From: a bacterium
Lineage (GTDB): Bacteria > Elusimicrobiota > Elusimicrobia > UBA1565 > UBA9628
Direction of reading: 5' to 3'
DNA: 64,000 nucleotides
Assembly (NCBI GenBank): GCA_021782205.1
Contig: JAJXVH010000007.1
Span: 1 to 64,000, forward strand
Part shown: one piece after another, positions 1 to 64,000 of the stretch
Layout of the letters: every line of letters begins with the position of its first letter
Numbering within the stretch: position 1 is the first letter of the stretch
Notes under the pieces: model-generated
Databases searched by the model: none
Seen by the model: the letters and a program-made list of their open reading frames with translations, nothing else
Told to the model about the DNA's origin: nothing
Made by a program: the position numbers and the translations under genes

Positions 1-171
1 CTCGTGGTGCAGGCGGAGGTCTCGGTAGGTCGCCTCCACGTCCTCGCCGAACTCGCGCCGTAGGGCGGAGATTAAATAGAGGATGCCGACCGGAGGCTGG
101 AGAACCAGATTCTGCGCCGGCTCAAATGGCTTGACGAGCAGCACACGAATTATGCGGTTCTTTAAAGCCAT
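1..171 (-). CDS. B12-binding-type radical SAM protein, N-terminal 57 residues (cut by window edge)
   Basis: Translating the minus strand from the ATG at 171 gives 57 open residues running off the left edge. They contain a beta strand IIRVLLVKPFEP, then a QPPVGILYLISALRREFG segment. This hydrophobic strand followed by P-P-x-G-x-x-Y-L is the usual start of the cobalamin-binding domain of B12-binding radical SAM proteins. The two complete relatives at 979 and 2478 begin the same way. The gene lies downstream of the glycosyltransferase with 56 nt between them and probably belongs to the same minus-strand operon. Most of the protein, including the iron-sulfur motif, lies outside the window, so the radical SAM assignment rests on the N-terminus and context. 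Confidence 0.68.
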   Translation of the reverse strand, partial: MALKNRIIRVLLVKPFEPAQNLVLQPPVGILYLISALRREFGEDVEATYRDLRLHHE

Positions 172-227
172 GCGAAAAATTGTAGCAAACTGGTTGAACG
201 CCGATGCTCTCCGGACCTCCGCCGGTC

Positions 228-977
228 TTAATCAAGGGGGGCAAATCGCCAGCGCACGATGGTCCAAAGTATGCGAACGCCGTCGGTCCAGCGAATCTTT
301 TTACCTTCCTCGTAGCCGCGCGGGCAGTATCGGATCGAGACTTCCGTGATCCGCGCGCCACGCCGCATCAGCTTGCATACCAGTTCGTTGTCGAACTCAA
401 AGCCGTCGGCCGTGATGCTCAATCCGGCGACGGCTTCGCGGCGGAAGGCTTTATAGCCGCCCTCATAGTCGCTGATGGCGGCGTCGTAGAGCAGGTTCGT
501 CAGTCGCACGATAGCCAGATTGCCGATGTAGTGCGTGAAGAACGGCGAGCGGCGCTGGCCGAAAAAAAAGCGCGGCCGTTCGCCGGCGAAACGCGTTCCC
601 AAAACCGCGTCGGCCTTTCCGGCCAGCAGGGGCTCTAGGACGATGCGGTAATCATCCGGGCAATATTCGAGATCGCCGTCCTGGATAAGGAAAATGTCTC
701 CGTGCGCGGCGGCGAGGCCCGTTTTCACGGCGGCACCTTTGCCTCGATTCGCGTGGTGGGAGAGAACGCGCACGTCGGCCGAAACCGCGAGGGCCGCGGC
801 GGTGCCGTCCGTCGAGCCGTCGTCGACGACGATGAGTTCGCGCTCCAAGCCTCCCGTGTCGGCGGCGCGGGCACGCGCCACGATTTCGGCCACGGTGCGC
901 GCCTCGTTGTAGCAGGGGATGATGATCGACAGCAGGCGCGGACCGGGCGCGGATGGGGGCGTTCCTTCTTGAGCCAA
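228..977 (-). CDS. Family 2 glycosyltransferase (dolichyl-phosphate mannosyl/glucosyltransferase-like)
   Basis: A 249-residue GT-A glycosyltransferase. Motifs in order are LLSIIIPCYNEA at the N-terminus, ELIVVDDGSTDGT (nucleotide-sugar binding), NRGKGAAVKTGL, and DIFLIQDGDLEY, which holds the metal-binding DxD-type acidic motif. It is soluble apart from possible membrane association and resembles enzymes that transfer a sugar to a polyprenyl phosphate. No ATG is available upstream of the first conserved strand. I chose the TTG at 977, which begins 1 nt after the stop codon of the upstream radical SAM gene; longer versions would run antisense-free but deep into that gene. Its place in an operon with B12 radical SAM enzymes and a sterol-desaturase-like protein suggests lipid or cell-surface glycan modification. 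Confidence 0.82.
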   Translation of the reverse strand: MAQEGTPPSAPGPRLLSIIIPCYNEARTVAEIVARARAADTGGLERELIVVDDGSTDGTAAALAVSADVRVLSHHANRGKGAAVKTGLAAAHGDIFLIQDGDLEYCPDDYRIVLEPLLAGKADAVLGTRFAGERPRFFFGQRRSPFFTHYIGNLAIVRLTNLLYDAAISDYEGGYKAFRREAVAGLSITADGFEFDNELVCKLMRRGARITEVSIRYCPRGYEEGKKIRWTDGVRILWTIVRWRFAPLD

Positions 978-978
978 A

Positions 979-2481
979 TTACGCCTCGACCCGCGCGCCG
1001 ATCGGCCCAAGGGTCGAGCGCCGGAGTATGCACGAAGGCAATTGTCCCATCGAACTCTCAAAGCGTACGGATGGGCGCGCTTGTGGGAAAGGGATGCCCA
1101 GGCGCGCGCGCACGTCGTGCTCGATGAAGTCTCGGAGACGGACAAGATCCGCGGCTTCAAGGTCGTCCGTGAATACATAGGACCGGTATCCGCCGTTCGG
1201 GTCGCCCTTGTAATACTCCGCGACGCGTGTATAGTCGATATCCCAACTGTGCAATTGATCGCCGGTGCCGGCGCAGCGGTATGTCCAGGCTCCCGGAATA
1301 GACGCGTGAGGGACGGCGCGGTCGTAATAAGGTGAGCCGGGATAAGTGGTGATGATCGTCACGTCGAAATCGTCGGGACGCGAGTTCAGAAGCCATTCGT
1401 GCGTCAGTCGTGCCGTCATCTCGCTTTCGCCGGGATGCCCCAGCGACATCAGCGCCTTGATTTTTAGACCGTGCCGGCGGGCGATCTCCAGACAGCGGGA
1501 ATTTTCTTCGCGCGTCGCTCTCTTCTCCATGTTAGCCAGCATCCTGGGCGAACCGGACTCGAACCCCGCCAAAATCCAACGGAACCCCGCGCGGTACATG
1601 GCGGAGGCCTGCGCGTCGCTGAAAAGGTCGGCTTTCACGAATCCTCGCAGACGCCATTCGACCCCGCGCTTGTCCTGCTCGGCGCGCAAGCGCACCATAA
1701 GTTCCAGCATGCGGCTGTTGACGTTCAGTTCGTCATCGTAGAACATAAAGCCGTTGATGCCATAGTCTTCATGCAGCCGCGTGATCTCTTCGATGACGCG
1801 ATCGGTCGAACGGGTGCGCACGCGGCGCAAGGACGGAGATTGGCGGCCTCCGCAAAAGCCGCAGCCGAAAGGACAGCCCAGCTGGGCGATCAGGCTCAGA
1901 GCTCGTTCTCCCTCGATCTCATAGCGATAACTCGCGACGTCCAGCAGATGGCGCGCGGGCAGCGGCAGCTCGTTCAAGCGCGCGGCGTTCAAAAACATGG
2001 GGGACTTTGCGTCGTCGGCATCGATCAGCTTCGGCGCATCCGCCTGTAGCGCGCGGAAAATCGCCTCTTCACCATCTCCGGCCACCAAACAATCGAAGGA
2101 TTCGACTAAACGGTCCATGGCCTTGAGCGCGCGTCCTCCGCCTCCCGCACGCCCGCTCCGGCAAGCGGCGTTGACCAGCGTGACGTGCGGGCCGCCCAGG
2201 ATGATGCGCGCGGCGGGGCGAGCGCGACGCAGGGCGCGTGCGATCTCTAGGGCGGCCGGCATCTGCGGAGTGGTGGCGGTCAGTCCAAAGACCGGCGCGG
2301 CGCTGGCCGTGGCGTGCCGTGACGCGACATCCGCGTAGTTCTGGATTCCCGATAAATCGAGCACTTCCACGGCGAGCCCGGCGCTCTCCAGGACCGCGGC
2401 CACGCGCAGAATGCCCAAGGACATAAAAACTTTCTCGTCCAGAAGAAAGGACGATGGCGGGACGATGAGACAGACATTCAT
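979..2481 (-). CDS. B12-binding domain radical SAM protein
   Basis: A 500-residue protein with an N-terminal cobalamin-binding Rossmann domain (residues about 1-150). Visible there are VCLIVPPSSF, a VFGLTATTPQ strand, RIILGGPHV and a CLVAGDGEEA loop. A radical SAM barrel follows, with C203-x3-C207-x2-C210 in LGCPFGCGFCGG. Enzymes of this class perform methylations or other radical chemistry on unactivated carbons, often in lipids or natural products. The ATG at 2481 overlaps the stop codon of the preceding radical SAM gene (ATGA), so the two are translationally coupled. That start also places the strand MNVCLIVPP at the expected N-terminus. The substrate cannot be told from sequence; the neighbouring hydroxylase and glycosyltransferase favour a lipid. 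Confidence 0.88.
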   Translation of the reverse strand: MNVCLIVPPSSFLLDEKVFMSLGILRVAAVLESAGLAVEVLDLSGIQNYADVASRHATASAAPVFGLTATTPQMPAALEIARALRRARPAARIILGGPHVTLVNAACRSGRAGGGGRALKAMDRLVESFDCLVAGDGEEAIFRALQADAPKLIDADDAKSPMFLNAARLNELPLPARHLLDVASYRYEIEGERALSLIAQLGCPFGCGFCGGRQSPSLRRVRTRSTDRVIEEITRLHEDYGINGFMFYDDELNVNSRMLELMVRLRAEQDKRGVEWRLRGFVKADLFSDAQASAMYRAGFRWILAGFESGSPRMLANMEKRATREENSRCLEIARRHGLKIKALMSLGHPGESEMTARLTHEWLLNSRPDDFDVTIITTYPGSPYYDRAVPHASIPGAWTYRCAGTGDQLHSWDIDYTRVAEYYKGDPNGGYRSYVFTDDLEAADLVRLRDFIEHDVRARLGIPFPQARPSVRFESSMGQLPSCILRRSTLGPIGARVEA

Positions 2482-4019
2482 GCCTTTGCGGACGCCTCTG
2501 TCGCGGCGGCGCAACGGCCCGGCCGGAAGCGGTCCTTTATGCTGCGCAAGGCCACGTCCAGTCGGGACTCCTCGCGGCCGCGGATGAAGTTGAAGATCAG
2601 GCGGAGTATTCTTGATGGGTGCAATAGGTAGCTGATCGCGTAAAACAGCGCCATCGAGCCGAGGCGATAGAACGAGAGTCGCCGGCTGGAGAGGCGCGGC
2701 GCGTAGGAGCGGGAGTAGCGCAGGTCGCTGTAGCTGGTCAGAGCCAAGAAATAGTCCGAGTCCAAGGCGCCGATCGCGCCGGAGCCGCGCAGTTCTTCGA
2801 ATAGCTCTGAGCCGGGATACGGAGAGAAGCAGGCGATGTAGGCGTCGTGTACCCCGAGAGCGGCCATGCGCGCCAAGAAAAAGGCAGTCTCGAGAAGATG
2901 GCGATCCGATTCATGCGGAAAACCCATGATCATGTTGAGCTTGACGTTCATGCCTTCGCGCAGGGCGGCGGAGATCGAACGGGTCATTCGGTCCAGATCC
3001 ACGTTCTTCTTGATCCTGCGAAGTGTTGCCGGCGAGCCTGATTCGGGGGCGTAGCTGATGTTTCGCTGTCCGGAGGAGCGCATGAGGCGGAGGCACTCCT
3101 CATCCAGCGCCTCCGATCGTGTGCCCGCCGGCATTTGCCAGGTGATGTCCCATCCGCGCTCGAGGATCTTGCCGGCGAACTCGACGACCCAATCCTTGCG
3201 CACGATCGCCGTCAGGTCGTATAAATCGAAGTTGCGCACGCCGTAACGCTTGATGGCGTCCTGCATCTCGTCGAGCACGTCGTCCGGGTTGCGGGCGCGC
3301 CAGCGGGTAGTCCACATCCGCGGGCTGGAGCAGAACGTGCATTGGAATGGACATCCCCGGGAGGCGACGAGCGGGAGCGTTCTGCCGGGATTGACGCCGT
3401 AGCCCAGACCATTGGCCAGGTAATTCTCCATCGGCAGCAGGTCCCACGCCGGGCGCGGGATCGATTCTAGGGGCTCCAGGCGCCGCCTTCCGGGCGCGAT
3501 CCGGGTGTTTCCCGCGTGGCGGTACACCGTGCCCGCCACGCCCGTGGCGGAGCCACTTTCGATGGCCTTCAGTAGGTCGACGATGGTCGCCTCTCCCTCG
3601 CCGAGCACACCGATGTCCAATTCCGGGCAGTCGCTGAGGCAAAACTCAGGCAAAGCGGTCAGGTGCTCCCCGCCTGCGATTAGGACGGCGTGGGGCATTC
3701 GCGGGCGCAAGTCGCGGAAAATATTTTTTACCGTCGGCCAGTCATGCGAAAACATGACCGAGATTCCCAGCGCATCACAATTTCCCGCGCGCGCGACGAG
3801 CTCCTCGGGCGGCAGACCATAGCCGACGAAGTTGCCGTTCCCCGTGGTCCACCGGCGGAAAGGGGCCTCGCCGAGCGCGTCGACGCAGGACACGTCCCAG
3901 CCCGCGCCGCGCGCGGCGGCCGCAACATACGCCAGGCCCAGAGGCGGACATATCGGCGAAGCATGCGCCCAGCGCGGCACGATCATCGGCGGGCGCAGTA
4001 GGACCAGGCGGGGTTTCAT
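2478..4019 (-). CDS. B12-binding domain radical SAM protein
   Basis: A 513-residue paralogue of the next gene in the operon. The N-terminal domain shows RLVLLRPPMIVPRW, PPLGLAYVAAAARGAG, ALGISVMFSHDW, AVLIAGGEHLTALPEF and DIGVLGEGEAT, the pattern of a cobalamin-binding domain. The iron-sulfur motif is C223-x3-C227-x2-C230 in RGCPFQCTFCSS, followed by a barrel with KLNMIMGFPHESD near the end. It starts 10 nt after the stop of the hydroxylase gene and ends in a 4-nt overlap with the next radical SAM gene. I infer two consecutive steps on the same or related substrates. There is no clear specificity marker such as an HpnP or BchE signature. Confidence 0.88.
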   Translation of the reverse strand: MKPRLVLLRPPMIVPRWAHASPICPPLGLAYVAAAARGAGWDVSCVDALGEAPFRRWTTGNGNFVGYGLPPEELVARAGNCDALGISVMFSHDWPTVKNIFRDLRPRMPHAVLIAGGEHLTALPEFCLSDCPELDIGVLGEGEATIVDLLKAIESGSATGVAGTVYRHAGNTRIAPGRRRLEPLESIPRPAWDLLPMENYLANGLGYGVNPGRTLPLVASRGCPFQCTFCSSPRMWTTRWRARNPDDVLDEMQDAIKRYGVRNFDLYDLTAIVRKDWVVEFAGKILERGWDITWQMPAGTRSEALDEECLRLMRSSGQRNISYAPESGSPATLRRIKKNVDLDRMTRSISAALREGMNVKLNMIMGFPHESDRHLLETAFFLARMAALGVHDAYIACFSPYPGSELFEELRGSGAIGALDSDYFLALTSYSDLRYSRSYAPRLSSRRLSFYRLGSMALFYAISYLLHPSRILRLIFNFIRGREESRLDVALRSIKDRFRPGRCAAATEASAKA

Positions 4020-4029
4020 CGCGACGTTC

Positions 4030-4791
4030 TCATGTCGGTGCGGCGAGCGAGGATCTCAGCGCCTCCCTAAAGTTGCGCAAAGCTTGAATGTTTTGTCCCC
4101 AAAAAAATTGAGGGTAAGGCGTGCCTGTGCCGTAATCGAGCGAGTCTCGCAAGCGGTCCTCCGGTTCCGCCGCGGTGCCGAAGAGCCAGTCGAGAGCCGT
4201 TATCGTGTTGCCGTAATTGGAGCGTTGATGGCGTGGAGAATTCAGGTGGTGAAGTCGGTGCATATCCGGGGTCATTAAGAGGTAACGCGAAAGCCTATTT
4301 GTCTTCAGACGAATATTGGCGTGTTGAAAGGCTCCGAAGACAACATTGAGCGCGCCCAGTATTCCCGCGATCTCCGGACCCGTACCAACAAGGGAGAAAA
4401 CCGTCACTGTAAGCGCGTTGCGCATGGCGGTGTCGACGGCATGGCTTCTTGCTCCGGCCAGCCAATCAATCTGCGTGCTGGAATGATGGACCTCATGAAA
4501 AGCCCAAAGAAAATCCCAGCGATGCGCGGCGCGGTGGAGCAGGTAATGCCCTAGTTCAAAGACGAGAAATGAGGCGGCAAATCGCAACCAGAAAGGCCTC
4601 GTCGCAAGTGTGCCGACGCCGTTAAATAACGTCGGTAGGTGTTCGCCGGCATACGAGATGAGCTGCGGCTGGATGATGGCGTAAAAGCCTAGATCACTCA
4701 CGAATCCGTTGCGGAAAATGGGGATACGTCGAATTGGAAAGAAACGTTCCAATACGGCGACGGAAAGTATGCCGAAGAGCATACGCTTCAT
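4030..4791 (-). CDS. Fatty acid hydroxylase / sterol desaturase superfamily membrane protein
   Basis: A 253-residue integral membrane di-iron enzyme candidate. The eight-histidine signature of the family is present in order: HYLLHRAAH, HEVHHSS, FQHAN, and DMHRLHH near the C-terminus. Hydrophobic segments lie around residues 1-25, 55-80 and 120-150. Family members hydroxylate or desaturate sterols, carotenoids, fatty acids or sphingolipids in the membrane. It is the first gene of the minus-strand operon, upstream of the B12 radical SAM genes. This supports a lipid-modification pathway. The ATG at 4791 is preceded by an AT-rich gap shared with the divergent gene at 5038. Confidence 0.85.
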   Translation of the reverse strand: MKRMLFGILSVAVLERFFPIRRIPIFRNGFVSDLGFYAIIQPQLISYAGEHLPTLFNGVGTLATRPFWLRFAASFLVFELGHYLLHRAAHRWDFLWAFHEVHHSSTQIDWLAGARSHAVDTAMRNALTVTVFSLVGTGPEIAGILGALNVVFGAFQHANIRLKTNRLSRYLLMTPDMHRLHHLNSPRHQRSNYGNTITALDWLFGTAAEPEDRLRDSLDYGTGTPYPQFFWGQNIQALRNFREALRSSLAAPT

Positions 4792-4984
4792 GGCGCGCTC
4801 GCGGATCGATTGTCAGAGCACGGCCTATTTGGTTTAGCTCTCACTTTCGGTGGTCAACGAAGAATTTTAGCATAGCCTGAGTTCCATCGGGTAGCATGGC
4901 GCGAAATTTCGACGGCTGTTGAAATCTGTGATTGTGCTTATTCTACCTGTCAAAATTGCGGGTTTATTGCATTTGGAAATCGTG

Positions 4985-4990
4985 TATAAT
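4985..4990 (+). promoter_or_regulatory. Sigma70-type -10 box upstream of the exported protein gene
   Basis: A perfect TATAAT sits 47 nt before the ATG at 5038 in an unusually AT-rich patch of this otherwise GC-rich window. The best -35 candidate is weak (TTTATT with a 16-nt spacer). A strong Shine-Dalgarno, AGAGAGGAAG, sits just before the ATG. The rest of the 4792-5037 interval holds no gene that I can see. Confidence 0.5.
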
Positions 4991-5037
4991 AATGCGAAGT
5001 GATTAAGTCTCAATCCCATAATTCCTAGAGAGGAAGA

Positions 5038-6036
5038 ATGAAGAACCTGGCGGCGGCGTTGGTCTTGTTGGTGTTGACGGGGCCGCTCATGTCCGCGCGC
5101 GCGGAGGGCCAGGGCGGTTTTGGAGAAGAGTTCAAGCGCGTCCAAGCCAGTTTCAAAAAGCTGAATCAGAGGGCTCGGGATTACGGGACGCCCGCGAAGG
5201 CCAAGGCGTCCTGCTATCGCGCATTCGATGCTGACGCGGCTCTGACCCAGGCCTCCGTCCTTGGCAGGAGCGCCGGCGACACTCCGACTGCGGAGCAGGC
5301 CGCGGCGATCCAGTATCTTGCTTGCATGTATTTGAGCGGCGGTCCTATGGATCCCTGCCGAAATTGGAGCCCGCAATCCCCATTGTGCAACGAATTGCTC
5401 CAGCGCTTTGTTTTGGTGCGGGTGTTTGGCCTGAGCGCCTCCGACCCGCAGGGCGCGAAGAATCTTTGTTCTTCTGTGTTTGAGCAGTCGCCTCCTTCTT
5501 TTTGCGACATCGTGGTCGATAATGAGGCCGATCCTGCGAAGCGCGACATCATGCTAACGAAAATATTGCCCAAGGTGTCCTTGCAAGAATTCCAAAAAGA
5601 GGAAATAGCAATACAGGGCCGCGCGAGTCCGGCCTTATGTCGTGAATTGGGTAAGGCCCGATGGACGTGGAGCGTCAACTGCCCGACCATGCGTATGGTC
5701 CGCGCGGCAAAGGATTCCGGCTCTTCCGCCGCTTGTGGTGGATCGGGCCTCTGCCTGGCCATGCTGGGCGGCAAGAGCAATGTCTGCGATCCGTATTTGA
5801 GTTCGATGCGCAGGACCTACTGCGATGGCTCCATGGAGCCGCTGCGATTGCAGCTACTGGATCAGGCTCGTTCGTTGCGGTCGTCATTGCAGGTGTTGGA
5901 CTCGCACGCGCCGGACAGCTACAAAGATCGCATCTCGGAATTGAATGGAAAAATCAACGTCATAATTAATGGCGTTCAGAGAATGGGTAAGCATAAGTCT
6001 GAAGGCGACGAGCCGGCATCGACGGGCTCAAACTAA
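5038..6036 (+). CDS. Exported Cys-rich protein of unknown function
   Basis: A 332-residue protein that I do not recognise. It begins with a clear Sec signal peptide: MKN, then a hydrophobic stretch, then a likely signal peptidase I site after SARA. The mature protein has about fifteen cysteines, including ASCYRAF, YLACMYL, NLCSSVF, SFCDIVV, SVNCPTM, SAACGGSGLCLAM, SNVCDPYL and TYCDGS. This suggests several disulfides outside the cytoplasm. The C-terminus is helical (LLDQARSLRSSLQVL), with a polar Ser/Asp/Glu tail. The start is fixed by a strong AGGAAG ribosome binding site and an upstream TATAAT. It appears to stand alone as a transcription unit. Confidence 0.7.
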   Translation: MKNLAAALVLLVLTGPLMSARAEGQGGFGEEFKRVQASFKKLNQRARDYGTPAKAKASCYRAFDADAALTQASVLGRSAGDTPTAEQAAAIQYLACMYLSGGPMDPCRNWSPQSPLCNELLQRFVLVRVFGLSASDPQGAKNLCSSVFEQSPPSFCDIVVDNEADPAKRDIMLTKILPKVSLQEFQKEEIAIQGRASPALCRELGKARWTWSVNCPTMRMVRAAKDSGSSAACGGSGLCLAMLGGKSNVCDPYLSSMRRTYCDGSMEPLRLQLLDQARSLRSSLQVLDSHAPDSYKDRISELNGKINVIINGVQRMGKHKSEGDEPASTGSN

Positions 6037-6096
6037 TTCAATAAGTTTTTTCGCCTTAAACCATCACGACCCGTAATATGTTTTGAGCGCGGTTCT

Positions 6097-6633
6097 ATGT
6101 CATCGTTGTTGAAATACTTTCTTTGGGTCTACGCGCGGGCGCTGATATGGATCGCGTCGTCGGCGTTCGCGCTGCGCGCGGCGACGGGCAAAACGCCGGT
6201 CGCGCGGGGCTTCGCGCTGGCCCATCTGGCGGCGCTGGCCTTCGGCATCCTTGTCGACGTCTACCTGATCAATTGGGCGCCGCGTTCGTGGTTGCGCATC
6301 GAAGTCATGCAGTGGGTGTTCACTGCGCCGATCGTCATTTTCACGATCATCTCCCTGTGGATCGGCAGTTGGGAGGTCTCCGTGGAGCCGCCGGACGTGT
6401 TCATGACCTTAGTGCCGGTCGTGACCTGGGCGCTGATGGTGATCTACGGCTGGCAGTCCATGTGGGACTACAACGTGCTGGGCGCCTGGTTCGTCTCCGC
6501 GGCGTCGGGCGCGGTCGACCTCTGGACGCGCTTCGGGCCGCCGTGGGCGCGGCGCCGCAGCTACGTTTGCCGTTTGGCGGGCTACGCGGTCGTGGTGCTG
6601 ACGGTCTACCTGGTGTTGCCGCACACCGGCTGA
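6097..6633 (+). CDS. Small polytopic membrane protein of unknown function
   Basis: A 178-residue protein with about four or five predicted membrane spans: LLKYFLWVYARALIWIASSAF, FALAHLAALAFGILVDVYLI, MQWVFTAPIVIFTIISLWIG, FMTLVPVVTWALMVIYGW, and a last span YAVVVLTVYLVLP. It is rich in Trp and contains no catalytic motif that I recognise. The ATG at 6097 follows a short AT-rich gap after the exported-protein gene. It is convergent with the aminotransferase gene, with only 18 nt between their stops. Confidence 0.6.
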   Translation: MSSLLKYFLWVYARALIWIASSAFALRAATGKTPVARGFALAHLAALAFGILVDVYLINWAPRSWLRIEVMQWVFTAPIVIFTIISLWIGSWEVSVEPPDVFMTLVPVVTWALMVIYGWQSMWDYNVLGAWFVSAASGAVDLWTRFGPPWARRRSYVCRLAGYAVVVLTVYLVLPHTG

Positions 6634-6651
6634 GCGCTGGCGCGCATCGGC

Positions 6652-7998
6652 TCAGCTTTCCAACTCGTTCAGGCAGGCGTCGAAAATCTCCAAGCCTTTG
6701 TCGACGTCGTAGGCGTCGAGCACCAGCGGGGGTGCCACGCGGATGGTCGATTTGCCGCAGCCGAGCAGGAGCAGGCCCTTGGTGAAGGCCAGTTGCTCCA
6801 GCCGCGCGACCAGTTCGACGGCGGGCTCCTTGGTGGCGCGGTCCTTGACGAACTCCACGCCGATGAACAGTCCCAGCCCGCGCACGTCGCCGATGCAGGC
6901 GTGCTTGTCCTGCAGTTTCTTAAGACCGGCCAGCAGGCGCGCGCCCATCGCGACGGCGTTGTCGGCCAGTTCGTTTTCGACCAGAGCCAAAGTGGCGAGC
7001 GCGGACGCGCAGGCCACGGGGTTGCCGCCGTAGGTGGAGCCGTGCGAACCGCGCGGCCAGGTCATGACCGACTCCTTGGCCAGGATCGCACCGATGGGCA
7101 TGCCGGAGCCCAGGCCTTTGGCCGAGACCAAAATGTCGGGGACCACGCCCATGTGCTCGCAGGCCCACATCTTGCCGGTGCGGCCGACGCCGGTCTGGAC
7201 CTCGTCGAAGACCAGCATGATGCCGTACTCGTCGCAGATGCGCCGCCAGAACTGCAGGAATTCCTTGTCCGGGATCGCGTAGCCGCCCTCGCCCTGCAGG
7301 GGCTCGATGATCACGGCGGCGACGTCCTCGGGCGAGAGCTTGGTCTCGAAGAGTTCCAGCGCGGCCTGCACGCAGTCCTCCAGCGTATTGCGGTAGGGGT
7401 TGTGGAACGGCAGGTGGTAGACCTCGGGCAGGAGCGGCCCGAAGCCCTTGCGGTACTTGACCTTGGAGCTCGACAGCGACATGCCCGCGTACGTGCGCCC
7501 ATGGAACGCGTTGTGAAACGAGATCAGCGCGCTGCGGTGGGTGCGGTAGCGCGCGAGCTTGACCGCGCCTTCAATGGACTCCGTGCCGGAGTTCGACAGG
7601 AACACGCGCCACTTCCCTCCGCCGGGCGCGGACTTGGCGAGCCGCTCGCACAGATCAGCGAATCCCTGATAATAAAAGTCGGTGCCGCAAATGTGAAAGA
7701 ACTTCGCCGCCGCGTCCTGCACGGCCTTGACCACTTTCGGATGGGCGTAGCCTGTTGAAGAAACCGCGATGCCGGCCATCCAGTCGATATAGCGGTTGCC
7801 GTCGACGTCCTCCACCATCGCGCCGCGGCCGCCGTCGATGACCAGCGGATACTCCTTTATATACGACGGGGACGAATACAGCATGTCCTTGGCGATGACC
7901 CCCTGGGCCTTCGGGCCGGGGGGGGCGGCGACGATCCGGGGATAGTCTCGGCCGGTCGGCGTCTTGGCGGGCTTCGCGGGGGACGTTTTCGTGGCCAT
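6652..7998 (-). CDS. Class III PLP-dependent aminotransferase (acetylornithine/4-aminobutyrate type)
   Basis: A 448-residue fold-type I aminotransferase. Motifs include NRYIDWMAGIAVSSTGYAHP, SNSGTESIEGAVKLAR (cofactor phosphate binding), HNAFHGRTYAG, VIIEPLQGEGGY, LVFDEVQTGVGRTGK, and the Schiff-base lysine in SAKGLGSGMP. The N-terminus MLYSSPSYIKEYPLVID resembles the archaeal-like broad-specificity ornithine/GABA aminotransferase branch. It starts at ATG 7998, 2 nt after the aldehyde dehydrogenase stop. A longer reading to 8121 would overlap that gene. With its neighbours it probably feeds amino groups from ornithine, GABA or a similar omega-amine toward glutamate. Confidence 0.88.
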   Translation of the reverse strand: MATKTSPAKPAKTPTGRDYPRIVAAPPGPKAQGVIAKDMLYSSPSYIKEYPLVIDGGRGAMVEDVDGNRYIDWMAGIAVSSTGYAHPKVVKAVQDAAAKFFHICGTDFYYQGFADLCERLAKSAPGGGKWRVFLSNSGTESIEGAVKLARYRTHRSALISFHNAFHGRTYAGMSLSSSKVKYRKGFGPLLPEVYHLPFHNPYRNTLEDCVQAALELFETKLSPEDVAAVIIEPLQGEGGYAIPDKEFLQFWRRICDEYGIMLVFDEVQTGVGRTGKMWACEHMGVVPDILVSAKGLGSGMPIGAILAKESVMTWPRGSHGSTYGGNPVACASALATLALVENELADNAVAMGARLLAGLKKLQDKHACIGDVRGLGLFIGVEFVKDRATKEPAVELVARLEQLAFTKGLLLLGCGKSTIRVAPPLVLDAYDVDKGLEIFDACLNELES

Positions 7999-8000
7999 AA

Positions 8001-9572
8001 TCACTCCATGATGGTGCGGCTTTGCTCGCGCATGAACTGCGCCACGTAGTAGGGGCCGCAGCCGCCCTTGCCGGTGGAGCCGGAGCCTTTCCAGCCGCAG
8101 AAGGACTGCACGCCCGGCCACGCGCCGGTGGTCGCACCCGTGGGGCGGTTGGCGTAGCAGACGCCGGACTCGATCTCGTCGAAAAATCTCTCGATCTCCT
8201 CCTTCTTGGCCGTGAAGATGCCCGCGGTGAGTCCGTAGTCGGCTTTGTTGGATTCGGCGATGGCCTGGTCCATGTCCTTGACCTTGCCGACGGAGAGGAT
8301 CGGGACGAACAGCTCGCGCATGAACAGCTCGTGATCGAGCGGCAGTTCGGCGATCGTGGGCTCGACGAAATTGCCTTTATCGAAGATGCCGCCGTTAAGA
8401 CGTCCGCCGCCGAGAAGAATCTTGCCGCCGTTTTTGGCCGACTCCACGGCGCCGTCGAAGGTCTTGAGCGCCTTGGCGTTGATCACGGGACCGAAGAAAA
8501 CGTCTTTCTCGGTGGGGTCGCCGAGTTTGAGCGTCTTCGTCTTCTCGACCAGCTTCGCGACGAACGCGTCGTAGACCTTTTGGTGCACATACACGCGTGA
8601 GCACGCGGAGCACTTCTGGCCTTGAAGGCCGAAGGCGGACTTCATGACGCCCAGCGCGGCGTCGTCCAGGTTCGCCGTGTCCGAGACGTAGGTGGGGTTC
8701 TTTCCGCCCAGTTCCATCAGTGCCGGCTTGGGATACGCCGACGAGAATTCTTTGACCATCTTCATGCCCACTTCCTTGGAGCCGGTGAACACGATGCCGT
8801 CGACTCCAGGGTGCTTCCAAAACGAATCTCCGATCACGGCGCCCAGGCCGGTGACGAAGCTGAACAGCCCGCCGGGTATGCCCGCGGCCTTGTAGCACTC
8901 GTAGAGCATGAGGCCCGTCCACGGCGTGTCCTGCGCGGGCTTGTAGACCACCGCGTTGCCTGCCAGCAGGGCCGCGGCGGACATGCCGGTGGACAGGGCC
9001 ATGGGGAAATTGAAGGGCGCGATGCAGACGAACACGCCGAACGGGCGCAGGACGGAGCGCGTGTTCTCGTTGGGCATCAGCTTGCCCAGCGGCTTGATGA
9101 AGCCGTCGTTGTCCTCGACGACCTTGCAGTAGTAGTCGATCAGGTCGGCCGACTCCTCGGCGTCGCCCATGGCCTCCAGGCGGCTCTTGCCCACCTCCAG
9201 GCTCATGATCGCGGCGATCTCGAACTTGCGCGCGCGGATGAAGTGCGCGGCCTTGCGCAAGGTCTGCACGCGCTCCTGCCACGGCAAGCCGCCCCACTTC
9301 TTCTGGATGGCGCGCGCGGCCTTGACCGCCAAGTCGACGTGCTCCGGCGCGGCGGCCGCGAACTTGCCGAGCACGAGCGACGTGTCGATGGGCGACGTGT
9401 CGATGAGCAGGGGGGAGGACGTCTTCACGGCCTTGCCGTCGATCCACAGCGGGTGCTCGGCGCCGGCCTTCGCGCGCACGGCGGCCAGCGCCGCGTCGAA
9501 GGATTTGTGGAACGCGGTCATATCCGCGTGGGCGGACGTGTAGGTGATTTTCTGCGGAGCGCTAGCGGACAT
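8001..9572 (-). CDS. Aldehyde dehydrogenase, L-glutamate gamma-semialdehyde dehydrogenase type
   Basis: A 523-residue NAD(P)-dependent aldehyde dehydrogenase of the PruA/RocA group. Visible are PFGVFVCIAPFNFPMALS, GNAVVYKPAQDTP, the VFTGSKEVG dinucleotide loop, MELGGKNP (catalytic Glu), and the catalytic Cys in GLQGQKCSACSR. The C-terminal LTAGIFTAKKEEIERF and GSGSTGKGG are typical of glutamate-semialdehyde dehydrogenases. The gene overlaps the upstream aminotransferase by 11 nt. In this context it would oxidise the semialdehyde made by one of the flanking aminotransferases to glutamate (proline/ornithine degradation). No proline dehydrogenase is visible in the window. Confidence 0.88.
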   Translation of the reverse strand: MSASAPQKITYTSAHADMTAFHKSFDAALAAVRAKAGAEHPLWIDGKAVKTSSPLLIDTSPIDTSLVLGKFAAAAPEHVDLAVKAARAIQKKWGGLPWQERVQTLRKAAHFIRARKFEIAAIMSLEVGKSRLEAMGDAEESADLIDYYCKVVEDNDGFIKPLGKLMPNENTRSVLRPFGVFVCIAPFNFPMALSTGMSAAALLAGNAVVYKPAQDTPWTGLMLYECYKAAGIPGGLFSFVTGLGAVIGDSFWKHPGVDGIVFTGSKEVGMKMVKEFSSAYPKPALMELGGKNPTYVSDTANLDDAALGVMKSAFGLQGQKCSACSRVYVHQKVYDAFVAKLVEKTKTLKLGDPTEKDVFFGPVINAKALKTFDGAVESAKNGGKILLGGGRLNGGIFDKGNFVEPTIAELPLDHELFMRELFVPILSVGKVKDMDQAIAESNKADYGLTAGIFTAKKEEIERFFDEIESGVCYANRPTGATTGAWPGVQSFCGWKGSGSTGKGGCGPYYVAQFMREQSRTIME

Positions 9573-10902
9573 GGGCGGCCTCCAAAGTGCGGTCCAGGGC
9601 GGTCTTGAAGCGGACGACGATCTCGTCGATCTCCGCCTCGGTCACGATGAAAGGGGGGGCCACCATCACCAGGTCGCCGTTCTCGCCGTCGGCGTGGCCG
9701 ACGTTGGGCCAGACGACCAGGCCGGCGTCGAGCGCGGCCGCGACGAAGGCCTCCGCGAATTTCTGCTTTCGGGGAAACGGCGCTTTTGAAGTCTTGTCGG
9801 CGACAAACTCGATGCCAGCCAGAAGTCCCAGGCCGCGTACGTCGCCGACGGCGGGAAGGTCCAGCAGCGGTTTCAGCTTGCGCTGGAGCACGACGCCCAT
9901 CCGGGCGCAGCGATCCACTAAATTATTTTTCTTGATATGGCGGACGGCCGCCAACCCGGCCGCGCAGATGGCGGGAGAATGGGAAAATGTCTGCGCGTGC
10001 TTGAAGCCGCCGGAGCCCCTCGCAATCGGGTCGAGGATCTTCTTGGAGGTCACGACCGCGGAGAGGGGAACGTAGCCGCCGGAAAGCCCTTTACCGAGCG
10101 TCATGATGTCGGGGACGACGCCGAAGTGCTCGATCGCGGCCCACTTGCCGGTGCGGCCGGAGCCCGACAAGACCTCGTCGGCCACGAACAGAACGGAATA
10201 TTTGTCGCAGATCGCTCGGACGTTTTTATAATAATCAGCGGGCGGCACGGAGCCTCCCGTCGAAGAGCCGCCGACGGGTTCGGCGATGAACGCGGCGACG
10301 GTGTCCGCGCCCTCTTTTTTGATCGCGTCCTCCAGCGCCTGCGCGGTCATCGCCGGAGAATCCGGCGCGCAGCGATATGGATACGGGGCGGGGATCATCG
10401 CCACCGGCACCAGCCAGGGGCCGTAGAGTTTTTTATAGTGCCCGCGCGCCGACGCCGACAGTGCCAGCAAGGTGTTGCCGTGGTAGCCCGGGGCGCGTGC
10501 GATGATCTTGTGCTTGTCCGGGCGGCCGCTTTCCACCCAGTATTGCCGCGCCAGCTTCAGCGCCGCCTCGACGGCCTCGGAGCCCGACGACAGGAAGTAG
10601 GCGAAGTCCAGGCCCTTGGGGTTGAGCGTGCGCAGTTCGGCGGCCAGGGCCTCGACAGGCTCGTTGGTGAACGCCGTGCCGTTGACATAGGCCACGCGGC
10701 GGATCTGCTCGGCGACCGCGTCGGCCACCTCGGACACGCCGTGGCCCAGGTTGGCCACGTAGGCGCCGCCGCACGCGTCCAGGTAGCGCCGGCCGCGGTC
10801 GTCGATCAGCCAGCAACCCTCGCCGCGCGCGATCAGCGGCAGTTCGCGGTCGAGCGCGCGGTAGAACACGCCCGTCTCCGGGTAGCGATGCGCGGAGCTC
10901 AT
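9562..10902 (-). CDS. Class III PLP-dependent aminotransferase
   Basis: A 446-residue fold-type I aminotransferase, clearly different from the one at 6652. Motifs are RRYLDACGGAYVANLGHG, SSGSEAVEAALKLARQYW, PGYHGNTLLALSASARGHY, AFIAEPVGGSSTGG, LFVADEVLSGSGRTGKW, and the PLP lysine in TLGKGLSGGYVPLSAVV. It belongs to the omega-amino acid:pyruvate or aspartate-aminotransferase-family branch. The ATG at 10902 gives the normal N-terminus; a longer reading into the divergent gene is not supported. It leads the three-gene catabolic operon. Its start lies only 23 nt from the divergent start at 10926. Confidence 0.86.
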   Translation of the reverse strand: MSSAHRYPETGVFYRALDRELPLIARGEGCWLIDDRGRRYLDACGGAYVANLGHGVSEVADAVAEQIRRVAYVNGTAFTNEPVEALAAELRTLNPKGLDFAYFLSSGSEAVEAALKLARQYWVESGRPDKHKIIARAPGYHGNTLLALSASARGHYKKLYGPWLVPVAMIPAPYPYRCAPDSPAMTAQALEDAIKKEGADTVAAFIAEPVGGSSTGGSVPPADYYKNVRAICDKYSVLFVADEVLSGSGRTGKWAAIEHFGVVPDIMTLGKGLSGGYVPLSAVVTSKKILDPIARGSGGFKHAQTFSHSPAICAAGLAAVRHIKKNNLVDRCARMGVVLQRKLKPLLDLPAVGDVRGLGLLAGIEFVADKTSKAPFPRKQKFAEAFVAAALDAGLVVWPNVGHADGENGDLVMVAPPFIVTEAEIDEIVVRFKTALDRTLEAAHVR

Positions 10903-10925
10903 CGGCGCTATAGTATCATTTTGCC

Positions 10926-11534
10926 GTGGGAGCTTCTTTTTATGACCCCCGTGACGCCGCCCTGCACGAACTGCGCCCGGCCTCACCCCCGTGCGTGGGC
11001 GTGGCGCTGGCGGCGGGCGCCGGCGCGCGTGAGCGCGCCGTCGCGGCGGCTCTGAGCGACGCGTTGACCTTTCTGGGCCTGGAGCCCGTCGCGGGCCGCG
11101 AGATCGTGGTCGGCGCCGAAGCTCCCGAACCTGGCGCCGTCTGGCTTAAGCCCGCGCCGCTGTCCGGGTCGGTCCCCGACGCGTCAGGGCTCATCGCGCG
11201 GGGCTTCGCGCCCGCTGACATGAATTTTTATCTACGCGCGACGCATTACCGCCGACCGATGGCTTTTTCTTGGGAAGCGCTGGTCTCCGCCCGCGCGGAA
11301 CGCTTGCGGTTGGCCGCGATTGCCCGCGAGCACGCCGCCGTGGGCCAGGAGCCGAGCGCGAGCGCCTTGGCCGGCTACCTGCATCGCCTCAGCGAAGCTT
11401 TGCGCCGCGACCTGGACATGCCGGAAGCCGTCGCTTGCGTCCGCGACGGCCTGCGCCCAGGCGCGCTTTCACCGGGGTCGCGGGCGGCTCTGTTGCAACG
11501 AACATTGGCCCTTTTGCGTATTGACAACGTCTAG
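10926..11534 (+). CDS. Cysteinyl-tRNA synthetase-like protein lacking the catalytic domain
   Basis: A 202-residue protein. Its middle and C-terminus match the post-catalytic part of cysteinyl-tRNA synthetase: SGLIARGFAPADMNFYLRA, ATHYRRPMAFSWEALVSA, then a helical segment with LRRDLDMPEAVACV (CysRS has ALDDDLNTPEAL here). A full CysRS is about 460 residues with HIGH and KMSKS motifs. Here there is no HIGH, and the KMSKS position appears degraded to PLSGSV. It therefore cannot be an active synthetase. It could bind tRNA or a carrier, or act as a partner. The GTG start at 10926 is the first usable one. There is no frameshift, and base usage matches the neighbours, so it is probably a maintained gene rather than debris. 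Confidence 0.6.
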   Translation: MGASFYDPRDAALHELRPASPPCVGVALAAGAGARERAVAAALSDALTFLGLEPVAGREIVVGAEAPEPGAVWLKPAPLSGSVPDASGLIARGFAPADMNFYLRATHYRRPMAFSWEALVSARAERLRLAAIAREHAAVGQEPSASALAGYLHRLSEALRRDLDMPEAVACVRDGLRPGALSPGSRAALLQRTLALLRIDNV

Positions 11535-11549
11535 CGGCCCTGTTACACT
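11521..11549 (+). promoter_or_regulatory. Sigma70-type promoter for the pilin-like gene
   Basis: TTGACA at 11521-11526, an exact 17-nt spacer, and TACACT at 11544-11549 (four of six to consensus). The -35 box lies inside the last codons of the CysRS-like gene. A strong GGGGGAG ribosome binding site precedes the ATG at 11571. Confidence 0.6.
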
Positions 11550-11570
11550 TCGCCTGTAGCAGGGGGAGCC

Positions 11571-12491
11571 ATGGCCGAATTGACTGTCCATTTCGACTTG
11601 AGGTTCAGCGCGCGCATGTTGCGTTGGGCGATGGCCGGGGCCATGGTGCTGGTTGCGGCTCCGGAACTGGCGTCGGAGAGCGTGAGCCTGACCACCTATT
11701 ACCCGGCCCCCTCTGGCGTCTACACTCAATTGATCGCGACTAGCAACGCGTTTATGGCCCGTGACACGGGTTATCTGGACGTGGGCACGAACGTGACTCC
11801 GCCATCCCCGGCTGGGATTGGAACGGTTAAGGAGTATGTTGAGAACGGAGCGGTTTTGCTGGGATCTCCGAATGTCCTGGCCTTCGGCAACTATAGCGAG
11901 ATCGACGGAGACCAGGGAGGTTCCATCGAACTGGGAGGCAACAACAGCGTGGCCGGTGTCGGTACGCCCTACATCGATTTTCACTACGCGGGCCTTGGCG
12001 GTGACTTCAACACGCGCATCATAAACGACGCCAGCAATCAATTATCCATTTTTGGTCAGGGCGGGGCCGGTTCGACGGGATTCAGCGTGAACGGCCGCGT
12101 CGGCACGAATGGCTATTCCCCGACGACGGGTTACCCGTCGGGTTGGTCTGGCGGTATTCATACCTTCGACGTGTACAGCGAAGGATCCGTCGGAAACGGT
12201 GCGGGCGGGACCTTGCTCACTTACATGTCCCAAGGTGTCAGTTATGCCGCCAACAAGGTCCTTTCCGCTCAGGCGGTGGAGAGCAACGTTTCTTGTAGCG
12301 AGATCACGTTTTCGCCTAATTCTGTAGCGACTTGCGCGGGGTATATTACGACAGCTTCCGGATTCTACTCGATGTATATGAGTCTGCCGATTCCCCAGGG
12401 CCCCACGGGGCCCACGCAAACGACGACGACGAACGCCATTACCGCGTTATGTTGCTCGTGCCCCACCGCCGGCGGCAATTGCGACATCTAA
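11571..12491 (+). CDS. Secreted pilin-like protein with SLTTYYPAP motif
   Basis: A 306-residue exported protein. After a hydrophobic segment (WAMAGAMVLVAAPELAS) comes SESVSLTTYYPAPSGVYTQL, a motif I associate with a large family of pseudopilin-like surface proteins of Elusimicrobiota. The body is Gly/Ser/Asn/Thr-rich and predicted to be beta-structured (for example SIELGGNNSVAGVG). The C-terminus has paired cysteines (TALCCSCPTAGGNCDI). The gene has its own promoter and a strong ribosome binding site, and precedes the radical SAM cluster without being coupled to it. It may be a surface or fibre component; membership in the PAP family rests on the motif. Confidence 0.65.
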   Translation: MAELTVHFDLRFSARMLRWAMAGAMVLVAAPELASESVSLTTYYPAPSGVYTQLIATSNAFMARDTGYLDVGTNVTPPSPAGIGTVKEYVENGAVLLGSPNVLAFGNYSEIDGDQGGSIELGGNNSVAGVGTPYIDFHYAGLGGDFNTRIINDASNQLSIFGQGGAGSTGFSVNGRVGTNGYSPTTGYPSGWSGGIHTFDVYSEGSVGNGAGGTLLTYMSQGVSYAANKVLSAQAVESNVSCSEITFSPNSVATCAGYITTASGFYSMYMSLPIPQGPTGPTQTTTTNAITALCCSCPTAGGNCDI

Positions 12492-12547
12492 GCTGACAAG
12501 ACGCCGCGCCAATGTCGCCGGGCGGTTTATGATAAAGTGGATATTCT

Positions 12548-13378
12548 ATGGCGTTGCATCTACCGATCAACGGCGTCTGCAATATCAAGTGCGTGTTCTG
12601 TTCCGCGCACGGGCGCACGGGCGGCTATGAGTTGCCGGACCTGCTGAAGGAAATCAACGACGACAGGACGGGCCACGTGCAGATCTCGGGCGGCGACCCG
12701 ATGATGCGCAGGCCGCTGGAAGTGCTGGCCATCGTGGCGCATGCGAAGAAACAGGGTAAGATCGTCGAGTTCCAGACCAACGGCGTTCTGGTGGAGAAAT
12801 GGCCGCCGCGTCGCCTGAGCCAACTCACGGGCCTGATCGACTTCTGGAACATTAATTTTTCCGCGCACACGCCGGAATTGGATGAGGCGGTGACGCTGAC
12901 GCCGGGTGCGTTCGACGCGCGTTCGCGCGGGGTGCGCCGCCTGCTGACGTTGGGCAAGCCCGTGCGTCTCAACTACATCGTTCACGAGCAGAACTACCGC
13001 CATGCCGAGGACTTCGTACGCTTCGCGGCGAAAGCGTTTCCGGGCTTCGCGTGGATACAGTTCTCCTACGTCAAGGGCATGGGCCGCGCCAAGGGCAACG
13101 CCATGGTGATGCCGCGTTTTCGCGACGCCGCCCCTTTCCTGACGCGGGCCTTCCGCGCCTGCGACGAACTGGGCGTGAACTTCGACGTGGACCACATCCC
13201 CGTCTGCTTCGTGCTGGAGTGGAAGGACCGCCACGCCGACTACCGCAAGATGCGCGAGGCCCAGCCGGGACGCCACCTGGCGGAAAAACAGCAGGTCGCC
13301 GACTGCGACGGCTGCGCCATGCGCGAGCTGTGCCCGGGGCCGCGCAAGGACTACATCGAGGTCTACGGAAGCCTATGA
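12548..13378 (+). CDS. Radical SAM protein, first gene of the cluster
   Basis: A 276-residue radical SAM enzyme. C11-x3-C15-x2-C18 lies at the very N-terminus in NGVCNIKCVFC, and the GGE-type motif appears as ISGGDPM. A C-terminal CDGCAMRELCPGP forms a short SPASM/twitch-like cysteine set that probably binds an auxiliary cluster. Such short maturases often act on peptides. It is translationally coupled (ATGA) to the cysteine-desulfurase-like gene. The 56-nt gap upstream holds a TATGAT that may be a -10 box at 12528, without a convincing -35. The substrate is unknown. Confidence 0.85.
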   Translation: MALHLPINGVCNIKCVFCSAHGRTGGYELPDLLKEINDDRTGHVQISGGDPMMRRPLEVLAIVAHAKKQGKIVEFQTNGVLVEKWPPRRLSQLTGLIDFWNINFSAHTPELDEAVTLTPGAFDARSRGVRRLLTLGKPVRLNYIVHEQNYRHAEDFVRFAAKAFPGFAWIQFSYVKGMGRAKGNAMVMPRFRDAAPFLTRAFRACDELGVNFDVDHIPVCFVLEWKDRHADYRKMREAQPGRHLAEKQQVADCDGCAMRELCPGPRKDYIEVYGSL

Positions 13379-14658
13379 ACGCGGCCTCAGCAATCGCTGC
13401 CTTCGACGTCGAGGCCCTGCGCGCGCGCTACCCGGCGTTGGAGCGTGCGCGCGACGGCCGCCGCCTGGTCTACCTCGACAGCGCGTGCACCGCGCTTAAG
13501 TCCCGGCGCATGGCCGACGCTTTAGCTGCGTTCTACGCCGAGGGCGGCGGCTGCGGCGGCAAGCGCTCGACGCACCGCCTGGGCCGCGAGGTCGAGGAGC
13601 TCTTTTCCGCCGCGCGCGCCGCGGCCGCGGCCTTCCTGAACGCCGACGGCCCCGGCGAGATCGTCTTCACCTCGGGCACGACCGAGGCCGCCAACCTGGT
13701 CGCCCGCGGATTTCCGTACGACGACGCGCGTCGCGGCGTGGTGATCACGGACTTGGAGCACAACGCGGTGGCCCTGCCGTTCTTGGAAGCCGCGCGGCGC
13801 GGCGAGATTGACCTGAAAATCTGCCCCTCGCGCGACGGGCGTCTGGATTTGAACCGCTTGGAAGCGCTGGTGGGCGAGACGACGGCGCTGGTCGCGGTCA
13901 CGCACGCGTCCAACGTCATGGGCGGCGTGGCGCCGGCGGCCGAGGCGGCCAAGATCGCGCGGCGCAAGGGCGCGCGGATCTTCGTCGACGACGCGCAGTT
14001 TCTGGGCACCCACCGCGAGAACGTGGCGACCTTGGGCGCGGACTTCGTCGCGTTCTCGGCGCACAAGCTGGGCGGGCCTTTCGGCTTCGGCGTGCTCTGG
14101 GGGCGGGAAAACGAGCTCCATCGCTTGCGCCCCTGGAAAGTCGGAGGCGGCACGGTCAAGGACGTGGCTTGGGACGGCGGCGAGGGACTGCCCGAGGCGG
14201 TTTATCTCGACGCCCCCGCGCGCTTGGAGGCGGGAGTGCCTGACTTCGGCGGAGCGGTCGGCCTGCGCGAGGCCTTGGCCGAGCGCGAGGAGCTTCCGGC
14301 GGCCGCGGTCCGCGCGCACGTCGCGGGACTGGTGCGGCGGACCGTCGCGGGGCTGGTGAAGACCGCGGCCGTGCGCGTGCTCGGACTTCCCGAGGACTTG
14401 GAAAAGGGAAGCCTGGTGAGCTTCGCGCCCGCGCATCCAGAATTCTCGGCCCAGGACTTCAACATTTATCTGAACAATGAACTGCCGGGACGCTTCGTGG
14501 CCGTCCGCGTCGGCGAGCACTGCGCGCACCTTCTGCATCGCCGCCTGGGCGTCAATGCCAGCGTGCGCGCCTCCTTTGGCCCCTACAACACCGCGGCCGA
14601 GGCGGACCTCTACGTGGACGCCGTCGCTTCCTACGCGCGGGAGGCCTGCGGTGGCTGA
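13375..14658 (+). CDS. Class V aminotransferase / cysteine desulfurase (SufS-like)
   Basis: A 427-residue PLP enzyme. VYLDSACTALKS at the N-terminus, VFTSGTTEAANLVA, DLEHNAVALPF, IFVDDAQFLGTH and the Schiff-base lysine in SAHKLGGPFGFGVLWG all fit the SufS/CsdA branch. A cysteine that could carry a persulfide is present in RVGEHCAHLL, at the position of the SufS active-site Cys. Starting at ATG 13375 gives a 4-nt overlap with the radical SAM gene before it. The next radical SAM gene starts inside its last codons. Placed between radical SAM genes, it could supply sulfur for cluster repair or for insertion into a product. No SufE, SufU or SufBCD is visible. Confidence 0.82.
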   Translation: MNAASAIAAFDVEALRARYPALERARDGRRLVYLDSACTALKSRRMADALAAFYAEGGGCGGKRSTHRLGREVEELFSAARAAAAAFLNADGPGEIVFTSGTTEAANLVARGFPYDDARRGVVITDLEHNAVALPFLEAARRGEIDLKICPSRDGRLDLNRLEALVGETTALVAVTHASNVMGGVAPAAEAAKIARRKGARIFVDDAQFLGTHRENVATLGADFVAFSAHKLGGPFGFGVLWGRENELHRLRPWKVGGGTVKDVAWDGGEGLPEAVYLDAPARLEAGVPDFGGAVGLREALAEREELPAAAVRAHVAGLVRRTVAGLVKTAAVRVLGLPEDLEKGSLVSFAPAHPEFSAQDFNIYLNNELPGRFVAVRVGEHCAHLLHRRLGVNASVRASFGPYNTAAEADLYVDAVASYAREACGG

Positions 14659-15928
14659 CGTTCCCGCGCGCATCGCCGCCGAACTGCCCGCGCTCGAGCG
14701 CATCGACCGCGAGAGCTTCGACGAGCCCAAGTGCTTCGACATCCTGCTCAACTACAACTGCTCGGCCAAGTGCCTGTTCTGCTCCCAGGACTTCGCGTGG
14801 CGCAAGGAGCCCAACGACCTGCCCTTCGAGAAGGCCGTCGAGTTCATGTACATGGCCTACAAAAACGGCTACCGCCGCCTGGGATTTACCGGCGGCGAGC
14901 CGACGATCCGTCCGGAGCTGCCCAAGCTCATCGCGCTGGCCAAGAAGATCGGCTACGGCTACGTGCGCATCCAGACCAACGGCATCCGCATCGCCGATTA
15001 CGCCTACGCGAAGACCCTCGCCGACGCGGGCCTGACCTTCGTGAAGTACTCCCTGCACGGCCACAACGCGGAGCTTCACGACAAGCTGGTCGCGGTGCCC
15101 GGCGCCTTCGAAAAGAATCTGCGCTCCATCGAGAATCTTAAAAAATTGAACGTGGGCATCGGCGTCAACATCGTGCTCAACGATTGGAACTACCGCCACC
15201 TCGTGGAGTTCTACGAGCTGTTCCTGCTCAAGCTCCAGCTCTCGAACTTCGTCATCATCGCTCCGCTCTACGAGGGCAACATGACCCTCAACGACAAGGA
15301 GGGCGCCAAGATCGGCGCGCGCCTGTCGGACATGGCACCCTACATTCGAAAGGCCTACGAGGTCTTCACCAAGATCAACTATCCCAAGCCGCCGCTTCTG
15401 CTCCATTTCACGCCCTGCGTTCTGCCCGGCTACGAGCAGCAGATGCTGGGCTGGTCGGCGTTCAACACCATGGTCGTCAATCCCAAGGGCGAGAAGCGCG
15501 ACCTGGACATGACCGCGCAGTCGCACACGACCAAGACCGAGGCGTGCAAAAAGTGCGTCTACAACGACCGCTGCATCGGCTGGGACTCAAGCTACGCGCG
15601 CGTGTTCGGCACCGATGAGATTGCGCCGCTTCTGGAGATTCCGGAGCGCTACGACGCGCCCACGCGTGGCCGGCCCGCGCACGAAGGCCGGGGCGGCGTG
15701 CTGACCGACAACGAGCAGTGCGTGCTGGAGGTGCTCAAGCGGCGCAATGATTTGACGACCAAGCAGTTCCTGGAGGTCGCCGAGTCCCTGCCCATCTGCA
15801 AGGACTGCAAGGACGAGAACGCCGTGATGAACGCGGCGGAGACCTTGATCAAGATGGGCGTCGTCGAACGCCGGTTCGTCAAGGGCAAGTATCTCTGGTC
15901 GCGCAAGGCGGAGGTGCCCGCCACATGA
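14651..15928 (+). CDS. Radical SAM protein with C-terminal winged-helix-like domain
   Basis: A 425-residue enzyme starting at GTG 14651, with GGGAGG about 7 nt upstream. The motif is C37-x3-C41-x2-C44 in NYNCSAKCLFC, with TGGEPTIRPELP, QTNGIRIADY and KYSLHGHNAELHD. Auxiliary-cluster cysteines lie in FTPCVLPGY and EACKKCVYNDRCIGW. After about residue 345 there is an extra domain with a helix-turn-helix look (NEQCVLEVLKRRNDLTTKQF, then METLIKMGVVERRFV-like helix and wing), which also has CKDCKDEN. The extension may be a peptide-recognition or regulatory domain. It is closely related to the radical SAM domain of the gene at 27185 and to the gene at 30970, which share LHDKLVxVPGAF-type and HFTPCV segments. 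Confidence 0.87.
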   Translation: MADVPARIAAELPALERIDRESFDEPKCFDILLNYNCSAKCLFCSQDFAWRKEPNDLPFEKAVEFMYMAYKNGYRRLGFTGGEPTIRPELPKLIALAKKIGYGYVRIQTNGIRIADYAYAKTLADAGLTFVKYSLHGHNAELHDKLVAVPGAFEKNLRSIENLKKLNVGIGVNIVLNDWNYRHLVEFYELFLLKLQLSNFVIIAPLYEGNMTLNDKEGAKIGARLSDMAPYIRKAYEVFTKINYPKPPLLLHFTPCVLPGYEQQMLGWSAFNTMVVNPKGEKRDLDMTAQSHTTKTEACKKCVYNDRCIGWDSSYARVFGTDEIAPLLEIPERYDAPTRGRPAHEGRGGVLTDNEQCVLEVLKRRNDLTTKQFLEVAESLPICKDCKDENAVMNAAETLIKMGVVERRFVKGKYLWSRKAEVPAT

Positions 15929-16905
15929 GCGCGCGCGCCGAAAGCGGCTGGACGCCGCCGCCGGGCCGGACGCAGAAGTTGGTGCTGTTCACCGGCTTCT
16001 CCTGCTCCAGCCACTGCCACTTCTGCATCGACCTCAACAAGCGCGACCTGCCCGACAAGTCCTCGCGGCAGATCGTCGAGGAGATGGTCCGCGCCAAGGC
16101 CGCGGGTGTGGAGTATCTGGAGATGATCGGCGGCGAGGCCACGATCCGCGGCGATTTCATCCCACTGGTGCGGACCGCCCGCAAGCTGGGCTTTAAAGAC
16201 GTCGTCGTGGTGACCAACGGCCGCATGTTCGCCGATCCCGCCTTCGCCCGGGCCACGGTCGAGGCCGGAGTCACCGACCTGGTCTTCTCCATCCACGGCC
16301 CCGACGCGAAGCTCCACGATGAGTTGACCTACGTGCCCGGCGCGTTCGACGAGTTGATCCAGGGCGTCGCCCACGTGCGCGCGGCGGGCCTTGCGCGCAT
16401 CTTCGGCAACTGCACCGTGGTCAAGCAGAACATGAAGCGCCTGCCGGAGATCGCGGCGCTGTTCTTGAAGCTGGCCATCCACCACGTCGAGTTCATTTTC
16501 GTGGACCCGACCTACGGCGGTGCCTATACGAACTTCAACGGATTGGTGCCGCGCATCGCGGACGCCGCGCCGTACATGCGCGCGGCGCTGGACGTGGGCC
16601 GCCGCGGCGGCACGCGCGACTTCGTGGTGCGCTACGTGCCGCTGTGCCACTTCACCGACTACCTGGACCAGGTCTCCGAGATCCGCGAGGTCGCGACCTT
16701 CCGCACCCGCCACTGGGCGCCGGACTTCATCAACGATGACGTCGGCGCGGGGCGCGTGGCCGCGGGCCGCGCGAAGACGGAGCGTTGCGCGGGCTGCGCG
16801 CTGTACGATCGCTGTGAAGGAATTTGGCGGGAGTATTTGAATCGCTATGACGATTCTGAACTCATCTGCGTTGGAAAAGCGGCGACGGTCGGTGAGGATC
16901 GCTGA
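15925..16905 (+). CDS. Radical SAM protein
   Basis: A 326-residue enzyme with C27-x3-C31-x2-C34 in GFSCSSHCHFCIDL, IGGEATIRGDF (GGEA in place of GGEP), VVTNGRMFADP and FSIHGPDAKLHDELTYVPGA. A C-terminal CAGCALYDRCEGIWREY provides a short cysteine set for an auxiliary cluster. The start overlaps the preceding radical SAM stop by 4 nt. The stop is followed 1 nt later by the methylase gene. It belongs to the same subfamily as the genes at 14651, 27185 and 30970. The substrate is unknown; context suggests a peptide. Confidence 0.87.
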   Translation: MSARAESGWTPPPGRTQKLVLFTGFSCSSHCHFCIDLNKRDLPDKSSRQIVEEMVRAKAAGVEYLEMIGGEATIRGDFIPLVRTARKLGFKDVVVVTNGRMFADPAFARATVEAGVTDLVFSIHGPDAKLHDELTYVPGAFDELIQGVAHVRAAGLARIFGNCTVVKQNMKRLPEIAALFLKLAIHHVEFIFVDPTYGGAYTNFNGLVPRIADAAPYMRAALDVGRRGGTRDFVVRYVPLCHFTDYLDQVSEIREVATFRTRHWAPDFINDDVGAGRVAAGRAKTERCAGCALYDRCEGIWREYLNRYDDSELICVGKAATVGEDR

Positions 16906-16906
16906 C

Positions 16907-17626
16907 ATGCGCCGCAAAGGCCGACTTGTACTCGCGTCCTATGGCCTCAACGATCGGCAGATGACTATTGAGACTTTGGTCGCCTTGCGCGAGTGCGATT
17001 TAATTTACAGCGAGTCTTTGGATGGAGATTCACGGGCGTCTCTTGAGCGGACGTGTCCTCCCATCATTTCTCTGCGGGATATTGCACCGGACGACGTCAC
17101 GGATTTGTTGATCTCGGAGGTGCGCAAAGGGAAGAATGTCGCGTACCTGACTTACGGAGATCCCGGGATTTTAAGTCCTTGCGAACGGTTCGTTTCGCGA
17201 TGTGAAAAGGAAAAAATAGAATATCGCCTGTATCCGGCGATTTCTTCCCTCAACGTGCTTCTCTGGCAGGAAAAACTAATCAAGTCCGGCGCGGCCGGCG
17301 TCTTGTTGAGTTGGGTGGGCGCGGAAATCCGCGCGTTCTGCATCGATATTCCGGCGCTTGTTTTTCTTTTTGGAGTGAAGCCGTTCAACAGCGCAAGCGT
17401 GGCGAGTCTGATCGTGAATATTCAGCGCGCTTATCCGTCGGATCATGTCGTGGAGGTGCTCTCGTACGCGGCATCGACCCCGGATAACCCGCGCCGAAGA
17501 AAATACGCCGTGAGCGAGCTGGCGCGAGCATGGCGGGAGGCGGATAATCAGAGCACGCTCTACCTTCCCGCGGTCGGTCGTCGGGTAGCGAAGGCCCGTA
17601 AGCGGGTACGAGGCGGACATGCCTGA
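16907..17626 (+). CDS. Tetrapyrrole-methylase-fold SAM-dependent methyltransferase
   Basis: A 239-residue protein of the TP-methylase fold. Visible are RLVLASYGLNDRQMTIETL, ECDLIYSESLDG, VRKGKNVAYLTYGDPGIL (the G-D/H-P-G loop that binds SAM, residues 83-87) and YRLYPAISSLNVLLW. There is no cobalamin or siroheme biosynthesis gene nearby. Besides tetrapyrrole enzymes, the fold includes the borosin methyltransferases that N-methylate peptide backbones, and a peptide-modifying context makes that reading attractive. I use the ATG at 16907, with GGTGAGG upstream; an alternative start at 16847 would overlap the radical SAM gene by 59 nt. A related but divergent gene lies at 59407. Confidence 0.7.
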   Translation: MRRKGRLVLASYGLNDRQMTIETLVALRECDLIYSESLDGDSRASLERTCPPIISLRDIAPDDVTDLLISEVRKGKNVAYLTYGDPGILSPCERFVSRCEKEKIEYRLYPAISSLNVLLWQEKLIKSGAAGVLLSWVGAEIRAFCIDIPALVFLFGVKPFNSASVASLIVNIQRAYPSDHVVEVLSYAASTPDNPRRRKYAVSELARAWREADNQSTLYLPAVGRRVAKARKRVRGGHA

Positions 17627-18578
17627 TTTTCCGATCTGGCCGCAATGCAATATCGCCTGCGTTTTCTGCTCCAACCCGACGGAGGGTTATCGCGAGACGA
17701 CAGGGATGTATTCTTACGAAGAACTCAAGAAAAAGGTCGAGGACTACAAGCGCGGCCTACAGACTTTCGTTAAATTCGACGAGGTCGGCGACTACTTCAA
17801 TCTAACCGGCGGCGAGCCGACGATCCATCCTGAATTTCTGAGGGTGCTCGCCTTGATCCGAACGGAATTCCCCGCGAACCTGATCCGCCTGCTGTCCAAC
17901 GGCCGGATGTTCGCCGAAGCGAATTTCGCGCGCCGCACCTGCGGCATCGTCGGCCTGCCGTTCGAGATCGCTGTGCCGATGTTCGGCGGCGACGCTCGCA
18001 GCCACGAGGCAATCTCGCGCACGCCGCTTTCTTTCCAGCAGACCGTTCAGGGTCTGCGGAATTTAGCCAAGCATCGTCTTCCCGGCCAGAAGGTTGAGAT
18101 CCGGATCATCATGACGAAAGTTCAGGCGCGCTTTTTAGGCGGCTTGCTCGAGCTCTTGCTGGCTGAATTCGCATGGGTCGATCGCGTGGTGTTCCTGTTC
18201 GAAGAGATCGAGGGCTTCGCCGAACACTACAAGGATCGGCTGGTTTTCACTCAGAGCGAATGCGCCTCCGTCATCGATCGACATTTCGATATGCTTTCGA
18301 GGTTTAGGGAGGTGCGGCTGTACCATTTTTCGCTTTGTACCACGCCGACGCGGCTGTGGCCCTACGTTTGGCGCACCCTGGCCGGATTTAAAGTGACCTG
18401 GCTGGACGGTTGCCGCACCCGTTGCCTTTACCGCGAACAGTGCGTCGGCGTGCATCGATCCTACGAACGTCACGCGGGCGCTCCCGACATCTCGCCGATT
18501 CTGGAGAGGCGTCCGGTCGAGCTTTCTGGCGATCCCTACCATCCGATCAGGGCGGTCAATGACCCGACTTCGCTCTAA
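17619..18578 (+). CDS. Radical SAM protein
   Basis: A 319-residue enzyme with C10-x3-C14-x2-C17 right at the N-terminus (WPQCNIACVFC), LTGGEPTIHPEFL and LLSNGRMFAEANF. C-terminal cysteines lie in LDGCRTRCLYREQCVGVH, consistent with an auxiliary cluster. The short N-terminus and overall size resemble the first gene of the cluster at 12548. It overlaps the methylase gene by 8 nt and the following HxsD-like gene by 20 nt. This ties the upstream radical SAM block to the His-Xaa-Ser block. Confidence 0.86.
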   Translation: MPDFPIWPQCNIACVFCSNPTEGYRETTGMYSYEELKKKVEDYKRGLQTFVKFDEVGDYFNLTGGEPTIHPEFLRVLALIRTEFPANLIRLLSNGRMFAEANFARRTCGIVGLPFEIAVPMFGGDARSHEAISRTPLSFQQTVQGLRNLAKHRLPGQKVEIRIIMTKVQARFLGGLLELLLAEFAWVDRVVFLFEEIEGFAEHYKDRLVFTQSECASVIDRHFDMLSRFREVRLYHFSLCTTPTRLWPYVWRTLAGFKVTWLDGCRTRCLYREQCVGVHRSYERHAGAPDISPILERRPVELSGDPYHPIRAVNDPTSL

Positions 18579-18993
18579 GTGTGTCCGCGTGCGTGCGCCG
18601 GAACACGTGGATCGCCGCGCATTCTTGGATGCGTGCGGCCGAATGACCGATGACGCCTGGGTGCGCCTGGATGAGCGAAACGGACGACTCACGGCGGTGC
18701 TGACGCCCCGCGTCGGGTCCGGTGTGGGATTGGTCGCGCGCTGGCGCCGTGAATACGAATCGGCCGCAACGCGCTGCCTGTTTTTGGCCGAGCAGCGCGT
18801 TTTGAACGCGGCGGTCATGTCTCGGGCGCTGGAATTGGCCCAGCATGTGGACGCGCGACGGCAAAGGCCGTTGCCGGAGTTGTCGCCGGAGCGTCGCGCC
18901 GAGATTTCGGCCTTGTTGGCCGAGGCGGACGCCGCTCCCAAGGATCCTCTCGGCATCACGAGGCCGTGGTCGGATCGTGGGAGCCGCGATTGA
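18559..18993 (+). CDS. HxsD-like small protein 1
   Basis: A 144-residue protein that I place, with caution, with the small HxsD-type partners of His-Xaa-Ser systems. The order is a short beta strand (KCVRVRAPEHV), a helix (RRAFLDACGRMTDDAWVRL), a strand with a turn (NGRLTAVLTPR), then long helices (YESAATRCLFLAEQRVLNA, SRALELA). The Pro/Ala-rich charged tail LSPERRAEISALLAEAD closely matches LTPDQRAEIEKLIAEVE in the better HxsD candidate at 20506. It is coupled to the gene at 18990 by a TTGA overlap. It is the most divergent of the four, so the family name is tentative. Confidence 0.5.
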   Translation: MTRLRSKCVRVRAPEHVDRRAFLDACGRMTDDAWVRLDERNGRLTAVLTPRVGSGVGLVARWRREYESAATRCLFLAEQRVLNAAVMSRALELAQHVDARRQRPLPELSPERRAEISALLAEADAAPKDPLGITRPWSDRGSRD

Positions 18994-19370
18994 GGCGCGC
19001 TTCGGCGTCTCTGCCGCGGTCGCTTTATCGGCGCGCCGACCTTGCCGCCGCGGCGGATTGGTTGGGGGGGCGCGTTCAGGCCAGGCTTCTTTCTCGTGGC
19101 CAGCGCTGGCACCTTTCCATTTTGACCGACGCCGGATTGGATGCTCGCGCGGCCCTGGCGGAGATGCTCAATGAGGCGCTGTTGCGGGGCTTACGCGAAA
19201 TGCGGCTTAAAGAGGTCGGCCCGCTGGCCGCCGCCGTGGCCGGACGCATGCTCGATCATGGGTTTCCCTCGGACCCGGCGGACCCGTTGGAGGAAATGGA
19301 ACCGCAGGTCCGCGCCGACCGCAGGCGAGAAACTCAAGCGCTTATAGAGCGGGCTCGGGGCATACCGTGA
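18990..19370 (+). CDS. HxsD-like small protein 2
   Basis: A 126-residue protein. I start it at the TTG at 18990, which overlaps the previous stop (TTGA) and has GGGAG 7 nt upstream; the GTG at 18966 is the alternative. The layout is SLYRRADLAAAADWLGGRVQ (compare LYSEDAVRIAAHVFESQAEI in the gene at 22610), a beta hairpin RWHLSILTDAG, then ALAEMLNEALLRGLREM, matching the EFLNELLNQEQRM segment of the 22610 protein. It lies directly upstream of, and overlaps by 4 nt, the motif-less HxsB relative. The same D-then-B order is seen for the two intact HxsB genes, which supports pairing. Confidence 0.55.
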   Translation: MRRASASLPRSLYRRADLAAAADWLGGRVQARLLSRGQRWHLSILTDAGLDARAALAEMLNEALLRGLREMRLKEVGPLAAAVAGRMLDHGFPSDPADPLEEMEPQVRADRRRETQALIERARGIP

Positions 19371-20458
19371 CCTCGCGCCCCCCGCCTGGCGGAGGCGAGG
19401 CCGTCCCGGAATTACCGGATGTCGACGCGTTGGCGCGCGCGCTTGTCGCCACCGGAGTGCTCAACTGGACGGGACCTCTAACGCATGTTATTGTCGCATC
19501 CCGGGGAGCCGTCGGCATGTCGCCGGAAATGGCCCGGGCCGCCGTCGATTTCGCCTTTTCCACGCCGCGACCGACGATTCGTTTGGAGATCGTCGGTGCG
19601 GAGGGAGCCGGGCGTCAAGCGGGGTGGCTGGCGGTGGAATACGCGCGCCGAAAAGCGGAATGGAGAGGGCGGGGGTTGGCCTTGTCCTGGCGGACAGCGC
19701 GTCGACCCGCCGCGGAACAGTCGGCTTGGTTGGCCGCAAACCGTGTGGAAGTCGTGGCGGACGTGAGGGCCGTGGGCGGGCCGGAGCGTTCGCAGTTGTT
19801 TCCAGCCGCGCGCGCTCGCGTGCGGCTGGCGCGTGGGGCCGCGTGCCCCGAAAGTTGGATCGACGCCCTCGCGTCGTTGGGCGTTTCCCAGGTCTCGTGG
19901 GAGCCTGATGTCGTTGCTACGGATTGGCCAGCCCCTGGTTCGGCGCGCCGCGCGGCGAAGTTCGCGGCAAGGGCATTGGCGCGGCTCATTGAGACGCATG
20001 AACGTTCGGGCCTGCGCGACGAACGCGCCGTCGCGTTGCTTTCCTTTCGGCCTTGGGAAATTCCGGGAACGGATCTTCTGTCGACTCTCGCCTATTCGCC
20101 GGAGGGGGGAATCTACTCGTCGGAAGCGGGTTATCGACGGGCTGAAGAGGAGAACAATTCGAGGCGTTTGGGCTTTTTCGAAGTGACGCGGTTCTCTCAA
20201 TTCGCTTCAATGCCGACGGTTCAAGCCATCCTTGCTGCCGCGTGGCGAGCCGGCCATCCAGAGTGTTCCGATTGCCCTTACAGGGAACAGTGTTCGCTGC
20301 CATGGTCTCGGAAATCCTGCGGCAGAGGCGGTCCGGCTCACGCCTGGTGTGCGTTGCACACCGCCTTGATGCGTGGCATTTTTTCATATCCCGATCGCGA
20401 AAAATGTATAAGTGCATTGAATAAATGGGGCGTTGACATTTCTCGGATCGCCTGGTAA
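19367..20458 (+). CDS. HxsB-like protein lacking the radical SAM cysteine motif
   Basis: A 363-residue relative of the HxsB maturases downstream. Homology is visible at two ends. Residues 38-64 (LTHVIVASRG, then MSPEMARAAVDFAF) align with VHTIVVTRRC and MTPEIARAAVDLAF of the gene at 23077. Residues 240-330 (GGIYSSEAG; C300-x2-C303-x5-C309, C318, C328) align with the SPASM-type region GGVYTSEDG and MCSQCAYAPYC. The stretch that should hold CxxxCxxC is absent, as is the GGEP motif (LEIVGAEGAG). It therefore cannot bind the SAM-cleaving cluster, yet it keeps the C-terminal cysteines. It is intact and coupled to its HxsD-like partner, so it is probably a non-catalytic subunit rather than a pseudogene. 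Confidence 0.72.
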   Translation: MTSRPPPGGGEAVPELPDVDALARALVATGVLNWTGPLTHVIVASRGAVGMSPEMARAAVDFAFSTPRPTIRLEIVGAEGAGRQAGWLAVEYARRKAEWRGRGLALSWRTARRPAAEQSAWLAANRVEVVADVRAVGGPERSQLFPAARARVRLARGAACPESWIDALASLGVSQVSWEPDVVATDWPAPGSARRAAKFAARALARLIETHERSGLRDERAVALLSFRPWEIPGTDLLSTLAYSPEGGIYSSEAGYRRAEEENNSRRLGFFEVTRFSQFASMPTVQAILAAAWRAGHPECSDCPYREQCSLPWSRKSCGRGGPAHAWCALHTALMRGIFSYPDREKCISALNKWGVDISRIAW

Positions 20459-20461
20459 GAT
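20433..20461 (+). promoter_or_regulatory. Strong sigma70-type promoter before the HxsD/HxsB/HxsA genes
   Basis: A perfect TTGACA at 20433-20438, an exact 17-nt spacer, and TAAGAT at 20456-20461 (five of six). It lies over the last codons and stop of the motif-less HxsB relative, 44 nt before the ATG at 20506. It would let the catalytic HxsD/HxsB/HxsA block be transcribed independently of the genes upstream. Confidence 0.65.
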
Positions 20462-20505
20462 CAGTAGAGGTCGTATTTTGCTACCTTATTTGCGGCCAGG
20501 CGCTC

Positions 20506-21081
20506 ATGAGAAAATCAATAAAAAAATCACGTAAAATATTGAAGAAAAATCCGCGAGCGCGCAAAATCCGACCCGGCGGCGCGCGGGCGTCGGATGTGTG
20601 CGTGGTTCTGGACGCGCGTCGGGACGGTGTCGATGAGATATATTCGGCCGCCTATCTCATGATCGATAGAGCCTATGTGCTCCTCGAAGGTGACCCCAAA
20701 AAATCTATGCGCGTGACGTTACGTCCCAGAGATGTTCGCACGAAGGCCTCGCTGACGGCGGTGCGAAGCGATTTTATGTCGGAATTGGCCGCTCAACGGG
20801 TGCGCTGGTCCATAACGCGCAATAATCAGTCGATCCGCGAATACATCGCGGAAAACGCGCTGTCGCTGGCCGCGGAGTTTGGCGCGCGGTCAGAGGTCGC
20901 TGAACCGTCTGCGGCCGCAGAGCAACTCACCCCGGACCAGCGCGCCGAGATCGAAAAGCTGATCGCCGAAGTGGAAACCGAAATCAAGGCGATGAATGAG
21001 CAGAAGCCGGCGACCGATCCCAAGGCCGCAGTCGCTCCTTGGGAGGCAGGCCGTTTGCCCGGCGGAGAAAACCCCGCGTGA
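20506..21081 (+). CDS. HxsD-like protein 3
   Basis: A 191-residue protein. After a Lys/Arg-rich N-terminus (KKSRKILKKNPRARK) comes the HxsD-type core: VCVVLDARRDGVDEIYSAAY, DRAYVLLEGDPKKSMRVTLR, DFMSELAAQRVRWSITRNN and SIREYIAENALSLA. This is the usual order of a strand, helix, hairpin and long helices ending in an I-R-x-x-I helix. The C-terminus is a charged helical tail. HxsD proteins are the small fourth component of His-Xaa-Ser systems and may present the substrate. It has its own strong promoter and is coupled (GTGA) to the HxsB gene that follows. Confidence 0.68.
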   Translation: MRKSIKKSRKILKKNPRARKIRPGGARASDVCVVLDARRDGVDEIYSAAYLMIDRAYVLLEGDPKKSMRVTLRPRDVRTKASLTAVRSDFMSELAAQRVRWSITRNNQSIREYIAENALSLAAEFGARSEVAEPSAAAEQLTPDQRAEIEKLIAEVETEIKAMNEQKPATDPKAAVAPWEAGRLPGGENPA

Positions 21082-22613
21082 GCCGCTTGAGCGCGTTGCC
21101 TGCGAGCCTCCGACCCGAAACGAGCGGCCTCGGGCCCTTAAATTTTAGGAATTTCGGCGATTGGGGCCTGCTGACCAATGATTGGGGCCGCTGGCTGATG
21201 CTCGACAAGAATGATTTTTCGCGAGTCCTGTCGGGCGACGTGAAAGCCGGTGAGCCCCTGCATCAGCAACTCGCGCAGCGGGGCTTCCTGCGTGAGGCCA
21301 TGAACTTTCCGGAATTGGCCGCGTCTTATCAAAAGTTGACGTCATTCCGTCTGATTTCGGGCCCCAGCCTGCATATGATCGTCGTGACCTTGCGCTGCAA
21401 CCAAAAGTGCCTCTACTGCCATTCCAGCGTGGTCGATCCCTCCCGGACCGACACGGACATGGACTTGGAGACGGCCAAGCGCACGGTTGACTTTATTTTC
21501 GCGACGCCGAATCCCGCCCTCTGCATCGAATTCCAGGGTGGAGAGCCGCTGTTGAATTGGCCCGTTGTGAAGTTCGTCGTCCAATACGCGAAAGCGAAGG
21601 CCAAGGAGCAGAACCGACGCCTCCTTCTGGCGCTCGTCAATAATTTCACATTGATGACCGACGACAAGCTTCAATTCTTGATTGATCACGGCGTCTCCAT
21701 CTGCACATCCCTTGACGGCCCGGCCGATCTGCACAACAAAAACCGCCCGTTTCTGGGCGGAGGGGAGGCTCAGCCGAAAGTGGTCGGTTGGGTTCGGCGC
21801 ATCATGGACCTGGCCAGCACCGACGATTTGCGTAAGCCGTATCTGCCGAGCGCTCTGATGACGACGACGCGCTTCTCCTTGGGACGCGGCAAAGAGATCG
21901 TCGACCTGTACCGGGACCTCGGCATGGAGCAGATTTTTCTTCGTCCGCTGTCTCCGATCGGCTATGCCAAGCGCGTCTGGCATGAAATCGGTTACGAGCC
22001 CGAAGACTTTCTGCGCTTCTATGCGGAGACCCTCGATTACATTCTCGAGCTCAATCGCAAGAACCCGGACGAAATCATGGAGCGCTTTACGCTGGTGTTG
22101 TTGACGAAGATCCTCAAAGGTGAGGATCCCGGCTTCATGGATCTGCGCTGGCCCTCCGGCGCCGTGCTGGGCGCCCTCGCCTATAATTACGACGGGCGCA
22201 TCTTCGTCAGCGACGAGGGCCGGATGGTCGATCATCAGGGCGATCCGATCTTTCAAGTCGGCGACGTCGCGCGTGATTCTTGGCAAGACGTGCTCGACCA
22301 CCCGACCGCGCGGGCGTGCGCGGCCGCTTCCACTCTGGAGGCCCAGCCGATGTGCGCCCAGTGCGCCTACAAGCCATGGTGCGGGGTGGAGCCCGTCTTC
22401 CATTACGAAATGCAGAGGTCGATTGCCGGACGTATGCCGGACAGCCCGTGGTGCCGCGTTCACATGGGGGAATTCGACATCGTCATGCAGCGGCTGCGCG
22501 ATCCGAGCAGCCGCGCCGTTTTCGACCGATGGCTCGAGCGGGACCTTTGCCACTGGCAAGAAAACGACCCGGTCCTGGTGCCCGGCCAGCCCATTCCGGA
22601 GGCTTTGCGATGA
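21078..22613 (+). CDS. hxsB: His-Xaa-Ser system radical SAM maturase, HxsB type (copy 1)
   Basis: A 511-residue enzyme starting at GTG 21078. The N-terminal recognition-like part reads GLLTNDWGRWLMLDKNDF, then VLSGD and QLAQRGFL. The radical SAM motif is C107-x3-C111-x2-C114 in LRCNQKCLYCHSS, followed by DMDLETAKRTVDFIF, IEFQGGEPLLNWPVVKF and CTSLDGPADLHNKNR. The SPASM-type C-terminus has PMCAQCAYKPWCGVEPVF and PDSPWCRVHMG. This arrangement, and the phrase IEFQGGEPLLNWP, are what I know from HxsB maturases. It follows an HxsD-like gene and precedes another HxsD/HxsB pair. Its presumed substrate is the His-Gly-Ser repeat protein encoded at 24559. Confidence 0.82.
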   Translation: MSRLSALPASLRPETSGLGPLNFRNFGDWGLLTNDWGRWLMLDKNDFSRVLSGDVKAGEPLHQQLAQRGFLREAMNFPELAASYQKLTSFRLISGPSLHMIVVTLRCNQKCLYCHSSVVDPSRTDTDMDLETAKRTVDFIFATPNPALCIEFQGGEPLLNWPVVKFVVQYAKAKAKEQNRRLLLALVNNFTLMTDDKLQFLIDHGVSICTSLDGPADLHNKNRPFLGGGEAQPKVVGWVRRIMDLASTDDLRKPYLPSALMTTTRFSLGRGKEIVDLYRDLGMEQIFLRPLSPIGYAKRVWHEIGYEPEDFLRFYAETLDYILELNRKNPDEIMERFTLVLLTKILKGEDPGFMDLRWPSGAVLGALAYNYDGRIFVSDEGRMVDHQGDPIFQVGDVARDSWQDVLDHPTARACAAASTLEAQPMCAQCAYKPWCGVEPVFHYEMQRSIAGRMPDSPWCRVHMGEFDIVMQRLRDPSSRAVFDRWLERDLCHWQENDPVLVPGQPIPEALR

Positions 22614-23080
22614 TGAAAATTAAAGTGGATATCAAAGAGCGCCGCGCCATCGTGCGCGCGCCGCGACGTCTCTACTCGGAGGATGCCGTTCGGATCGCCG
22701 CGCATGTCTTTGAATCGCAGGCGGAGATTTATCACGACCAGACCGGAAGCGAGCATGTCCTGACCCTTGTCGCTCGGCGCAAGGATTGGGAGGACCTGCG
22801 TTTGGAAGCGCTCGGCGGCGAGTTTCTTAACGAGTTGCTGAATCAGGAACAACGGATGCGCGTGGCGCGTTTCAACCGGCGCATCTCGGAGCGCATCGTC
22901 GCTCAGGCCCTCCTGGCGGCGCGCGGCGGAGAAAATCCCGCGCCCAGGCAAGAGGACTCTCCGGAACTGCGGGCCGAGGCCGCCCGCCTCATGGCGGCCG
23001 CCGCCGATGAGATCCGCCGCACCATGCCCGCGCGCATTGCGCCGCAAGGACCGCCCATGCGCGCGCCGGAGCCCGCGTGA
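22610..23080 (+). CDS. HxsD-like protein 4
   Basis: A 156-residue protein and the best HxsD match of the four. It starts MMKIKVDIKERRAIV, then LYSEDAVRIAAHVFESQAEI, VLTLVARRKDWED, GGEFLNELLNQEQRMRVARF and NRRISERIVAQALLAA, and ends in an Ala/Pro-rich tail. HxsD proteins have this strand-helix-hairpin-helix core with F-x-N-E-L-L-x-Q and R-x-x-V residues. It begins in a 4-nt overlap with the preceding HxsB and ends in a GTGA overlap with the next one. The tail residue pattern (GGENPAP) recurs as LPGGENPA in the 20506 protein, hinting at duplication of the D/B unit. Confidence 0.72.
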   Translation: MMKIKVDIKERRAIVRAPRRLYSEDAVRIAAHVFESQAEIYHDQTGSEHVLTLVARRKDWEDLRLEALGGEFLNELLNQEQRMRVARFNRRISERIVAQALLAARGGENPAPRQEDSPELRAEAARLMAAAADEIRRTMPARIAPQGPPMRAPEPA

Positions 23081-24534
23081 CGCTCGCCGGTTCCCGCCTG
23101 ACCTCCATCGCGTCGCACCTGGAGCGGGAGCCGCGCCGCGTCGCGGGGCATGCCGCGCGGCGCCTTGGGACGCGGGTTCTGGTCACTTCCGATTCCGGGC
23201 GCTGGATCACGCTTTCGCACGGGGAATATGATCGCTATCTGTCCGGCGGCGTGAGCGACGACGAACCCTTGGGCGCCACGCTGGCGGAGCGCGGCTTGCT
23301 GCGCGATCGTCTGGATTTCGCGGCGCTTGGAGAAGCGTTTTCATCCCGGCATCTTCTTCGATGGCCCGGTCCCGGAGTACACACGATCGTGGTCACCCGC
23401 CGGTGCAACTTTCGGTGCGTCTATTGCCACGCGAGCGTCGTTCCCGAAGATGATCGTTCGACGGACATGACTCCGGAAATCGCGAGGGCCGCGGTCGATC
23501 TGGCCTTTCAATCGTCCAATCCGGAAATGACGATCGAATTCCAGGGCGGCGAGCCCTTGCTGAATTGGCCGGTGGTCAAATTCATCATCGATTATGCCCG
23601 CCTCAAGAACGTCGTTGCGGGAAAACGTCTGCATTTTGGTTTGATCTCGAACTTCAGCTTGCTCGACGACGCGAAAATCGACTGGCTTGTCGAGCGCGGA
23701 GTCAGCTTCTGTACATCCCTGGACGGCCCCGCGGATATTCACGACGCGAATCGGGTGTATCTGGGCGGCAATGGCCATGCCTCGGTCGTCGCCGGCCTCA
23801 AGGCGATCCAGGCTCGACGCGCCGCGGGCGCGAAAATTGATTCGCCCAACGCGATCTGCACGGTCACACGGCTTGCGCTGACGCGGCAAAAAGAGATCAT
23901 CGATCAAGCGGTGGAATTGGGCCTTGAGCGGATTCAATTGGGCCCGCTCGACCCGGTCGGTTTTGCCCGCCGATCTTGGGGCCGCGTGGGATACTCGTCT
24001 TCGGAATTCGTCGATTTCTACGCGCGGGCGCTGGACTATCTGATCGCGCTCAATCAGCGCGGCGTGAAAGCGTATGAAAAAACCGCGCTCGTGCTTTTGA
24101 TCCGCATCCTGCGCGGTGAGCATTGGCGCTTTCCAAACGCCGACGGCGCCGCGCGCTTGGCCTATGATTGGGACGGCGGCGTGTACACGTCCGAGGACGG
24201 CCGATTGTTGGCCGCGGACGGTGACGAATTCTTCCGCGTCGGAGAAGCCGGGCGCTCGAATTTGGCGGAGATCCTCGACCATCCGCTGGTAAAGACCTCG
24301 CAGTACGCGGCCCTGCCCTGGGCGCAGCCGATGTGCTCGCAGTGCGCTTACGCGCCTTACTGCACGGTGCAGCCGGTCTTCAACTATGAGACGCAAGGCA
24401 GCCCGTGGGGCCGCATGCCGGTCAACGGCTGGTGTGAAAAAATGATGGGAATTTTCGACGTGCTGTTCGCGCGGCTGGAGGACCCGGCGGCGCGGACCGT
24501 GCTCGAGTCGTGGCTCGAGTATAAAGACCGATAG
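23077..24534 (+). CDS. hxsB: His-Xaa-Ser system radical SAM maturase, HxsB type (copy 2)
   Basis: A 485-residue paralogue of the gene at 21078. The N-terminal part has LVTSDSGRWITLSHGEYDRY, the motif C110-x3-C114-x2-C117 in RRCNFRCVYCHAS, DMTPEIARAAVDLAF, IEFQGGEPLLNWPVVKF and CTSLDGPADIHDANR. The SPASM region holds PMCSQCAYAPYCTVQPVF and VNGWCEKMMG. GTG start, overlapping the HxsD stop by 4 nt. It ends 24 nt before the ATG of the HxsA gene. Two intact copies in one locus imply either two substrate proteins, two segments of one substrate, or two distinct reactions. Confidence 0.84.
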   Translation: MTLAGSRLTSIASHLEREPRRVAGHAARRLGTRVLVTSDSGRWITLSHGEYDRYLSGGVSDDEPLGATLAERGLLRDRLDFAALGEAFSSRHLLRWPGPGVHTIVVTRRCNFRCVYCHASVVPEDDRSTDMTPEIARAAVDLAFQSSNPEMTIEFQGGEPLLNWPVVKFIIDYARLKNVVAGKRLHFGLISNFSLLDDAKIDWLVERGVSFCTSLDGPADIHDANRVYLGGNGHASVVAGLKAIQARRAAGAKIDSPNAICTVTRLALTRQKEIIDQAVELGLERIQLGPLDPVGFARRSWGRVGYSSSEFVDFYARALDYLIALNQRGVKAYEKTALVLLIRILRGEHWRFPNADGAARLAYDWDGGVYTSEDGRLLAADGDEFFRVGEAGRSNLAEILDHPLVKTSQYAALPWAQPMCSQCAYAPYCTVQPVFNYETQGSPWGRMPVNGWCEKMMGIFDVLFARLEDPAARTVLESWLEYKDR

Positions 24535-24558
24535 CGCGTGCGCGCGGAGGACGAGAGA

Positions 24559-24924
24559 ATGGCCAAGAAGAACGCGAAGAAGGGCGGAAAGACGAAGGAT
24601 TCCAGCAAGCTAAAAAAAGGCAAGTTGCTGTCCCGGGTCAAGAAGGACGCCTCGGTGTTCCTGAGCTCGGAGGAGGGCAAGGTCACCAAGGAAAATGTCG
24701 TCAAGACGGCTGCGGCTCTCGGCATCATCGGCGCGGCCCTGCTGAAGGCCTCGCCCGCGCCCGCGGCCCACGGAAACTATCTGCACAATTCCGGCGGAGT
24801 CGGGTCGCATACCAGCCATGGCTCACACGGATCTCACGGCTCCCATGGTTCCCACGGTTCCCACGGTTCCCACGGTTCTCACGGCTCTCATTGCCGCGGT
24901 GGGTGGTGCAACCCGAGATGCTGA
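24559..24924 (+). CDS. hxsA: His-Xaa-Ser repeat protein, HxsA type (probable modified substrate)
   Basis: A 121-residue protein with a Lys-rich N-terminus, a leader-like helix (DASVFLSSEEGKVTKENVV), a hydrophobic AAALGIIGAALL segment ending in SPAPAAHGNY, and then a His-Gly-Ser repeat core. Residues 82-111 read GSHTSH followed by eight GSH units. The tail has three cysteines (C112, C117, C121). This is the layout of HxsA proteins, whose repeats are the proposed targets of HxsB/HxsC. I chose ATG 24559 because GGAGG lies 8 nt upstream; an upstream GTG at 24538 gives a poorer start. The adjacent D/B genes on one side and radical SAM genes on the other make it the most likely substrate of the locus. 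Confidence 0.85.
   Translation: MAKKNAKKGGKTKDSSKLKKGKLLSRVKKDASVFLSSEEGKVTKENVVKTAAALGIIGAALLKASPAPAAHGNYLHNSGGVGSHTSHGSHGSHGSHGSHGSHGSHGSHGSHCRGGWCNPRC
24802..24891 (+). repeat. 9-nt tandem repeat encoding Gly-Ser-His
   Basis: About ten imperfect copies of a 9-nt unit (consensus GGT TCC CAC) in frame within the HxsA gene. Identical units in the middle (several GGTTCCCAC in a row) and wobble variants at the edges show that the array is young and could change length by slippage. Confidence 0.9.
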
Positions 24925-24961
24925 GCGCGGGCGGCGGCGCGCGGGGGACTGAGAGCTTTCG

Positions 24962-26065
24962 GTGGCTCTGGACCACCTAGCCGTCTATCTGAGCAATAGC
25001 TGCAACTTGGCCTGCAGCTATTGCTATGTCGCGGTCAATCAAGGTCCGGCCGCACGCCTGGATTTTGATGCCGTGCGGCGTGCGGTCGACGAGTTCGTGG
25101 CGCGGGTCTCGCCCGATAAGCGGAAGGTCACTTTTATCGGCGGCGAGCCGCTTCTTGATTGGCCGTTGTTCGTCGAGTCCGCCCGCTACGCGCGCAGGGC
25201 GATGGGTCCAAGCGGGGTGCTGCAGACGTTCACGAACGGGACCTTGCTGACTCCTTCGAAGATTTCTTTTTTTGAAGAGGTCGGCGTTCATTGCACCGTA
25301 AGCGTGGACGGCCGCAAAGAAGACAACGACCTTCATCGTGTTTTCTATAAAACCGTCGGCCGATCCGTGTATGACGACGTGATGGAGCGTCTGCGGCCCT
25401 TGGACAAATCCCGTTTGGGCGTCAGCCTGGTCTTCACGGCGCGCACCGTGGACCGTCTTCTGTCCAACGTGGACGCATTCCATCGCATGGGATTCGGGCG
25501 GGTGACGTTCAATCCGGAGCTTTATGAGGCATGGCCGGAAGAAAAAATCGAGGCCATGCGGCTTGCGCTAAAAGGCCTTTCGCGCTGGTACCGTGCGTTG
25601 CTCGACGCGGGCGTTCGTCCGCCTCAGTTGCAGATACTCTATGCGGTCTTGGAGGCCGACGAACAGAATGCGGTCGACCCTCTTTGGTGGCGCGACTGCC
25701 ATAATATGACCCTGGGGCCGGACGGTCGTTACTATTCGTGCGACAAAGCGCTTTCTCATCCGATCGGAACCGCGGACGGCTTGGTCTCCGGCTCCGCGCA
25801 GACCGGCATGGACTGGGCGGGCCGCCAAGAGCGGCTCGACGACCCGGCGGCGCTCATCGAGTCCAGCGGAGAGGGTGCCGGCCATGTGTTTTGCCCGATC
25901 GGTGTGGTCGAACACGCCCGCCTTGCGGGACGCGACCCGGCACCGGCGTTGAAGAATTTTAGGCGCGTGGCCGACGCTTTTTCCGTCGGGTTGCATGACC
26001 TCGTCTCGCGATGCTCCGGCCATCCCGTCTACGAGGAAATGTATGGACGCGCCCGCGCCTGCTGA
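24962..26065 (+). CDS. Radical SAM maturase next to HxsA (HxsC position)
   Basis: A 367-residue enzyme, GTG start. C14-x3-C18-x2-C21 lies at the N-terminus (SNSCNLACSYCY), with IGGEPLLDWPLF, QTFTNGTLLTPSK and VSVDGRKEDNDLHR. Auxiliary-cluster cysteines occur in WRDCHNMTLGPDGRYYSCDK and HVFCPIGVVEHA. It follows hxsA by 37 nt, where HxsC would be expected, but I cannot confirm that it is HxsC rather than another peptide maturase. A paralogue at 31932 has the same length and layout but has lost every C-terminal cysteine. It overlaps the next radical SAM gene by 23 nt. Confidence 0.8.
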   Translation: MALDHLAVYLSNSCNLACSYCYVAVNQGPAARLDFDAVRRAVDEFVARVSPDKRKVTFIGGEPLLDWPLFVESARYARRAMGPSGVLQTFTNGTLLTPSKISFFEEVGVHCTVSVDGRKEDNDLHRVFYKTVGRSVYDDVMERLRPLDKSRLGVSLVFTARTVDRLLSNVDAFHRMGFGRVTFNPELYEAWPEEKIEAMRLALKGLSRWYRALLDAGVRPPQLQILYAVLEADEQNAVDPLWWRDCHNMTLGPDGRYYSCDKALSHPIGTADGLVSGSAQTGMDWAGRQERLDDPAALIESSGEGAGHVFCPIGVVEHARLAGRDPAPALKNFRRVADAFSVGLHDLVSRCSGHPVYEEMYGRARAC

Positions 26066-27200
26066 AATCCACGCCGCCTATGGTCCCGCGGAACTGGCGC
26101 GTCTGCGTGCTTTGGGGTTGGCGACGAATAAGGAAATTCGCCGATTTAAAGTCGCCGTAAATACCGCCTGTCCGTTGCGCTGCGATTACTGCTTCATCGA
26201 CAAGGATTCCGGTGAAACGATCTCTTGGGAGCACGTGGCCGGACTTGTGCGCTTCCTGCTGTCTTCACCCGGCCACGTGAAGAAACTTCTGTTGTACGGT
26301 GGAGAGCCGTTTCTGAATTTCGCGCTGGTGCGCGAGATCGCACTCTACGCCCGCGCCGAGGCGCTCAAGGCCGGAAAGGATTTGGATTTGTCGATCTGCA
26401 CCAGCGCGGCTCTCCCGTTGCGCACCGAATGGCTGGAATTCCTGCGCGACCAGCGGTTCTTCTTATCAGTCAGCATGGACGGAGACGCCGCGACCCATGA
26501 CGCTCATAGACACGACAAGGGCGGCGTCGGTTCTCATGCGCGCATGATTCCGAATCTGCCGCCGATTTTCGAATCGATCGGTCGCCGCCGCGCGATGGCG
26601 ATTCAATGCGTGCATCCCGGCAATGTCGAGAAAATGCTCGACAACTTCAAAACCCTCGCTGGTTATGGATTCGAGAATATTGAAATTGAAGTCATTCATG
26701 GGTTCGGCTGGAAAGACAAGAAGCATCTTTTTCGCCCAATGATGCAGAGAGTGTTGGACTGGGTGTGGGAGGAGGCCCGGGCGGGGCGGCGACGCTTTGT
26801 CGTTTGTTCGCTGGTGCCGCTGATGCTCAAGGATGGCGTCGTTCGCGAGGATTGGTGCCCGTTCCACTCATCGATGGAAACGTACCCTGACGGCAGCTTT
26901 TCATTCTATCCGTTCGCGTTCGTGGATTGGGATGGACGCAGACGCTCCAAAGTGGGGGACGCCTCCGGTGGAATTCCGCCGCGTTTCCAGGATTGCTCAT
27001 TCGACCTGGGATCGGATAAATGTCGGAACTGCACCACCGATTACTATAAGAATCCGTCCGTGAACGAAGGCAACGATCCCTATCGCTGGCGCACCGAGAT
27101 GGCGCGTGCGTTCATGGACAAGGTCGCAATGGTCGCGCGAACCGATCCGACGATGAAGGAATATCTGAAGGAGGCGCTGATTCGGTGCCGCATCAGCTGA
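26043..27200 (+). CDS. Radical SAM protein, anSME/SPASM-like
   Basis: A 385-residue enzyme with C43-x3-C47-x2-C50 in NTACPLRCDYCFIDKDSG, LLYGGEPFLNFALV and FLSVSMDGDAATHDAHR. Later cysteines lie in VREDWCPFHSSME (after DGSFSFYPF), and in FQDCSFDLGSDKCRNCTTDYY, enough for auxiliary clusters of the SPASM kind. I start it at ATG 26043, preceded by GAGGAA; a longer reading to 25995 would extend further into the previous gene. It overlaps the TPR-radical SAM fusion by 16 nt. Related SPASM proteins modify peptides or sulfatases. No sulfatase is visible here, so a peptide substrate is more likely. Confidence 0.83.
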   Translation: MDAPAPAEIHAAYGPAELARLRALGLATNKEIRRFKVAVNTACPLRCDYCFIDKDSGETISWEHVAGLVRFLLSSPGHVKKLLLYGGEPFLNFALVREIALYARAEALKAGKDLDLSICTSAALPLRTEWLEFLRDQRFFLSVSMDGDAATHDAHRHDKGGVGSHARMIPNLPPIFESIGRRRAMAIQCVHPGNVEKMLDNFKTLAGYGFENIEIEVIHGFGWKDKKHLFRPMMQRVLDWVWEEARAGRRRFVVCSLVPLMLKDGVVREDWCPFHSSMETYPDGSFSFYPFAFVDWDGRRRSKVGDASGGIPPRFQDCSFDLGSDKCRNCTTDYYKNPSVNEGNDPYRWRTEMARAFMDKVAMVARTDPTMKEYLKEALIRCRIS

Positions 27201-30200
27201 CGTTGCTGGGATCCTCGCCCAATGCCGTGCTGCGCCGCGGCGCGGTGAAGGCGAACCTGATCCACCACCTGGCGCACACGGGTGGAACGAACGTCCTTCG
27301 ACGGATCGGGCGCGCTTACGCGCCGCCGCGGGATTGGATTCCTGCGTCCGGACGTCCGGTTTCTGCTTCGACGGCGAGAGCGTTTGACGCCGCCTTCGGC
27401 GTTGCGACCCCGCGTCTCTCCCGCCGCCATCCCGTCCTCGCCACGCTGGCGCGCGCCGCGGGCCGCGATGAGTTCTGGGCCCATTTCGGCCTTGCCTTCC
27501 ACTTCTTGCGCGTCTGGGAGGGAGATGAGCCGTTTCGCGACGCTCTGGCGCACGCCGACGCGGCGCTGCGCTTCGAGCCGGACTGGGCGTGGGGGTATCT
27601 CCTACGCGGGGAAATAAAGCGCTCGCTGATTGATTACGCGGGCGCGGCCCTCGACCTGCACCGGGCCGCCGCCCTCGACCCGGGTTGGTCCTGGGCCGAA
27701 GGATTTCTTTCGCGGGCGCTTTTCCAGCGCGGCACCGACGCTTCGGGCCTGGAGCCTTTGGACCGAGCGGTGACCCTGGGCCCGCGCGAAGGTTTTTTAC
27801 GCTGCTGGCGCGCGGAAGCGTATCGCCGTCTGGGCCGGACGTCGGAGGCTCAGCGTGAATTTAGCGAAGGGTTGAGCCTGGATCCGCTCTATGACCAGGG
27901 CTATGGCTGGCGCGCGCGCCTGCTGGACGCGCAGGGCCGCCATGACGAGGCTGCCGCGGATTTGCGTCGCGGCATCGACTTGTGTCCGCATTTTGAAAAG
28001 GCTCATCGGCAACTTGTGCGCTCCCTGCGCGGGGCCGGTAAGACGGGCGCGGCCCTGCGCGAGCTTGACCGCGCCGCGACGCTCAATCACCGCAATAACT
28101 GGCTGGGTGTCTGGCGTGTCGAGGGTCATCCGGATGACGCGACGGCCCGCCAAGCGCTGGCTGAGATCGATGCGCATCTGGCGCGCCGTCCCCGCGATGC
28201 GCGCGCGCTAGCCTGGAAGGGCGAAACGCTGGCCCAGATCGGACGGCTGACCGAGGCAATCGACATCCTCGACGCCGCGCTGAATCTCAAGGCGGACGAC
28301 GCCTGGGCGTTGTGTTGGCGAGGCGAGGCCCTGTTGGGATTGGGCCGCGTCGCGGAAGCGCGGGCGGACCTGGACCGCGCGATTGTCCGCGACGCCTCCT
28401 ACGGACGCGCGTGGGCCTGGCGAGGTCGCGTGCGGCTCCTCTGCGGCGATTTCGAGGGGGCTGAAAATGACCTGACCAGGGCGCTGTCGGTCAAGAGAGT
28501 CGAGTACTCCTGGATATGCGCCTGGCGCGGAGAAGCAAGGCTCGAACTCGGCCGACTCGAGGACGCGACCCGCGACTTTGACGCCGTCCTCGCGCTTGAC
28601 CCAGGCCAAGCGCGCTTCCGACGGCTGCGGGCACGCGCGGCGCGCGGCGAGGCGGCGGGCGCGCAATCCGATCTTGACGCGGCGCGTGTGTCCTCCGATT
28701 TCGCTTTCGAGTCTTCGACGCCCGTACTCTGGGGTCATCTGCCGTGGCGGACGATTCTGGCGGTCGAGGAGCGGCGTCTTGCGGGCGACGCCCGGGGCGG
28801 TCTGCGCCGTCTAAATCCGGTCGTGCGCCGCCATGGCGGAGAGGCCCCCTGGCTCTACATTCTGCGCTACCGTCTGCGGCGCGCGCTGGGCGCGGCCAAC
28901 GCGCACCGTGACGTCGATCTCGCTTTCCGCCGTGATCCGAACTCCGGCTGGATCGCAGGCTTGGTGGCGGCTCCGCCATCCGCGGCGCGGCAAGCTCTTC
29001 TCTTGCGCGATTCCTGGAGGGGATTCGCGGACGACGCCTCTTGCGCGCCCCTCCACGCCTATCACGGGCATGATCTTTTCCGGCGAGGCGACGCGACGGG
29101 AGGACTGAAAGCGCTTGAGCGCGCGGTCGGTCTGGAACCGTCGGCGTGGATCCTGGCGTGGCTCGGTGAGGCTCTTCGTTCCGCAGGGCGCCCTGAGGAA
29201 GCGCGCGCGGCGTTGGATCGTGCCCTCGCTCTCGATGCGCGCTATGACAACGCCTGGGCTTGGCGCGCGACGTTGAAGCTTGCCGAAGCGGACGCCGCGG
29301 GCGCATTGACGGATCTGCGGCGTGCCATTGCGCTGCGGCCTACCGCTCGAGCGCTCCATGAGTTGGCCCGGACTTTGCGCGCCCTAGGTCGAACCGAGGA
29401 TTCGCTGGACGCGCTGGCTAGCGCGGCGCGACTCAATGCCGAGCTTGGCTGGTCTGGGCTTCGCGACGAGGCCGCCCCGCAGGCTTTAGAGGAAATCCGG
29501 GCGCTACGTGTTCGCCGCGACGGGCCGCGACTGCGGGAATGGGAGGCCGACGCTCTTCTTCGCCTCGGTCAGCCGGGGCAGGCGCTGGCGATTCTAAAGG
29601 GCGCGCGCTCCGCGTGGGCGCGAACGCGCCGGGCCGAGGCCCTTTTACAGCTGGAAGGTCCATCGTCCCGCGCTCTTGAAGAGGCGCTGGCGGCATCTCG
29701 CGGAGACCCGCGTTGGGCCAAGAGCCGAGCCGTGGCGGCGCAGGCCACTTTGCGCGCGGGCGACACGGCTGCGGCCGCCGTCCATGCCGCGGCGGCCGTC
29801 CGGCTCAACCCCTTTTCCGCGCGGCTGCGCGTTCTGCGCGCCGAGGCGCTGGCCGCGTCCGGCCGACGCCGCGCGGCGAAACGCGAGTTGGAGCGCGCGC
29901 GCGCTTTGGCTCCGGGCTACGCGTTGGCGCGGCAACGACTGGAAGAGCTTCAATTCGGACGACCCATCGACGCGCCGTCGCTTATTCCTGCTTCCGATCC
30001 GATCGGCGGCGAGCCGAAGTCATTGGAATTTTTTGTCAATTATTCCTGCAACGCCAAATGCCCGTTCTGTTTTAATCCCCCGGATGCCTCCGCCGAGCTT
30101 GAGCGGGGCCTGCCTTTGCGGGAATTAGCCGCGCGCCTCCTGTCCGGCTGGCGCGAAGGTTATCGTGCCGTCAAATTTATCGGCGGTGAAGTCACCGTGC

Positions 30201-30973
30201 GGGAGGATCTGCCTCAGATCCTCGCCGCGGCCCGGCAGATCGGCTACCGCTCTATTCAGTTGACGACCAACGGCCTGCGTCTCGCCGACCCGGCTTATGC
30301 GCGGCGCTTGGTCACGCTCGGCGTTAATCGCGTGCGTTTTTCCGTCCATGGGCATCTTTCGGAACTTCATGACCGGCTGGTGGGCGTTCCGGGGGCGCTC
30401 GCGAAAATTGAACTGGCGGCCGGCCACTTGCGGCCGCTCGGGGTGTCACTTGGCGTCAACTACGTCTTGAATCGAGTGAACGTTGGAGCATTTCCGGAAA
30501 CCCTCGACTGGCTTTACGGTTCCTTCGGGGTCGACGACGTGATTGTCTATTTCTTGCGCTATCAGGGCTTTGGGGCCCTGCTTGAAAATAAGAACTCGCT
30601 CAAGCTTTCGTTTTCGGAGGCGGTCGGGCCCGTGCGGGAAGGCCTTTCCCGTTTGCGCGCGCGCGGGACCTTGCGAATGCCGCAATTGATTCATTTTACG
30701 CCCTGCGTGGCCCCGGAATGGACGAAATTGATGGCCGATTGGACCCGGGACCCTGCCGGCAGCGGTCAAGGCAATACATCCGAGGACCGCGTGACGATGC
30801 CCGACGGTACGACCGGCTTGATCCATGCGGTGACCAACAGCGGCAAACGGCCCGTGGCCGCCTGCGCGTTCTGCGCGATCCGTGAGCGCTGTCTGGGTGT
30901 CGAGGAAAACTACGTCTCCGAGTTCGGGGAGAATGAATTTCATCCGCTGCGCCTCGCGGAGGTGGCCGCATGA
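27185..30973 (+). CDS. TPR-radical SAM fusion protein
   Basis: A 1262-residue protein, GTG start. Residues about 110-930 are tandem TPR-type helical repeats of roughly 34 residues with a recurring W-x-WRG signature (CWRGEALLGLGRVAEARADL, WAWRGRVRLLCGDF). An atypical unit near residue 300 reads HRNNWLGVWRVEGHPDD. The radical SAM domain is C-terminal, with C955-x3-C959-x2-C962 in NYSCNAKCPFCFNPP, IGGEVTVREDLP (GGEV instead of GGEP), FSVHGHLSELHDRLVGVPGA, HFTPCVAPEW, and cysteines in AACAFCAIRERCLGV for an auxiliary cluster. The TPR part probably docks a partner or substrate protein. It is paralogous to the stand-alone TPR protein at 35825 and, in its radical SAM half, to the genes at 14651 and 30970. 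Confidence 0.88.
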   Translation: MPHQLTLLGSSPNAVLRRGAVKANLIHHLAHTGGTNVLRRIGRAYAPPRDWIPASGRPVSASTARAFDAAFGVATPRLSRRHPVLATLARAAGRDEFWAHFGLAFHFLRVWEGDEPFRDALAHADAALRFEPDWAWGYLLRGEIKRSLIDYAGAALDLHRAAALDPGWSWAEGFLSRALFQRGTDASGLEPLDRAVTLGPREGFLRCWRAEAYRRLGRTSEAQREFSEGLSLDPLYDQGYGWRARLLDAQGRHDEAAADLRRGIDLCPHFEKAHRQLVRSLRGAGKTGAALRELDRAATLNHRNNWLGVWRVEGHPDDATARQALAEIDAHLARRPRDARALAWKGETLAQIGRLTEAIDILDAALNLKADDAWALCWRGEALLGLGRVAEARADLDRAIVRDASYGRAWAWRGRVRLLCGDFEGAENDLTRALSVKRVEYSWICAWRGEARLELGRLEDATRDFDAVLALDPGQARFRRLRARAARGEAAGAQSDLDAARVSSDFAFESSTPVLWGHLPWRTILAVEERRLAGDARGGLRRLNPVVRRHGGEAPWLYILRYRLRRALGAANAHRDVDLAFRRDPNSGWIAGLVAAPPSAARQALLLRDSWRGFADDASCAPLHAYHGHDLFRRGDATGGLKALERAVGLEPSAWILAWLGEALRSAGRPEEARAALDRALALDARYDNAWAWRATLKLAEADAAGALTDLRRAIALRPTARALHELARTLRALGRTEDSLDALASAARLNAELGWSGLRDEAAPQALEEIRALRVRRDGPRLREWEADALLRLGQPGQALAILKGARSAWARTRRAEALLQLEGPSSRALEEALAASRGDPRWAKSRAVAAQATLRAGDTAAAAVHAAAAVRLNPFSARLRVLRAEALAASGRRRAAKRELERARALAPGYALARQRLEELQFGRPIDAPSLIPASDPIGGEPKSLEFFVNYSCNAKCPFCFNPPDASAELERGLPLRELAARLLSGWREGYRAVKFIGGEVTVREDLPQILAAARQIGYRSIQLTTNGLRLADPAYARRLVTLGVNRVRFSVHGHLSELHDRLVGVPGALAKIELAAGHLRPLGVSLGVNYVLNRVNVGAFPETLDWLYGSFGVDDVIVYFLRYQGFGALLENKNSLKLSFSEAVGPVREGLSRLRARGTLRMPQLIHFTPCVAPEWTKLMADWTRDPAGSGQGNTSEDRVTMPDGTTGLIHAVTNSGKRPVAACAFCAIRERCLGVEENYVSEFGENEFHPLRLAEVAA

Positions 30974-31935
30974 AGACAGACGACCCCACCCTCGAGTTGT
31001 TTCTCAATTATGCCTGCCAGGCGAAATGCGGATTCTGCTATAACCCGCCTATCGACGATCAGCTCCTGCGCCTCGAGCTTTCCTTTGAACAGGCCGCGGC
31101 CGCCCTCTACCAAGCTTCGCATGGCGGCACGCGTCGCCTGAATCTTCACGGAGGTGAAGTGACTCTCCGTGATGACCTGCCGAAAATTGTACGCCTCGCG
31201 CGCAAGCTTGGTTTCATCGACATCACTTTGGTCACCAACGGCGTGCGTCTTGGCGACGGCCGCTACGCGCGCTCGCTCGCGTCTGCGGGCTTGACCAGCG
31301 CGCGCCTCTCCATCCATGCGCCGAACGCCCCGGCGCATGACGCGATTGTTCAAGTGCCCGGGGCTTTTGTGCGCGCGCGGCGCGCGATGGCCCACATGGA
31401 GAAGCTCGGCGTCGCGGTGGGAATTAACTTCGTGCTCATTGCGGAGAATGCTTCTCTCTTGCCGGAGTTCCTGAAGATGTTCGTCGTTGACGCTGGAGTC
31501 AAGGACGTCATCGTGTATTTCCCGCATGAACGCGGGATGATGGCGCTAAATGCCGCGCGTCTGTCGATGTCCTATCAGGACACGCATGCGCACCTGCTGG
31601 ACGCGGCCGCGATGCTGACGGCAGCGGGGCGGCGCGACGCGCTAAAGATCGCCAATGTCCCACCCTGCGCCGCTCCGGAACTTCTGGATGTCCTTCTTGA
31701 TTGGGAGCGCTCTCATGAAGGTTCTCCCGCCGCGATGCTTCACCCGGAAGGGCATGAGTCCGATCTTTCCGCCATGAAGGACGGACAACGGCGGCCGATC
31801 GCCGCATGCCGATCTTGCACGCTCTCCGCGCGATGTCGAGGAGTCGAATCCGAGTACCTGCGCCGGCACGGAGACGCCGCTTTACGCCCATTGGACGCCG
31901 TCCCGTTCTTGCCGCCCGTGGGAGCCCGGCGATGA
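30970..31935 (+). CDS. Radical SAM protein
   Basis: A 321-residue enzyme starting in a 4-nt overlap with the fusion gene. The motif is C16-x3-C20-x2-C23 in NYACQAKCGFCYNPP, with LHGGEVTLRDDLP (GGEV variant), LVTNGVRLGDGRY and LSIHAPNAPAHDAIVQVPGA. C-terminal CRSCTLSARCRGVESEYL provides the auxiliary set. It is a near relative of the radical SAM half of the preceding protein, including the NPP after the third cysteine and the GGEVT variant. The two genes look like products of one duplication, with the TPR part attached to only one. Confidence 0.87.
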   Translation: MKTDDPTLELFLNYACQAKCGFCYNPPIDDQLLRLELSFEQAAAALYQASHGGTRRLNLHGGEVTLRDDLPKIVRLARKLGFIDITLVTNGVRLGDGRYARSLASAGLTSARLSIHAPNAPAHDAIVQVPGAFVRARRAMAHMEKLGVAVGINFVLIAENASLLPEFLKMFVVDAGVKDVIVYFPHERGMMALNAARLSMSYQDTHAHLLDAAAMLTAAGRRDALKIANVPPCAAPELLDVLLDWERSHEGSPAAMLHPEGHESDLSAMKDGQRRPIAACRSCTLSARCRGVESEYLRRHGDAALRPLDAVPFLPPVGARR

Positions 31936-32945
31936 ACCTGCTGCTCTTTCTCTCCGATCGTTGCAATATGGCCTGCGGCTATTGTTTTCTGTCACTGAAT
32001 GAGCATCCGACCACGATATTGACCGAAGCCAGCGCCGTGAGCGCGGTCAGTGCGCATGCGGCTAGGTTCGGTTTCCGCGCCCGAGTGACCATCCTCGGCG
32101 GGGAGCCGCTGCTCCATCCGGAATTAATCCGGACGATTGTCCGGCGCACGCACCGTTCTGGCGCGAAGTTCACGCTGGTCACCAACGGCACGAAAATGGC
32201 GCCGAACGATATCGAGGGACTTCTCGACCTCGGCATCGAGGTCGTCGTCAGCGTGGATGGCGGCGCGCCGTCGCACGACCTACAGAGGCGATTTTTGGGC
32301 GGGGGACACACGCATGATGTGATCGCGGCGTCCCTTTCGAGGCTCGACGTCAAGCGATTAAGGGCGAACCTCGTCGTTTCAGAGGCCACTGTCCCCGCTT
32401 TTCTCACCAATATTGAGGCGCTGCGGGAGTTGGGCTTTCGCCGCGTGTCGTTTCACGCCGACGTCTTGAATTCCTGGAGCGAGGACGGCCTGCGCATTTT
32501 GGAGGGCGCCCTGTCGGGGTTCGTCCGCTACGTTCGCATCGTCGGCAAGTCTCAGAGCGGTTTGAGCTTTGCGCATCTGGATAGCTACCGCCGCTTGCGC
32601 AGCGGTCTTCCAGGGGACGAGGAAATCATTTTAGGCGCCGACGGTCGCTATTACCTCAGCGATGCCTGGCTGTCTTTGCCGTATGGTCGGGGTTTGGATG
32701 GGGCCGTCGGCGACGCTGTCTCCGGCCCGGACTGGGCGCGGCGTCGCGCCCTGTTGGCGGCGGCAGACGCGGAAGTGGCTCGGGTGTTGGGACCGGAACC
32801 ATATTACACCTGGCCCCGTGAAGCATGGCTTCTGGCCCGCATCTCGGGTCGCGATCCGGAGGCGGCGGTCAAGGCCTTTCACCGTGCGGATTCGCTGATC
32901 GGTCGGGCTCTTGGCGGGCTTGTTCGGGAGACGACGCTTGGCTGA
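31932..32945 (+). CDS. Radical SAM protein without auxiliary cysteines
   Basis: A 337-residue enzyme coupled by ATGA to the previous gene. C11-x3-C15-x2-C18 in DRCNMACGYCF, LGGEPLLHPELI, LVTNGTKMAPND and VSVDGGAPSHDLQRRFLGG. It is paralogous over its whole length to the gene at 24962. However, the three cysteines of its first-cluster motif are the only cysteines in the protein: DGRYYSCDK has become DGRYYLSDA, and HVFCPIG has become YYTWPRE. It should hold only the SAM-cleaving cluster. This implies a different reaction, or a different electron supply, from its relative. Confidence 0.84.
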   Translation: MNLLLFLSDRCNMACGYCFLSLNEHPTTILTEASAVSAVSAHAARFGFRARVTILGGEPLLHPELIRTIVRRTHRSGAKFTLVTNGTKMAPNDIEGLLDLGIEVVVSVDGGAPSHDLQRRFLGGGHTHDVIAASLSRLDVKRLRANLVVSEATVPAFLTNIEALRELGFRRVSFHADVLNSWSEDGLRILEGALSGFVRYVRIVGKSQSGLSFAHLDSYRRLRSGLPGDEEIILGADGRYYLSDAWLSLPYGRGLDGAVGDAVSGPDWARRRALLAAADAEVARVLGPEPYYTWPREAWLLARISGRDPEAAVKAFHRADSLIGRALGGLVRETTLG

Positions 32946-34185
32946 GGCTATTCCGTCGGAGCTTGCGACCCTGCCGAATTCCGGCGACTTTGCTTCGGCC
33001 TGTTCTTCCGTCGCGCTCCGTCTTGGACTCCGGGACCCGCGCGCCGATTTTGTTATACGCTCGCGCGATCCGCGACAGGATATGCAGTATGGGGAATCGT
33101 TGATTCTTGCTGAAGACGCGGCCCCCTATCGCCGCGCCAGTCGTATTTTAGCCCGCGCGCGCCGCCTATGGCCGCAATGTCCGGGGGCCTGGCTGGCCGC
33201 GGGCGCGACCGAAACGATTTTGGCCCGCTTTCGCGCGGCGCTTCCTTTTCTGTCGAGAGCTTCGAGACTCGCTCCAGATTCAGAATGGGTCGCGGCTTGG
33301 CGCGGCGTCGCCTTCGCCCTGGACGCTCGCCGTCGGCGGGACGCCCGATTAGGTGTCGCCCTGACCGAACTCAACAAGGTCGTGACCCCCGGCACCGCAG
33401 TCGAATTCGCGGCTCCGTGGCGCGCGGAGTTGCTTCATGACCTTGACCGACATGACCTTGCGCTCGAAGACTTGGCGCGCATTACGCCGGCCAGCGCGTC
33501 GTGGCTTTGGTCCCGCGTCGAGCGCGGCGAAATTCTGTGCGAATCCGGGCGGGCCGACGAAGCCCTCCGGGAGTTCGATCGGCTGGTCGCGGAGTATCCG
33601 AAGGCGTCCTGGGCTTGGGCGCTGAGGGGACGAACCTTGGCCACGACGGGGCATGCCGCCAGGGGCCTGCGGGACCTGAACCGCGCGGTAGTGCTTTCTC
33701 CGAAATCCGCTGCGGCCCGCGCCTGGCGCTCGGAGGCGCTCCGACGCGTGGGGAGCTACCGCGCCGCGCTGAATGATTTGAACCGCGCGACGCGGCTCGA
33801 TCCACATTTTACGTTGGCATGGATATGGCGCGGCCGCCTTCAATTGGCGCTGCGCCGACCCGAGCGCGCGTTATATGATCTTGACCGTGCCGTCCGACTG
33901 GACCGCCGTTATCGTCTTGGCCTGCTGTGGCGCGGGGAGGCCCTCTTCAAGCTGGGTCGAACGCGTGAGGCCGCGCGTGACTTTCGATTCGCGGCGCCGA
34001 TGGATCCCAAGCGCGCCTGGACCTTTCCCGTGCACGAAGGGGTTGCGCCGGACTCGGCCGGGCGCGAAACGGCGTTTTGGGCGGATATGCAAAAGCGTGT
34101 AAAAAAGTCTCCGCACGATGCCTGGGCTCGTCGCATTCTGCGGGAGGCATTGCGGCGCGAATATTCATCAAGGAATCCCTCATGA
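32938..34185 (+). CDS. TPR protein
   Basis: A 415-residue protein of tandem helical repeats, begun at TTG 32938 with GGGAG 7 nt upstream and an 8-nt overlap with the radical SAM gene. Repeats from about residue 60 onward carry the cluster's Trp-Arg-Gly signature (AAWRGVAFALDARRRRDARL, AWALRGRTLATTGHAARGLRDLNRA, AWIWRGRLQLALRRPERALYDLDRA). The last part holds the atypical unit KRAWTFPVHEG and WADMQKRVKKSPHDAWARR. There is no signal peptide, so it should be cytoplasmic. It probably acts as a scaffold for the modifying enzymes encoded around it. Confidence 0.8.
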   Translation: MAEAIPSELATLPNSGDFASACSSVALRLGLRDPRADFVIRSRDPRQDMQYGESLILAEDAAPYRRASRILARARRLWPQCPGAWLAAGATETILARFRAALPFLSRASRLAPDSEWVAAWRGVAFALDARRRRDARLGVALTELNKVVTPGTAVEFAAPWRAELLHDLDRHDLALEDLARITPASASWLWSRVERGEILCESGRADEALREFDRLVAEYPKASWAWALRGRTLATTGHAARGLRDLNRAVVLSPKSAAARAWRSEALRRVGSYRAALNDLNRATRLDPHFTLAWIWRGRLQLALRRPERALYDLDRAVRLDRRYRLGLLWRGEALFKLGRTREAARDFRFAAPMDPKRAWTFPVHEGVAPDSAGRETAFWADMQKRVKKSPHDAWARRILREALRREYSSRNPS

Positions 34186-35828
34186 GAGGAGAGCTCGGAG
34201 TCGTCTTGGAACAGCGCAACGGTCCCGATGGGGGACGGAGAAGACGAGGCAAGGTCGCGGCGATGGCGGCCATGTCTGCGGGTCGCAGGCGCGTGGATGC
34301 GGGCGATATTCCCGGAGCTTTGCGACTTTTTGGAAAGGCCGTCGCGATCGATCCGAACTGCGCGCAGGCATATCTTTATCGCGCCGGTCTGCGGCTGCTT
34401 CACGGCGACCTCGACGGCGCGTTGGATGATTTTCGCGCGATTCCATTCTTAGACCACTCTTTTCTTCCCGCCTATCGAGATTTGACGACCCTTTCAGCGG
34501 AAGAGTTTCCGCAGCTCATCTCTGCGGCGGAGTCGGCGGTCAAGCAAGACCCCGACTGTGCCTGGGCTTTGGTGTTCCGGGCCTTTTGCTTCCGAAGCTT
34601 AATGAAGTACGAAGACGCGATCAAGGATTTAAACCATGCGGTTGCCGTCGCCCCGCGCTCCCCGGCGCTCTGGGCCATTCGTTCCCGCGTAAAACTGACG
34701 AATCGGCAGGCCTTCTACAACGGCGTACGGGACATGGAGAAGGCCGTCGCGTTGGCTCCGGATTGGGGGTGGCTGCAGTGCTGGCTGGGAGAAGCTCTGC
34801 GTCATCAGGGACAGCATCGGCGGGCCCTCGCCGCGCTCGATCGCGGCCTAGAATTGGAGCCGGGCTATTTACGCGGCTGGGCATGGCGCGGCGGTGTGAA
34901 GAACGCTCTTCGAGATTATCGTGGCGCCATCGCGGACCTGGGCCGATCCTTGGATTGGGACCCGATCTACTCCTATGATTTCGAATACACCTACGATCAG
35001 AAATCGTGGGCATACAATCAACGGCAAATTGCGCGCCGCGGTCTCGGCGACGTTCGCGGCGCCTTGCGCGATCTCAACCGCGCGCATCGCTACGGTCCGC
35101 GCTACGCTTGGACGTTCAGTCGCGATGGGCGCCCAGACGAGTACGCGTCAGGCGTCGCCGAATTGGACTCCTACCTCCGCAAGTCTCCCAAGGACGCCTG
35201 GGCGTGGGCTTGGCGCGGCTGGACTTTGCATCAGGCCCAGCGGGACGACGAGTCGATCGTCAGCCTGAACCGCGCGGTCGACCTCAACCGCTCCGCCTCG
35301 TGGCCCCGTGCCTGGCGCGGCAAGGTCTTGCTCGCGCAGGGGAAATTCGCCGCGTCCGTCTCGGACCTTTCCTGGGCGCTAAGGGTCGATCCAGACTACG
35401 CCCCGGCTTGGGGTTGGCGTGCGCAGGCGCGGCGCAGGATGGGCGACCTTCGTCGTGCCGCCGCGGACTTCGGCCGCGCGATCAGGGAAGACCACCGTGC
35501 GGCTTGGGCCTTAGCCGGGCGAGGTGAAGCGCGCCGCGGTTTAGGAGACTTGGACGGTTCGCTGGCGGACCTCGATCGAGCTCTCGGTATTCTGCCTGAC
35601 TATGCCGAAGCGCTGGGTTGGCGCGCGGAGACGCGAAGACTGCGTGGGGATGCGGCGGGCGCGCTCGTCGACGCGCAAAGAGCTCTGAAGCTGCGGCCGG
35701 GACTTTCGCTGGTCTACGTCACCCGTGCGTTGCTTCGGGGCCAGGTCCGCGACTTCCAGGGTCAGGTCCGCGACATGCGCACGGCTCGGCGGCTATCGCC
35801 GGAACTATTCGCGGGGGGCGGCTCTTGA
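34182..35828 (+). CDS. TPR protein
   Basis: A 548-residue repeat protein starting at ATG 34182 in a 4-nt overlap with the preceding TPR gene. Clear repeats include GALRLFGKAVAIDPNCAQAY, WLQCWLGEALRHQGQHRRAL, RGWAWRGGVKNALRDYRGAI and WGWRAQARRRMGDLRRAAAD. In the middle is the atypical unit YAWTFSRDGRPDEYASGVAE, leading into a repeat with WAWAWRGWTL. It is cytoplasmic, with no catalytic motif. It forms a tandem series with the TPR genes on both sides. The lengths differ but the repeat signature is the same, consistent with expansion by duplication. Confidence 0.82.
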   Translation: MRGELGVVLEQRNGPDGGRRRRGKVAAMAAMSAGRRRVDAGDIPGALRLFGKAVAIDPNCAQAYLYRAGLRLLHGDLDGALDDFRAIPFLDHSFLPAYRDLTTLSAEEFPQLISAAESAVKQDPDCAWALVFRAFCFRSLMKYEDAIKDLNHAVAVAPRSPALWAIRSRVKLTNRQAFYNGVRDMEKAVALAPDWGWLQCWLGEALRHQGQHRRALAALDRGLELEPGYLRGWAWRGGVKNALRDYRGAIADLGRSLDWDPIYSYDFEYTYDQKSWAYNQRQIARRGLGDVRGALRDLNRAHRYGPRYAWTFSRDGRPDEYASGVAELDSYLRKSPKDAWAWAWRGWTLHQAQRDDESIVSLNRAVDLNRSASWPRAWRGKVLLAQGKFAASVSDLSWALRVDPDYAPAWGWRAQARRRMGDLRRAAADFGRAIREDHRAAWALAGRGEARRGLGDLDGSLADLDRALGILPDYAEALGWRAETRRLRGDAAGALVDAQRALKLRPGLSLVYVTRALLRGQVRDFQGQVRDMRTARRLSPELFAGGGS

Positions 35829-37393
35829 GCGGGCGCGATCTTTTGACGGGTTTCGCCAAATCCGTGCTGGTGCACCGGCACGCATTTATTCCTTCGGTCG
35901 CGCGCAATACTCAAATCGGCCGCGGCGCACGTATGCCGGCCTCTTTCAACGAAGCCTACGGTGTTTCCGCGCCGGCGGACGTCGATCGGGCCGTTCATTC
36001 CGGCCGCTATATCGACCTAAAGCATCGGCTCCAGCAATGGTCGCGACGGGATCCGACCCGGCCAGAGCCCGAGGTCATGGCTGGGATTCTGGGGCTTTGG
36101 TCACGGACGCCGAAGAGTGGCGGGGCGCCGCTCGAATCGCTCATCAATCGATACGCCTCCCTTCGCGGGGTGCGCGCCTTGGAGCGGGCCGCACGACGAT
36201 TTCACAGATGGCCGCCGGCGCGTTTGTGGCTTTCTCTGGCGCTTCTGAGACGTAATGAGCTGGTGGCGGCGCGGCGCGAGTTGCGCGAACTGATCCGGCT
36301 GCGCCCGGATTGGGTTTGGCCCGTCCTCGTGCGTTCGGAAGTGGAACGCGTGGATATTCGTTTTGATCAGGCGCTTCTTGATTTGGATCAGGCGGAGAGC
36401 CTGGAGCCGAAAAATCCGTGGATCCACGCCTTTCGAGCGCGCGTTCTTTTTCAAATGAAACCAGGTCCCGAAGCCCAGGCGGCGATGGACCTCGCGGCCT
36501 TGCTGGGACCCGAGGAAGGCTGGATCCGCGCTTGGCGCGGCGACTCGCTTCGAAAGCGCGGCCGTCTGGACGAAGCCGCACGGGAGCTAAAAACAGCTCT
36601 GCGCCTTGATCCGGATTACGATCGCGCCTATCTTTGGCTGGGCAAGGTCCTGCGCGCGCGCGGCCGGCCGCTTCAGGCTGACCGAGTATTAACAAGCGGA
36701 ATGAAAAAGTGCCCGCATTTCGAAAAGGCTTTCGCGGAAAGAGCCCGGGCGCGCTTTTCCTTGGGCCGCGTCGAGTCCGCCTTGCGGGATCTGGAAGCCG
36801 CAGCTCGCGTTAATCATCGTCACAACTCGTTGCTCTCCTGGACAGCCGAACCAGAGCCTCTGGATGAGCAGCGCCGACGCATCCTGAAGCGTCTCGCTGT
36901 ACATGCACGCTCCCACCCTCGTTCGGCGCGCGCGTGGGCATGGTTGGGGGAGGCCCTGGTTCAATCTGGCGAATACCAAGTCGGGGTGGAGTCTCTCAAT
37001 TTGGCGCTGGAACTCAGGCCGTCCCACGCGTGGGCTCTTGCGTGGCGGGGGGAAGCGTTCATGCGTCTGAACCGGCTTAAAGAGGCGGAACAGGATTTGT
37101 CCGCATCTCTGCGCATGGATTCTTCCTACGGCCGCGCCCACGCGTTTCGTGGGCGCGTGCGATTTTTAAGAGGCAAGCCTCGCGCCGCCATCATGGATAT
37201 GCGTCGAGCGGTCGCGGATTCCATGATTGAATATTCCTGGATGTATCTTTGGCGGGCGGAAGCCTACGCGAGTCAGGGCGATTTTCGCCGCAGCGATGAT
37301 GATCTCAAGACCGCCGTCGCGCTTGATGCATCCCTCGTCGAGCGAGCGCAGCGCCTTGCGCGTTTAATGCCCGCGGAGAAAGCCGCACCATGA
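35825..37393 (+). CDS. TPR protein, paralogue of the TPR half of the fusion at 27185
   Basis: A 522-residue protein started at TTG 35825 (TTGA overlap). Its repeats from about residue 135 match the TPR half of the protein at 27185 segment by segment. LDPDYDRAYLWLGKVLRARG is followed by KCPHFEKAF, ARVNHRHNSLLSWTAEPEP, RSARAWAWLGEALVQSG, SSYGRAHAFRGRVRFLRG and MIEYSWMYLWRAEAY. The fusion has CPHFEKAH, ATLNHRNNWLGVWRVEGHP, DASYGRAWAWRGRVRLLCG and VEYSWICAWRGEAR at the same places. It lacks the radical SAM domain. The pair may compete for, or share, a binding partner. Confidence 0.82.
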   Translation: MSGRDLLTGFAKSVLVHRHAFIPSVARNTQIGRGARMPASFNEAYGVSAPADVDRAVHSGRYIDLKHRLQQWSRRDPTRPEPEVMAGILGLWSRTPKSGGAPLESLINRYASLRGVRALERAARRFHRWPPARLWLSLALLRRNELVAARRELRELIRLRPDWVWPVLVRSEVERVDIRFDQALLDLDQAESLEPKNPWIHAFRARVLFQMKPGPEAQAAMDLAALLGPEEGWIRAWRGDSLRKRGRLDEAARELKTALRLDPDYDRAYLWLGKVLRARGRPLQADRVLTSGMKKCPHFEKAFAERARARFSLGRVESALRDLEAAARVNHRHNSLLSWTAEPEPLDEQRRRILKRLAVHARSHPRSARAWAWLGEALVQSGEYQVGVESLNLALELRPSHAWALAWRGEAFMRLNRLKEAEQDLSASLRMDSSYGRAHAFRGRVRFLRGKPRAAIMDMRRAVADSMIEYSWMYLWRAEAYASQGDFRRSDDDLKTAVALDASLVERAQRLARLMPAEKAAP

Positions 37394-38622
37394 GAGCTCT
37401 TTTCGCCGCAGACGGCACCTCGCTCCGTCCGGGGGTGGGGGAGCGCTCGCCGTTGACGCGGTTTCGATCATTTCTGCGCCTGGATGAACAGCCTGATCCT
37501 CCGCTCATGATTCAAGGGGTGCGTCATGCCTGGGATGTCTTCGCGCTCCCGGCGGCCGAGCCGATCTGGTTTGAACGCTTCCTCACGCCGCAATTTCGTT
37601 GCGCGATGTCCGCCGTGGAAGGGTGCGAAGCTTATGCGGTTTTTTCCGCCGAAGACATCCCGGAGTCCCTTCGTTCCAAACCGTGGATGAGCCTGATCAA
37701 GAGTGTCCGGGATTATTCATGCCTCGACCCGGATCAGCGCGTCGCTCTCCTGCGGGCTCTCGGAGCCCTCAGCCTCTATTGGGACGTGGAGCGATTGATT
37801 TCGCGCCATCCTTTTCCGGTGTCCGCCGCCGCGAGTTCCAAGGCGCGCCACGATCTAATTCGAGAGCGCGTGAGATTCCTTTTGCGCGAACAACGCCTGG
37901 GGCGGGATCGCACTTTCGTATTTCTCGATATCGCGCGGCGGGCGCCGGAGGGCTCCCTGGAACGCCTCGAAGCGAGCATTTTCTTCCTTTCCCGCGCGCT
38001 GGAAAAAGGTGTCGACGCCGCTTCCCTCCGGCTCGGCCGGAGGCTGGCCGAGGAAACGTTGACCGCGGCACGTCGGAGATGTCCGCCATGGGAGTATGAG
38101 CGCTGGAACAGCAAATTCTGGCGGTGCGTCTCCTATGAGTCGTACCTGCGGGGGCGTCGTCGCGACGCCCGCCTTCAGTTGGATCGAGCGGAGCGCGCGG
38201 CCCGCGAATGCCTGAGACTGACTCCGTCCACCCAGGCGAAATTCGGCCTGGAGGATCTCTACGGAGTTCTCACGACGAAGGTATTGACGGAAATGAAGCT
38301 GGAGCAGCCTCGGCGGGCCTGGGGCATCGTTCAGGAACTGATCGTTCTCGATCCTGAAGGCGCTTGGCAAAGATATGAGGCGGCGAAAATTTGCTTCGCG
38401 CGTTCTGAATTGGAAGTGGCCGCCGAGCATTGCCGCGCGGCCTTGCGCTTGGGCCCGCCGCGGCGCGCGGACGCGGCACGGCTGCTGGCGGAATGTTGCG
38501 CGCGATTGAATCAGCCCGACGAATCTCAGCATTGGCATCATGAGGCCCGCCGATTCGGCGATGCCGAACGCTTTCAGGGGGGCGGCGCGCCCGGGTCGAC
38601 GTCAAGGGGCGGTCGGCGATGA
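37390..38622 (+). CDS. Helical protein of unknown function (paralogue 1 of 2)
   Basis: A 410-residue protein that I do not recognise. The N-terminal part (about 1-130) has LMIQGVRHAWDVFALP and VEGCEAYAVFSAEDIPESLR. The rest is helical, and the C-terminal third looks TPR-like (PRRAWGIVQELIVLDPEGAW, EVAAEHCRAALRLGPPRRAD). The following gene is a paralogue aligning along its whole length. Both overlaps are 4 nt, so it is part of the same polycistron. There is no signal peptide or metal-binding motif. It may be another scaffold or recognition protein. Confidence 0.7.
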   Translation: MRALFAADGTSLRPGVGERSPLTRFRSFLRLDEQPDPPLMIQGVRHAWDVFALPAAEPIWFERFLTPQFRCAMSAVEGCEAYAVFSAEDIPESLRSKPWMSLIKSVRDYSCLDPDQRVALLRALGALSLYWDVERLISRHPFPVSAAASSKARHDLIRERVRFLLREQRLGRDRTFVFLDIARRAPEGSLERLEASIFFLSRALEKGVDAASLRLGRRLAEETLTAARRRCPPWEYERWNSKFWRCVSYESYLRGRRRDARLQLDRAERAARECLRLTPSTQAKFGLEDLYGVLTTKVLTEMKLEQPRRAWGIVQELIVLDPEGAWQRYEAAKICFARSELEVAAEHCRAALRLGPPRRADAARLLAECCARLNQPDESQHWHHEARRFGDAERFQGGGAPGSTSRGGRR

Positions 38623-39830
38623 GCGATCCGCGACGTGCTCCATCGGCCCCCGTCCGATATACGCGCGACTCGCCGGAATACGCGCAGTTCCGGCCATATT
38701 TGGCGCTGGAGCCGTCGGACAATGCGCCAATTCTCATCGAGGGCATTCTGCAGACCTGGTCTCAACTCGATAATAATACCTCGGGTCCTTGGTACGAGCG
38801 TTCTTTGCCCGCAGCCTTCCGCAGGGATTTCTTATGGATTCCCGGTTTGGAGGCCTATGCGACCGCTTCGGCCGATGCGATTGCGGTATCCATCCGCTCT
38901 GAGGCGTGGGAGCGCCTGCTCAAATTTAAACGGAGCTTTTCGAGTCTCGAGTTCAAACAGAAGATCGCGTTGCTCCGTCTCTTGGGCATGCTCGGTTTTT
39001 ACCGCGACAACGCCGAATTGCTGCGCGGTGAGGGGGCGACGCGCGGGCCCTTGGACGTTCGGAAAGCGGAAATGGAATATCTGCGGGCCAACAACCAAGT
39101 CCTGCTGGACGAACCAGGCCTTCAGCAGGATTATAGTGTGATGTATTCCGTCGCGGAGAGGGCGGCTCCCGGGACCGCGATAAGGTTCCTTGCCGCCGTC
39201 AAATCCATGACGCTCTACGCCGAGCATGGGCAGAATCACGAGCGCCTGCGCGCTGCGGAAAGAATCGCGAGCGAAACGCTGGCCCAGCAACGGACGCGGG
39301 TGCCTCCAAGCGCTTACCTGTCCATGGAAAGCCGCTACTGGCGAACCGTCAGCTATCTCCCCTTTCTCGACGGGGATGTTGCCGAGGTCGACCGGCGTCT
39401 AGATCGCGCGGAGGACTCGGCTCGGCGCGCGATGGCCGTCGGCTCGCTGGAAGAGGCCGCTTTTGCCCGCGATATCCTCTACGCGGTGCTGGCGACTCGA
39501 ACGACGACCGACGTGCGCACGCGGCGTCACGCGCGCGCGTTGCCGCGGCTGGCGGAGATGGTCGCAATGGATCCTTGCGGCGCATGGCAACGACTATGGC
39601 GGGGCATCGTCTATTTCGAGCTTGGCCGCCTAGAGGAAGCGCGCGAAAACCTCTTGATGAGCGTGCGTCTGGCGCCGCCAGGCCTCGGAAAAATCTGCGC
39701 TTGGCTTGACCGATGCTTGGAGGGGTTGAACCGCCATGAGGAAGCCGCTCGATGGCGTAAACGCGCCGCGATGACGAGCCCCGCCGGGGCGACCGGCGCG
39801 GCGGTCGAGAGGGAGAACGGACGGCCATGA
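38619..39830 (+). CDS. Helical protein of unknown function (paralogue 2 of 2)
   Basis: A 403-residue paralogue of the preceding gene. PILIEGILQTWSQLDNN aligns with PLMIQGVRHAWDVFALP, IPGLEAYATASADAIAVSIR with VEGCEAYAVFSAEDIPESLR, MESRYWRTVSYLPFLDGD with NSKFWRCVSYESYLRGR, and AMDPCGAWQRLW-type with LDPEGAWQRYE. The conserved YWRTVSY and GAWQR stretches mark the family. The C-terminus resembles one or two TPR units. It is coupled on both sides, the downstream gene being the first PhyH-type dioxygenase. Confidence 0.7.
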   Translation: MSDPRRAPSAPVRYTRDSPEYAQFRPYLALEPSDNAPILIEGILQTWSQLDNNTSGPWYERSLPAAFRRDFLWIPGLEAYATASADAIAVSIRSEAWERLLKFKRSFSSLEFKQKIALLRLLGMLGFYRDNAELLRGEGATRGPLDVRKAEMEYLRANNQVLLDEPGLQQDYSVMYSVAERAAPGTAIRFLAAVKSMTLYAEHGQNHERLRAAERIASETLAQQRTRVPPSAYLSMESRYWRTVSYLPFLDGDVAEVDRRLDRAEDSARRAMAVGSLEEAAFARDILYAVLATRTTTDVRTRRHARALPRLAEMVAMDPCGAWQRLWRGIVYFELGRLEEARENLLMSVRLAPPGLGKICAWLDRCLEGLNRHEEAARWRKRAAMTSPAGATGAAVERENGRP

Positions 39831-40621
39831 ATTTGTTGCCGGCGCAAAAGCGCGCACTGATGTCGAAGGGATATGTACGGCTTCCCGCCGTCGCCGGACG
39901 GGCCCGAGTCGACGCGGCGCTGCGGCAAATAAACCGCGCGATCGGTCGATCCTCTACATACGGCCGCAACGAAATGCAAAGCTCCGGCGCGGACGGAGTG
40001 TGGGAAGAACTCTCCCGGCATCCCGATATCGAATCTCTTTTTTTTGCGACGCCGGTAAAATCCATCGTGGAGTCATTGCTGGGAAAGCACTGCATCGATC
40101 CCGACCTTCAGCGCACCGCGTTGCTTCGTTTTCCGCAAGCTCACGGGGCTGTCGAACGTACGGCCTTCCATATCGACGGATTTGAATATGGCGGCGGCGC
40201 GGGCGCCCGCGCGGCACCTCCGCAAACGCACACCTTGGCCGTGGCTGTATTTCTCAGCGACACGCGCGACGAGGAGGCAGGAGGGCTGGGCCTTATCCCC
40301 CAATCCCACCGCGCGCTTGAACGCCATTTTCGCGCGCACCCTGAAGCGGTGGAAGCGCGGGAGATGCCGAGCATACGGTTGGCCAAGCCCGTGCGTTTAC
40401 GTGCGCGGCCGGGCGACGCCTATCTTTATCATCACCAAGTGGCGCACAGCGCTTTTGCGTTCAGAAATCTCTCGCCGCGCATCATCTGCGCAGCGGTCTT
40501 TTGGGTCAAGCGCGTTGGCCACGACGCCGTCTGGAAGGAGACGCTGACGGACTTGTGGGGGGAGTGGCCGGGGCTACGGGCGCTTTCCGGTTCCGCGCGA
40601 AGGGGGCGAGTTCGGCGATGA
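39827..40621 (+). CDS. Phytanoyl-CoA dioxygenase (PhyH)-family Fe(II)/2-oxoglutarate oxygenase 1
   Basis: A 264-residue enzyme with a PhyH-type iron-binding triad: H115-x-D117 in AFHIDGFEYGGG and the distal H207 in YHHQVAHSAFAFRN, followed by RIICAAVFWVK. The segment AVAVFLSDTRDEEAGGLGLIPQSH is the core strand and G-rich loop of the family. Members hydroxylate lipids and natural products, or act on amino acids held on carrier proteins; some halogenate when the Asp is replaced, but here the Asp is present. It ends the polycistron together with its paralogue. I infer hydroxylation of the peptide product. Confidence 0.82.
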   Translation: MNLLPAQKRALMSKGYVRLPAVAGRARVDAALRQINRAIGRSSTYGRNEMQSSGADGVWEELSRHPDIESLFFATPVKSIVESLLGKHCIDPDLQRTALLRFPQAHGAVERTAFHIDGFEYGGGAGARAAPPQTHTLAVAVFLSDTRDEEAGGLGLIPQSHRALERHFRAHPEAVEAREMPSIRLAKPVRLRARPGDAYLYHHQVAHSAFAFRNLSPRIICAAVFWVKRVGHDAVWKETLTDLWGEWPGLRALSGSARRGRVRR

Positions 40622-41379
40622 GCCTCACGGATCGAAGCAAGCGCGAGTTTATACGGCGGGGTTATCTGACCCTGCGCGGAATCGTCCCGCGGATGAAAAT
40701 CGGTCCCGCGCTACGCGTTATTAATCAGAAGCTCGGCTCCGGTTCGAGGAAAGGCGCCAGCCCCGAGCATGTGCCGTTTTTCTCCGATCTGTTCAACTCC
40801 CCGGAACTGATGTCTCTATTGATGGAGACGAAGCTTTGGCCTGTCGTCGAGAGTCTCCTTGGTCCTGGATGCGCCCAGCGTCCGCAAGCCGAAGTCACGC
40901 TGGGCTTCCCGAACATGGACGCCTCCGCTCATTTTAACGCCAAGGAGCTTCACATCGACGGGCTTCCGGACAAGGGCCGCCGTGAGACCTATACGCTGAA
41001 CGTCGGCGTATTTCTCAGCGACGTTCCCGGTCCGAACATGGGTAATTTCAAGGCATGCCCCGGATCGCACCTGTGGGTTGCCGAGCATGCGCGTCGTTTC
41101 GGGCCTTATGGCATTAACCCGGCGTTGAGGGACCTGCGCGGCACCGCCGGAGAAACCGATGAGCTCATCGCGCGTGCCGGCGATGCGGTGGTTTGCCACT
41201 ACAATCTTGTTCATGCGCGCCAGTGGAACGCCTCGCCGCACATTCGCTATGCCGTATTTTTTCGCGTCTATGCGAAGGGGCACCTCACACGATGGCAATA
41301 CGTGATGCGAGAACCCTGGGTCGAGTGGGCGGGGCTGGCCCATCTTCGGCCGAAGAACGCTGGGAGCACTGCGGACTAG
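40618..41379 (+). CDS. PhyH-family Fe(II)/2-oxoglutarate oxygenase 2
   Basis: A 253-residue paralogue of the preceding oxygenase, coupled by ATGA. H112-x-D114 in ELHIDGLPDKG and the distal H199 in NLVHARQWNASPHIRYAVFF form the iron site; LNVGVFLSDVPGPNMGNFKACPGSH is the core. It shares the N-terminal pattern KREFIRRGYLTLRGIV with the PhyH domain start of its neighbour (KRALMSKGYVRLPAV). Its stop shares the four bases CTAG with the stop of the convergent halogenase-like gene, so it closes the plus-strand cluster with no room for a terminator. Confidence 0.82.
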   Translation: MSLTDRSKREFIRRGYLTLRGIVPRMKIGPALRVINQKLGSGSRKGASPEHVPFFSDLFNSPELMSLLMETKLWPVVESLLGPGCAQRPQAEVTLGFPNMDASAHFNAKELHIDGLPDKGRRETYTLNVGVFLSDVPGPNMGNFKACPGSHLWVAEHARRFGPYGINPALRDLRGTAGETDELIARAGDAVVCHYNLVHARQWNASPHIRYAVFFRVYAKGHLTRWQYVMREPWVEWAGLAHLRPKNAGSTAD

Positions 41380-43127
41380 CGCCGCGACGTTCGTCGCGTT
41401 TTTGCCCGCAGTTTGAGCACTCCCTGCAGCGCCAACTCCTTGAGGAAGGCCAAGGAGCGGTCGCGCAGCCAGTGTTCGGGGACGCCGCGGCTGGCGGCTC
41501 GCTGGCGAATTTCCGAAAATGTTCGAACTCCGTCGATGCCCGAAATGAATTCCAGATGATGCGGGGAAACGATGCGCCGCGGGTTGAAGACATCCTCCAA
41601 CGCATCGGTCGCCGGATGTTTCAAAAATCGGATTCTCCGGGCCGTGTGCATGACCCCTTTCCCGTAAAATGGCATGAGCGCCGGCTCCACTTGAATCGGA
41701 AAGAGAAAGCGCGGCACGAGCCGGTCCCCCGGGATGCCGCGTCCAGGGTTTGCCTCGACGTCGCCTTTGAGGACGTCTCTGTAGAAATCCTGGTCGCTTA
41801 GTAGCGTGTATTCCTCTTTGAGCAGGTCCTCATGGTGAAGTCGGTCATAGTATTGGCTCAACCCCGATGAGATCGTGATGAACGCGGTTCGATCCGAGAG
41901 GGATACGGGCAGGTGAGCGCGCTGGATATCTTTCGCCTTTCTCCACCACTTGGCCGTGTTGCGATCGTTGCCGTACCAAAAAACGGCCATGGCAAAAAAG
42001 CGCGCGGAGAACTCCCGGTTGAATTCGTTGTAGTCTCGCCACAAGAGCGCGCGTCCGCTTTCGGTCGGTTCAGTCCAGTGCGTCAGCAAAGTGTAGGCGG
42101 CGCGCTGCGCGCCGAGATGCGCCAAAAGAGCGCCCGAGGAGAGGATCGGATCGACAAACACGGCCGCGTCTCCCGCGGCCAGCCAGCCGGGGCCGGAAGC
42201 CGCGACGCTGAAGTACGACCAATCATTTTGAATAAAAAAATCTTGACCAGTTCCATCGAAGTCGCGAACCTGTTCGGCGTTCTTCAGTAAAGGCCATATT
42301 TCTTTGCATTTTCGAAGTTCGCGGAAATAGAGTTCGCGTATTCCTGCGCCGCCCTTGCGCGCGTGCTCCGCGTTCGTGACAAATCCGATCGAGATTAGAT
42401 CCTGATCGATCGGTATATACCAGAACCAGCCGTGCGCGGTGCTGCAAATAAATATTTTTGTCTCGTATTTGTAGCCGGTGTAGCGGAACTTCCATTGCGC
42501 CTTCTTAAAGTACGCAAAGCCAGCGACGTTTTTGAGTCCGGGGTGATGCTTGCGGATATCCCGATATTTGGAGAGAAAGCCGTTCTGTCCGCTGCAGTCG
42601 GCGACGAATTCGCTGCGAATCTCACGAATTCTGCCGTCGGCCCCGCGAAGCGAAATCCCCGCGATGCGCCGCCCTTCTTCCAGAATCGTGAGTGCTTGTG
42701 CTCCTCGTTCCACCCGAACTCCGCATTTTTCCGCGTGGCGCAGAAGAATCTCATCGTAGCGGGAGCGGCGGACTTGGAAACTGGCGTTGACCACCGCCGC
42801 CCTCTCGGCCTCGCTATCCGCGAGCGCCTTTTTATTCGCGTCTTTAAATATGTTCTGCCAAGGTTTGCGATTCTTCCCCCAGACGAAGACCGCCCCGATT
42901 TTTCTCGGGAAGCCAGCACGAACCACGTCGTCGTAGACGCCCATCTCCTTGAGCACCGGGTTGATCCCGGGCTGCAGAGACTCGCCGACATGGTGCCGCG
43001 GCCCAGAACACTTTTCAATGACGACGACGTCGCGCTGAGGAGCGTATTTCTTCAGGAGCGTCGCCAGAGTCGTTCCCGCGGGCCCGCCTCCGACGATGAT
43101 TATGTCCGCTCGATCTGCGCGCGCCAT
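41376..43127 (-). CDS. Flavin-dependent halogenase-like enzyme with PqqD-like C-terminal domain
   Basis: A 583-residue FAD enzyme. Residues 12-18 form the dinucleotide motif VGGGPAG. HVGESLQPGINPVLKEMG (46-63) and GFPRKIGAVFVWG (72-84, with Lys76) fit flavin-dependent halogenases. The halogenase signature WxWxIP is present as W234-F-W-Y-I-P239, and GDAAVFVDPILSSG is the second FAD motif. The last 80 residues (FISGIDGVRTFSEIRQ, then WLRDRSLAFLKELALQGVLK) look like a PqqD-type winged helix, the fold used for peptide recognition in RiPP enzymes. I start it at ATG 43127, with a GGGGGG stretch upstream. A TPR-extended paralogue lies at 52244. Confidence 0.78.
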   Translation of the reverse strand: MARADRADIIIVGGGPAGTTLATLLKKYAPQRDVVVIEKCSGPRHHVGESLQPGINPVLKEMGVYDDVVRAGFPRKIGAVFVWGKNRKPWQNIFKDANKKALADSEAERAAVVNASFQVRRSRYDEILLRHAEKCGVRVERGAQALTILEEGRRIAGISLRGADGRIREIRSEFVADCSGQNGFLSKYRDIRKHHPGLKNVAGFAYFKKAQWKFRYTGYKYETKIFICSTAHGWFWYIPIDQDLISIGFVTNAEHARKGGAGIRELYFRELRKCKEIWPLLKNAEQVRDFDGTGQDFFIQNDWSYFSVAASGPGWLAAGDAAVFVDPILSSGALLAHLGAQRAAYTLLTHWTEPTESGRALLWRDYNEFNREFSARFFAMAVFWYGNDRNTAKWWRKAKDIQRAHLPVSLSDRTAFITISSGLSQYYDRLHHEDLLKEEYTLLSDQDFYRDVLKGDVEANPGRGIPGDRLVPRFLFPIQVEPALMPFYGKGVMHTARRIRFLKHPATDALEDVFNPRRIVSPHHLEFISGIDGVRTFSEIRQRAASRGVPEHWLRDRSLAFLKELALQGVLKLRAKTRRTSRR

Positions 43128-43236
43128 TTCCAGCCCCCCGCGTTCCATTCCCGGTCTCGACAGGGTCATTATAGCACCCGGGGCGTGCTTGGCTGGAACG
43201 CGCTGTGGCCGACTGCGCCGCGTCAGGGGGGAGTGC

Positions 43237-44028
43237 TCACCAAGGCGTGAGCTGCCGGTCTCGAAAAAAACAGCCTTGGGGTCCATTGTCGGGAGAAAGG
43301 GCGAGCCAGACGACCGTGTCCGCGCCTTCCGCCGGGCTACGCCGGGCATTGGGGCCGCCCATGCGTGTTCTCATCCAGCCTGGACACACCGAATTGATCA
43401 GCACGTTCGTGCCGCGCAGTTCTCCCGCGAAAATGCGAGTCACGGCGTTCAGGGCGGCCTTTGATATCCGATAAGCGGGCCGACCTCCCGCCATGTCCGC
43501 GAGTCGGCCGTCGCCGCTGGAAACGTTGACCACCCGCCCATAGCCGCGCTCTCTCATCTTGGGGACCACCGCTTGGCAGACGCGTAAGGCCCCGAGCGTG
43601 TTTGTTTCAAACGTGCGGAGCAGGGTCTCCGTTTTGGCCGCGAAAATCGAATTGGGACCGATGCCCTCGTCCGTCGGCGACGCGTCAAGGAAGACGCCGG
43701 CATTGTTGATGAGAATGTCGATATGGCCGAAGCGACGTATCGCGAAGTTCGTCGCGGCCGTGATGCTGACAGGCCGCCGCACGTCCAAACGGCAGGGAAA
43801 CACCTTCACGCGGTCTTCCGTCCAGAGGCGATGCGCCGCCTCCTCTCCATCGGCCCGGTTTCGGCTGCCTAACACCACCGTCACGCCATTCTTCGCGAGC
43901 AGACGACAAACCTCTAATCCTAGGCCGCGATTGCCGCCGGTGACGAGCGCCGTCTTCGAGTGAAATTCGGGGCGTTCCGTAGGATATTTGATGCGGTAGA
44001 TTGTAGCACGCTGATAAGATACAATCAA
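43237..44028 (-). CDS. Short-chain dehydrogenase/reductase (start uncertain)
   Basis: A classical SDR of about 263 residues. TALVTGGNRGLGLEVCRLL is the cofactor site, RLDVRRP and ILINNAGVFLDAS follow, and the catalytic Ser and Tyr-x3-Lys lie in VVNVSSGDGRL and YRISKAALNAVTRIF. VCPGWMRTRMGG is the usual loop. No ATG or GTG lies where the family normally starts. The TTG at 44028 is the only reasonable start close to the divergent gene at 44032; a longer reading would run inside that gene. It is followed after 110 nt by the halogenase-like gene on the same strand, so the two may be co-transcribed. The substrate is unknown. Confidence 0.78.
   Translation of the reverse strand: MIVSYQRATIYRIKYPTERPEFHSKTALVTGGNRGLGLEVCRLLAKNGVTVVLGSRNRADGEEAAHRLWTEDRVKVFPCRLDVRRPVSITAATNFAIRRFGHIDILINNAGVFLDASPTDEGIGPNSIFAAKTETLLRTFETNTLGALRVCQAVVPKMRERGYGRVVNVSSGDGRLADMAGGRPAYRISKAALNAVTRIFAGELRGTNVLINSVCPGWMRTRMGGPNARRSPAEGADTVVWLALSPDNGPQGCFFRDRQLTPW
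43997..44025 (+). promoter_or_regulatory. Candidate promoter for the second TPR cluster
   Basis: TACAAT at 44020-44025 (five of six) with TAGATT 17 nt upstream (three of six). The -10 box ends only 6 nt before the ATG at 44032, so a transcript from it would be leaderless or nearly so. It overlaps the 5' end of the divergent dehydrogenase gene. The sequence match is modest. Confidence 0.35.
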
Positions 44029-44031
44029 AAA

Positions 44032-46062
44032 ATGCGGGGCGTAACGCGACCTCTTGATGGTCTTGCGCATCGCGAGCTCTTGGACGGCCTGAGCCGACGC
44101 CTGGACGTGCCTTTCTGTCCGGAGTATGAGTTGTTCTATTTCTCCGCGGCGAATTTTTCGCCGCTGCGGGAGGCTGTTCAGGCCGCGGCCGGAGCGAGAA
44201 AGTCTCGGGACATCGCCCGACGCGGGCGCCTGCGGCGCTTGTTGGGCGATGTCGCGGGAGCCCGTGCCGACTTGGAATCGGCGGCGAAAACCGGCAGCGG
44301 TGAGGCGCTCCTTTGGCTCGGAGAGCTTGAGCTGGAAAGACCGAGAGCCGAAGATCTCTTGCAGGAGGCGGCGGAGCGCCTGCCGAAAGATCCGACGCCG
44401 TGGCTTTACCTGGGGGCATCGCGCCTGGTGAGGCGTCGCGCGCGGGCGGCGGACGCCCTGGAGAGGTTTGTTCTCAGGCGTCCCAATTCCACGCTGGGCC
44501 ACATTCTTTGCGGGCTCGCGCGCCAACGAGAGGGACGGGTCGTGCAGGCGCTCCAGAGCTATGCGCGCGCCGCGCAGATCGACCCGAGCTGCTCCGCCGC
44601 TTGCCTTTTAAGCGCGCGCGCGCTGGGCGATGGCGACGCCGCGGTGAAGGCCTGCGAAGCCGCCTTTGACGCGGATCCTGAATACGCCCACCTTGCGATG
44701 TGCTTCCATTCCGAATCGCGCGGCTGGGCGGAGTCGCTGCGGCGGATTGTGCGTTTTGCTTTTGGCCCGCGGCGCTTCCTCCCCGTCTCGGCCCGATTTT
44801 TGGAGCTCGACCGCAGGATCCTTCCCGGACATTTTGAAGGCGCTCAAATGGCGGAAGATTTTTTGCGTCTCCACCCGGACCGGAGTTGGTCTTTGGGGCT
44901 TTTGGGCCGAGCTTACGCCCGCATGCCGCCTTCCAAGGTTTATAAGTCCCGTGCATTGAAAGCGTTTGATCGTGCCGTAGCGCTTTCCCCGAAACAGGGC
45001 TGGCCGCGGGGGTGGCGGGGCGTCGCGCGAATCGGTTCCGGGCTCCAGGCTCAGGCGTTGGTGGACATGAACAAATGTCTGAAGCTTCGGCCTTATTATT
45101 TTTGGGCGTATGAATGGCGGGGGGGGCTTTTGTTGTCTCAGGGCCGTCTGCGGGAAGCCGAGACGGACTTAGACCGCGCCGTGGCCATGAATCCGGGGTA
45201 TCCTTTCGCCTTGAACCGCAGATCTCTTGTTCGTCGCCGACTTGGAGACTACACGGGGGCCGTCTCCGATCTGGACGAAGCTTTTCGTCTCGACCCACGC
45301 TACTGTTGGGTGTTCTCGACCGGCCGCGCGTCGGGTGCCGCCGAATGCGACAGAGGCATCGCGGAACTAACGGTCGCCCTGCGGCGGTGTGGGTCCGTGG
45401 CGTCCCTGTGGGTCTGGCGCGGTCAGGCACGACTCATGATCCGCGATATGGCCGCCGCGCTCCGCGACTTCGAACGCGCTGTCTCGTTGGATCCCGGCCA
45501 CGCGCTCAGCCGCGCCTGGTACGGCAAAGCGTTGTCAGAAATCGGTCGTCACGCCGAGGCGCGGCTTCAACTTTCTCGCGCGGTCGAGTTATCCGGCGCG
45601 CATTGGGTTTATCGTCTGTGGCTGGCGTCGGCGCTGCGCTCAAGCGCGGACGCTCCGGGCGCTCGGCGCCAGCTGCGCGAGCTTTTGCGGGTTCGTCCGC
45701 GGTGCTCTCCGGCGTGGCTGGAACTGTCTCGCTGCGAGTTTGAATCGGGCCGCGCGCGTAAGGCGCTCGGTTTCGCGCGTAAGGCGGCCGCGCTGGATGG
45801 CCGTAACGCCGACAATAGACTTCTTGTGGCTCAGGCTTTGCTCGCGCTGGGTCGCGCGCGCGCGGCTCAGCGCGAGGCCGACGTCGTTTTGGCTATTTCT
45901 CCCCACCAAGGCCGCGCCTGGCTGACCCGCGCGCAGGCGCGCGCGATTCTCGGGCAGTCGGACGCGGCGCGGGCTGATTATCGCCACGCGCTGGCCGCGT
46001 TCCCTTTTCTTTTCAACGACGATCAGCGCCGACAAGTCACCGCTCTCGTGGGATCGGCATGA
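44032..46062 (+). CDS. TPR protein, tandem paralogue 1 of 3
   Basis: A 676-residue repeat protein. After an N-terminal segment (RRLDVPFCPEYELFYF) comes ARRGRLRRLLGDVAGARADL, which opens the repeats. Further on are YFWAYEWRGGLLLSQGRLRE, RRSLVRRRLGDYTGAVSDLD, the atypical unit DPRYCWVFSTGRASG with GIAELTVALRR, then WVWRGQARLMIRDM. It ends in a conserved F-P-F-L-F-N-D-D-Q-R motif. The two genes that follow have the same architecture, nearly the same length and the same C-terminal motif. It is cytoplasmic with no catalytic residues apparent. The ATG at 44032 matches the N-termini of the paralogues. Confidence 0.83.
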   Translation: MRGVTRPLDGLAHRELLDGLSRRLDVPFCPEYELFYFSAANFSPLREAVQAAAGARKSRDIARRGRLRRLLGDVAGARADLESAAKTGSGEALLWLGELELERPRAEDLLQEAAERLPKDPTPWLYLGASRLVRRRARAADALERFVLRRPNSTLGHILCGLARQREGRVVQALQSYARAAQIDPSCSAACLLSARALGDGDAAVKACEAAFDADPEYAHLAMCFHSESRGWAESLRRIVRFAFGPRRFLPVSARFLELDRRILPGHFEGAQMAEDFLRLHPDRSWSLGLLGRAYARMPPSKVYKSRALKAFDRAVALSPKQGWPRGWRGVARIGSGLQAQALVDMNKCLKLRPYYFWAYEWRGGLLLSQGRLREAETDLDRAVAMNPGYPFALNRRSLVRRRLGDYTGAVSDLDEAFRLDPRYCWVFSTGRASGAAECDRGIAELTVALRRCGSVASLWVWRGQARLMIRDMAAALRDFERAVSLDPGHALSRAWYGKALSEIGRHAEARLQLSRAVELSGAHWVYRLWLASALRSSADAPGARRQLRELLRVRPRCSPAWLELSRCEFESGRARKALGFARKAAALDGRNADNRLLVAQALLALGRARAAQREADVVLAISPHQGRAWLTRAQARAILGQSDAARADYRHALAAFPFLFNDDQRRQVTALVGSA

Positions 46063-48089
46063 ACCGGGCGTGGAACGCGATAAGACGCGTCTCGCGCGGC
46101 GGGCTGGTTGAAAATATCGCCGTCCGACTGAAGCTGCCGTATATGGTCGAATTTGATCTGGCTTATTTTCGCGCGCTGAGATGGACGGAGATTTCCGCCG
46201 CCTATTGCGAGGTCGCCGCCGAAGCCGAACGGGGAAATCCAAGCGCACTGGCGCGTCGCGGCCGACTGCGGCGCTTGTTGGGCGACTGCGCCGGAGCGCG
46301 CGTCGATCTTCAAAGATCGCTGGCGGCCAGACCCCGGCAGCCGATAGCGATGGCTTGGTTGGCCGAGCTCGATCTGGATACGAGTCAGGCGGAGAAAGCT
46401 CTTCTCGCGGCGGCGGCAGCCCTTCCCGCGGACACCGACGTCGCCGTTTGGCTTGGAGTCTCCCGTTTGTGCCGCGGCCGCACCGAAGACGCCGCCCGCG
46501 GCCTGTCTGCCGTTGCTCCCGCGAGGCGTTCGGCCCTTTGCTGGCTTCTTCTCGGTCTGGCGAAGGAAAGAACGGGAAGCAAAGACGAAGCACGAAAGGC
46601 CTACGCTCGCGCCGCGTTGCTGGAACCGTCTTGCTCGGCAGCGCCGTGGCTGGTCAGCAGGCTCTCTCGCGGCTCCACGGCGCTTGAGGCCGTGCATGGA
46701 GTTCTCGACGCCCAGCCGGGCTACGCTTTCCTGGCGCAATTCATGGCCCACGAAGAAGGCTCCTGGCCCAGGGCCGTCGTGCGCCTGCGGCGCTTCGCGT
46801 TCGCCTCTCCCGACAAAGCTTGCTGGTATGATCGTCAAGACGACCTGCTCTATTCGCCGTTTCACGAGGATGAATACCGCGATGCTTTGGGATTGCGGCG
46901 TCTTTTCCCGCGCGCAACCTGGGCGACCGCGATGTTGGGACGCGCCGCGTTGCGTTGCCCTCCCGGCTCTCCTCACCGAGAGGAGGGCGTGAAGCTGCTG
47001 TTTGAGGCGGCTCGGCGAGACTCGAAGCACGGCTGGATTCGGGCTTGGCGCGGATTGGCGAAGCTTGCGCGGGGGGACGAAGGCGGCGCTCTGGCTGATT
47101 TCACCCAAGGACTGAAACTTCAGCCTTGGTATCACCGTGCCTGGGCCTGGCGGGGCGCCGTGTTGGGTCGGATGGGGTGCCTCAAAGAGGCCGAGCGCGA
47201 TTTAAGCGCCTCGATTGCGATCGACGAAGGCTATGTCTTCGCCTATCACCAGCGTTCCTTGGTACGGCGGGCGCGTCGCGACTGGCTGGGGGCGGCGGCG
47301 GACCTGGAGCGCGCGTTTGAAGCCGACGCCCGCTACGATTGGACCTTTACCTCCGGCCGCGGACCGCGACGGGAGGAGGTGTCGGCGGCGCGGCGTCAAC
47401 TGGATGCGGCGGTGCGCGCCTATCCCGACCATCCGGGTTTGCGCGCGTGGCTCGGCCAACTGCGCTTGCGCGCGGGCGATGTCGCCGGCGCGCTACCTGA
47501 TCTTGAAAGTGCGGCTGCGAGCGATCCCTCTCACGCCCTCTCGCAGGCTTTTCTCGGCCGCGCCTGCCTGGCTGCGGGCAGGCCTGCGCGCGCGGTGACC
47601 TCTTTAAAGCGCGCGTCGGAGCTGCGGGCGGGCGTTGAAACCTACGGGTTATGGCTGGCTGAAGCTCATTTCGCCGCCGGAGACCGAGTGCAGGCTTTCG
47701 ACCGACTCGCGCTGATTCCGCCCGGGCGGCGCGGGTTCCAGGCATCGGCGCTGCGCGCGCGCCTGCGCTTGGACTGCGGCGACGCATCCGGGGCTTTGCG
47801 CGACGCCGACGCTTGTCTGCGCGCGCGCGGTCGTAGCGCCGACGCCTATTATCTGCGCGCGCGCGCCTTGGCTGGCCTCCGGCGCTGGGGCGAGGCGCTG
47901 GAGGCCTGCGACGCGGCGCTCTATGCGTCTGCCATCCACGGACAAGCGAGGCTGGCGCGGGCGGAAGCCTTGCGCCACCTCGATCGGGATGAAGAGGCGC
48001 TGAATGAATATCGCGAAATTGAACGCAGTCATCCCTATCTTTTGAACGAGGAGCAACACGCGCGATGGAAAGCCCTGATCGGTTTGTGA
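46059..48089 (+). CDS. TPR protein, tandem paralogue 2 of 3
   Basis: A 676-residue paralogue, coupled by ATGA. VRLKLPYMVEFDLAYFRAL aligns with the N-terminus of paralogue 1, ARRGRLRRLLGDCAGARVDL is almost identical, and YHRAWAWRGAVLGRMGCLKE and HQRSLVRRARRDWLGAAADL match its middle. The atypical unit is DARYDWTFTSGRGPRREEV. The C-terminus ends SHPYLLNEEQHARWKAL. The central part (about residues 225-290) departs from the TPR pattern and includes HEEGSWPRAVVRLRRFAFAS, which has counterparts in the other two proteins (HSESRGWAESLRRIVRFAF; HRETNLDRAAYVNRMIDFAF). Confidence 0.83.
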   Translation: MNRAWNAIRRVSRGGLVENIAVRLKLPYMVEFDLAYFRALRWTEISAAYCEVAAEAERGNPSALARRGRLRRLLGDCAGARVDLQRSLAARPRQPIAMAWLAELDLDTSQAEKALLAAAAALPADTDVAVWLGVSRLCRGRTEDAARGLSAVAPARRSALCWLLLGLAKERTGSKDEARKAYARAALLEPSCSAAPWLVSRLSRGSTALEAVHGVLDAQPGYAFLAQFMAHEEGSWPRAVVRLRRFAFASPDKACWYDRQDDLLYSPFHEDEYRDALGLRRLFPRATWATAMLGRAALRCPPGSPHREEGVKLLFEAARRDSKHGWIRAWRGLAKLARGDEGGALADFTQGLKLQPWYHRAWAWRGAVLGRMGCLKEAERDLSASIAIDEGYVFAYHQRSLVRRARRDWLGAAADLERAFEADARYDWTFTSGRGPRREEVSAARRQLDAAVRAYPDHPGLRAWLGQLRLRAGDVAGALPDLESAAASDPSHALSQAFLGRACLAAGRPARAVTSLKRASELRAGVETYGLWLAEAHFAAGDRVQAFDRLALIPPGRRGFQASALRARLRLDCGDASGALRDADACLRARGRSADAYYLRARALAGLRRWGEALEACDAALYASAIHGQARLARAEALRHLDRDEEALNEYREIERSHPYLLNEEQHARWKALIGL

Positions 48090-50119
48090 CCGCGGCCTGG
48101 CGTCTGCTGGAGTCGTTGGATCATGAAGAGCATCTTGAGGATCTCAGTCGACGTCTGCGGCTGCCCCCGGCACCGGAATACGATTTGGAGATATTCAAAT
48201 CTCTCAATCTTCAGGAATTGGAAGCGGCACGCCAGCCTTTGGAGTCCGCGCGGGAGTCAACGCTTGGGGCCAAGGGCCTGACCGTCCGGGGGCGGTTGCG
48301 CCGCATTTTTGGCGACGTCGTCGGGGCGTCCGCCGACCTCCGTCTCGCCCTTGACCTCGATGAGAACTTCGCTCCGGCGCGCGCCTATCTGGGCGAAATG
48401 GCTCTGGGCGGCGAGGAAGCCGAGGCGGCCCTGCGCGGTGTCTCGGCGCCGGTCGCGGCACTCTATCGGGGAGTACATTTTTTGATGCGCTCGCAGCCGG
48501 ACCGGGCATTGATCGAGCTGGCGTGGCATCGTCGCGCGCGTCCCCGCTCCGCGCTTTCGTACATGCTGACCGGGCTGGCACTTGAACGCTGCGGGCGAAG
48601 AGCGCAAGCCGAAGCCGCCTTCGCTCGCTCCGCTCGGCTGAAGCCGGTCTCCTCGGTCGCGCATCTGCTCCGGGCACGCTTGGCGCGTTCGGCGGGTGTT
48701 CGTGCCGCGCACTTGAGCAAGGCTTACGATGTCAGCCCCGTTCTCGGGTTCGTGACGCTTCAACTCCATCGCGAAACGAACCTGGACCGCGCCGCCTATG
48801 TGAATCGGATGATCGATTTCGCCTTTACCAAGCCGGACACCTTGGCCGCTTATTATCGGCGTGAAGCCACGCAAACGCACTTCTCCCATTTCCCGGCGGA
48901 GGATTACGCTTACGTCTTCGAATTAATGCGGCGCAACGGTGAAAAGGCCTGGGTTCACGCGTTTTACGGTCGAGCCGCGTGTTATGTGCCGGAAGGCGCC
49001 GCGGAAGGCATCCGGCATCTGACCCGGGCCATTAAACTCGCGCCGCACAGCGGCTGGATTCGTTCCTGGCGGGCCAACGCGAAGCGCCTGGCGGGCGATC
49101 TGGACGGTGCCGCGTGCGATTTCGATTCGGCCGTCGCACTGCAGCCTTTTTATCACCGCGCCTACGTCTGGCGCGGTTCCTTGCGGCGAAAATTGGGCCG
49201 CTGGGGCGATGCGCTGCTGGACCTCAATCGGGGATTGGTTCTGGACCCCCACTACAGCCTGACCTACCATGAACGCTCCTTGGTTCGGCGGCGTCTGGGC
49301 GACCACGCGGGTGCGTTGTCCGATTTGGATCAAGCCTTTCTTCTTGATCCTCGCTACAGCTGGGTCTTCAAAGTCGGCGGTACGCCGCCGATGGAAGACC
49401 TCCGCGCCGGCATTCGTGAACTGGAAATCGCGGAACGCAAGCACCCGCACGTCGTCTCGCTGCTCATGTGGCGCGGCCACGCGCGGCTTCAAGCCAGCGA
49501 CGCCTCGGGAGCGCTCGTGGATTTGTTGGCCGGAGCCCGGATGGATCCCCATCATGGATTGAACCTGGGCTGGCTCGGCTACGCGCTCCTGGAAAGCGGC
49601 GACCCCGATCGCGCGCGAGATCCTCTGCGTAAGGCCATTGAAAAGGAGCCTAATCTTCGCATTGCTCGCGCCTGGTTGGCTCGCGCCGAGTTCCTATGCG
49701 GCCGTCGTGCAGCGGCGCGGCGGCTTCTCGTCGACGTGCTGCGTGAAAAGCCGCTGACGCCGTGGGCGCGCTATTGGCTGGCCCAGTTCGATCGGGAAGA
49801 GGGACGACTTGCGTCTGCGGAGCGCGAGCTTGGGCGCGCGCTGCTGATCGACGGGAAATCTCCGGAGGCCTACCTTTTGCTCGCGCAGACCCGGTTGGAA
49901 CGCGGGCACGCGAAGGGCGCCCTGGCCGCGGCCGAGCAGTGTCTCTCCTTTGCCCCGAATGTTGGGCGCGCGCTCGTGGCCAAAGCCGCGGCACTGGTTA
50001 GTTTGGGCCGCGCGCAGGAAGCGGTCGCGGCTTACCGCGACGTCCTGAAATCGTTTCCGTATCTCCTCAACAACGAGCAGCGGCTTCAGGTGGAGAAATT
50101 GCTTGACGCTTCGGCCTGA
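48065..50119 (+). CDS. TPR protein, tandem paralogue 3 of 3
   Basis: A 684-residue paralogue starting inside the last codons of the previous gene, with GAGGAG upstream. RRLRLPPAPEYDLEIFKSL, VRGRLRRIFGDVVGASADL, HRETNLDRAAYVNRMIDFAF, YHRAYVWRGSLRRKLGRWGD and HERSLVRRRLGDHAGALSDL align with the other two. The atypical unit is DPRYSWVFKVGGTPPMEDL, and the C-terminal motif is SFPYLLNNEQRLQVEKLL. Three consecutive genes of one architecture point to tandem duplication followed by divergence, presumably to recognise different partners. Confidence 0.83.
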   Translation: MESPDRFVTAAWRLLESLDHEEHLEDLSRRLRLPPAPEYDLEIFKSLNLQELEAARQPLESARESTLGAKGLTVRGRLRRIFGDVVGASADLRLALDLDENFAPARAYLGEMALGGEEAEAALRGVSAPVAALYRGVHFLMRSQPDRALIELAWHRRARPRSALSYMLTGLALERCGRRAQAEAAFARSARLKPVSSVAHLLRARLARSAGVRAAHLSKAYDVSPVLGFVTLQLHRETNLDRAAYVNRMIDFAFTKPDTLAAYYRREATQTHFSHFPAEDYAYVFELMRRNGEKAWVHAFYGRAACYVPEGAAEGIRHLTRAIKLAPHSGWIRSWRANAKRLAGDLDGAACDFDSAVALQPFYHRAYVWRGSLRRKLGRWGDALLDLNRGLVLDPHYSLTYHERSLVRRRLGDHAGALSDLDQAFLLDPRYSWVFKVGGTPPMEDLRAGIRELEIAERKHPHVVSLLMWRGHARLQASDASGALVDLLAGARMDPHHGLNLGWLGYALLESGDPDRARDPLRKAIEKEPNLRIARAWLARAEFLCGRRAAARRLLVDVLREKPLTPWARYWLAQFDREEGRLASAERELGRALLIDGKSPEAYLLLAQTRLERGHAKGALAAAEQCLSFAPNVGRALVAKAAALVSLGRAQEAVAAYRDVLKSFPYLLNNEQRLQVEKLLDASA

Positions 50120-52247
50120 CCCGCTCGACGCGCTGTTCGGCGACGGAGAGGAAGCCGGTGCCGGTGAGTTGTTCCGGGGCTATATCTCTCACGCGCTTTT
50201 ATTTTATCGTCAGGGAGCCGGAGTCGATTACCCCGAACTGCGCCGTCTCGGCCGCGAGTTGAGGCTAGGGTCCGGCGTGGCGACCGGCCGCGCGCTCGGC
50301 GAGGTGCCCGATCGTCCGGGCTGGCGTCTGGCCGCGCAGGCCTTGCGTCATTCAAGCGAGCAGGGTGCCCGTTCTCTTTTGACTCGCGCGATTTCACAGT
50401 CGCCGCGAGAGGCCGCGTTCCGTGTCTTGCGTGGTTTCGTGTCCGGAGAGCAGTCTTTGGGATCGCGTCGGCTCGGCGCGGCGTCCGAGGCGGATTTCAG
50501 GGCGGCGCTGGAACTGGATGGTGATCAGCTTTGGGCGCGCATGGGCCTGGGGATGGCGCTGGAGATGCGCCGACGCTACGTCCAGGCGATCGCGCAATTC
50601 GACGCCGCCGCGAGCCTGGCGCCCGAGTGGTCTTGGCCTTTGGTCTTTCGCGGGGTCTGCCTTTGGTATCTTGCGGAATTTCGGAGCGCGGTCGACGTCT
50701 TCGGGAAGGCCGCTCGCTTGGATCCGCGTGGAGAAATGCCGCTGCTATTTTCGGCCAGGGCGAGGGCGGATTTGCGAGACCGCAGGCTTGTCGGCGATCT
50801 TGACCGCGCCCTGCGGCTGGCGCCCGACTCGGGCTTCACGAAGTCGTGGCGCGGCCGTGCCATGTTCGTGCTCCGGCGCACTCCGGAAGCTCTTACCGAT
50901 CTTCGCGCGTCGATCCGGGCGCTCCCGGATTACGATCGAGGCTGGTCCTGGCTGGGGGTTTCGCTGGTCGAGAGCGGGCAGCCGCGTGAGGCCGTGGACT
51001 TGCTGATGAAGGCACGCGCGCTCAATCCGTACTATCCAACGACGCTCTATCCTCTCTCGGGTGCCTTGATGGCTTTGGGCCGATGGGGCGAGGCGTCTCG
51101 GATCATGCGCGAAGCTTCGGTGGTTGATCGCTCGGGAGTGTGGGTCGAACATCGCATCAGCATGTCGCATCCCAATCCGGCCGCGCTGCGCTCACGCCGG
51201 GATCTGGACCGTCTGTTGTCTCGGCGCCCGCGTTTGGGTTGGGCGTTGGCCTGGCGCGGACAGACCGAGCTCTTGCTTCAAAATTACTGGCGCGCGCTCG
51301 ATGACCTCTCGCAGGCGGCACGGCTCGACGCTCGCGATCCGTGGGCGCGGCTTTGGCGGGGGGAGACACTGCGGCGGCTTGGTTTGCGGCGCGAGGCGGC
51401 GCGAGACTTCGCCGCCGCCCTGCGCCTGGACTCCCGTCTGTCCTGGGCCCACGCCGGTCTGGGCGCGTGCCTGTTGGAAGACGGTCGTGCGCGCAGGGCG
51501 CTGGTGAGTTTGGAGCGCGCCCTGCGTCTTCAGCCGCGCTGCGGTCCTGCTCACGCATTGCGGGGCACGGCGCTCCTCGCCGTCGGCCGGCCTAACGAGG
51601 CGTCGGCGGCTTTCGCGGAGGCTTTGGAACTGCACCCGCAGGATCGCTGGGTCGCGCGACGTCTAGCCGAGACTCTGGCCTTGTGCGGCCAATGGAATTG
51701 CGCGTTGGAGGCGCTGGGCGTTCGCGGCTCTTCGGACGCCGATGCCGCCTTTGAATCCTTTCTCCTGAGCCGCGCGGGACGCGCGAAAGAGTCCGCACGC
51801 TCACTGCGCGAAGCCTTGCGACGCAATCCGGCCCAGCCTTTGGCGCTGTATCTGCGCGAGCGACAACGGATCGGGCGTCTTGCGTCCGCGCCGAACGCCC
51901 TGCGCCTATTGCGGGTTCAAGATCCCTTGGCGGCATTTTCCAAGGAAGTGTGCGTGCGCACGGCCCGCGGGGCGGGACGTGGCGCTTGCGCCGACGCGCT
52001 CCAACGTGGCGACCTGCAGGACGCCTGTAGGAGCCTGGAAGACGCTGATTCCGCTCGTGATGGAGCGCTACTGCGTTTGCGCGCCTGGTTGAAGCTATCA
52101 TGCGGGGATTGGCCGGGAGCCTTGGAAGACGCGGGGCGCGCCCTGGATTCGACCCTCGATCCGGAAGATTCCTCCGCGCGTCTTGTGCGCGACCGCGCGC
52201 TCGACGCCTTGCGCCGCCGACGATCCGGGCCTATACTGAGCCGATGA
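50103..52247 (+). CDS. TPR protein
   Basis: A 714-residue repeat protein started at TTG 50103 with GGTGGAG upstream and a 17-nt overlap. Repeats carry the Trp signature, for example WPLVFRGVCLWYLAEFRSAV, WSWLGVSLVESGQPREAVDL, ALAWRGQTELLLQNYWRALD and WARLWRGETLRRLGLRREAA. The atypical unit is GVWVEHRISMSHPNPAALRS. It differs from the three preceding paralogues in its N-terminus and lacks their C-terminal F-P-Y-L-L-N motif. It is coupled by ATGA to the halogenase-like gene, so the two products are likely to be made together and may interact. Confidence 0.82.
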   Translation: MTLRPDPLDALFGDGEEAGAGELFRGYISHALLFYRQGAGVDYPELRRLGRELRLGSGVATGRALGEVPDRPGWRLAAQALRHSSEQGARSLLTRAISQSPREAAFRVLRGFVSGEQSLGSRRLGAASEADFRAALELDGDQLWARMGLGMALEMRRRYVQAIAQFDAAASLAPEWSWPLVFRGVCLWYLAEFRSAVDVFGKAARLDPRGEMPLLFSARARADLRDRRLVGDLDRALRLAPDSGFTKSWRGRAMFVLRRTPEALTDLRASIRALPDYDRGWSWLGVSLVESGQPREAVDLLMKARALNPYYPTTLYPLSGALMALGRWGEASRIMREASVVDRSGVWVEHRISMSHPNPAALRSRRDLDRLLSRRPRLGWALAWRGQTELLLQNYWRALDDLSQAARLDARDPWARLWRGETLRRLGLRREAARDFAAALRLDSRLSWAHAGLGACLLEDGRARRALVSLERALRLQPRCGPAHALRGTALLAVGRPNEASAAFAEALELHPQDRWVARRLAETLALCGQWNCALEALGVRGSSDADAAFESFLLSRAGRAKESARSLREALRRNPAQPLALYLRERQRIGRLASAPNALRLLRVQDPLAAFSKEVCVRTARGAGRGACADALQRGDLQDACRSLEDADSARDGALLRLRAWLKLSCGDWPGALEDAGRALDSTLDPEDSSARLVRDRALDALRRRRSGPILSR

Positions 52248-54631
52248 CCATACGCCGCAAAAATGCCTCTCCGGTCGATGCGCCTTGGGACATGATCGTG
52301 GTCGGCGGCGGACCGGCGGGGAGCACCCTGGCGGGATTGGCGCGGCGTCATGATGCGTCGGCGCGAATATTGGTGTTGGAGAAAGATCCCTTTCCGCGGC
52401 ATCATGTGGGCGAGTCGCTTCTTCCAGGGTCGATCCCGGTGCTTAAAGAGCTGGGAGTTCACGAAAAAATTGACGCGGGCGGGTTTCCTCGAAAGATGGG
52501 CGTGATCTTTGTTTGGGGCGACGACCGCACACCATGGGACGCGGACTTCAATAATCTCAACGTTGAGATGCTTCGCAAGCACGGGCGGATGCTGGACGCG
52601 GAATTCTCCTGGCAGGTGCTGCGTTCTCGTTACGATCAAATTCTGCTCGATCATGCCGCTGAGCTCGGCGCCGAAGTCCGTTATGGTTGGAAAGCGGTCC
52701 GGGCGGTGGAGGAAAATGGGCGAGTCGTCGGCGTCGAAGTCGAAAGAGACGGGCGACGGGATGTCCTGCGCTGCGGCACTCTCGCCGACTGTTCGGGACA
52801 GTCGGGATTTCTGTCCGCGCAACGCGGCACGCGCGTATTCAACGAGGAACTGCGCAACGTCGCCGGTTACGCCTACTACAAGGGTGCGAAGTGGAAATAC
52901 GAAGTGTCGGGACATCCCGATAAGACTAAGATTTTCATCTGCTCGGTTCCCGAAGGGTGGTTCTGGTATATCCCTCTTGCTCCCGATGTCGTTTCAGTCG
53001 GACTCGTGTCCAAGGCGTCTTACGTGAAAAATAATCCGCGCGGGCATGACTACCGGCAATTCTTTTTGGACGCGCTGTCGCGGTGTTCGGAGATCGCACC
53101 CCTGTTACGCGACGCCCGTCTCTTGGATGATGTCGATCCGAACGTTCCCGGTAAGGATTTCTTTTCCGCGTCGGACTGGTCCTATCTCAATGAGCGGTCC
53201 TGTGGGGAGGGCTGGCTGGCGGCGGGAGATGCGGCGTTCTTTCTCGACCCGCTGCTCTCTTCGGGCGTGATGATGGCGCATCTGTCCGGACATCGCGCGG
53301 CCTATACCTGGTTGACCGCGCGGCGCGAAGACGACGCGGAGATTCGCTCCCTGTTGTGGTCGGATTACGACCGCTTCTGCAAGGAAGTCGCCGGCGCGTT
53401 TATGGCCCTGGTGCGCTTCTGGTACCGTCACGATCCGAATGCGCGCGCCTGGTGGTCCGAAGCGCGCGCCGCGTTGGGCGCGCGAACGCCGCTGGATTTG
53501 GACGACAAGACCGCTTTTGTCGCCGTGGCGGCAGGACTGACGTATTATTTTGAACGTGCTTATACGTCTCAGAATCTTTTGTTCGGCTCCAGCGGCGCCG
53601 AGCATAGCTGGCAATGGGAAGGCACTAAACTTGAACTAAAAAACTGGACGCGGCAGATTCTGGCGATCGTCGAGACAGGCTTCTTGAAGGCCGATCCCAT
53701 TCGTGATGACAATCTCCGCCGCGCGGAGACCGAGGCCGCGCGCGAGCGCCTCTCCGACGCGTGGATACCCCGCGTGACGCGGCGCATCGAGGAGGAAACC
53801 ACGTTCCTGCCGTTGTCGGCGGATGGCCGGCTGCATCCGGCGCGGCGCTATCGCGTGGTGAAGGCCGAAGGGTTGGACGCGGGTGACGACGCGGTAAATC
53901 CTAAGCGCATCCTGCCGCGATCCTACGCGCGGGCGCTATCGTTGGTCGACGGACGAAGATCGATCGGGGAGATTCGGGAAGAACTTTCGCGGACGTCGGC
54001 TTTGCCGCGGGATATTCTGGACGCCCAGGTGTTTCGCCTGCTGAAGGATTTGGCCGTGCTGGGGGCTGTCGAATGGGAAACGAAGCCAGGCGCTCCCGTC
54101 GGGTTTGTGCGCGCCACAGCCGAGGGTGCCTGGGCGCATTTTCGTCGGGGCGAAGAACTGTTGCGCGCGGGGGACCCCTCGGCCGCCCGGCAGTATTTGG
54201 ATCGGGCTATTTCCGCCGGTGCTCCGGGGCCATGGGCCTATGCCCTCAGAGGCGAGGCTCTTCGCCATCTCCAAAACCCACGTGAGGCGGGACTGGACTT
54301 AGATGAGGCGCTGCGGTTATGCGAATGCGCGACCACCGGGAGCGGGGGCTCGCGTTTGGACGCGTTGCGCGGCCGTTTTGAGGATTCCGTCGAGCGCGCG
54401 ATGATGGAAGACCGCATTCGTCTTTTGCGCGCGAAGCTACGTCTCTCTTCGGGCAACGCGGCTGGAGCGCGTGAAGACGCCGACGCGGCTCTTCGCGCCA
54501 ATCCGCGCCAGTCCGAGGCCCTTGTCGTGCGCGCTCGGGCTGAGATGCTGCTAGGCCGCCTGTCCCAGGCGAAAGAAGATCTCATGGCGGCATTGGCCAT
54601 CGAATCCTCTGGCCTTCGCCACCAAGGCTGA
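52244..54631 (+). CDS. Flavin-dependent halogenase-like enzyme with PqqD-like and TPR domains
   Basis: A 795-residue fusion. Residues 20-26 are VGGGPAG (FAD site), HVGESLLPGSIPVLKELG follows at 54-71, and GFPRKMGVIFVWG contains the candidate Lys84. The halogenase WxWxIP appears as W239-F-W-Y-I-P244, and GDAAFFLDPLLSSG is the second flavin motif. Around residues 540-615 there is a PqqD-like winged helix: LSLVDGRRSIGEIREELS, then DILDAQVFRLLKDLAVLGAV. The last 160 residues are TPR units (GAPGPWAYALRGEALRHLQN). The start at ATG 52244 overlaps the previous stop. It is paralogous to the enzyme at 41376 but has gained the TPR tail, which could attach it to the TPR scaffolds. Confidence 0.8.
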   Translation: MTIRRKNASPVDAPWDMIVVGGGPAGSTLAGLARRHDASARILVLEKDPFPRHHVGESLLPGSIPVLKELGVHEKIDAGGFPRKMGVIFVWGDDRTPWDADFNNLNVEMLRKHGRMLDAEFSWQVLRSRYDQILLDHAAELGAEVRYGWKAVRAVEENGRVVGVEVERDGRRDVLRCGTLADCSGQSGFLSAQRGTRVFNEELRNVAGYAYYKGAKWKYEVSGHPDKTKIFICSVPEGWFWYIPLAPDVVSVGLVSKASYVKNNPRGHDYRQFFLDALSRCSEIAPLLRDARLLDDVDPNVPGKDFFSASDWSYLNERSCGEGWLAAGDAAFFLDPLLSSGVMMAHLSGHRAAYTWLTARREDDAEIRSLLWSDYDRFCKEVAGAFMALVRFWYRHDPNARAWWSEARAALGARTPLDLDDKTAFVAVAAGLTYYFERAYTSQNLLFGSSGAEHSWQWEGTKLELKNWTRQILAIVETGFLKADPIRDDNLRRAETEAARERLSDAWIPRVTRRIEEETTFLPLSADGRLHPARRYRVVKAEGLDAGDDAVNPKRILPRSYARALSLVDGRRSIGEIREELSRTSALPRDILDAQVFRLLKDLAVLGAVEWETKPGAPVGFVRATAEGAWAHFRRGEELLRAGDPSAARQYLDRAISAGAPGPWAYALRGEALRHLQNPREAGLDLDEALRLCECATTGSGGSRLDALRGRFEDSVERAMMEDRIRLLRAKLRLSSGNAAGAREDADAALRANPRQSEALVVRARAEMLLGRLSQAKEDLMAALAIESSGLRHQG

Positions 54632-54637
54632 AGATCC

Positions 54638-54790
54638 ATGGATGAGTCCTTTCAATTCATCCCGCCGTTGCGGACGCGGTCCGTGGATAGGCGGGCACGC
54701 GCCGCGCCCCACGGCAATCCTGGATGTGTTGGCCGGCCTGGATCGACCCGGATAAAATTAAACCGAGCTTGGATCCGGTGTCTTCAATGA
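54638..54790 (+). CDS. Possible small peptide gene (50 residues)
   Basis: A short open frame beginning MDESFQFIPPLRTRSVDRRA and rich in Arg, Pro and Gly. It starts 6 nt after the halogenase-TPR stop. Its TGA overlaps the ATG of the giant TPR gene (ATGA), the coupling seen throughout the cluster. Against it: the ribosome binding site is weak, codon bias fades in the second half, and a promoter-like sequence (54729-54758) lies inside it. It could be a precursor peptide or simply a spacer. Confidence 0.28.
   Translation: MDESFQFIPPLRTRSVDRRARAAPHGNPGCVGRPGSTRIKLNRAWIRCLQ
54729..54758 (+). promoter_or_regulatory. Candidate promoter for the giant TPR gene
   Basis: TTGGCC at 54729-54734 (four of six) and TAAAAT at 54753-54758 (five of six) with an 18-nt spacer, in the only sizeable gap of the second TPR cluster. 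It would place a transcription start about 20 nt before the ATG at 54787. Confidence 0.42.
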
Positions 54791-57700
54791 TCACACGAAA
54801 CGCCAGAGGCGCTCCATATCATGACGCATGTCAATCTCGCGACGTGCTGCGCCGAACGCGGGCCGACGACGTCGTCGCCATTTGGGAGTCTCTCTTCCTC
54901 TCGCGTTCTTCCCGCTTCATCTACCGGCGGCACTGCGCCATAAATCAGGAGTTCTATGAGCGCGCCCTTCAGGCTGCGCAGGATAGCGGCGCGTCGGACA
55001 CGCTTCTACAGGCGCGTCTTTTGCGCCTTTTGGGACGGAATCAAGAGGCCGCGGCTTCTTTCGACCTAGCCACAGAGACGGCTCCGGATTGCGCCGAAGC
55101 CTGGGCCTGGCGCTGGGAACTTGAATTTTCGGCGACCGATAAAAAGCGCTCATTCGAAGGAATCGATCGAGCGCGCGCCCTCGAACCCAGACATGCGCTT
55201 TGGGCGGCCCTGCGCGGCATTGGTCAGTCCATCGACATTCTCAGCGGCCGCCGCGGCGAGACGGTCGGTGACCGGCGTTCGGCTTATCGAGATCTGGAGG
55301 AAGCGCTGTCATTGGAGCGCGATTGCACGCTCGCTCTGGTTGCTGTCGGGCTGCTTGATCTCAAAACATCTCGGATACGCGAAGCACTGTCCTCGTTCCA
55401 AAGAGCGGCCGCGCTGGCACCGAACGCCTCGTTCATTCTGAATAGAACGGCGGAATGTCATCTTGCTCTGGGCGAACGAGAAGAATTCGTCGCCGCCGCC
55501 GAAAACGCCATGTTGATCGACGAGGATCTTGGTTATTTCCAGCAAGCCCTGAATGTCGAAGTCCCGAAGCAAACTTTGCCGTCCCTGCTGCAGTACACGA
55601 ATCGGCATTTACTTCGTCACCCGAAGGACTATTGGATGTATGTGCTCCGCGGTGACCTCAAGCGCGCGCCGCTGATCAATGATCCACTGGGAGGGTTGCA
55701 AGACCTCGAAAAGGCGGTGGAGTTGAATCCCGAGTGCTCCTATGCCTGGGCGTACCTTGCCCGCGCGCGGCAGACGCACGCCGGCATCATGGCCGCGATT
55801 GCCGCGGCGGATCGCGCCATAGCCTTGAGTCCGCGGTGCGGTTGGCATAGAATCTGGCGCGGTGAAATCCGGCGCCGCCTCGGAGACTTATCCGGAGCCC
55901 TTTCGGATATTGGCGAGGGACTTGCGCTGGACCGTGATTATGAACTGGGCTACTCATGGCGCGGCGGAGTCCTGCGCTCGTTGGGCCGCGCGTCGGAGGC
56001 AGTGGATGACCTCCGGCTCTCGGAGCGCCTGAACCCAACCCACGCATGGACCGTTCAGGAAAAGGCGCTGACGCTACGCGCGCTAGGCCACACGCAAGAA
56101 GCACTCGCGGCGCATGACCATGCCCGGAGGCTTGATTCTAAGTTTGTCTGGTGTGCGAATCCGGCGAAGGGGAGTGAAGCGATTTCCGAACTCGATCACG
56201 TTATAAGCCGCGATGACCGGAACGCCAGCGCCTGGGCCTGGCGCGCCCACACGAATCTGCTTCTACGCAATCATGATGATGCACTGAGCGACGCGACGCG
56301 TGCGCTCGACATCGACAATAAATCGACGCTGGCATTGACGGTGCGTGGGCGTGCGCGCCGCGAACTGGGGAGGCGACGCGCTGCCCTGGCGGATTTTCAG
56401 AGAGCGTTGAAGATCGATCCTCGCGACTCGGTCGTGCGGTCTTGGTCGGGTAAACTGTTGTTTGAATTGGGCAAGCCGCGCGCCGCACTCAAAGAATTGC
56501 GTCGCGCGGCCGATTCGGATCGAAAAACGGCGAGCATTTATTTGTGGCAGGGGGAGGCGGCCGAGGCGCTGGGCTTGTGGAACGAAGCCGAGAATTCATA
56601 CGCGCAGGCCCTGTCGATCGACCGGCGCTATCTCGACGCCTTACTTTCCACCGTGCGTCTGCGCGTGCGTCGATCGGACGGGCCAGGCGCCATTCGCACG
56701 TTGCTGCAGGCGGCGCGCCTTGCTCCCAGGCATCCCAAGGTGCGAATAGCCTGCGGCCTGGTTTTGGATTTAAATGGTTTTCCTGCGGATGCGCGGCGGC
56801 AGTATCGAATGGCGTTTTCTGAGGGCGTACGTCTTTCCGTGGAGGAACGAACTCTGCTCCGCGGGAAACTGGATCGTCACCTGCCCGCGTCGCGCCTTGT
56901 CGTCTTGCGTCTCCTGACGTTGGCCGCGCATGCGTCGCGAAGCGCCCGTCACGAGGAGGCCCTCGCCCTTGCCGGCGACGCGCTTCGGGTCGACCCGATG
57001 AACGTGGACGCGCTCCAGCGCCGGGTCGAGGCGAACAGATGCTTGAATCGCTTCGGCCCCATGCTCCGGGATCTAAACCGTCTTGTCGCATTAAATTCGA
57101 GAGATCCCCTCTCGTTATTGTTGCGCTCACGCGGTCGAAGAAATGCCTCCCAATTTTCCGGCGCGTTGCGTGATGCGCGTCTCGCATTGGCGGTCATGTC
57201 AGCGAATTCCCCGGAGGCGTGGGTCGCCTGCGCGGAGGCCTTGAGAAATCTTGGACGAGAAATGGAATCCGTAAATGCGGCGTCCGGCGCGATTCGTCTC
57301 AGGCCCAACTGGAGTTGGGCTTATGTCGTCCGAGGCAAGGCGTTTCGTCAATCGGGCAGGATTGCCTTGGCACGGGCGGATTTTGAGGCGGCGATTCGGT
57401 TGGATCCCGAGGACGCCAAGGCGCGTGGATGGCTGGCGGAAACGCTCAGAAAGGACGGCCGTATCGACGCCGCGGCGCGAATGGTTCGCGCGGCCGAAAA
57501 GCGGATGCCTGATTGCGCCTGGATCGTGGCGCTCGAGTCCGAAATCGACCGCGAGCGCGGCCGCTATTATTCGGCGCTTCGGCGCATCCGCCATGCGGTA
57601 CGTTTGGATCCCCATGCGTGCTGTGCTCACGATTTCCTCGGCGATGATCCACCGCATGCAAAGCATGATGCCGCTTTTGCCTGGATATACGCTTTGCGCG

Positions 57701-58113
57701 GTGAAACGCATCGACAAGAGAAACGATGGGATAGGGCTCAGTCGGATTTGGAGTGGGCACTCCATCTTGATCCCGGGTGTTTTTGGGCGCGGGCATGGCT
57801 GGGGGAGTTGCTGTTGGCACGCGGAAACTCCAAGCAGGCCGCGCGGGAATTGCGCCGCGCGTTGCGGCTCGTGCCCTCGTTCGCGGACGGCTGGGTCTGG
57901 CTTGGCCGGGCGCTTTTGGAAGGCAATTATCGTAAACCGGCCCTGGCGGCTTTCGAGCGGGCGTCGCACGTCGAGCCGAAGAATCCGTGGGCTCTCATTG
58001 GGCGCGGAACCGCCGCTCAAAGCCTTGGCCAAGCGCGGCAGTCCGAACGGCTCTTCCGGCGCGCGCAAACGCTGGCTCCGACGCTGTTCGCCTCCGCGAG
58101 GAGCAACACGTGA
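54787..58113 (+). CDS. Giant TPR protein
   Basis: A 1108-residue protein made almost entirely of TPR-type repeats, probably more than 25. Examples are AWAWRWELEFSATDKKRSFE, YSWRGGVLRSLGRASEAVDD, AWAWRAHTNLLLRNHDDALS, WAYVVRGKAFRQSGRIALAR and WARAWLGELLLARGNSKQAA. The atypical unit is DSKFVWCANPAKGSEAISEL. There is no signal peptide and no catalytic domain. I prefer ATG 54787, which follows a promoter-like sequence and overlaps the small frame's stop; ATG 54724 is in frame but has no ribosome binding site. Base composition is slightly less GC-rich than in the TPR genes upstream. It is coupled by GTGA to the membrane peptidase-like gene. Confidence 0.83.
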   Translation: MITRNARGAPYHDACQSRDVLRRTRADDVVAIWESLFLSRSSRFIYRRHCAINQEFYERALQAAQDSGASDTLLQARLLRLLGRNQEAAASFDLATETAPDCAEAWAWRWELEFSATDKKRSFEGIDRARALEPRHALWAALRGIGQSIDILSGRRGETVGDRRSAYRDLEEALSLERDCTLALVAVGLLDLKTSRIREALSSFQRAAALAPNASFILNRTAECHLALGEREEFVAAAENAMLIDEDLGYFQQALNVEVPKQTLPSLLQYTNRHLLRHPKDYWMYVLRGDLKRAPLINDPLGGLQDLEKAVELNPECSYAWAYLARARQTHAGIMAAIAAADRAIALSPRCGWHRIWRGEIRRRLGDLSGALSDIGEGLALDRDYELGYSWRGGVLRSLGRASEAVDDLRLSERLNPTHAWTVQEKALTLRALGHTQEALAAHDHARRLDSKFVWCANPAKGSEAISELDHVISRDDRNASAWAWRAHTNLLLRNHDDALSDATRALDIDNKSTLALTVRGRARRELGRRRAALADFQRALKIDPRDSVVRSWSGKLLFELGKPRAALKELRRAADSDRKTASIYLWQGEAAEALGLWNEAENSYAQALSIDRRYLDALLSTVRLRVRRSDGPGAIRTLLQAARLAPRHPKVRIACGLVLDLNGFPADARRQYRMAFSEGVRLSVEERTLLRGKLDRHLPASRLVVLRLLTLAAHASRSARHEEALALAGDALRVDPMNVDALQRRVEANRCLNRFGPMLRDLNRLVALNSRDPLSLLLRSRGRRNASQFSGALRDARLALAVMSANSPEAWVACAEALRNLGREMESVNAASGAIRLRPNWSWAYVVRGKAFRQSGRIALARADFEAAIRLDPEDAKARGWLAETLRKDGRIDAAARMVRAAEKRMPDCAWIVALESEIDRERGRYYSALRRIRHAVRLDPHACCAHDFLGDDPPHAKHDAAFAWIYALRGETHRQEKRWDRAQSDLEWALHLDPGCFWARAWLGELLLARGNSKQAARELRRALRLVPSFADGWVWLGRALLEGNYRKPALAAFERASHVEPKNPWALIGRGTAAQSLGQARQSERLFRRAQTLAPTLFASARSNT

Positions 58114-59501
58114 AATTCGTTCTGCCCACGGTGAGGCTCGTCGCTGCGGTGGCCTATATATTCCTTTGGGCGGCGATAGGGTGGAGCGATTTCCGTTTCA
58201 AGAAAATAAAAACCCGGTCGATTTTTTATGGCACGCTTGGTGCGCTAGCGGGCTATGCGCTTCTGGCCTCCACCACGTGGTTCGGTCAGCACGGGATCGG
58301 CAGCCATTACTTGCAGGCTCATTACTACTTTGCGGCGGCGCAGAATGCCTTGATCTGCGCGCTGACCGCACTGGCGTTATGGTTTCTGGGCGTGTGGCCG
58401 GCCGGCGACGCGAAGCTCTTTATCCTGCTGGGCGTGCTTTATCCGCTGACCACCTTTTCGGACCCGAGCGATTTCCACCGCCTCTTTTTCTCCGCATTGG
58501 TGAATGCGTTCCTCCCGGCCAGCGTTTATGTGTTCATCCAGGCTGGAAAGCATGCCTTGGAAACGCGTCTTTTCCACCGGCGCCATTTTCTGGTGCAACT
58601 CGGCTGGCGTAAGGAGTTTTCTTTTCTTTTAAACGGAATGCGCGCGGGATTTTCTAGGTTATGGCTTCGTCGCAAGAGGGTTCTCGTAACGATTCGCAAG
58701 GACATTCGCCACCCGCGGGCTGTGGCTGAAGCGAGCGCGAAAGCCGTCGCCGGTCTTTTGATGATGTCGACCGTTTCGTATTACGCGGCCAGCCTTTTCA
58801 CCTCACCTGTGCTCTATACCGCGTTATGGGCGGGTGCCTACTACGCATGGGCGAAGATCCCGTCGGCGGATCTGCGGCGGATGATCTCGTGGTGCGTCGC
58901 GATCGCGGTCGTTGTTCTGCTGCTGCACCATCCGCCTCAGGATATTTCCCGTTTGGTCCGGATCTTCGAGAACTTCGCTCTTTTTAGCCTGTTTTTCTAT
59001 CTCTCTTCGGGTTGGGGTATAAAAATTCTCTCCGAGGATGCTAACACGGCGTATTTGCTGGCGTTCGTCGTGCCATTTGCCGGGATGCTCTTAGGCTTGA
59101 TGGCATTTCTGCTGGGGTTTGCGCGCGCGGCGGGAGCGCAGACGCTTCTCATGATTGCCGCGATGGGCGGATTTCTCGGACTGAATCTGGCGCTGGTTCG
59201 CCTCTGGGACCATGAGGTGACGCCGCTCCATTTTGACTATGTGACGGTCAACGTCCTGCTGGCGCCCGAATTCATCAGAAAACTGCGCGCGGATGAGAGT
59301 TTCTTTAACGAACACTTTTCACGGCTTTATCCCGACGGCCTGACTAGCGAGCAGGTGTCCGCGCTCAAGGAGTGGTGCGCTCGCCATGGAGTCGAAAGGA
59401 TCCAGCTCACGCCGACGATTTCTTTCGCTTCCTGGATATTTGTCGGCTTTTTTGCGACTTGGCTGTTGGGGGGGATGAATTATTTCGATCTGTTGCGCTA
59501 A
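58110..59501 (+). CDS. Polytopic membrane protein with prepilin-peptidase (A24)-like N-terminal half
   Basis: A 463-residue protein, GTG start. About twelve hydrophobic segments are visible. The first two A24 landmarks are present: an Asp just after the first span (GWSDFRFKKIKTRSI) and a second in WPAGDAKLFILLGVLYP, close to the family G-x-G-D-x-K-L. In the second motif the first Gly is Pro. A24 enzymes cut leader peptides at the membrane (prepilin peptidase, CpaA/TadV). The C-terminal half (residues about 210-463) is an extra membrane region not found in ordinary A24 enzymes. It is the only membrane protein in the second TPR cluster and might process or export a product. Its 3' end overlaps the convergent methylase gene by 95 nt. 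Confidence 0.62.
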   Translation: MKFVLPTVRLVAAVAYIFLWAAIGWSDFRFKKIKTRSIFYGTLGALAGYALLASTTWFGQHGIGSHYLQAHYYFAAAQNALICALTALALWFLGVWPAGDAKLFILLGVLYPLTTFSDPSDFHRLFFSALVNAFLPASVYVFIQAGKHALETRLFHRRHFLVQLGWRKEFSFLLNGMRAGFSRLWLRRKRVLVTIRKDIRHPRAVAEASAKAVAGLLMMSTVSYYAASLFTSPVLYTALWAGAYYAWAKIPSADLRRMISWCVAIAVVVLLLHHPPQDISRLVRIFENFALFSLFFYLSSGWGIKILSEDANTAYLLAFVVPFAGMLLGLMAFLLGFARAAGAQTLLMIAAMGGFLGLNLALVRLWDHEVTPLHFDYVTVNVLLAPEFIRKLRADESFFNEHFSRLYPDGLTSEQVSALKEWCARHGVERIQLTPTISFASWIFVGFFATWLLGGMNYFDLLR

Positions 59502-60249
59502 GCGTGCGACGAGGATGCGTTGAGCTCGGACCGCCCGGCAACGGCGGAATGACGATGGACATCATGTGCTGGATCGAAGCTTGCCACTGTTTCAAGCGGC
59601 CCACCGCGCTTGTGCGCGTGAACCCGGCCCCTTGGTTGTCCGTGCATTTAACGCCGTAGACAGGATGTTGGCTCGGGTAAGCTTGAGCCAGTTTCTCGCA
59701 GATTTCAGCGAACCGGTTCACTGCGGCGATCTGATCAACGCAGAAAACGATCAGGGCGTTCTGAGAAAAGTGATAGCCTGGTTCCAAGAGTCTTTCCGCG
59801 TGGCAAACCTGGTAGCCGTTATTGAAGAGTCCTCGGTTTACCGGATGCAACTGGGCTATGATGCTGTCCACGGACGATACGGCGGCTATGAGCTCCCCGC
59901 TGTAGCCGCGCTTTTGGCAGTAGTTGGCCATGTTCAGCGCGTCGCTGTAGAGCCCTGGATGACCGTAAGTCACATAGGCGACGCTGCGGCCGCGCCGAAG
60001 CTGCTGGTGGAGGTCCTCGGCGGCGATTTTAAACCGTGTTTCGTAATCCATCTCCGCGAATCTCGCATCGCAGAATGTCCTGATATCGCGGCAAAAGGCC
60101 TCAAGAAATCCGCGGATTTTTTCACCATCGCCGTGGAAATAGTACGCCACGTCCGCTTGCTTTAGAATCTGAAGAGTGCGCAAGCTCGCATCTTGAGGCC
60201 GGTCGACTCCCAGGCCACAGAAATAAAGACGCCCGAGTCGTGCTTTCAC
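59407..60249 (-). CDS. Tetrapyrrole-methylase-fold methyltransferase, borosin-type
   Basis: A 280-residue protein, GTG start. LYFCGLGVDRPQDASLRTLQ, QADVAYYFHGDGEK, VAYVTYGHPGLYSDALNMAN (SAM loop, residues 95-99) and the following AVSSVDSIIAQL are the sequence features I know from borosin peptide N-methyltransferases, where YGHPG and a G-x-S-A-x-D-like loop are conserved. NALIVFCVDQIAAVNRF comes later. The C-terminus is a Ser/Lys/Arg-rich tail that lies over the 3' end of the convergent membrane protein gene. It starts 3 nt after the transacylase stop, so it is the last gene of the acyl-metabolism operon in position, although its function fits the peptide cluster better. Confidence 0.68.
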   Translation of the reverse strand: MKARLGRLYFCGLGVDRPQDASLRTLQILKQADVAYYFHGDGEKIRGFLEAFCRDIRTFCDARFAEMDYETRFKIAAEDLHQQLRRGRSVAYVTYGHPGLYSDALNMANYCQKRGYSGELIAAVSSVDSIIAQLHPVNRGLFNNGYQVCHAERLLEPGYHFSQNALIVFCVDQIAAVNRFAEICEKLAQAYPSQHPVYGVKCTDNQGAGFTRTSAVGRLKQWQASIQHMMSIVIPPLPGGPSSTHPRRTLSATDRNNSSPPTAKSQKSRQISRKRKKSSA

Positions 60250-60252
60250 GAA

Positions 60253-61194
60253 TTATGACGACAGCTCGGGCGTCGTCACGGCGACGGCTTCGACTCCGGG
60301 AAGTCTTGCACCGTCCTCGGCGGTCAACTGCTCGGTCAGCCACGTCACGGGCTGGGGCTTGAAGGAGACCTCGACGAAGCTCCGGCATCCCGCAGCGTAG
60401 GCCGCGCGCACCGCGTCCAGGTGGCGCTCGCAGGCGACGGTCTGTTCGACGAGCAGTTCCCGGATGCGCGCGGGGTCCGTCTCCGCGCGGCCGGAGGTGC
60501 CCATGTACACGGGAACCTTCGGCGGCCGGACGTCCAGGCGCGCCAGCACGGCGCGCAGAGGGGCCTGCGCGGGCGCGAAAGCGGCGGTGTGATAAGGACC
60601 TTCCACCTTCAGTATCTTGACCTTGACCGGCCAGTCCTCGGCGCGCGCCTTGGCGGCGTAGGCCTCCAGTGCTGCGAGCGTGCCGCCGAGCGTGCCGCGG
60701 CCCACGGTGTTCCACAGGGCGACGGAGACCCCGGGAACCTCGCCGGCGGACTCCACGACGTCGCGGAAGTCGTCGGCGCTGACCGCGGCCAGGCCCATGG
60801 GCTCGGTAAACGCGGCGCAGCAGTCGGCGAAGGCCTTCGCGCGGGCGGCGATGAAGACGGCGGAGTCCTCGAGCGTGAGGCTCTCGGCGGCGACCAGGGC
60901 CGCGACCACGCCCATCGAGTGGCCGATCGCGCCGTCGAGCTCCAGTTCCGGGTGCGCGGCGCGCCAGACCAGCCAGTGCGCCACGTGGGAGGCGTGGATG
61001 GCGCGCTGGGCGTTGAAGGTCTTGGCCAGGACGTCGTCGGGCGTCGTCGTGAGCAATGCCTCCAGATCTGGGCCGAGGGAGGGCTTTAGGCGCTCGATGA
61101 CGGCGCGCGCGGCGGGGCGCTTGAGCAGTTCAACGCCCATGCCCGCTTCCTGGACGGACTGGCCGGCGAACAGCGCGCAGACTTTTTGGCTCAT
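60253..61194 (-). CDS. Malonyl-CoA:ACP transacylase-like protein (FabD family)
   Basis: A 313-residue acyltransferase with the oxyanion segment ALFAGQSVQEAGMG, the nucleophile Ser93 in GAIGHSMGVVAALVAAE, and the catalytic-type His in VEGPYHTAAFAPAQ. It loads malonyl or a similar unit onto acyl carrier protein. The ATG at 61194 overlaps the stop of the upstream hydrolase gene. With the phosphopantetheinyl transferase/acyltransferase fusion two genes upstream, it suggests a specialised fatty acid or polyketide-type pathway whose carrier and synthase genes would lie beyond the right edge. Its sequence diverges from housekeeping FabD (GHSMG rather than GHSLG; GQSVQE rather than GQGSQ). Confidence 0.82.
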   Translation of the reverse strand: MSQKVCALFAGQSVQEAGMGVELLKRPAARAVIERLKPSLGPDLEALLTTTPDDVLAKTFNAQRAIHASHVAHWLVWRAAHPELELDGAIGHSMGVVAALVAAESLTLEDSAVFIAARAKAFADCCAAFTEPMGLAAVSADDFRDVVESAGEVPGVSVALWNTVGRGTLGGTLAALEAYAAKARAEDWPVKVKILKVEGPYHTAAFAPAQAPLRAVLARLDVRPPKVPVYMGTSGRAETDPARIRELLVEQTVACERHLDAVRAAYAAGCRSFVEVSFKPQPVTWLTEQLTAEDGARLPGVEAVAVTTPELSS

Positions 61195-62141
61195 GGAGTT
61201 CCCGCGTCGAAGGACTCCAGCGCGGAGCGCACGAGTCCCGGATTGGCGAGCGCGTCGAGGTGGTCGCCGGGCCAATGCGCGACGCTCACGCGCGCGCCCT
61301 CGGACTCCAGGCGCGCGACGCGGCTCAAGACGGCGGCCGGCGGTACGACCTGATCATTTTCGGCGTAACCGACGAACACGGGCACGCTGGGGTTGGGCGT
61401 GAATCCGCGCGTCTGTGCGTAGGCCCACAGCGACTCCTCGGTGTAGAGGTTGAGAAACTCGGGTGAAGCGGCGTCGGCGGTCAGTTCATCGGCGGCCGTC
61501 GAAAGCCCCAGCCCGCGCGCGGTCGCCGCCAGCTCCAGGACTCCGGGTGCCACGACCGACATCAGCCAGGAATCCCGCGCCGCGGTTCCGCCGGCGCTCG
61601 CCACGCCATACCAGTAGCGCGTCTGCGCGGCCAGCGCCTGCTCGGCGGCGGGCAGGTCGGCGGCCATGCCCGGCACGCCCGGGCAGACCAGCGCCAGCCA
61701 GCGCACTCGCGCCGGGTCCGGCGCGGTCAGCAGGAGCGCGCCCAAGGAGTAGCCAAGCACGCCGACGGGCTGTCCGCCGTCCAGGCGCAGGGCCTCGTCG
61801 ACGGCCGCGGAGATGTCGGCCTGATTGACCGCGCCCACGTCGGCCGCGTCGACCGGGCCGATCGGGGAGCCGTAGCCGCGCCGTTCCAGGATCATCAGCG
61901 GCCGCCCGTTAAAGAAATCCCGCCAGCGGTCGAAACCTTCGGCACCGATGCCGAGCCCGTGCACCAGCACGACGGCCGGGCCCGAGCCGGGCCGGTATTC
62001 GTAGGACAGCGGCGTGCCGTCCGCGGCCACGAACGTCCCCTGGCTCCATGACGGCGGCACGGGCGGCGCCTGGGGCAGCGCCACATTCCTGCCCGCACCC
62101 GGAAAAACCGCCAGCGCCGCGGCCAGGAAGGCCTCGTTCAT
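61191..62141 (-). CDS. Alpha/beta hydrolase
   Basis: A 316-residue hydrolase. The oxyanion loop is VVLVHGLGIGAEGFDRW, the nucleophile elbow is GVLGYSLGALLL, the acid is the Asp in GYAENDQVVPP, and the base is the His in WPGDHLDALANPG. An N-terminal hydrophobic stretch (AFLAAALAVFPGAG) could be a signal peptide or anchor. It is coupled to the transacylase gene. Possible roles are thioesterase, esterase or lipase in the same lipid pathway; the sequence does not decide among them. Confidence 0.82.
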   Translation of the reverse strand: MNEAFLAAALAVFPGAGRNVALPQAPPVPPSWSQGTFVAADGTPLSYEYRPGSGPAVVLVHGLGIGAEGFDRWRDFFNGRPLMILERRGYGSPIGPVDAADVGAVNQADISAAVDEALRLDGGQPVGVLGYSLGALLLTAPDPARVRWLALVCPGVPGMAADLPAAEQALAAQTRYWYGVASAGGTAARDSWLMSVVAPGVLELAATARGLGLSTAADELTADAASPEFLNLYTEESLWAYAQTRGFTPNPSVPVFVGYAENDQVVPPAAVLSRVARLESEGARVSVAHWPGDHLDALANPGLVRSALESFDAGTP

Positions 62142-62183
62142 GCCTCTATTCTACCTCAATCCCGGGCCCCGCGTTCCGCGCGC

Positions 62184-63590
62184 CTACGAGACCATGAAGG
62201 CGCAGGCGGCGTAGCGGCCGGAGTGCGACAGGGTCAGGCTCCAGTCCTGGGGCTTGCCGCGCCAGAGGACGGTCGGCAGGCCGCCGTCCTCGGAGAGGGC
62301 GAGGGCGGCGGGGCCGCCCAGTTCGTCGTTGCAGGAGGCGATGAACTCCAGCGCGCGCTCGCGGGCGAACGCGCCGGGGGAAACTCCGGGCGGCACCTCG
62401 CAGATGTCCCAGACCACATCGCCCTCGGCGGTTTCGTCGCCGATGAAGCCGCCGCGCAGGACGGCCAGGCAGTGAAGCTTGTCCTCATCGTCGTCGGTGA
62501 AGCGCAGGTCCAACAGAAGCCCGGTGGGGACGTGGACGGCCTTGCGGCGGAACAAGTCGACCTCCAACTCGCGAAACGCGCCGTTGGGCATGGTCAGCCC
62601 CGCGCGCGCCAAGGCCTTGTGGCATGCCTCCTTGGCGGCGAAAACGCGCCAGAAGGTGCGGAAAAAATCCGCGCCGGACTTGGCGCGCAGGCCCGCCAGT
62701 TCTCGGGGCGTCAGGTGGCGCTCCAGCCACTCCGGATCGGCGTCGGACAGGTCTTCGGAGAAATTCTCCTGGAGCAGGGGCGCTTTCAAGTCGACGGCGT
62801 CGTTGCCCGCGCAATTCTTGGGGTGGGGGCAGTCGCGCCACCACTCGTTCTGCAGCGCGGCGATGCGGTCGAACAGGCGCTGGGAGACCTCGCGCGGGTT
62901 CGTCTCACCGGGGCGCGCGCCCTCGATCAGGTCGCAGTGCACGCGAAACACGGAGCCTTCGGGCGGGCGCACCGTGGTGGCCAGCTGTTCGTCGGCGCGC
63001 AGATAGACGCACAGAATTTTCGCGTTGGGCACATCGAGAGCCATGCGGCCGAGAAAATCCTTCGGGCGGCGCGCCTCGAACCAGCCGGAGCGCGAGCGGC
63101 CAGCCTCTGGATAGACGAACACTGAGCCGCCCTGGCGCAGGAGCCAGACGCATTTGTCGTAGGCTTTCTGTCGCCAGGCTTCGGAGGCCGCGTCCTCACC
63201 GCCGCGCAGGAACGGCACGCAGCGGCAGCAGTAGAGGAGCGCGCGGATGAAGCCCGCCTTGAAGGGACCGCCCAGCTTGTAGTAGTTCGTGTACTCGGGC
63301 GTGGACCATGGGATTAGACGGTCTTCCAGCACTCGCGACATGGGAAAGATCGCCCAATAGACCAGGAAGGAGTCGATCAAGGTTAGGTGGTTGGCCGCCC
63401 AAATGACCGGGCCGTCATGCGCGTCAAGCTTGGCCCATATCTCCGTGCGCAGGCGCGCGGCGTCTGCCAAGCCGTAGCGAAAACGAAGCCGCGCGGTCGC
63501 CGCCACGAAAAAAGACAGCGGAACGGCGACCGCGCGGCTGATCAGACGCTGGCGCCGGAGGTTTTTAAGGTCCTCGGGCGTCAGCGCCAT
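62184..63590 (-). CDS. Fusion of PlsC-type acyltransferase and AcpS-type phosphopantetheinyl transferase
   Basis: A 468-residue two-domain protein. Residues about 50-240 are a lysophospholipid acyltransferase: the NHLTLID motif (H-x4-D) and VYPEAGRSRSGW as the PEGTRS-type motif. Residues about 270-468 are an AcpS-like 4'-phosphopantetheinyl transferase: GNDAVDLKAP, the W-x-x-K-E-A signature in FWRVFAAKEACHKAL, and a C-terminal LTLSHSGRYAACAF. It would both activate a carrier protein and transfer acyl groups. Fusions of PlsC with a PPTase point to a dedicated carrier-bound lipid pathway. The coiled-coil gene ends directly against its ATG, with no gap. Confidence 0.8.
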   Translation of the reverse strand: MALTPEDLKNLRRQRLISRAVAVPLSFFVAATARLRFRYGLADAARLRTEIWAKLDAHDGPVIWAANHLTLIDSFLVYWAIFPMSRVLEDRLIPWSTPEYTNYYKLGGPFKAGFIRALLYCCRCVPFLRGGEDAASEAWRQKAYDKCVWLLRQGGSVFVYPEAGRSRSGWFEARRPKDFLGRMALDVPNAKILCVYLRADEQLATTVRPPEGSVFRVHCDLIEGARPGETNPREVSQRLFDRIAALQNEWWRDCPHPKNCAGNDAVDLKAPLLQENFSEDLSDADPEWLERHLTPRELAGLRAKSGADFFRTFWRVFAAKEACHKALARAGLTMPNGAFRELEVDLFRRKAVHVPTGLLLDLRFTDDDEDKLHCLAVLRGGFIGDETAEGDVVWDICEVPPGVSPGAFARERALEFIASCNDELGGPAALALSEDGGLPTVLWRGKPQDWSLTLSHSGRYAACAFMVS

Positions 63591-63992
63591 TTAAGCGAGC
63601 GTCTGGGCCGCGGAGACGGCCTCCTGGAGGGCTTTGCGGACTTCGGCGACCTTCTGCTCCTCGATGGGGCGGCGCCGGCCGGCGGCCTCGGCCACGTCTT
63701 TGGAGACGCGCAGCTTCGCCGCGGACATCTTGAGGCGGGTGCGGACTTCGGCTTCCTCGGTGCGCAGTTTGGCAATGGCGGCGGCGTCGCCGCCGGAGGC
63801 GTGGCCCTTGATCTTGTCGAGCACGACGTTGAGTTCGTTGTCGAGAGCATCGCAGGAGGCCTTATCGTTCAGGTAGGTCTTCTGCTTGGCGGCGGAGAGT
63901 TTCGCCGCGTCAGCCAGCAGGGCGTCGTAGTCCCGCGCTTGCGCGGCGAGAGCCTTGACGTTGGCAATCGCGTCGGCGCGCTCCGTGCCCAC
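63591..63992 (-). CDS. Coiled-coil protein of unknown function (possibly cut by window edge)
   Basis: At least 133 residues of Ala/Lys/Glu-rich helix (AAQARDYDALLADAAKLSAA, LRTEEAEVRTRLKMSAAKLR, VRKALQEAVSAAQTLA) with no membrane segment. The frame stays open upstream to the right edge, so the GTG at 63992 may not be the true start and the gene may be longer. It abuts the acyltransferase fusion gene. No family recognised; it looks like a structural or cytoskeletal-type helical protein. Confidence 0.5.
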   Translation of the reverse strand: MGTERADAIANVKALAAQARDYDALLADAAKLSAAKQKTYLNDKASCDALDNELNVVLDKIKGHASGGDAAAIAKLRTEEAEVRTRLKMSAAKLRVSKDVAEAAGRRRPIEEQKVAEVRKALQEAVSAAQTLA

Positions 63993-64000
63993 AAGCTTTT

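Follow-up and report, generated by a model that had tools for sequence, protein, structure and literature searches.

A predicted enlarged His-Xaa-Ser peptide-modification system with eleven radical SAM genes in Elusimicrobiota

Gene content and extent of the cluster

The window, a 64,000-nucleotide stretch of the genome of an uncultured Elusimicrobiota bacterium, carries at positions 12548-41379 a run of 26 genes which, from the reading of its open reading frames, all lie on the + strand, with gene-to-gene gaps of -70 to +47 nt (mostly overlaps of 4-8 nt) and a coding share of 99.7% (Table 1). Judging from the gene overlaps, transcription as one polycistron is plausible. The sequence-only reading had reported this nearly gapless arrangement together with eleven radical SAM (rSAM) genes, a twelfth dead relative, a cysteine desulfurase-like enzyme, a methylase, TPR proteins and two oxygenases, and each of these was confirmed: CxxxCxxC is present in eleven proteins, all of them above the cut-off of Pfam PF04055, the dead relative is an HxsB paralogue lacking this motif (PsB), and the oxygenases are PhyH-type. 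The whole genome contains 48 PF04055 matches in 3.09 Mb, so that simple proportion gives an expectation of about 0.45 for 28.8 kb.

The precursor gene and four HxsD-type genes were overlooked in that reading, as were a halogenase-like gene (HAL) on the opposite strand and the TPR genes and halogenase-TPR fusion located at 43960-58113. Based on these downstream genes the cluster probably extends beyond 41379. In three relatives (G214, G227 and G185) HAL lies on the cluster strand. Profile searches, which covered part of the genes of the cluster and its flanks, returned nothing recognisable as a protease or exporter.

Table 1. Predicted genes of the cluster and its downstream flank, with the basis of each assignment.
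Gene	Positions	Strand	Assignment	Basis
RS1	12548-13378	+	HxsC-like rSAM	best NCBIfam HxsC, 70.7 bits, below cut-off 267.9
CSD	13375-14658	+	SufS-type cysteine desulfurase	TIGR01979, 297 bits, below cut-off 475; SAHK and HCA motifs
RS2	14651-15928	+	HxsC4-like rSAM	NF038332, 111 bits, below cut-off 500
RS3	15925-16905	+	HxsC4-like rSAM	NF038332, 115.7 bits, below cut-off 500
MT	16907-17626	+	tetrapyrrole-methylase-fold methyltransferase	PF00590, 53.9 bits
RS4	17619-18578	+	HxsC-like rSAM	HxsC, 145.6 bits, below cut-off 267.9
D1	18559-18993	+	HxsD homologue	hhalign to D3, 99.5%
D2	18966-19370	+	HxsD homologue	hhalign to D4, 99.2%
PsB	19367-20458	+	HxsB paralogue without CxxxCxxC loop, SPASM cysteines kept	TIGR03978 (C-terminal part), 40.7 bits
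D3	20506-21081	+	HxsD	TIGR03976, 47.2 bits, cut-off 50
B1	21078-22613	+	HxsB 1, rSAM/SPASM maturase	TIGR03978, 469 bits, cut-off 370
D4	22613-23080	+	HxsD	TIGR03976, 43.8 bits, cut-off 50; AF model pLDDT 89
B2	23077-24534	+	HxsB 2, rSAM/SPASM maturase	TIGR03978, 395 bits, cut-off 370
A4	24538-24924	+	precursor HxsA4: SEEG leader, hydrophobic segment, SHG-triplet core, tail CRGGWCNPRC	NF038313, 71.7 bits, cut-off 55
RS5	24962-26065	+	rSAM directly 3' of precursor	profile scores; locus comparison
RS6	26043-27200	+	rSAM linked to RGGWC tail	genome comparison
RS7	27185-30973	+	HxsC4-like rSAM fused to a TPR-repeat region of about 900 aa	profile search
RS8	30970-31935	+	HxsC4-like rSAM	profile search
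RS9	31932-32945	+	rSAM without C-terminal auxiliary-cluster cysteines	profile search; sequence
T1	32938-34185	+	TPR protein	Pfam
T2	34182-35828	+	TPR-like protein	sequence; relatives in other clusters
T3	35825-37393	+	TPR-like protein	sequence; relatives in other clusters
T4	37390-38622	+	weak TPR; N-terminal part of no recognised kind	Pfam
T5	38619-39830	+	weak TPR; layout resembles T4	Pfam
OX1	39827-40621	+	PhyH-type Fe/2-oxoglutarate oxygenase, HxD present	PF05721
OX2	40618-41379	+	second PhyH-type oxygenase	PF05721, 24.1 bits, cut-off 22 (search on 40552-41379)
HAL	41376-43349	-	flavin halogenase-like	PF04820, 111.5 bits (search on 41376-43286); WxWxIP
	43960-54631	+	more TPR proteins and halogenase-TPR fusion (52184-54631)	profile search, 50103-52247 left out
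	54724-58113	+	large TPR protein	profile search

Relation to the His-Xaa-Ser system

The His-Xaa-Ser (Hxs) system, named from sequence and represented by NCBIfam models TIGR03976-TIGR03978, comprises HxsA, HxsB, HxsC and HxsD (Haft and Basu, as cited in PMC9062424). The gene immediately downstream of B2 encodes a repeat precursor of the HxsA family, B1 and B2 exceed the HxsB cut-off, HxsD matches fall just under theirs, and HxsC-like partners are present; on these profile matches the cluster is classified as an enlarged Hxs system and not as an unrelated class. The sequence-only reading had proposed a new class of heavily modified peptide or protein. The prediction of a heavily modified peptide is well supported by the HxsA4 precursor and the conserved gene order described below, but "new class" goes too far for a cluster whose core is the Hxs system, and an unrelated class was rejected in view of the HxsA4 and HxsB matches above cut-off.

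The HxsA4/HxsC4 variants (NF038313 and NF038332) are the nearest models: the precursor is an HxsA4 above cut-off, and HxsC4 is the best rSAM model for RS2, RS3, RS8 and the rSAM part of RS7. None of the rSAM proteins of the cluster reaches the HxsC or HxsC4 cut-off, the best scores being those of RS4 and RS3, respectively. The table entries for both variants consist of a name and say nothing about function, a rule for the tail or the make-up of the cluster. Whereas the two annotated plasmid Hxs loci that were examined contain only hxsB and hxsC, the window cluster has eleven rSAM genes, four HxsD genes, three HxsB-type genes (one of them dead), a CRGGWCNPRC tail accompanied by RS5 and RS6, and TPR, oxygenase, halogenase and desulfurase genes. 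New here are the size of the cluster, the retention of a dead paralogue of HxsB, a maturase (RS6) linked to the tail, and cassettes that are exchanged at a single site.

Other rSAM maturases are more distant. The PapB family of ranthipeptide maturases (NF047865) is the top NCBIfam match of RS5, RS6 and RS9, but their scores (114.5, 97.3 and 95.5 bits, respectively) lie below the cut-off of 340 and they are not PapB members. Models of cyclophane-forming (triceptide-type) enzymes (FxsB, XyeB, GrrM, YhhB and AmcB) scored far below cut-off among the 25 best matches of each protein. Among solved structures, the one closest in sequence to B1 and RS6 is the thioether-forming SCIFF maturase CteB (PDB 5WGG/5WHY), which works with a precursor different from HxsA4.

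HxsB/HxsD modules and the dead paralogue PsB

The four HxsD-type proteins are related to one another (hhalign 99% for D1-D3, D2-D4 and D3-D4), including D1 and D2, for which no NCBIfam match was obtained. The HxsD model has the layout strand-strand-helix-strand-strand-long helix and no PDB match below E 0.001; a classical RRE, for which a winged-helix fold would be expected, is a possible but so far unsupported identification.

PsB, which was missed by the gene caller in the window, aligns with B1 and B2 at an hhalign probability of 100%. The CxxxCxxC loop is lost and the SPASM cysteines are kept in all six orthologues aligned, and the comparison with the G195 copy gives a dN/dS of 0.29, similar to that of the HxsD genes (0.23-0.29), with dS saturated (>1.2); a decaying pseudogene is on these grounds less likely. 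The copies of the window, G214 and G203 miss the N-terminal domain, and the match in G209 has one internal stop. A model of the G227 copy shows an HxsB-type fold with three strands and then three helices ahead of the rSAM domain. It aligns with CteB and TigE starting at its N-terminal domain, and the alignment of the whole model to 5why/8vpo, which bears on the question of an RRE-type (winged-helix, leader-binding) domain in HxsB, begins at residue 1 or 15. CteB is its best solved relative by fold, being 13% identical over the aligned part.

Precursor tail and the maturases RS5 and RS6

The HxsA4 protein is likely the substrate of the enzymes of the cluster. The motif F[LFIVY]xSEE[GA] occurs in 95 of the 101 precursor ORFs compared, while the residue ahead of RGGWC varies (C, S, A or Q). 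RS6 was found in 37/37 genomes with an RGGWC tail vs 0/48 without it, a count that ignores phylogeny. One of the scans behind the comparisons of RS6 with tail type scored at most five candidates per genome. Within each of four mixed genera (g1, g12, g44 and g45) the presence of RS6 and the tail type agree. For 9 of 28 xRGGWC loci the RS6 gene is at another place in the genome and not within the fetched stretch; plain linkage is therefore insufficient as an explanation. G217 contains RS6, an RS5 relative, HxsB and an HGN-repeat precursor ending in SGGWC that escaped the HxsA4 model, and in G115 and G205 RS6 is present with no precursor in view. The sole other GGWC-ending match in 101 blocks, an ORF of G153, overlaps the precursor region and was taken as spurious. 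RS5 reaches at least 633 bits solely where the tail has the long form CRGGWC[NC]PRC (10 loci). From these comparisons at least one cluster enzyme, RS6, appears to be paired with the tail of the precursor.

The idea that the halogenase acts on the Trp of the tail was also considered and rejected: RGGWC loci outside the family of the window have no HAL match at the 12% level used, and HAL does not follow W-bearing tails in other families.

Distribution and gene order in Elusimicrobiota

Of the 340 Elusimicrobiota genomes searched, 93 contain an HxsA4 match, and the median number of rSAM genes within 10 kb of HxsA4 is 7 (55 of 101 loci, those with enough flank, counted per precursor ORF so that two-precursor loci enter twice). 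Many HxsA4 loci have HxsB as the sole recognisable representative of the families of the window. G214 and G227 share the order RS1-CSD-RS2-RS3-RS4-D1-D2-PsB-D3-B1-D4-B2-A4-RS5-RS6-RS7-RS8-RS9, which is largely kept in G203, G196 and G185, and in other genomes differing Hxs cassettes occupy the same chromosomal site. Three genomes (G106, G222 and G153) were poorly called by the gene caller, trained on the GC-rich genes of the window; they were excluded from the order comparison and read as six-frame ORFs only. The search for the neighbourhood in related genomes that had been advised from the sequence thus returned a conserved order, and split operons without co-occurrence were not seen.

Proposed model and alternative explanations

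We propose, with a probability of about 0.78, that the cluster is an enlarged Hxs peptide-modification system with enzymes specific for zones of the peptide. HxsA4 is the ribosomal precursor, with a near-universal F-x-S-E-E-G motif in its leader, a hydrophobic segment, Ser-His-Gly triplets and the CRGGWCNPRC tail. For the HxsB/HxsD modules, three D-B pairs of which one contains a dead B, leader binding and modification of the triplets are the most likely roles; RS1-RS4, HxsC-like and provided with a dedicated cysteine desulfurase, may introduce further changes, as may RS7-RS9 with the TPR scaffolds, oxygenases and halogenase. The RGGWC tail would be the target of RS6 and its Cys-rich extension that of RS5, the tail Cys being, at a guess, the origin of a bond, and the finished product would probably be exported. 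Points against this model are the HxsC and HxsC4 scores below cut-off, the lack of a confident PDB match for HxsD, the lack of a recognisable protease or exporter among the proteins searched, the RS6 genes of G115 and G205 with no precursor in view, and the loose link between the halogenase and the tail Trp.

Alternatively, the rSAM genes could make a small-molecule or tetrapyrrole-like cofactor that the His-rich protein merely carries or binds. The TP_methylase match of MT, the appearance of NirJ/AhbD among the weaker matches of RS1-RS4, RS7 and RS8 and the possible metal binding of His-rich repeats are in line with such a role, which we nevertheless judge very unlikely: the five syntenic relatives have no MT-type gene between RS3 and RS4, two HxsB proteins, by family name peptide maturases, score above cut-off, and a free cofactor does not predict that RS6 follows a peptide tail. 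PF00590, the family of MT, presumably has a link also to borosin-type methyltransferases, which N-methylate the peptide backbone. It is likewise unlikely that an ordinary two- or three-enzyme Hxs core adjoins a separate pathway formed by the remaining rSAM, TPR and oxygenase genes; the plasmid loci and the many loci with HxsB alone recognisable are compatible with a small core, but the genes overlap, their set and order are identical in G214 and G227, RS5 and RS6 are tied to the precursor tail, and several rSAM genes typically lie near HxsA4.

The association between RS6 and the tail could also reflect common descent of one cassette, with no action of RS6 on the tail, since the genomes compared include many relatives and cassettes travel as blocks. 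This is doubtful in view of the nine loci with RS6 elsewhere, the agreement within the four mixed genera, the variable residue ahead of RGGWC and the GGWC tail retained in G217 with a different repeat.

A more general reading of the enlarged Hxs system, which we advance tentatively and at somewhat less than even odds, is that in Elusimicrobiota it forms a modular maturation line, with a constant leader, a repeat zone, an exchangeable tail, zone-specific rSAM enzymes, a dead HxsB as scaffold and cassettes swapped at one site.

Significance

A full-text search of the open-licence literature found no report on Hxs chemistry, and queries on radical SAM enzymes or RiPPs of Elusimicrobia/Elusimicrobiota, cyclophanes/triceptides and C-terminal cysteine returned nothing on this system. 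The perfect RS6-tail association, phylogeny ignored, would provide a defined enzyme-substrate pair open to expression and test, and setting the presence or absence of modules against the tails of the precursors across dozens of genomes amounts to a natural experiment on where along the peptide each rSAM acts. If the reading as a modular maturation line is true, about a dozen rSAM enzymes would act on one precursor, and its product would rank with the ribosomal peptides for which the heaviest radical modification has been proposed.

The cluster and its precursor

As the sequence-only reading had described, the 26 genes between 12548 and 41379 lie on one strand, the forward one. Intergenic gaps are -70 to +47 nt (99.7% coding), and the genes plausibly constitute one putative polycistron. 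The eleven radical SAM (rSAM) enzymes counted there were also recovered: CxxxCxxC was read in eleven cluster proteins, all of which match PF04055 above the cut-off. The entire genome (3.09 Mb) holds 48 such matches, so the density in the cluster is far above the ~0.45 expected by proportion. PF00266 has seven matches in this genome besides the cluster desulfurase. Beyond 41379, after a short opposite-strand interruption, the cluster strand resumes with genes for TPR proteins and a halogenase-TPR fusion, extending to about 58113. Elsewhere in the window, a pair of adjacent rSAM genes neighbors a glycosyltransferase gene and a fatty acid hydroxylase gene.

An ORF absent from the earlier reading matches HxsA4, the repeat precursor of the His-Xaa-Ser (Hxs) peptide-modification system, in NCBIfam (71.7 bits, cut-off 55), and comprises in order a leader rich in Lys and containing FLSSEEGK, then a hydrophobic segment, SHG triplets and the tail CRGGWCNPRC. 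Of the small genes D1-D4, D3 and D4 score slightly below the HxsD cut-off of 50 bits; D1 and D2 match no NCBIfam model and are HxsD homologs by hhalign (D1-D3 99.5%, D2-D4 99.2%). Together with two HxsB maturases, these homologies indicate that the cluster contains repeated D-B modules.

Features of the window and of one related locus
Feature	Position	Strand	Description
rSAM pair	979-4019	-	2478-4019 also with B12-binding domain
Cysteine-rich protein	5038-6036	+	12 cysteines; start resembling a signal peptide
Desulfurase	13375-14658	+	cluster gene
MT	16907-17626	+	tetrapyrrole-methylase fold; between rSAM genes RS3 and RS4
PsB	19367-20458	+	aligns to HxsB; loop with CxxxCxxC absent
B1	21078-22613	+	HxsB, above NCBIfam cut-off
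B2	23077-24534	+	HxsB, above NCBIfam cut-off
HxsA4	24538-24924		repeat precursor
RS5	24962-26065	+	rSAM gene
RS6	26043-27200	+	rSAM gene
Halogenase-TPR fusion	52184-54631	+	fusion of a halogenase-like domain with TPR repeats, next to a run of large TPR genes
HGN ORF (genome G217)	L235:19104-19622	-	HGN replaces HGS triplets; tail SGGWC; no match to HxsA4 model

Distribution in the phylum

HxsA4 matches occur in 93 of 340 genomes of the phylum. Among the 75 named loci found with RS2, another rSAM gene of the cluster, identity above 32% occurs only in records bearing the title Elusimicrobia, Elusimicrobiota, Elusimicrobiales or 'bacterium'; the few from other groups, by title, show 25-32%. The same neighborhood, which the earlier reading had proposed to look for, recurs in full order with the same 11 rSAM genes in G214 and G227 and for the most part in G203, G196 and G185; in all five, the RS3-RS4 interval lacks MT. 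For 55 of 101 precursor rows the visible flank came to 18 kb or more; in these, 2 to 12 rSAM genes (median 7) lie within 10 kb of HxsA4. In two annotated Hxs loci on plasmids, rSAM annotation is limited to hxsB and hxsC. The window's own genome has a second HxsA4 locus (contig C140; L031-L033, L070), with tail SHGSY; its contig bears ten PF04055 matches.

RS6 and the precursor tail

Precursors were read in 85 of the 93 genomes. The other eight (G043, G101, G118, G190, G233, G236, G297, G325) have weak HxsA4 matches, and none of them is among the 40 of 340 genomes that match RS6 at E <=1e-30. The tails are [CSAQ]RGGWC with or without extension, GSY, GQW, GSW, GAW, FSF, GSGT and, once, GSGY. RS6 is present in 37/37 genomes with an RGGWC tail versus 0/48 others (Fisher p 6e-25, phylogeny not accounted for); counted as untailed are G207, whose precursor, with a leader of the window type, is cut by the contig end, and G231, whose sole precursor is cut. 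Four genera with both tail kinds (g1, g12, g44, g45) all fit the rule. Within the stretches fetched around precursors, 29 of 38 tailed loci contain an RS6 match of at least 146 bits, and untailed loci stay at 93 or below; for the remaining nine tailed loci RS6 is located elsewhere in the same genome. For RS5, the ten CRGGWC[NC]PRC loci give scores of 633-724 bits; no other locus exceeds 237.

Three RS6 genomes lack an HxsA4 match. G217 encodes a precursor-like ORF (leader FLSSEEGK, HGN repeats, SGGWC) adjoining an RS5 relative and HxsB, possibly a His-Xaa-Asn variant; in G115, RS6 lies close to a contig edge inside an Hxs-type cluster; G205 is seen on one 6.7-kb contig.

An HxsB relative lacking CxxxCxxC

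The twelfth, dead relative of the earlier reading is PsB. The CxxxCxxC loop is lost in all six aligned orthologs (the window, G203, G214, G196, G227 and G185), while four C-terminal cysteines are invariant. The predicted model of the G227 copy (pLDDT 90) retains the rSAM/SPASM fold, with 5why/5wgg and TigE as best matches; the N-terminal domain is absent from the copies of the window, G214 and G203. dN/dS against G195 is 0.29, near the values of the HxsD genes, with dS saturated. The simplest reading is a kept pseudo-enzyme.

Cassette exchange at one site

The left flank is a trio, presumably GabT-aldehyde dehydrogenase-GabT as named from sequence alone, in the window, G203, G196, G227 and G214. 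The same trio in G204 borders a cluster with an SHGQW tail and a different rSAM set, and the HGN cassette of G217 sits beside the same flanking gene. On the cluster side of this gene, reading was extended to 20 further genomes: G195 carries RS1-RS3, and G192 has D3-like and B1-like ORFs where its contig ends. In the remaining 18, the 0.4-20 kb available contain no Hxs cassette, a provisional negative where the contig is short. Window and G195 share 87% DNA identity in the left flank and 90% in RS1-RS3 (dS 0.29-0.47), but 65-71% from D3 onward (dS 1.2-2.2), a contrast that makes the cluster a mosaic. MT lies within the interval where identity drops, which is unassembled in G195.

Proposed pathway

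The precursor, the homologies, the gene order and the RS6-tail association are direct observations; the roles that follow are inferred from them. HxsB, through its N-terminal domain, and perhaps HxsD would hold the leader, HxsB and HxsC-like enzymes would modify the repeats, and RS6 and RS5 the tail. The long repeat substrate may be held by TPR parts, which occur in fusion with one rSAM and with one halogenase, and the desulfurase may supply Fe-S clusters or donate sulfur. Among solved structures, RS6 is closest in sequence to 5wgg, whose title names a thioether-forming enzyme; a Cys bond made in the tail would therefore be a first guess for RS6, and no more.

The suggestion of a new class of modified peptide held in part: the heavily enlarged rSAM cluster is real, but with HxsA4 and HxsB above cut-off it is a much enlarged variant of the known, chemically uncharacterized Hxs system. 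It comes with a new pairing of an enzyme, RS6, with a precursor tail, which is open to testing.

Follow-up and report, generated by a model that had tools for sequence, protein, structure and literature searches.

A conserved pseudo-HxsB and an association between precursor tail and enzyme content in an ancient multi-HxsB variant of the His-Xaa-Ser system

Results

Organization of the locus

We identified in the 3.09-Mb draft genome (177 contigs) of an uncultured Elusimicrobia bacterium a His-Xaa-Ser locus of RiPP type with one HxsA4 precursor (Table 1). The window, which is the whole 64,000-nt stretch of DNA that we analyzed, carries at positions 17619-24924 the gene order hxsC-like, D1, D2, B3, D3, B1, D4, B2 and HxsA4. 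Between 18559 and 24924 lie four HxsD-type genes, two intact HxsB genes (B1 and B2), one HxsB relative (B3) and one HxsA4 gene. The original prediction of an expanded His-Xaa-Ser system assigned the family correctly: B1, B2 and HxsA4 scored above the cut-offs of their models, the last of them being the Gly-Ser-His repeat protein that had been placed at the end of the run. Also as predicted, an HxsD-type gene lies directly 5' of each intact HxsB (D3 of B1 and D4 of B2). The description of the locus as three HxsD/HxsB units was accurate in that the third unit consists of two HxsD-type genes and a motif-less HxsB relative, but it overstated the symmetry, as the HxsB of that unit is dead. The gene list given at the time also omitted HxsC, and we found an HxsC-like gene directly upstream of D1.

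Most of the genes are chained by 4-nt overlaps, as had been claimed for the whole run (D2/B3, D3/B1, B1/D4 and D4/B2, and also D1/D2 provided that D2 starts at the TTG at 18990). The claim does not extend to the hxsC-like/D1 junction, where the overlap is 20 nt, or to the 47-nt gap between B3 and D3 and the 24-nt gap between B2 and the HxsA ATG. The literature that we searched contained no paper on multi-HxsB loci.

Additional radical-SAM genes flank the locus (12548-13378, 14477-16905 and 27185-32945), several of them HxsC4-like; the one at 27185-30973 (1262 aa) carries a long, fused TPR region. The radical-SAM genes are closely preceded by a 306-aa ORF (11571-12491) that has a hydrophobic stretch at its N-terminus and did not match Pfam. 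Two TP_methylase (PF00590) genes were also present, one on the minus strand (59407-60249) and one (16904-17626) located between an HxsC4-like gene and hxsC that had no match in the loci of relatives. A long run of TPR proteins occupies positions 32911-58113 and includes two PhyH dioxygenase-like genes (39827 and 40501) and two flavin halogenase-like genes (41376-43349 and 52100-54631). A second locus of the same genome (G000:C140, L037) has the simple order HxsD-HxsB-HxsA plus a radical-SAM gene, and its HxsA tail is GSY.

Table 1. Features of the His-Xaa-Ser locus and adjoining genes, with model scores and cut-offs.
Feature	Coordinates	Strand	Basis
SufS-like cysteine desulfurase	13390..14658	+	TIGR01979 297 bits, below cut-off; kept upstream of the locus in relatives
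HxsC4-like radical SAM	14477..15928 (true start probably near 14650)	+	NF038332 110 bits, cut-off 500
rC_b, HxsC4-like radical SAM	15925..16905	+	NF038332 116 bits; adjoins hxsC, conserved
HxsC-like radical SAM protein	17619..18578	+	TIGR03977 145.6 bits, cut-off 267.9
D1, HxsD-type, alpha subtype	18559..18993	+	Sister to D3 (tree); HHalign to D3 99.8%
D2, HxsD-type, beta subtype	18990..19370 (start TTG 18990; alternative GTG 18966)	+	Sister to D4 (tree); HHalign to D4 99.0%
B3, conserved pseudo-HxsB	19367..20458	+	No CxxxCxxC; four C-terminal Cys retained
D3, HxsD, alpha subtype	20506..21081	+	TIGR03976 47.2 bits, cut-off 50
B1, intact HxsB radical SAM maturase	21078..22613	+	TIGR03978 469 bits, cut-off 370
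D4, HxsD, beta subtype	22610..23080	+	TIGR03976 43.8 bits and NF038315 24.5 bits, both below cut-off
B2, second intact HxsB, separate old clade	23077..24534	+	TIGR03978 395 bits, cut-off 370
HxsA4 precursor: leader, His-Gly-Ser repeat, CRGGWCNPRC tail	24559..24924	+	NF038313 72.4 bits, cut-off 55
rP_a, PapB-like radical SAM, proposed tail maturase	24962..26065	+	NF047865 114.5 bits, cut-off 340
rP_b, PapB-like radical SAM, proposed tail maturase	26043..27200	+	NF047865 97.1 bits (computed on 25995-27200), cut-off 340

Conservation and age of the gene positions

The gene order hxsC-D1-D2-B3-D3-B1-D4-B2-A recurs in the same genus and family and partly in a second family of the order, an arrangement far beyond what chance would produce in so many genomes. 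Most of the named relatives that share the locus are Elusimicrobia metagenome-assembled genomes (MAGs). In the family of the window (f1) we found it in ten loci (L021, L022, L025, L026, L027, L028, L029 and L031, and on shorter contigs L023 and L024), and the partial order occurs in three loci of the second family (f2; L030, L035 and L038), several of the loci compared ending at contig ends. The orthologues of the HxsC-like protein (63-77% identity) adjoin D1 in the relatives, and those of rC_b are 67-79% identical. Two of the f2 loci depart from the pattern around B2: L030 has a divergent HxsD/HxsB pair in its place, and L038 has such a pair together with a degenerate B2. In L031 (G011, a single-contig genome), B1 and rP_b are split over frames, possibly by sequencing errors.

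Phylogenetic trees placed each gene position in a clade of its own, except that L030 and L038 have additional D4-like copies, which fall outside D4. The HxsD-type genes pair across the units: D1 and D3 are sister groups, as are D2 and D4. B1 clusters with the HxsB of single-HxsB loci, and this group is split from B2, B3 and the second HxsB of genomes of the same class (f13) with support of 100/99, with a long-branch caveat for B3. Because every position is an old, separate clade, the trees rule out a recent tandem duplication; the units that the original prediction called multiplied are ancient paralogues. Two of the f13 loci (L133 and L134) have three intact HxsB genes around one HxsA with an ARGGWC tail, and hxsC-like and HxsC4-like genes downstream. 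An orthology between B3 and the third intact HxsB of f13 was considered but is unsupported by the tree, again with the long-branch caveat.

The HxsD-type proteins

HMM and profile comparison identified all four small proteins as HxsD-type, and both large intact proteins pass the HxsB model and do not belong to an unrelated SPASM family, in agreement with the identities originally proposed. D3 and D4 scored just below the TIGR03976 cut-off. D1 and D2 had no direct match in NCBIfam or Pfam; some of their orthologues weakly matched TIGR03976 (D1) or NF038315/TIGR03976 (D2), and in profile comparisons (HHalign) all pairs among D1-D4 were above 95%. An AlphaFold model of D4 (mean pLDDT 93) predicted an alpha/beta fold whose C-terminal helices are long and whose topology is beta-beta-alpha-beta-beta-alpha-alpha. 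The comparison of this model with the PDB gave no match at E <= 0.001, and no RRE was among the 50 matches listed. As the predicted fold is not winged-helix and the PDB comparison was without significant match, the possibility that HxsD is an RRE (a PqqD-like winged helix) is unsupported. The model showed weak resemblance to dimerisation subunits of the Rpb11 type and to chaperones of type III secretion.

In several ordinary HxsB loci, such as those of Myxococcota, hxsD and hxsB are likewise separated by a second, short HxsD-like gene. A pair of HxsD genes ahead of a single HxsB is therefore not a unique trait of the locus, and D1-D2-B3 follows an ordinary arrangement, except that its HxsB is dead.

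B3 is a maintained pseudo-radical-SAM protein

B3 matched the HxsB model with 40.7 bits over profile positions 337-451 only, short of the cut-off of 370. In a 25-row alignment of HxsB homologues, the nine B3 rows had gaps at all three columns of the SAM-cluster cysteines (CxxxCxxC), whereas four C-terminal cysteine columns were invariant in all 25 homologues, every B3 included. The copy in the window is diverged and lacks about 50 N-terminal residues; its N-terminal domain is lost, as is that of L022. Pairwise dN/dS ratios between B3 proteins were 0.22-0.32 by a simple counting method, with synonymous sites near saturation for the pair that includes the window. An AlphaFold model (mean pLDDT 87) had a radical-SAM/SPASM-like fold, with CteB as the best match and ChlB, anSME and TigE among the others. 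Among 295 genomes of the phylum, orthologues of B3 (E < 1e-134 when complete) were found in f1 and f2 only, and the next matches were ordinary HxsB proteins at about 1e-81. Thus, judged by its sequence, B3 is a maintained pseudo-radical-SAM protein that is unable to form a SAM radical by the usual motif. The loss of this motif and the retention of the putative auxiliary-cluster cysteines in a long-conserved protein suggest a helper role for a "dead" enzyme. The B2 of L038 has also lost CxxxCxxC and kept the C-terminal cysteines, apparently independently of B3, its position in the tree being on a long branch.

The precursor tail and the enzyme content of the locus

In most loci the last residue of HxsA is aromatic (HGQW, HGAW, W, Y or F), and in others the protein ends in (S/A)RGGWC or CRGGWC(N/C)PRC. 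The last type follows the repeat of the HxsA4 in the window (CRGGWCNPRC) and is conserved in all complete f1 multi-unit loci. We compared tail type and enzyme content with our own HMMs in loci whose sequence continues downstream of hxsA for 4.5 kb or more. Two or more intact HxsB genes were present in 14 of the 16 Cys-tail loci and in 1 of the 26 other (aromatic-tail) loci, and an rP_b-like enzyme (at least 140 bits) in 13 and none, respectively (Fisher p ~3e-8 and ~2e-8, for related loci and with thresholds chosen after seeing the scores). Well-supported branches of the HxsB tree force at least three changes of tail, and the association reflects only about three transitions among loci that are not independent. 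The exceptions were two Cys-tail loci with one HxsB (L072 and L143) and three without an rP_b match of 140 bits (L072, L116 and L133). L143 (G020:C17) belongs to a separate Cys-tail lineage and combines its single HxsB and an SRGGWC tail with two rP_b-like genes (~145 bits). The Cys-tail loci of f1 also contain rP_a. The best NCBIfam match of both rP_a and rP_b is the PapB model.

The covariation of enzyme content and tail type may provide a route to assign enzymes to parts of the precursor, and it suggests that B2-type HxsB and the PapB-like enzymes act on the Cys tail and B1 on the repeat. The original expectation of several modifications on one substrate thus gained indirect support, as the second HxsB and the PapB-like enzyme co-vary with a Cys tail carried by the same precursor. 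A tail-specific role for B3 was also considered and discarded: the f2 loci that carry B3 have the tail SHFSF, which places B3 outside the tail chemistry.

Discussion

Our analyses describe an ancient multi-HxsB variant of the His-Xaa-Ser system that has a conserved pseudo-HxsB and in which the type of precursor tail is associated with enzyme content. We infer with moderate confidence a division of labor whereby B1 works on the repeat, B2 and the PapB-like enzymes on the Cys tail, and B3 and its HxsD partners serve as a non-catalytic subunit. B1, a relative of the HxsB of single-HxsB loci, would modify the His-Gly-Ser repeat together with HxsC. B2 and rP_a/rP_b would act on the CRGGWCxPRC tail and probably introduce Cys crosslinks. 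The HxsD proteins may attach to either the precursor or the enzyme, or link the two. Generating no SAM radical of its own, B3 would contribute as a non-catalytic subunit, serving as scaffold for a neighboring HxsB or HxsC or relaying electrons by way of an auxiliary cluster that it has kept. In the literature that we searched, we found no paper that establishes the reaction of HxsB.

Two studies of other maturases make a helper role for B3 plausible. TrnC works in a complex with TrnD, and modification by this complex is still complete when the CxxxCxxC of TrnD is mutated (PMC12093266). PapB requires intermolecular electron transfer, likely via an auxiliary cluster (PMC10470005). By analogy with TrnC/TrnD, a hetero-oligomeric maturase that includes B3 is plausible. 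More tentatively, B3 may have evolved, with its two HxsD proteins, into an obligate non-catalytic radical-SAM subunit that gives only an auxiliary Fe-S cluster and docking surfaces. It is similarly conceivable, if speculative, that such a subunit passes electrons to a catalytically active HxsB or HxsC, or that it holds the precursor in place for that enzyme.

Other explanations of the extra genes have to be weighed against this division of labor. B3 could be a decaying pseudogene left by an HxsB duplication, D1 and D2 being remnants as well, in which case only B1 and B2 would matter. The long branches of the trees, the missing N-terminal domain of the copies in the window and L022, and the fact that D1 and D2 of the window no longer match the HxsD model would all fit such decay. 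Neutral decay would, however, not be expected to preserve an open reading frame and its position in two families, four C-terminal cysteines in nine proteins, the observed dN/dS ratios and the 4-nt coupling to D2, and we regard a pseudogene as very unlikely. Similarly improbable is that the extra units act on other precursors elsewhere in the genome, an idea that would account for a number of radical-SAM genes that seems much too large for a single peptide. The genome has only two HxsA4 precursors, and the other one (C140) has its own HxsD and HxsB; a draft in 177 contigs may have missed an HxsA4 precursor.

We give somewhat more weight, though still little, to a single hetero-oligomeric maturase in which all three units serve the His-Xaa-Ser repeat and handle long arrays, the tail being irrelevant to the number of HxsB genes. 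The repeat is the feature common to all HxsA proteins, and the thuricin TrnC/TrnD complex offers a precedent. Yet the single-HxsB loci L001, L010 and L012 have 29-36 repeat units, compared to 9 in the window, and the second HxsB tracks the Cys tail.

The closest known system is the His-Xaa-Ser system itself (TIGR03976-TIGR03978, NF038313), which shares the repeat precursor and the HxsB, HxsD and HxsC-like genes in one run. The locus described here departs from it in its HxsB genes (two intact and one pseudo-HxsB), in its four HxsD-type genes, in the additional PapB-like and HxsC4-like enzymes and in the Cys tail of the precursor. Thuricin CD TrnC/TrnD (PMC12093266) are likewise paralogous maturases for shared substrates, and a partner whose SAM motif is mutated can still sustain the reaction, the kind of role that we propose for B3. 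Both are, however, natural radical-SAM enzymes that form sactionines on two peptides, whereas B3 is naturally motif-less. The PapB ranthipeptide maturase (NF047865) is the best match of rP_a and rP_b, which accompany Cys-containing tails, but their scores (97-115 bits) are far below the cut-off of 340 and the tail lacks Asp and Glu, to which PapB couples Cys. The pseudo-SAM/SPASM family TIGR04347 comprises, by its name, relatives of radical-SAM proteins that lack SAM chemistry; B3, which stems from HxsB, does not match this model, to which only other proteins gave a weak match.

The role of auxiliary clusters in the radical-SAM superfamily has been called largely enigmatic (PMC10470005). If our reading is right, B3 is a natural radical-SAM pseudo-enzyme kept for its auxiliary cluster and, were it an obligate subunit, the labor of one maturase would be split between SAM-cluster and auxiliary-cluster chains. 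The covariation of tails and enzymes would, in turn, make it possible to match enzymes with parts of their precursor in a RiPP class that is uncharacterised.

Follow-up and report, generated by a model that had tools for sequence, protein, structure and literature searches.

A conserved HxsB paralogue without radical SAM cysteines keeps its auxiliary-cluster site in Elusimicrobiota

The gene pB, found in the window (the whole stretch of 64,000 nucleotides that was analysed), encodes a paralogue of the radical SAM/SPASM maturase HxsB that lacks the radical SAM cysteine motif CxxxCxxC and the GGEP motif. Judged from its sequence, it retains a complete four-cysteine site of the type that binds one auxiliary [4Fe-4S] cluster in SPASM enzymes. 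The loss of the radical SAM site is old, common to all orthologues and kept by selection, and comparable losses are found in about four other HxsB lineages, where most of the dead copies (those without CxxxCxxC) adjoin an HxsD gene. This conservation beside active relatives, together with the several independent dead copies, suggests that pB does real work as a partner of other proteins, a function that we infer from sequence.

pB sits in a run of same-strand genes that includes two active-type HxsB copies and a precursor gene, as listed below.

17619 to 18578, plus strand: HxsC-like radical SAM protein (TIGR03977, 145.6 bits, under the cut-off)
18559 to 18993, plus strand: U1, a second HxsD-like protein (profile match to the HxsD alignment at 99.6%, E = 4e-24)
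18966 to 19370, plus strand: U2, HxsD-like, directly upstream of pB (profile match to the HxsD alignment at 98.3%, E = 2.2e-14)
19367 to 20458, plus strand: pB (pseudo-HxsB), HxsB paralogue without CxxxCxxC or GGEP, 363 aa
20506 to 21081, plus strand: D1, HxsD (TIGR03976, E = 2.2e-12, 47.2 bits against a cut-off of 50)
21078 to 22613, plus strand: B1, active-type HxsB (TIGR03978, 469 bits; CxxxCxxC and GGEP present), its start set at the GTG that overlaps D1
22613 to 23080, plus strand: D2, HxsD (TIGR03976, E = 2.5e-11, 43.8 bits against a cut-off of 50)
23077 to 24534, plus strand: B2, active-type HxsB (TIGR03978, 395 bits; CxxxCxxC and GGEP present)
24538 to 24924, plus strand: HxsA4-type precursor with His-Gly-Ser repeats (NF038313, 71.7 bits, above the cut-off of 55)
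24962 to 26065, plus strand: PapB-like radical SAM protein (NF047865, 114.5 bits, under the cut-off), kept in related clusters

The HxsA4-type precursor is the probable substrate of the cluster. NCBIfam gave no match for U1 or U2 of the window, and among the U1 orthologues compared with TIGR03976 two match (1.5e-4 and 3.3e-4) and one does not. The profiles of U1 and U2 orthologues do match the HxsD profile in hhalign, which brings the cluster to four HxsD-like genes beside three that are HxsB-like. By open reading frame analysis pB is an intact frame of 363 codons with a GTG start and no internal stop; its start shares 4 nt with the stop of U2, and 47 nt separate its own stop from the next gene. 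The description of the gene as intact and coupled, made in the earlier note, is therefore accurate.

Several other genes in the window are worth recording. The cluster is headed by a secreted protein, pilin-like by eye and without a Pfam match (11571 to 12491), whose conservation in related clusters is limited to about the first 75 to 100 residues. A tetrapyrrole-methylase-like gene with a PF00590 match (16847 to 17626) lies between a radical SAM gene and the HxsC gene and is not present in the related clusters compared; a second such gene, judged by eye, is at 59407 to 60249. Adjoining the cluster, in relatives as well, is a protein of 1262 aa with a long repeat region (TPR-like by eye) and a C-terminal radical SAM part (27185 to 30973). 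Further along are flavoprotein genes at 41376 to 43349 and 52100 to 54631, which by eye resemble halogenases or related monooxygenases, with many TPR-like proteins nearby.

Homology of pB to HxsB, as read earlier from the letters alone, can be placed on firmer ground with profiles. TIGR03978 (HxsB) matches the window copy alone at E = 1.2e-10, with the best stretch at residues 233 to 342, and is the sole NCBIfam model to do so at E up to 0.1; the score of 40.7 bits is below the curated cut-off of 370 bits, so pB is not an HxsB as curated. Pfam, PF04055 included, gave no match for pB at E up to 0.1, and none for the full-length orthologue of genome G017. When ten pB orthologues were compared as a profile with 16 active HxsB copies, hhalign returned a probability of 100, E = 4.9e-73 and 415 aligned columns, and common descent along the full length is far beyond chance. 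pB shares with HxsB this full-length homology, the four auxiliary cysteines and the HxsA/HxsC/HxsD setting, with HxsA4, HxsC-like and HxsD genes adjoining it. HxsB has CxxxCxxC, GGEP and a full barrel, whereas pB lacks both motifs, as had been claimed for the window copy, and its barrel is shortened. Two sites within the gene define the difference and the likeness, with positions computed from the start at 19367 (residue n begins at 19367 + 3(n-1)).

19478 to 19519, plus strand: shortened connection, window residues 38 to 51, where active HxsB carries CxxxCxxC
20264 to 20350, plus strand: codons of C300, C303, C309 and C328, the four-cysteine auxiliary-cluster (Aux II type) site, kept in orthologues

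At the shortened connection, ten residues lead from the histidine of a GPxxH motif to a conserved methionine in the window copy, against 28 in most active copies. In the SPASM part, C300, C303 and C309 form a CxxCx5C motif and C328 is the fourth cysteine; this site corresponds to Aux II in the anSME/CteB scheme given in PMC12093266. The earlier note had listed C318 with these four as remaining cysteines. All five are present, but the alignment shows C318 to be unique to the window copy and not a conserved site. The Aux I cysteines are missing from pB and also from the active B1 and B2 of the window. What had been overlooked is that the window copy is also missing an N-terminal domain, some 60 to 70 residues long, which active HxsB and most orthologues carry; this domain is gone in the G020 copy too, and in both genomes the overlap with U2 occupies its place.

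Orthologues were searched for among 58 relatives, in 56 genomes of the order and in 340 genomes of the phylum, and pB was found in 14 Elusimicrobiota genomes from two families: nine in the genus of the window (counting G000), a single genome in each of two further genera of that family (G020 and G029) and three in one genus of the second family (G036, G038 and G044). In G005, G009 and G013 a contig end leaves the C-terminal part of the gene, and the G016 copy is split over two contigs; the G013 copy falls under the cut of the phylum search and is counted from the searches of the 58 relatives and the order. A scan of genome contigs with the alignment gave 13 pB-related loci, 10 of them titled Elusimicrobia or Elusimicrobiota, and the single-sequence scan with pB gave nothing. 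All 14 clusters retain pB. The order U1-U2-pB-D1-B1-D2-B2-A4 is kept within the family of the window as far as contigs reach, the cluster of the second family differs after D1, and the G011 cluster has several broken frames. CxxxCxxC and GGEP are present in none of the 13 copies listed, of which three are C-terminal fragments unable to show the site and one, from G011, is a frame called short; thus the search for orthologues that the earlier note had proposed yields no copy in which CxxxCxxC is retained, and every copy that reaches the site is without it. CxxCx5C is found in all 13. Among the 12 orthologues other than the window copy, 11 space the four cysteines at 0, 3, 9, 33; G013 has 0, 3, 9, 29 and the window copy 0, 3, 9, 28.

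Sequence comparison can also reveal how the gene has been constrained. Across 11 pairs of pB orthologues from the two families, dN/dS (NG86) is 0.22 to 0.55 (0.30 for the window against G010), compared with 0.10 to 0.36 for B1 pairs and 0.21 to 0.38 for B2 pairs; judged by dN, the rate for pB is about two to three times that of B1. pB is under purifying selection, though faster-evolving. Ten complete copies were aligned. Of the positions that never vary across 16 active HxsB rows, pB holds the same residue without exception at 4 of 55 in the barrel, compared with 10 of 24 in the SPASM part, and all four cysteines are among these 10. At twelve positions, including W99, R109, R149 and W164, pB has a residue that is at least 90% fixed and that occurs in none of the 16 active rows. 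pB is a protein with its own constraints and not a relaxed enzyme.

Structure prediction, another check proposed in advance, gave confident models. AlphaFold2 was run with an alignment of 29 rows that included active HxsB rows, which leans the model towards the HxsB fold. The G017 orthologue reached a pLDDT of 89.9 and a pTM of 0.88, and the window copy a pLDDT of 88.2 and a pTM of 0.87. In a Foldseek search of the PDB with the G017 model, the best matches were CteB (7.8e-14), anSME, TigE and ChlB. VIA-align 2 placed the G017 model on CteB with Z 24.6 and 3.8 A over 346 residues, starting from CteB residue 1, and the window model with Z 22.9 and 3.2 A over 294 residues, starting from about CteB residue 80 to 90; anSME aligned with pB models at Z of about 20 to 21. 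The models thus predict that pB keeps a partial radical SAM barrel fold. The best fold matches, CteB (5WHY/5WGG) and anSME (4K36-4K39), are active enzymes, unlike pB. The N-terminus of CteB is an RRE that binds the leader, according to PMC12406949; the G017 orthologue has a domain aligned with it, and this part is missing from the copies of the window and G020. Searches of PDB sequences with pB and HxsD profiles returned nothing useful.

The loss is not confined to pB. Four more HxsB copies lack CxxxCxxC, and all four have CxxCx5C and a fourth cysteine at +33.

L044, 9440 to 10321, minus strand: dead HxsB of G036, 293 aa, N-terminal domain and SPASM part with almost no barrel, adjoining HxsD
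L109, 6040 to 7500: dead HxsB of G019, Aux I cysteines also kept
L114, 6316 to 7806: dead HxsB of G035, full length, cysteines replaced
L173, 1108 to 2646: dead HxsB of G054, from another family of the class, Aux I cysteines also kept

The G036 remnant is an extreme form of the same loss. An HxsD-like gene lies beside the dead copy in G019, G035 and G036; none was found on the 6 kb contig of G054, where an active HxsB follows directly. Within the order, 11 of 67 full HxsB copies lack CxxxCxxC (8 pB and 3 others), a count that omits B1, B2 and pB of the window itself and sets aside 14 partial open reading frames. Outside the order the figure is 1 of 51 (the G054 copy), in a sample of 40 stretches that was drawn, with a preference for low scorers, from the matches in 58 genomes; 2 partial frames were set aside. 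A low score was dropped as a sign of a dead copy, because the other low scorers in the outside sample are of active type. In most genomes with HxsB no pseudo-HxsB was found, so the system generally works without one.

In phylogenetic trees the dead copies fall in five places. The G054 copy pairs with its active neighbour as sister (100/98), and an active clade encloses the G035 copy (99/96). Support for the exact sister of the G019 copy is weak (81/40), and the G036 and G035 copies are on long branches. A single origin of all dead HxsB was rejected by an AU test with p = 7.3e-5 for nine rows and p = 3.3e-4 for the seven loop-shortened rows, values to be read with the knowledge that the test presumes groups named before the tree is seen and that these were chosen after. 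CxxxCxxC has been lost about five times independently, and the auxiliary site has been kept each time. The manner of loss varies: in at least three lineages the connection was cut to the same length, and elsewhere the motif was mutated or most of the barrel lost. Counted by eye, ten residues are found in pB of the window, G010, G016, G017, G020, G029, G036, G038 and G044, with six in G007 and G011 not measurable, and the dead copies of G019 and G054 have arrived at ten independently. Active copies have 28 residues from the GPxxH histidine to the methionine in 69 of 88 measurable cases (15 of 103 unmeasured), and in some active copies of another family the connection is shorter; the active sister of the G054 copy also has 28. 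A plausible reason for the recurring length is that the first strand and the first helix have no natural link shorter than ten residues. The tandem pair of G054 (L173, 1108 to 4153, plus strand), tree sisters that differ by an 18-residue cysteine connection, can be viewed as a natural before-and-after pair. As a separate observation, active HxsB copies divide into those that have the Aux I cysteines (about 48-50 of 103) and those that do not (47-51). The idea that HxsB generally has one auxiliary site was rejected, given the full seven-cysteine pattern in 48-50 of 103 active copies; it holds for part of the family, to which B1 and B2 of the window belong.

Proteins of this kind have been met before. 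TIGR04150 (pseudo_rSAM_GG), TIGR04347 (pseudo-SAM/SPASM) and TIGR04304 (GeoRSP_SPASM) are named families of pseudo-rSAM or SPASM type, and their members partner an active radical SAM protein. pB fits this kind, with no radical SAM cluster ligands, its SPASM-type cysteines kept and an active maturase adjacent, whereas its partners and precursor differ from theirs. None of the three models matches pB at E up to 0.1; in the whole genome TIGR04150 has no match at E up to 0.001, and TIGR04304 has none. TIGR04150 is found beside TIGR04148 (PMC4573289). An experimental case comes from thuricin CD, where TrnC and TrnD are active only together, in a complex (PMC12093266). Mutation of the radical SAM cysteines of TrnD leaves modification by TrnC complete, every double mutant of its auxiliary cysteines (CxxCx5C plus C412) is inactive, and deletion of its RRE weakens TrnC binding and abolishes activity. 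Like pB, TrnD is a second maturase paralogue with a single auxiliary site made of CxxCx5C and a later cysteine; unlike pB, it retains CxxxCxxC and cleaves SAM, and it belongs to a different family and acts on a different peptide.

Without radical SAM ligands or GGEP, pB should not be able to cleave SAM. By analogy, it looks like TrnD stripped of its dispensable part, and pB is probably a non-catalytic partner subunit of a hetero-oligomeric maturase that contains an active HxsB. In such an assembly, pB and the HxsD-like U1 and U2 would join active B1 or B2, and the complex would act on the HxsA4 precursor, which pB may help to hold or present. One maturase would do the SAM chemistry and the other would give binding and an auxiliary cluster, as in TrnC/TrnD. 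The analogy is weakest for the window gene, since TrnD needs its RRE to bind TrnC, a domain that is missing from the copies of the window and G020; here the contacts made by the RRE in TrnD would have to come from HxsD-like proteins. Counting against the partner reading are the constraint on pB, which is looser than a core subunit would lead one to expect, and the fact that four cysteines could bind zinc. The earlier proposal of a non-catalytic pseudo-maturase with an auxiliary cluster thus stands with respect to stable inheritance, the missing radical SAM ligands, the complete auxiliary site, purifying selection and an intact predicted fold. Its suggestion of a new kind of subunit does not, given the named families and TrnD: a dead radical SAM/SPASM paralogue beside an active maturase is a kind known by family name. 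What appears new is the repeated, parallel origin of such copies within HxsB, of which the open-licence literature searched gave no account, nor of the biochemistry of any HxsB.

Other explanations for pB have to be weighed. That pB is a natural counterpart of the cluster-deleted maturase used in laboratory work, with an auxiliary cluster that gives electrons to B1, B2 or the PapB-like protein or takes them from the clusters there, is unlikely, although several points speak for it. Across the five dead lineages only the cluster ligands are strictly conserved, and a PapB-like protein is encoded in the window cluster. In PMC10470005, a PapB variant without its radical SAM cysteines still reduces QueE, another radical SAM enzyme, less well than wild type and apparently by direct contact. 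However, the variants in that work lack stability and carry only part of their iron, and loss of the radical SAM cluster together with AC2 cut transfer by 50-70%; the cluster of pB may also serve stability alone, and sequence does not separate a relay from a structural role. Electron relay and the partner subunit proposed above are not exclusive. A decoy or regulator, binding the precursor or HxsD without chemistry and so limiting the modifications made by B1 and B2, would suit a precursor with repeated targets and the domain matching the CteB N-terminus that most orthologues keep. Yet that domain is lost in the window and G020 copies, and a decoy needs no iron-sulfur site, the very part that is most conserved, which makes this role quite improbable.

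pB could also be a decaying gene, en route to loss and kept by chance. The window copy has no N-terminal domain, a shortened cysteine loop and the longest or nearly longest branch among orthologues (1.17-1.41). Against this, the frames are open, the dN/dS values across two families and the retention of pB in every cluster disfavour a pseudogene, the auxiliary cysteines are intact and the predicted fold is confident, so that decay has very little probability. An artefact of assembly or sequencing might be suspected in a fragmented metagenome-assembled genome of 177 contigs, and a sequencing deletion had been named beforehand as a danger to the claim. It is ruled out for practical purposes: the identical shortened connection occurs in orthologues from many independent assemblies.

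A broader reading, which we regard as tentative and on balance doubtful, is that HxsB repeatedly yields obligate dead subunits that keep the auxiliary cluster alone, this cluster being the selected function, for example as a relay to the active maturase in an HxsD-HxsB assembly. The roles of auxiliary clusters in SPASM enzymes are largely enigmatic, and removing clusters by mutation destabilises the enzymes and makes them hard to study (PMC10470005). Natural proteins in which the radical SAM cluster has gone and the auxiliary site has survived, on several occasions, uncouple the two in a way that is stable in evolution. The dead HxsB copies suggest that HxsB maturases may act as assemblies in which catalytic and non-catalytic paralogues each have an HxsD partner, an idea that can be tested.

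Follow-up and report, generated by a model that had tools for sequence, protein, structure and literature searches.

The protein FDH1, encoded in an Elusimicrobiota genome beside a large His-Xaa-Ser (Hxs) radical-SAM peptide cluster, appears to be a CmlS/CndH/FasV-type halogenase that uses FADH2 and O2, forms part of this cluster and tailors an HxsA-type peptide, a reading to which we assign a probability of roughly 0.55. The window (the whole stretch of 64,000 nucleotides that was analysed) is contig C114 of a 3.09 Mb genome in 177 contigs that is 95.6% complete, and whose named relatives are Elusimicrobia/Elusimicrobiota MAGs. FDH1 would form hypohalite at FAD and pass it on through Lys76, so that an aromatic residue in one of the cluster's peptides becomes halogenated; the likeliest target is the conserved Trp close to the HxsA end (CRGGWCNPRC). 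The tail of the protein would be an accessory winged-helix domain that serves in docking, to the peptide or to a partner, or in dimerisation, with a leader-binding RRE as one option. Features of the window are listed in Table 1.

Table 1. Features of the window, with positions counted from its first nucleotide.
Feature	Position	Strand	Details
HxsC-like radical SAM protein	17619..18578	plus	146 bits, under cut-off 268
HxsB radical SAM/SPASM maturase 1	21039..22613	plus	469 bits vs cut-off 370; probably starts downstream of 21039
HxsD-like protein	22610..23080	plus	43.8 bits, just below cut-off 50
HxsB radical SAM/SPASM maturase 2	23077..24534	plus	395 bits vs cut-off 370
HxsA-type precursor	24559..24924	plus	121 aa; leader, (SHG)n repeat, end HCRGGWCNPRC
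Radical SAM genes at 24962, 25995 and 30970, TPR/radical-SAM fusion at 27185	24962..31935	plus	syntenic with halogenase loci of other genera
Two PhyH-type dioxygenases	39827..41379	plus	tail-to-tail with FDH1; also adjoin the FDH1 orthologue in G010
FDH1, flavin-dependent halogenase (very probable)	41376..43127	minus	583 aa; open frame and homology
FDH1 C-terminal winged-helix domain (predicted)	41397..41720	minus	residues 470-577; AlphaFold, hhalign, Foldseek
Lys76 codon of FDH1	42900..42902	minus	CmlS K71 by alignment; invariant in 14 relatives
Short-chain dehydrogenase (SDR)	43237..43960	minus	same strand as FDH1, upstream of it
FDH2, paralogous halogenase	52244..54631	plus	46% identical core; same tail domain as FDH1, plus C-terminal TPR repeats

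The FDH1 gene and its catalytic core

The reading frame named in the original prediction is open over exactly those positions, and lies on the minus strand, which the prediction had not given; a Shine-Dalgarno-like GGGGG run stands ~8 bases upstream of the ATG at 43127. All the motifs quoted in that prediction are present in the translation: GFPRKIG, which holds Lys76, WFWYIP at residues 234–239, DGVRTFSEI at residues 532–540, and LAFLKELALQGVL at residues 558–570. FDH1 consists of a FAD/halogenase core (residues ~5–430), a variable linker (431–469), and a PqqD-like winged-helix tail (about 470–577). Because the full protein, tail included, is conserved in 14 clear relatives (41–74% identity over the whole protein), the open frame is not a product of chance. 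The SDR gene was considered as a partner of FDH1, but none was found beside the G010 orthologue.

Pfam searches matched FDH1 to Trp_halogenase (E 4e-32) and FAD_binding_3 (E 6.8e-18), and the GxGxxG FAD-binding motif is present as GGGPAG near residues 13–18, at the N-terminal end. The closest solved sequences in the PDB were FasV (1.3e-54), CndH (3.6e-48), CmlS (2.3e-42) and PltA (5.8e-40), and the overall fold is that of solved halogenases (Foldseek E 6e-34 and TMt 0.85 against FasV). In an alignment to 3I3L, residues E49, K76 and D302 of FDH1 fell on E44, K71 and D277 of CmlS, where the CmlS numbering assumes a 20-residue tag (chain position 91 = K71). These three CmlS residues have reportedly been assigned to catalysis and flavin attachment. 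The original prediction had asked for the lysine to align with that of known halogenases and had named a mismatch as evidence against it; Lys76 aligned with K71, and the mismatch did not occur. K76, E49, D302, WxWxIP and FxDPxxSxG are all invariant among the 14 clear relatives. The lysine is essential in the halogenase BrvH, and WxWxIP has been proposed to stop monooxygenation by such enzymes (PMC5945002). Since K76, WxWxIP and FxDPxxSxG are invariant and the nearest solved relatives are halogenases, we classify FDH1 as a halogenase: judged by sequence, its core is very probably a flavin-dependent enzyme of the CmlS/CndH/FasV group with halogenase chemistry, an assignment that had also been made originally and with which Pfam, the PDB relatives and the conserved motifs agree.

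The Hxs neighbourhood and the candidate peptide substrate

Both HxsB maturases in the window scored above their family cut-off, and the HxsC- and HxsD-like proteins, both below theirs, are relatives of those families. The HxsA precursor is flanked by the second HxsB and the radical SAM gene that follows. Three more small ORFs (18559–18993, 18966–19370 and 20506–21081) are HxsD-like by eye. About ten TPR proteins with a repeated W-x-W-R-G, some of them joined in one protein with a radical SAM enzyme or FDH2, are spread over positions 27185–58113. FDH2 and FDH1-type genes form a conserved pair, which is seen in G010, G020 and G029. A third halogenase-like piece of the genome (G000:C72:18804-19232, L003) was considered as a stand-alone RRE and rejected, being an FDH2 remnant with most of the catalytic core missing. 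Two proteins resemble enzymes of the tetrapyrrole-methylase fold (16847–17626, by Pfam TP_methylase; 59407–60249, by eye and through a G010 homologue); borosin N-methyltransferases share this fold, so a cluster peptide might be methylated on its backbone. A prepilin-peptidase-like membrane protein, recognised by eye at 58107–59501 and at L039 9558-10655, has homologues in the G010 and G047 halogenase loci and is perhaps an export or leader protease.

G020 and G029, which belong to other genera, share with the window the gene order HxsB-HxsD-HxsB-HxsA-rSAM-rSAM-TPR/rSAM-rSAM-FDH-TPRs-FDH2, and the G010 contig agrees with it over the part that is present. HxsA orthologues stand at the matching position in other genera, and the tailed halogenase of G020, G029 and G010 lies inside the radical SAM/TPR operon. 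The halogenase of G047, a genome of a different family, is flanked on either side by radical SAM genes that overlap or abut it, with no HxsB. Among Elusimicrobiota genomes of 2.8–4.6 Mb, with halogenases called at E <= 1e-20, the halogenase and HxsB were 7.8–23.5 kb apart in every one of the nine genomes where a single long contig carries both. Co-occurrence of halogenase and Hxs genes was also seen at the level of whole genomes (13/15 vs 63/280, p 6e-7) and inside the two closest families (13/14 vs 16/27, p 0.03), with both p values uncorrected for relatedness. We therefore assign FDH1 to the Hxs cluster with high confidence, and since a halogenase stands beside the genes for a modified Hxs peptide in many related genomes, this peptide is probably halogenated. 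In the original prediction it was the tail that directly linked halogenation to peptide tailoring; the link itself is likely, on account of the conserved gene neighbourhood, but the tail does not hold up as its basis.

A peptide is modestly favoured as the substrate of FDH1, and HxsA is likely to be that substrate, or one of several. Because tailed halogenases go with HxsA of the CRGGWC[NC]PRC type (4/8 vs 1/25 loci, p 0.008, among related genomes), the HxsA Trp is the leading candidate for halogenation. The simple idea that this Trp is explained by the halogenase is weakened, since Trp-ended HxsA is common without a halogenase. Over 30 related HxsA loci were seen in Elusimicrobiota, and almost every one has an aromatic or RGGWC motif (W, WC, F, Y) at its end. 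HxsA of the CRGGWC type occurs in G005 and G007, two genomes in which no halogenase was detected and whose contigs both break within about 6 kb, and in three Hxs loci from genomes with a tail-less halogenase, HxsA ends in HFSF, with no Trp. FDH1 lies on the strand opposite to the operon and 17 kb from HxsA, which counts against HxsA tailoring. The TPR proteins and other peptides are further possible substrates.

Two alternatives concern the chemistry and the substrate of the core. FDH1 might halogenate a small molecule or a carrier-bound substrate and owe its position in the cluster to a shared-island effect, as its orientation beside the SDR and opposite to the operon might suggest; CndH, CmlS and PltA, the solved enzymes nearest to it, work on small molecules or carrier-bound substrates. 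We consider this unlikely, as there is no NRPS or PKS domain among the neighbouring genes translated or scanned (part of the window), different genera and families keep the place next to Hxs genes, and in three other genomes a tailed halogenase lies within the radical SAM/TPR operon. Still less probable is a peptide monooxygenase, that is, a tryptophan hydroxylase like QhpG or LodB in place of a halogenase. The QhpG and LodB profiles match the core at E 6e-33 and 3e-27, and QhpG, whose structure is closest to CmlS, modifies peptidyl Trp once a radical SAM enzyme has acted (PMC7876137), but the sequence of FDH1 is nearer to FasV, CndH, CmlS and PltA, and its lysine, FxDPxxSxG and the WxWxIP proposed to prevent monooxygenation are all invariant. 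Halogenation of a cluster peptide stays our preferred reading of the core. To our knowledge, the product of Hxs systems is undescribed. The literature searched contained only brief mentions of these systems (PMC9062424). With a halogenase accompanying them across Elusimicrobiota, a concrete product with a shifted mass is predicted.

Fold and distribution of the FDH1 tail

We modelled FDH1 with AlphaFold from a 14-row alignment. The tail had a pLDDT of 91 when modelled alone, and of about 90 for residues 475–570 in the full model, and was predicted to form a beta hairpin at 478–501 (strands 478–487 and 492–501), a strand at 517–520, helices at 522–528, 537–546 and 551–567, and a final strand at 571–575. 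Compared with PqqD proteins of relatives, it gave an hhalign probability of 91% over 51 columns, whereas 20 column-shuffled decoys reached 0.34% at the most; the match spans the helical half only. The PqqD-like pattern that had originally been noticed at the C-terminus thus agrees with the strand and helix order, the pLDDT and the hhalign result, and the model supports a PqqD-like winged helix of beta-beta-beta-alpha-alpha-alpha order. Evidence from sequence for this is genuine but modest: the Pfam PqqD family gave no match to FDH1, either as the full protein or as the isolated tail, and matched the tails of two of the 14 relatives (best E 0.0079).

When the tail profile was searched against 177,635 PDB sequences with hmmsearch, Rv2067c came first (0.064) and PqqD entries second and third (E 0.12 and 0.97); GdmN was not found by this sequence search. 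By Foldseek, the best match of the tail was GdmN (E 2.4e-5 over 116 columns, TM-score 0.52, 19% identity), followed by Rv2067c (E 0.012) and TglHI (E 0.038), a RiPP enzyme together with its partner protein, whereas the lasso RRE TbiB1 with its leader matched weakly, at E 1.2. The closest structural neighbours of the tail are thus not RREs. As a negative control, Foldseek against viral structures gave no match below E 0.1. CmlS is reported to have a winged-helix C-terminal domain as well. Homology of that domain to the FDH1 tail was rejected, given that the sequences did not align past CmlS chain residue ~419 and 3I3L was absent among the best 50 Foldseek matches of the tail. The part of GdmN that is matched should, by its fold, be the C-terminal auxiliary domain. 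This is a dimerisation domain: GdmN pairs as a homodimer through the beta hairpin of the domain, and its activity depends on that hairpin (PMC9633730).

We also compared tails and gene context for halogenases in 77 loci of public genomes, where radical SAM genes were recognised by a simple sequence pattern, CxxxCxxC with a GGEP-like motif after it. In a tree of 86 halogenase cores, 16 of 17 tailed Elusimicrobiota rows formed one clade (100/100) that adjoins Chloroflexota halogenases inside a larger group (100/96), which includes Polyangium-like ones; the remaining row, G025, is on a long branch at the base of the larger group. A full-length profile alignment was collinear to residue ~572 with the Chloroflexota, Dehalococcoidia/Entotheonella and Polyangium-like groups, whose tails have a similar D-G or G-E-R helix signature, and the similarity of tails alone was weak by hhalign (8.5% for Ktedonobacter-type and 75% for Dehalococcoidia-type tails). 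The pattern scan found radical SAM genes in 0/12 Chloroflexota and 0/7 Dehalococcoidia-type halogenase loci. By contrast, 6/10 myxobacterial-type loci had radical SAM genes, and their halogenases stop 30–40 residues past the core, with no tail. Hence, the tail domain does not follow peptide-modifying gene context. Because collinear tails occur without radical SAM genes and tail-less halogenases occur with them, the tail looks ancestral, and neither required for nor confined to radical-SAM contexts.

Two side observations came from these loci. Tail-less halogenases of Myxococcota/Deltaproteobacteria type (L087, L078, L082, L084, L076 and L108) stand beside up to five radical SAM genes and are possibly another halogenated-peptide family. 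Chloroflexota halogenases in L060, L062 and L063 end a conserved operon with ABC transporter, GroEL-like and beta-propeller-like genes, as judged by eye.

The original prediction held that the tail is an RRE, which would bind a RiPP leader, of HxsA or another peptide, and feed the core peptide to the halogenase active site. We regard this as doubtful. The radical-SAM peptide cluster around FDH1, the PqqD-like profile, the PqqD entries in the PDB search and the weak matches to TglHI and leader-bound TbiB1 all speak for it, and the tail would just fall within the exploratory rule of RRE-Finder of at least 50 residues and at least 90% if its score carried over, although a different search was used here and HTH domains are common false positives of that tool (PMC7470986). 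The claim was nevertheless not borne out: the profile match is limited to the helical half, the top fold match is a dimerisation domain, and, mainly, the tail is not tied to radical-SAM contexts, so we do not accept RRE function as established. That the tail is instead a domain for dimerisation or structure like that of GdmN, inherited from the ancestor of this halogenase clade and leaving the choice of substrate to the core, is a plausible if tentative account. The modelled hairpin at 478–501 matches the GdmN homodimer hairpin (PMC9633730), GdmN tops the Foldseek matches, the tail is common to sister clades of other phyla, and the domain attributed to CmlS would be a parallel, but GdmN was not recovered by sequence, nor CmlS among the best fold matches. 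The preferred view of the tail is a broad one, a docking or dimerisation domain that is possibly an RRE. The full proposal, in which FDH1 uses a built-in leader-binding RRE to halogenate the conserved Trp of an HxsA-type peptide, is a long shot. If true, it would give the first halogenated Hxs product and a halogenase with its own RRE, which would be useful for peptide engineering because the characterised RiPP halogenases compared here have no reported embedded RRE with which to find their peptide. For RRE claims in general, the lesson is that a PqqD-like fold in a peptide locus is insufficient if sister enzymes elsewhere share a similar domain.

Comparison with known systems

FasV (8ZOP), CndH (3E1T) and CmlS (3I3L) have the same fold and catalytic residues as FDH1, at 22–30% identity and Foldseek E values of 6e-34 to 1e-29. 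The FasV chain, unlike FDH1, has no tail domain, and the tail of CmlS is not detectably related by sequence to that of FDH1. We know of none of the three that comes from a radical-SAM peptide cluster. PqqD proteins and RREs share with the FDH1 tail the beta-beta-beta-alpha-alpha-alpha winged helix and a DG-x-R-T-x-x-E-I helix signature; the FDH1 tail differs from them in being fused to a halogenase, in having GdmN as its closest solved fold, and in having similar tails outside RiPP contexts. GdmN (7VX0), the best Foldseek match, is a carbamoyltransferase that tailors a polyketide, and hence a different host enzyme.

With the Hxs system (TIGR03976-03978), the window shares two HxsB, HxsC- and HxsD-like proteins, and HxsA with SHG repeats, and its variant has in addition two halogenases, TPR proteins, PhyH dioxygenases and a large number of further radical SAM enzymes. 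The literature searched yielded no published description of halogenases in Hxs loci, and no paper that brings halogenase, PqqD and RiPP together. The RiPP halogenases SrpI, MibH and ChlH are flavin-dependent and act on a ribosomal peptide, as FDH1 is predicted to do, and the PqqD-like tail sets FDH1 apart from them. SrpI has been described as lacking an embedded RRE, and MibH works once the leader is gone (PMC10858898), while ChlH was leader-independent in one study and this was disputed in another (PMC12518702). QhpG and LodB are peptide-modifying, CmlS-like flavoproteins, and QhpG has a radical SAM enzyme as its partner (PMC7876137); FDH1 falls far below the cut-offs of both families (114 of 240 and 96 of 400 bits) and has halogenase motifs. 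Since QhpG reaches a peptidyl Trp with a CmlS-like fold (PMC7876137), access of such a fold to a peptide needs no RRE.
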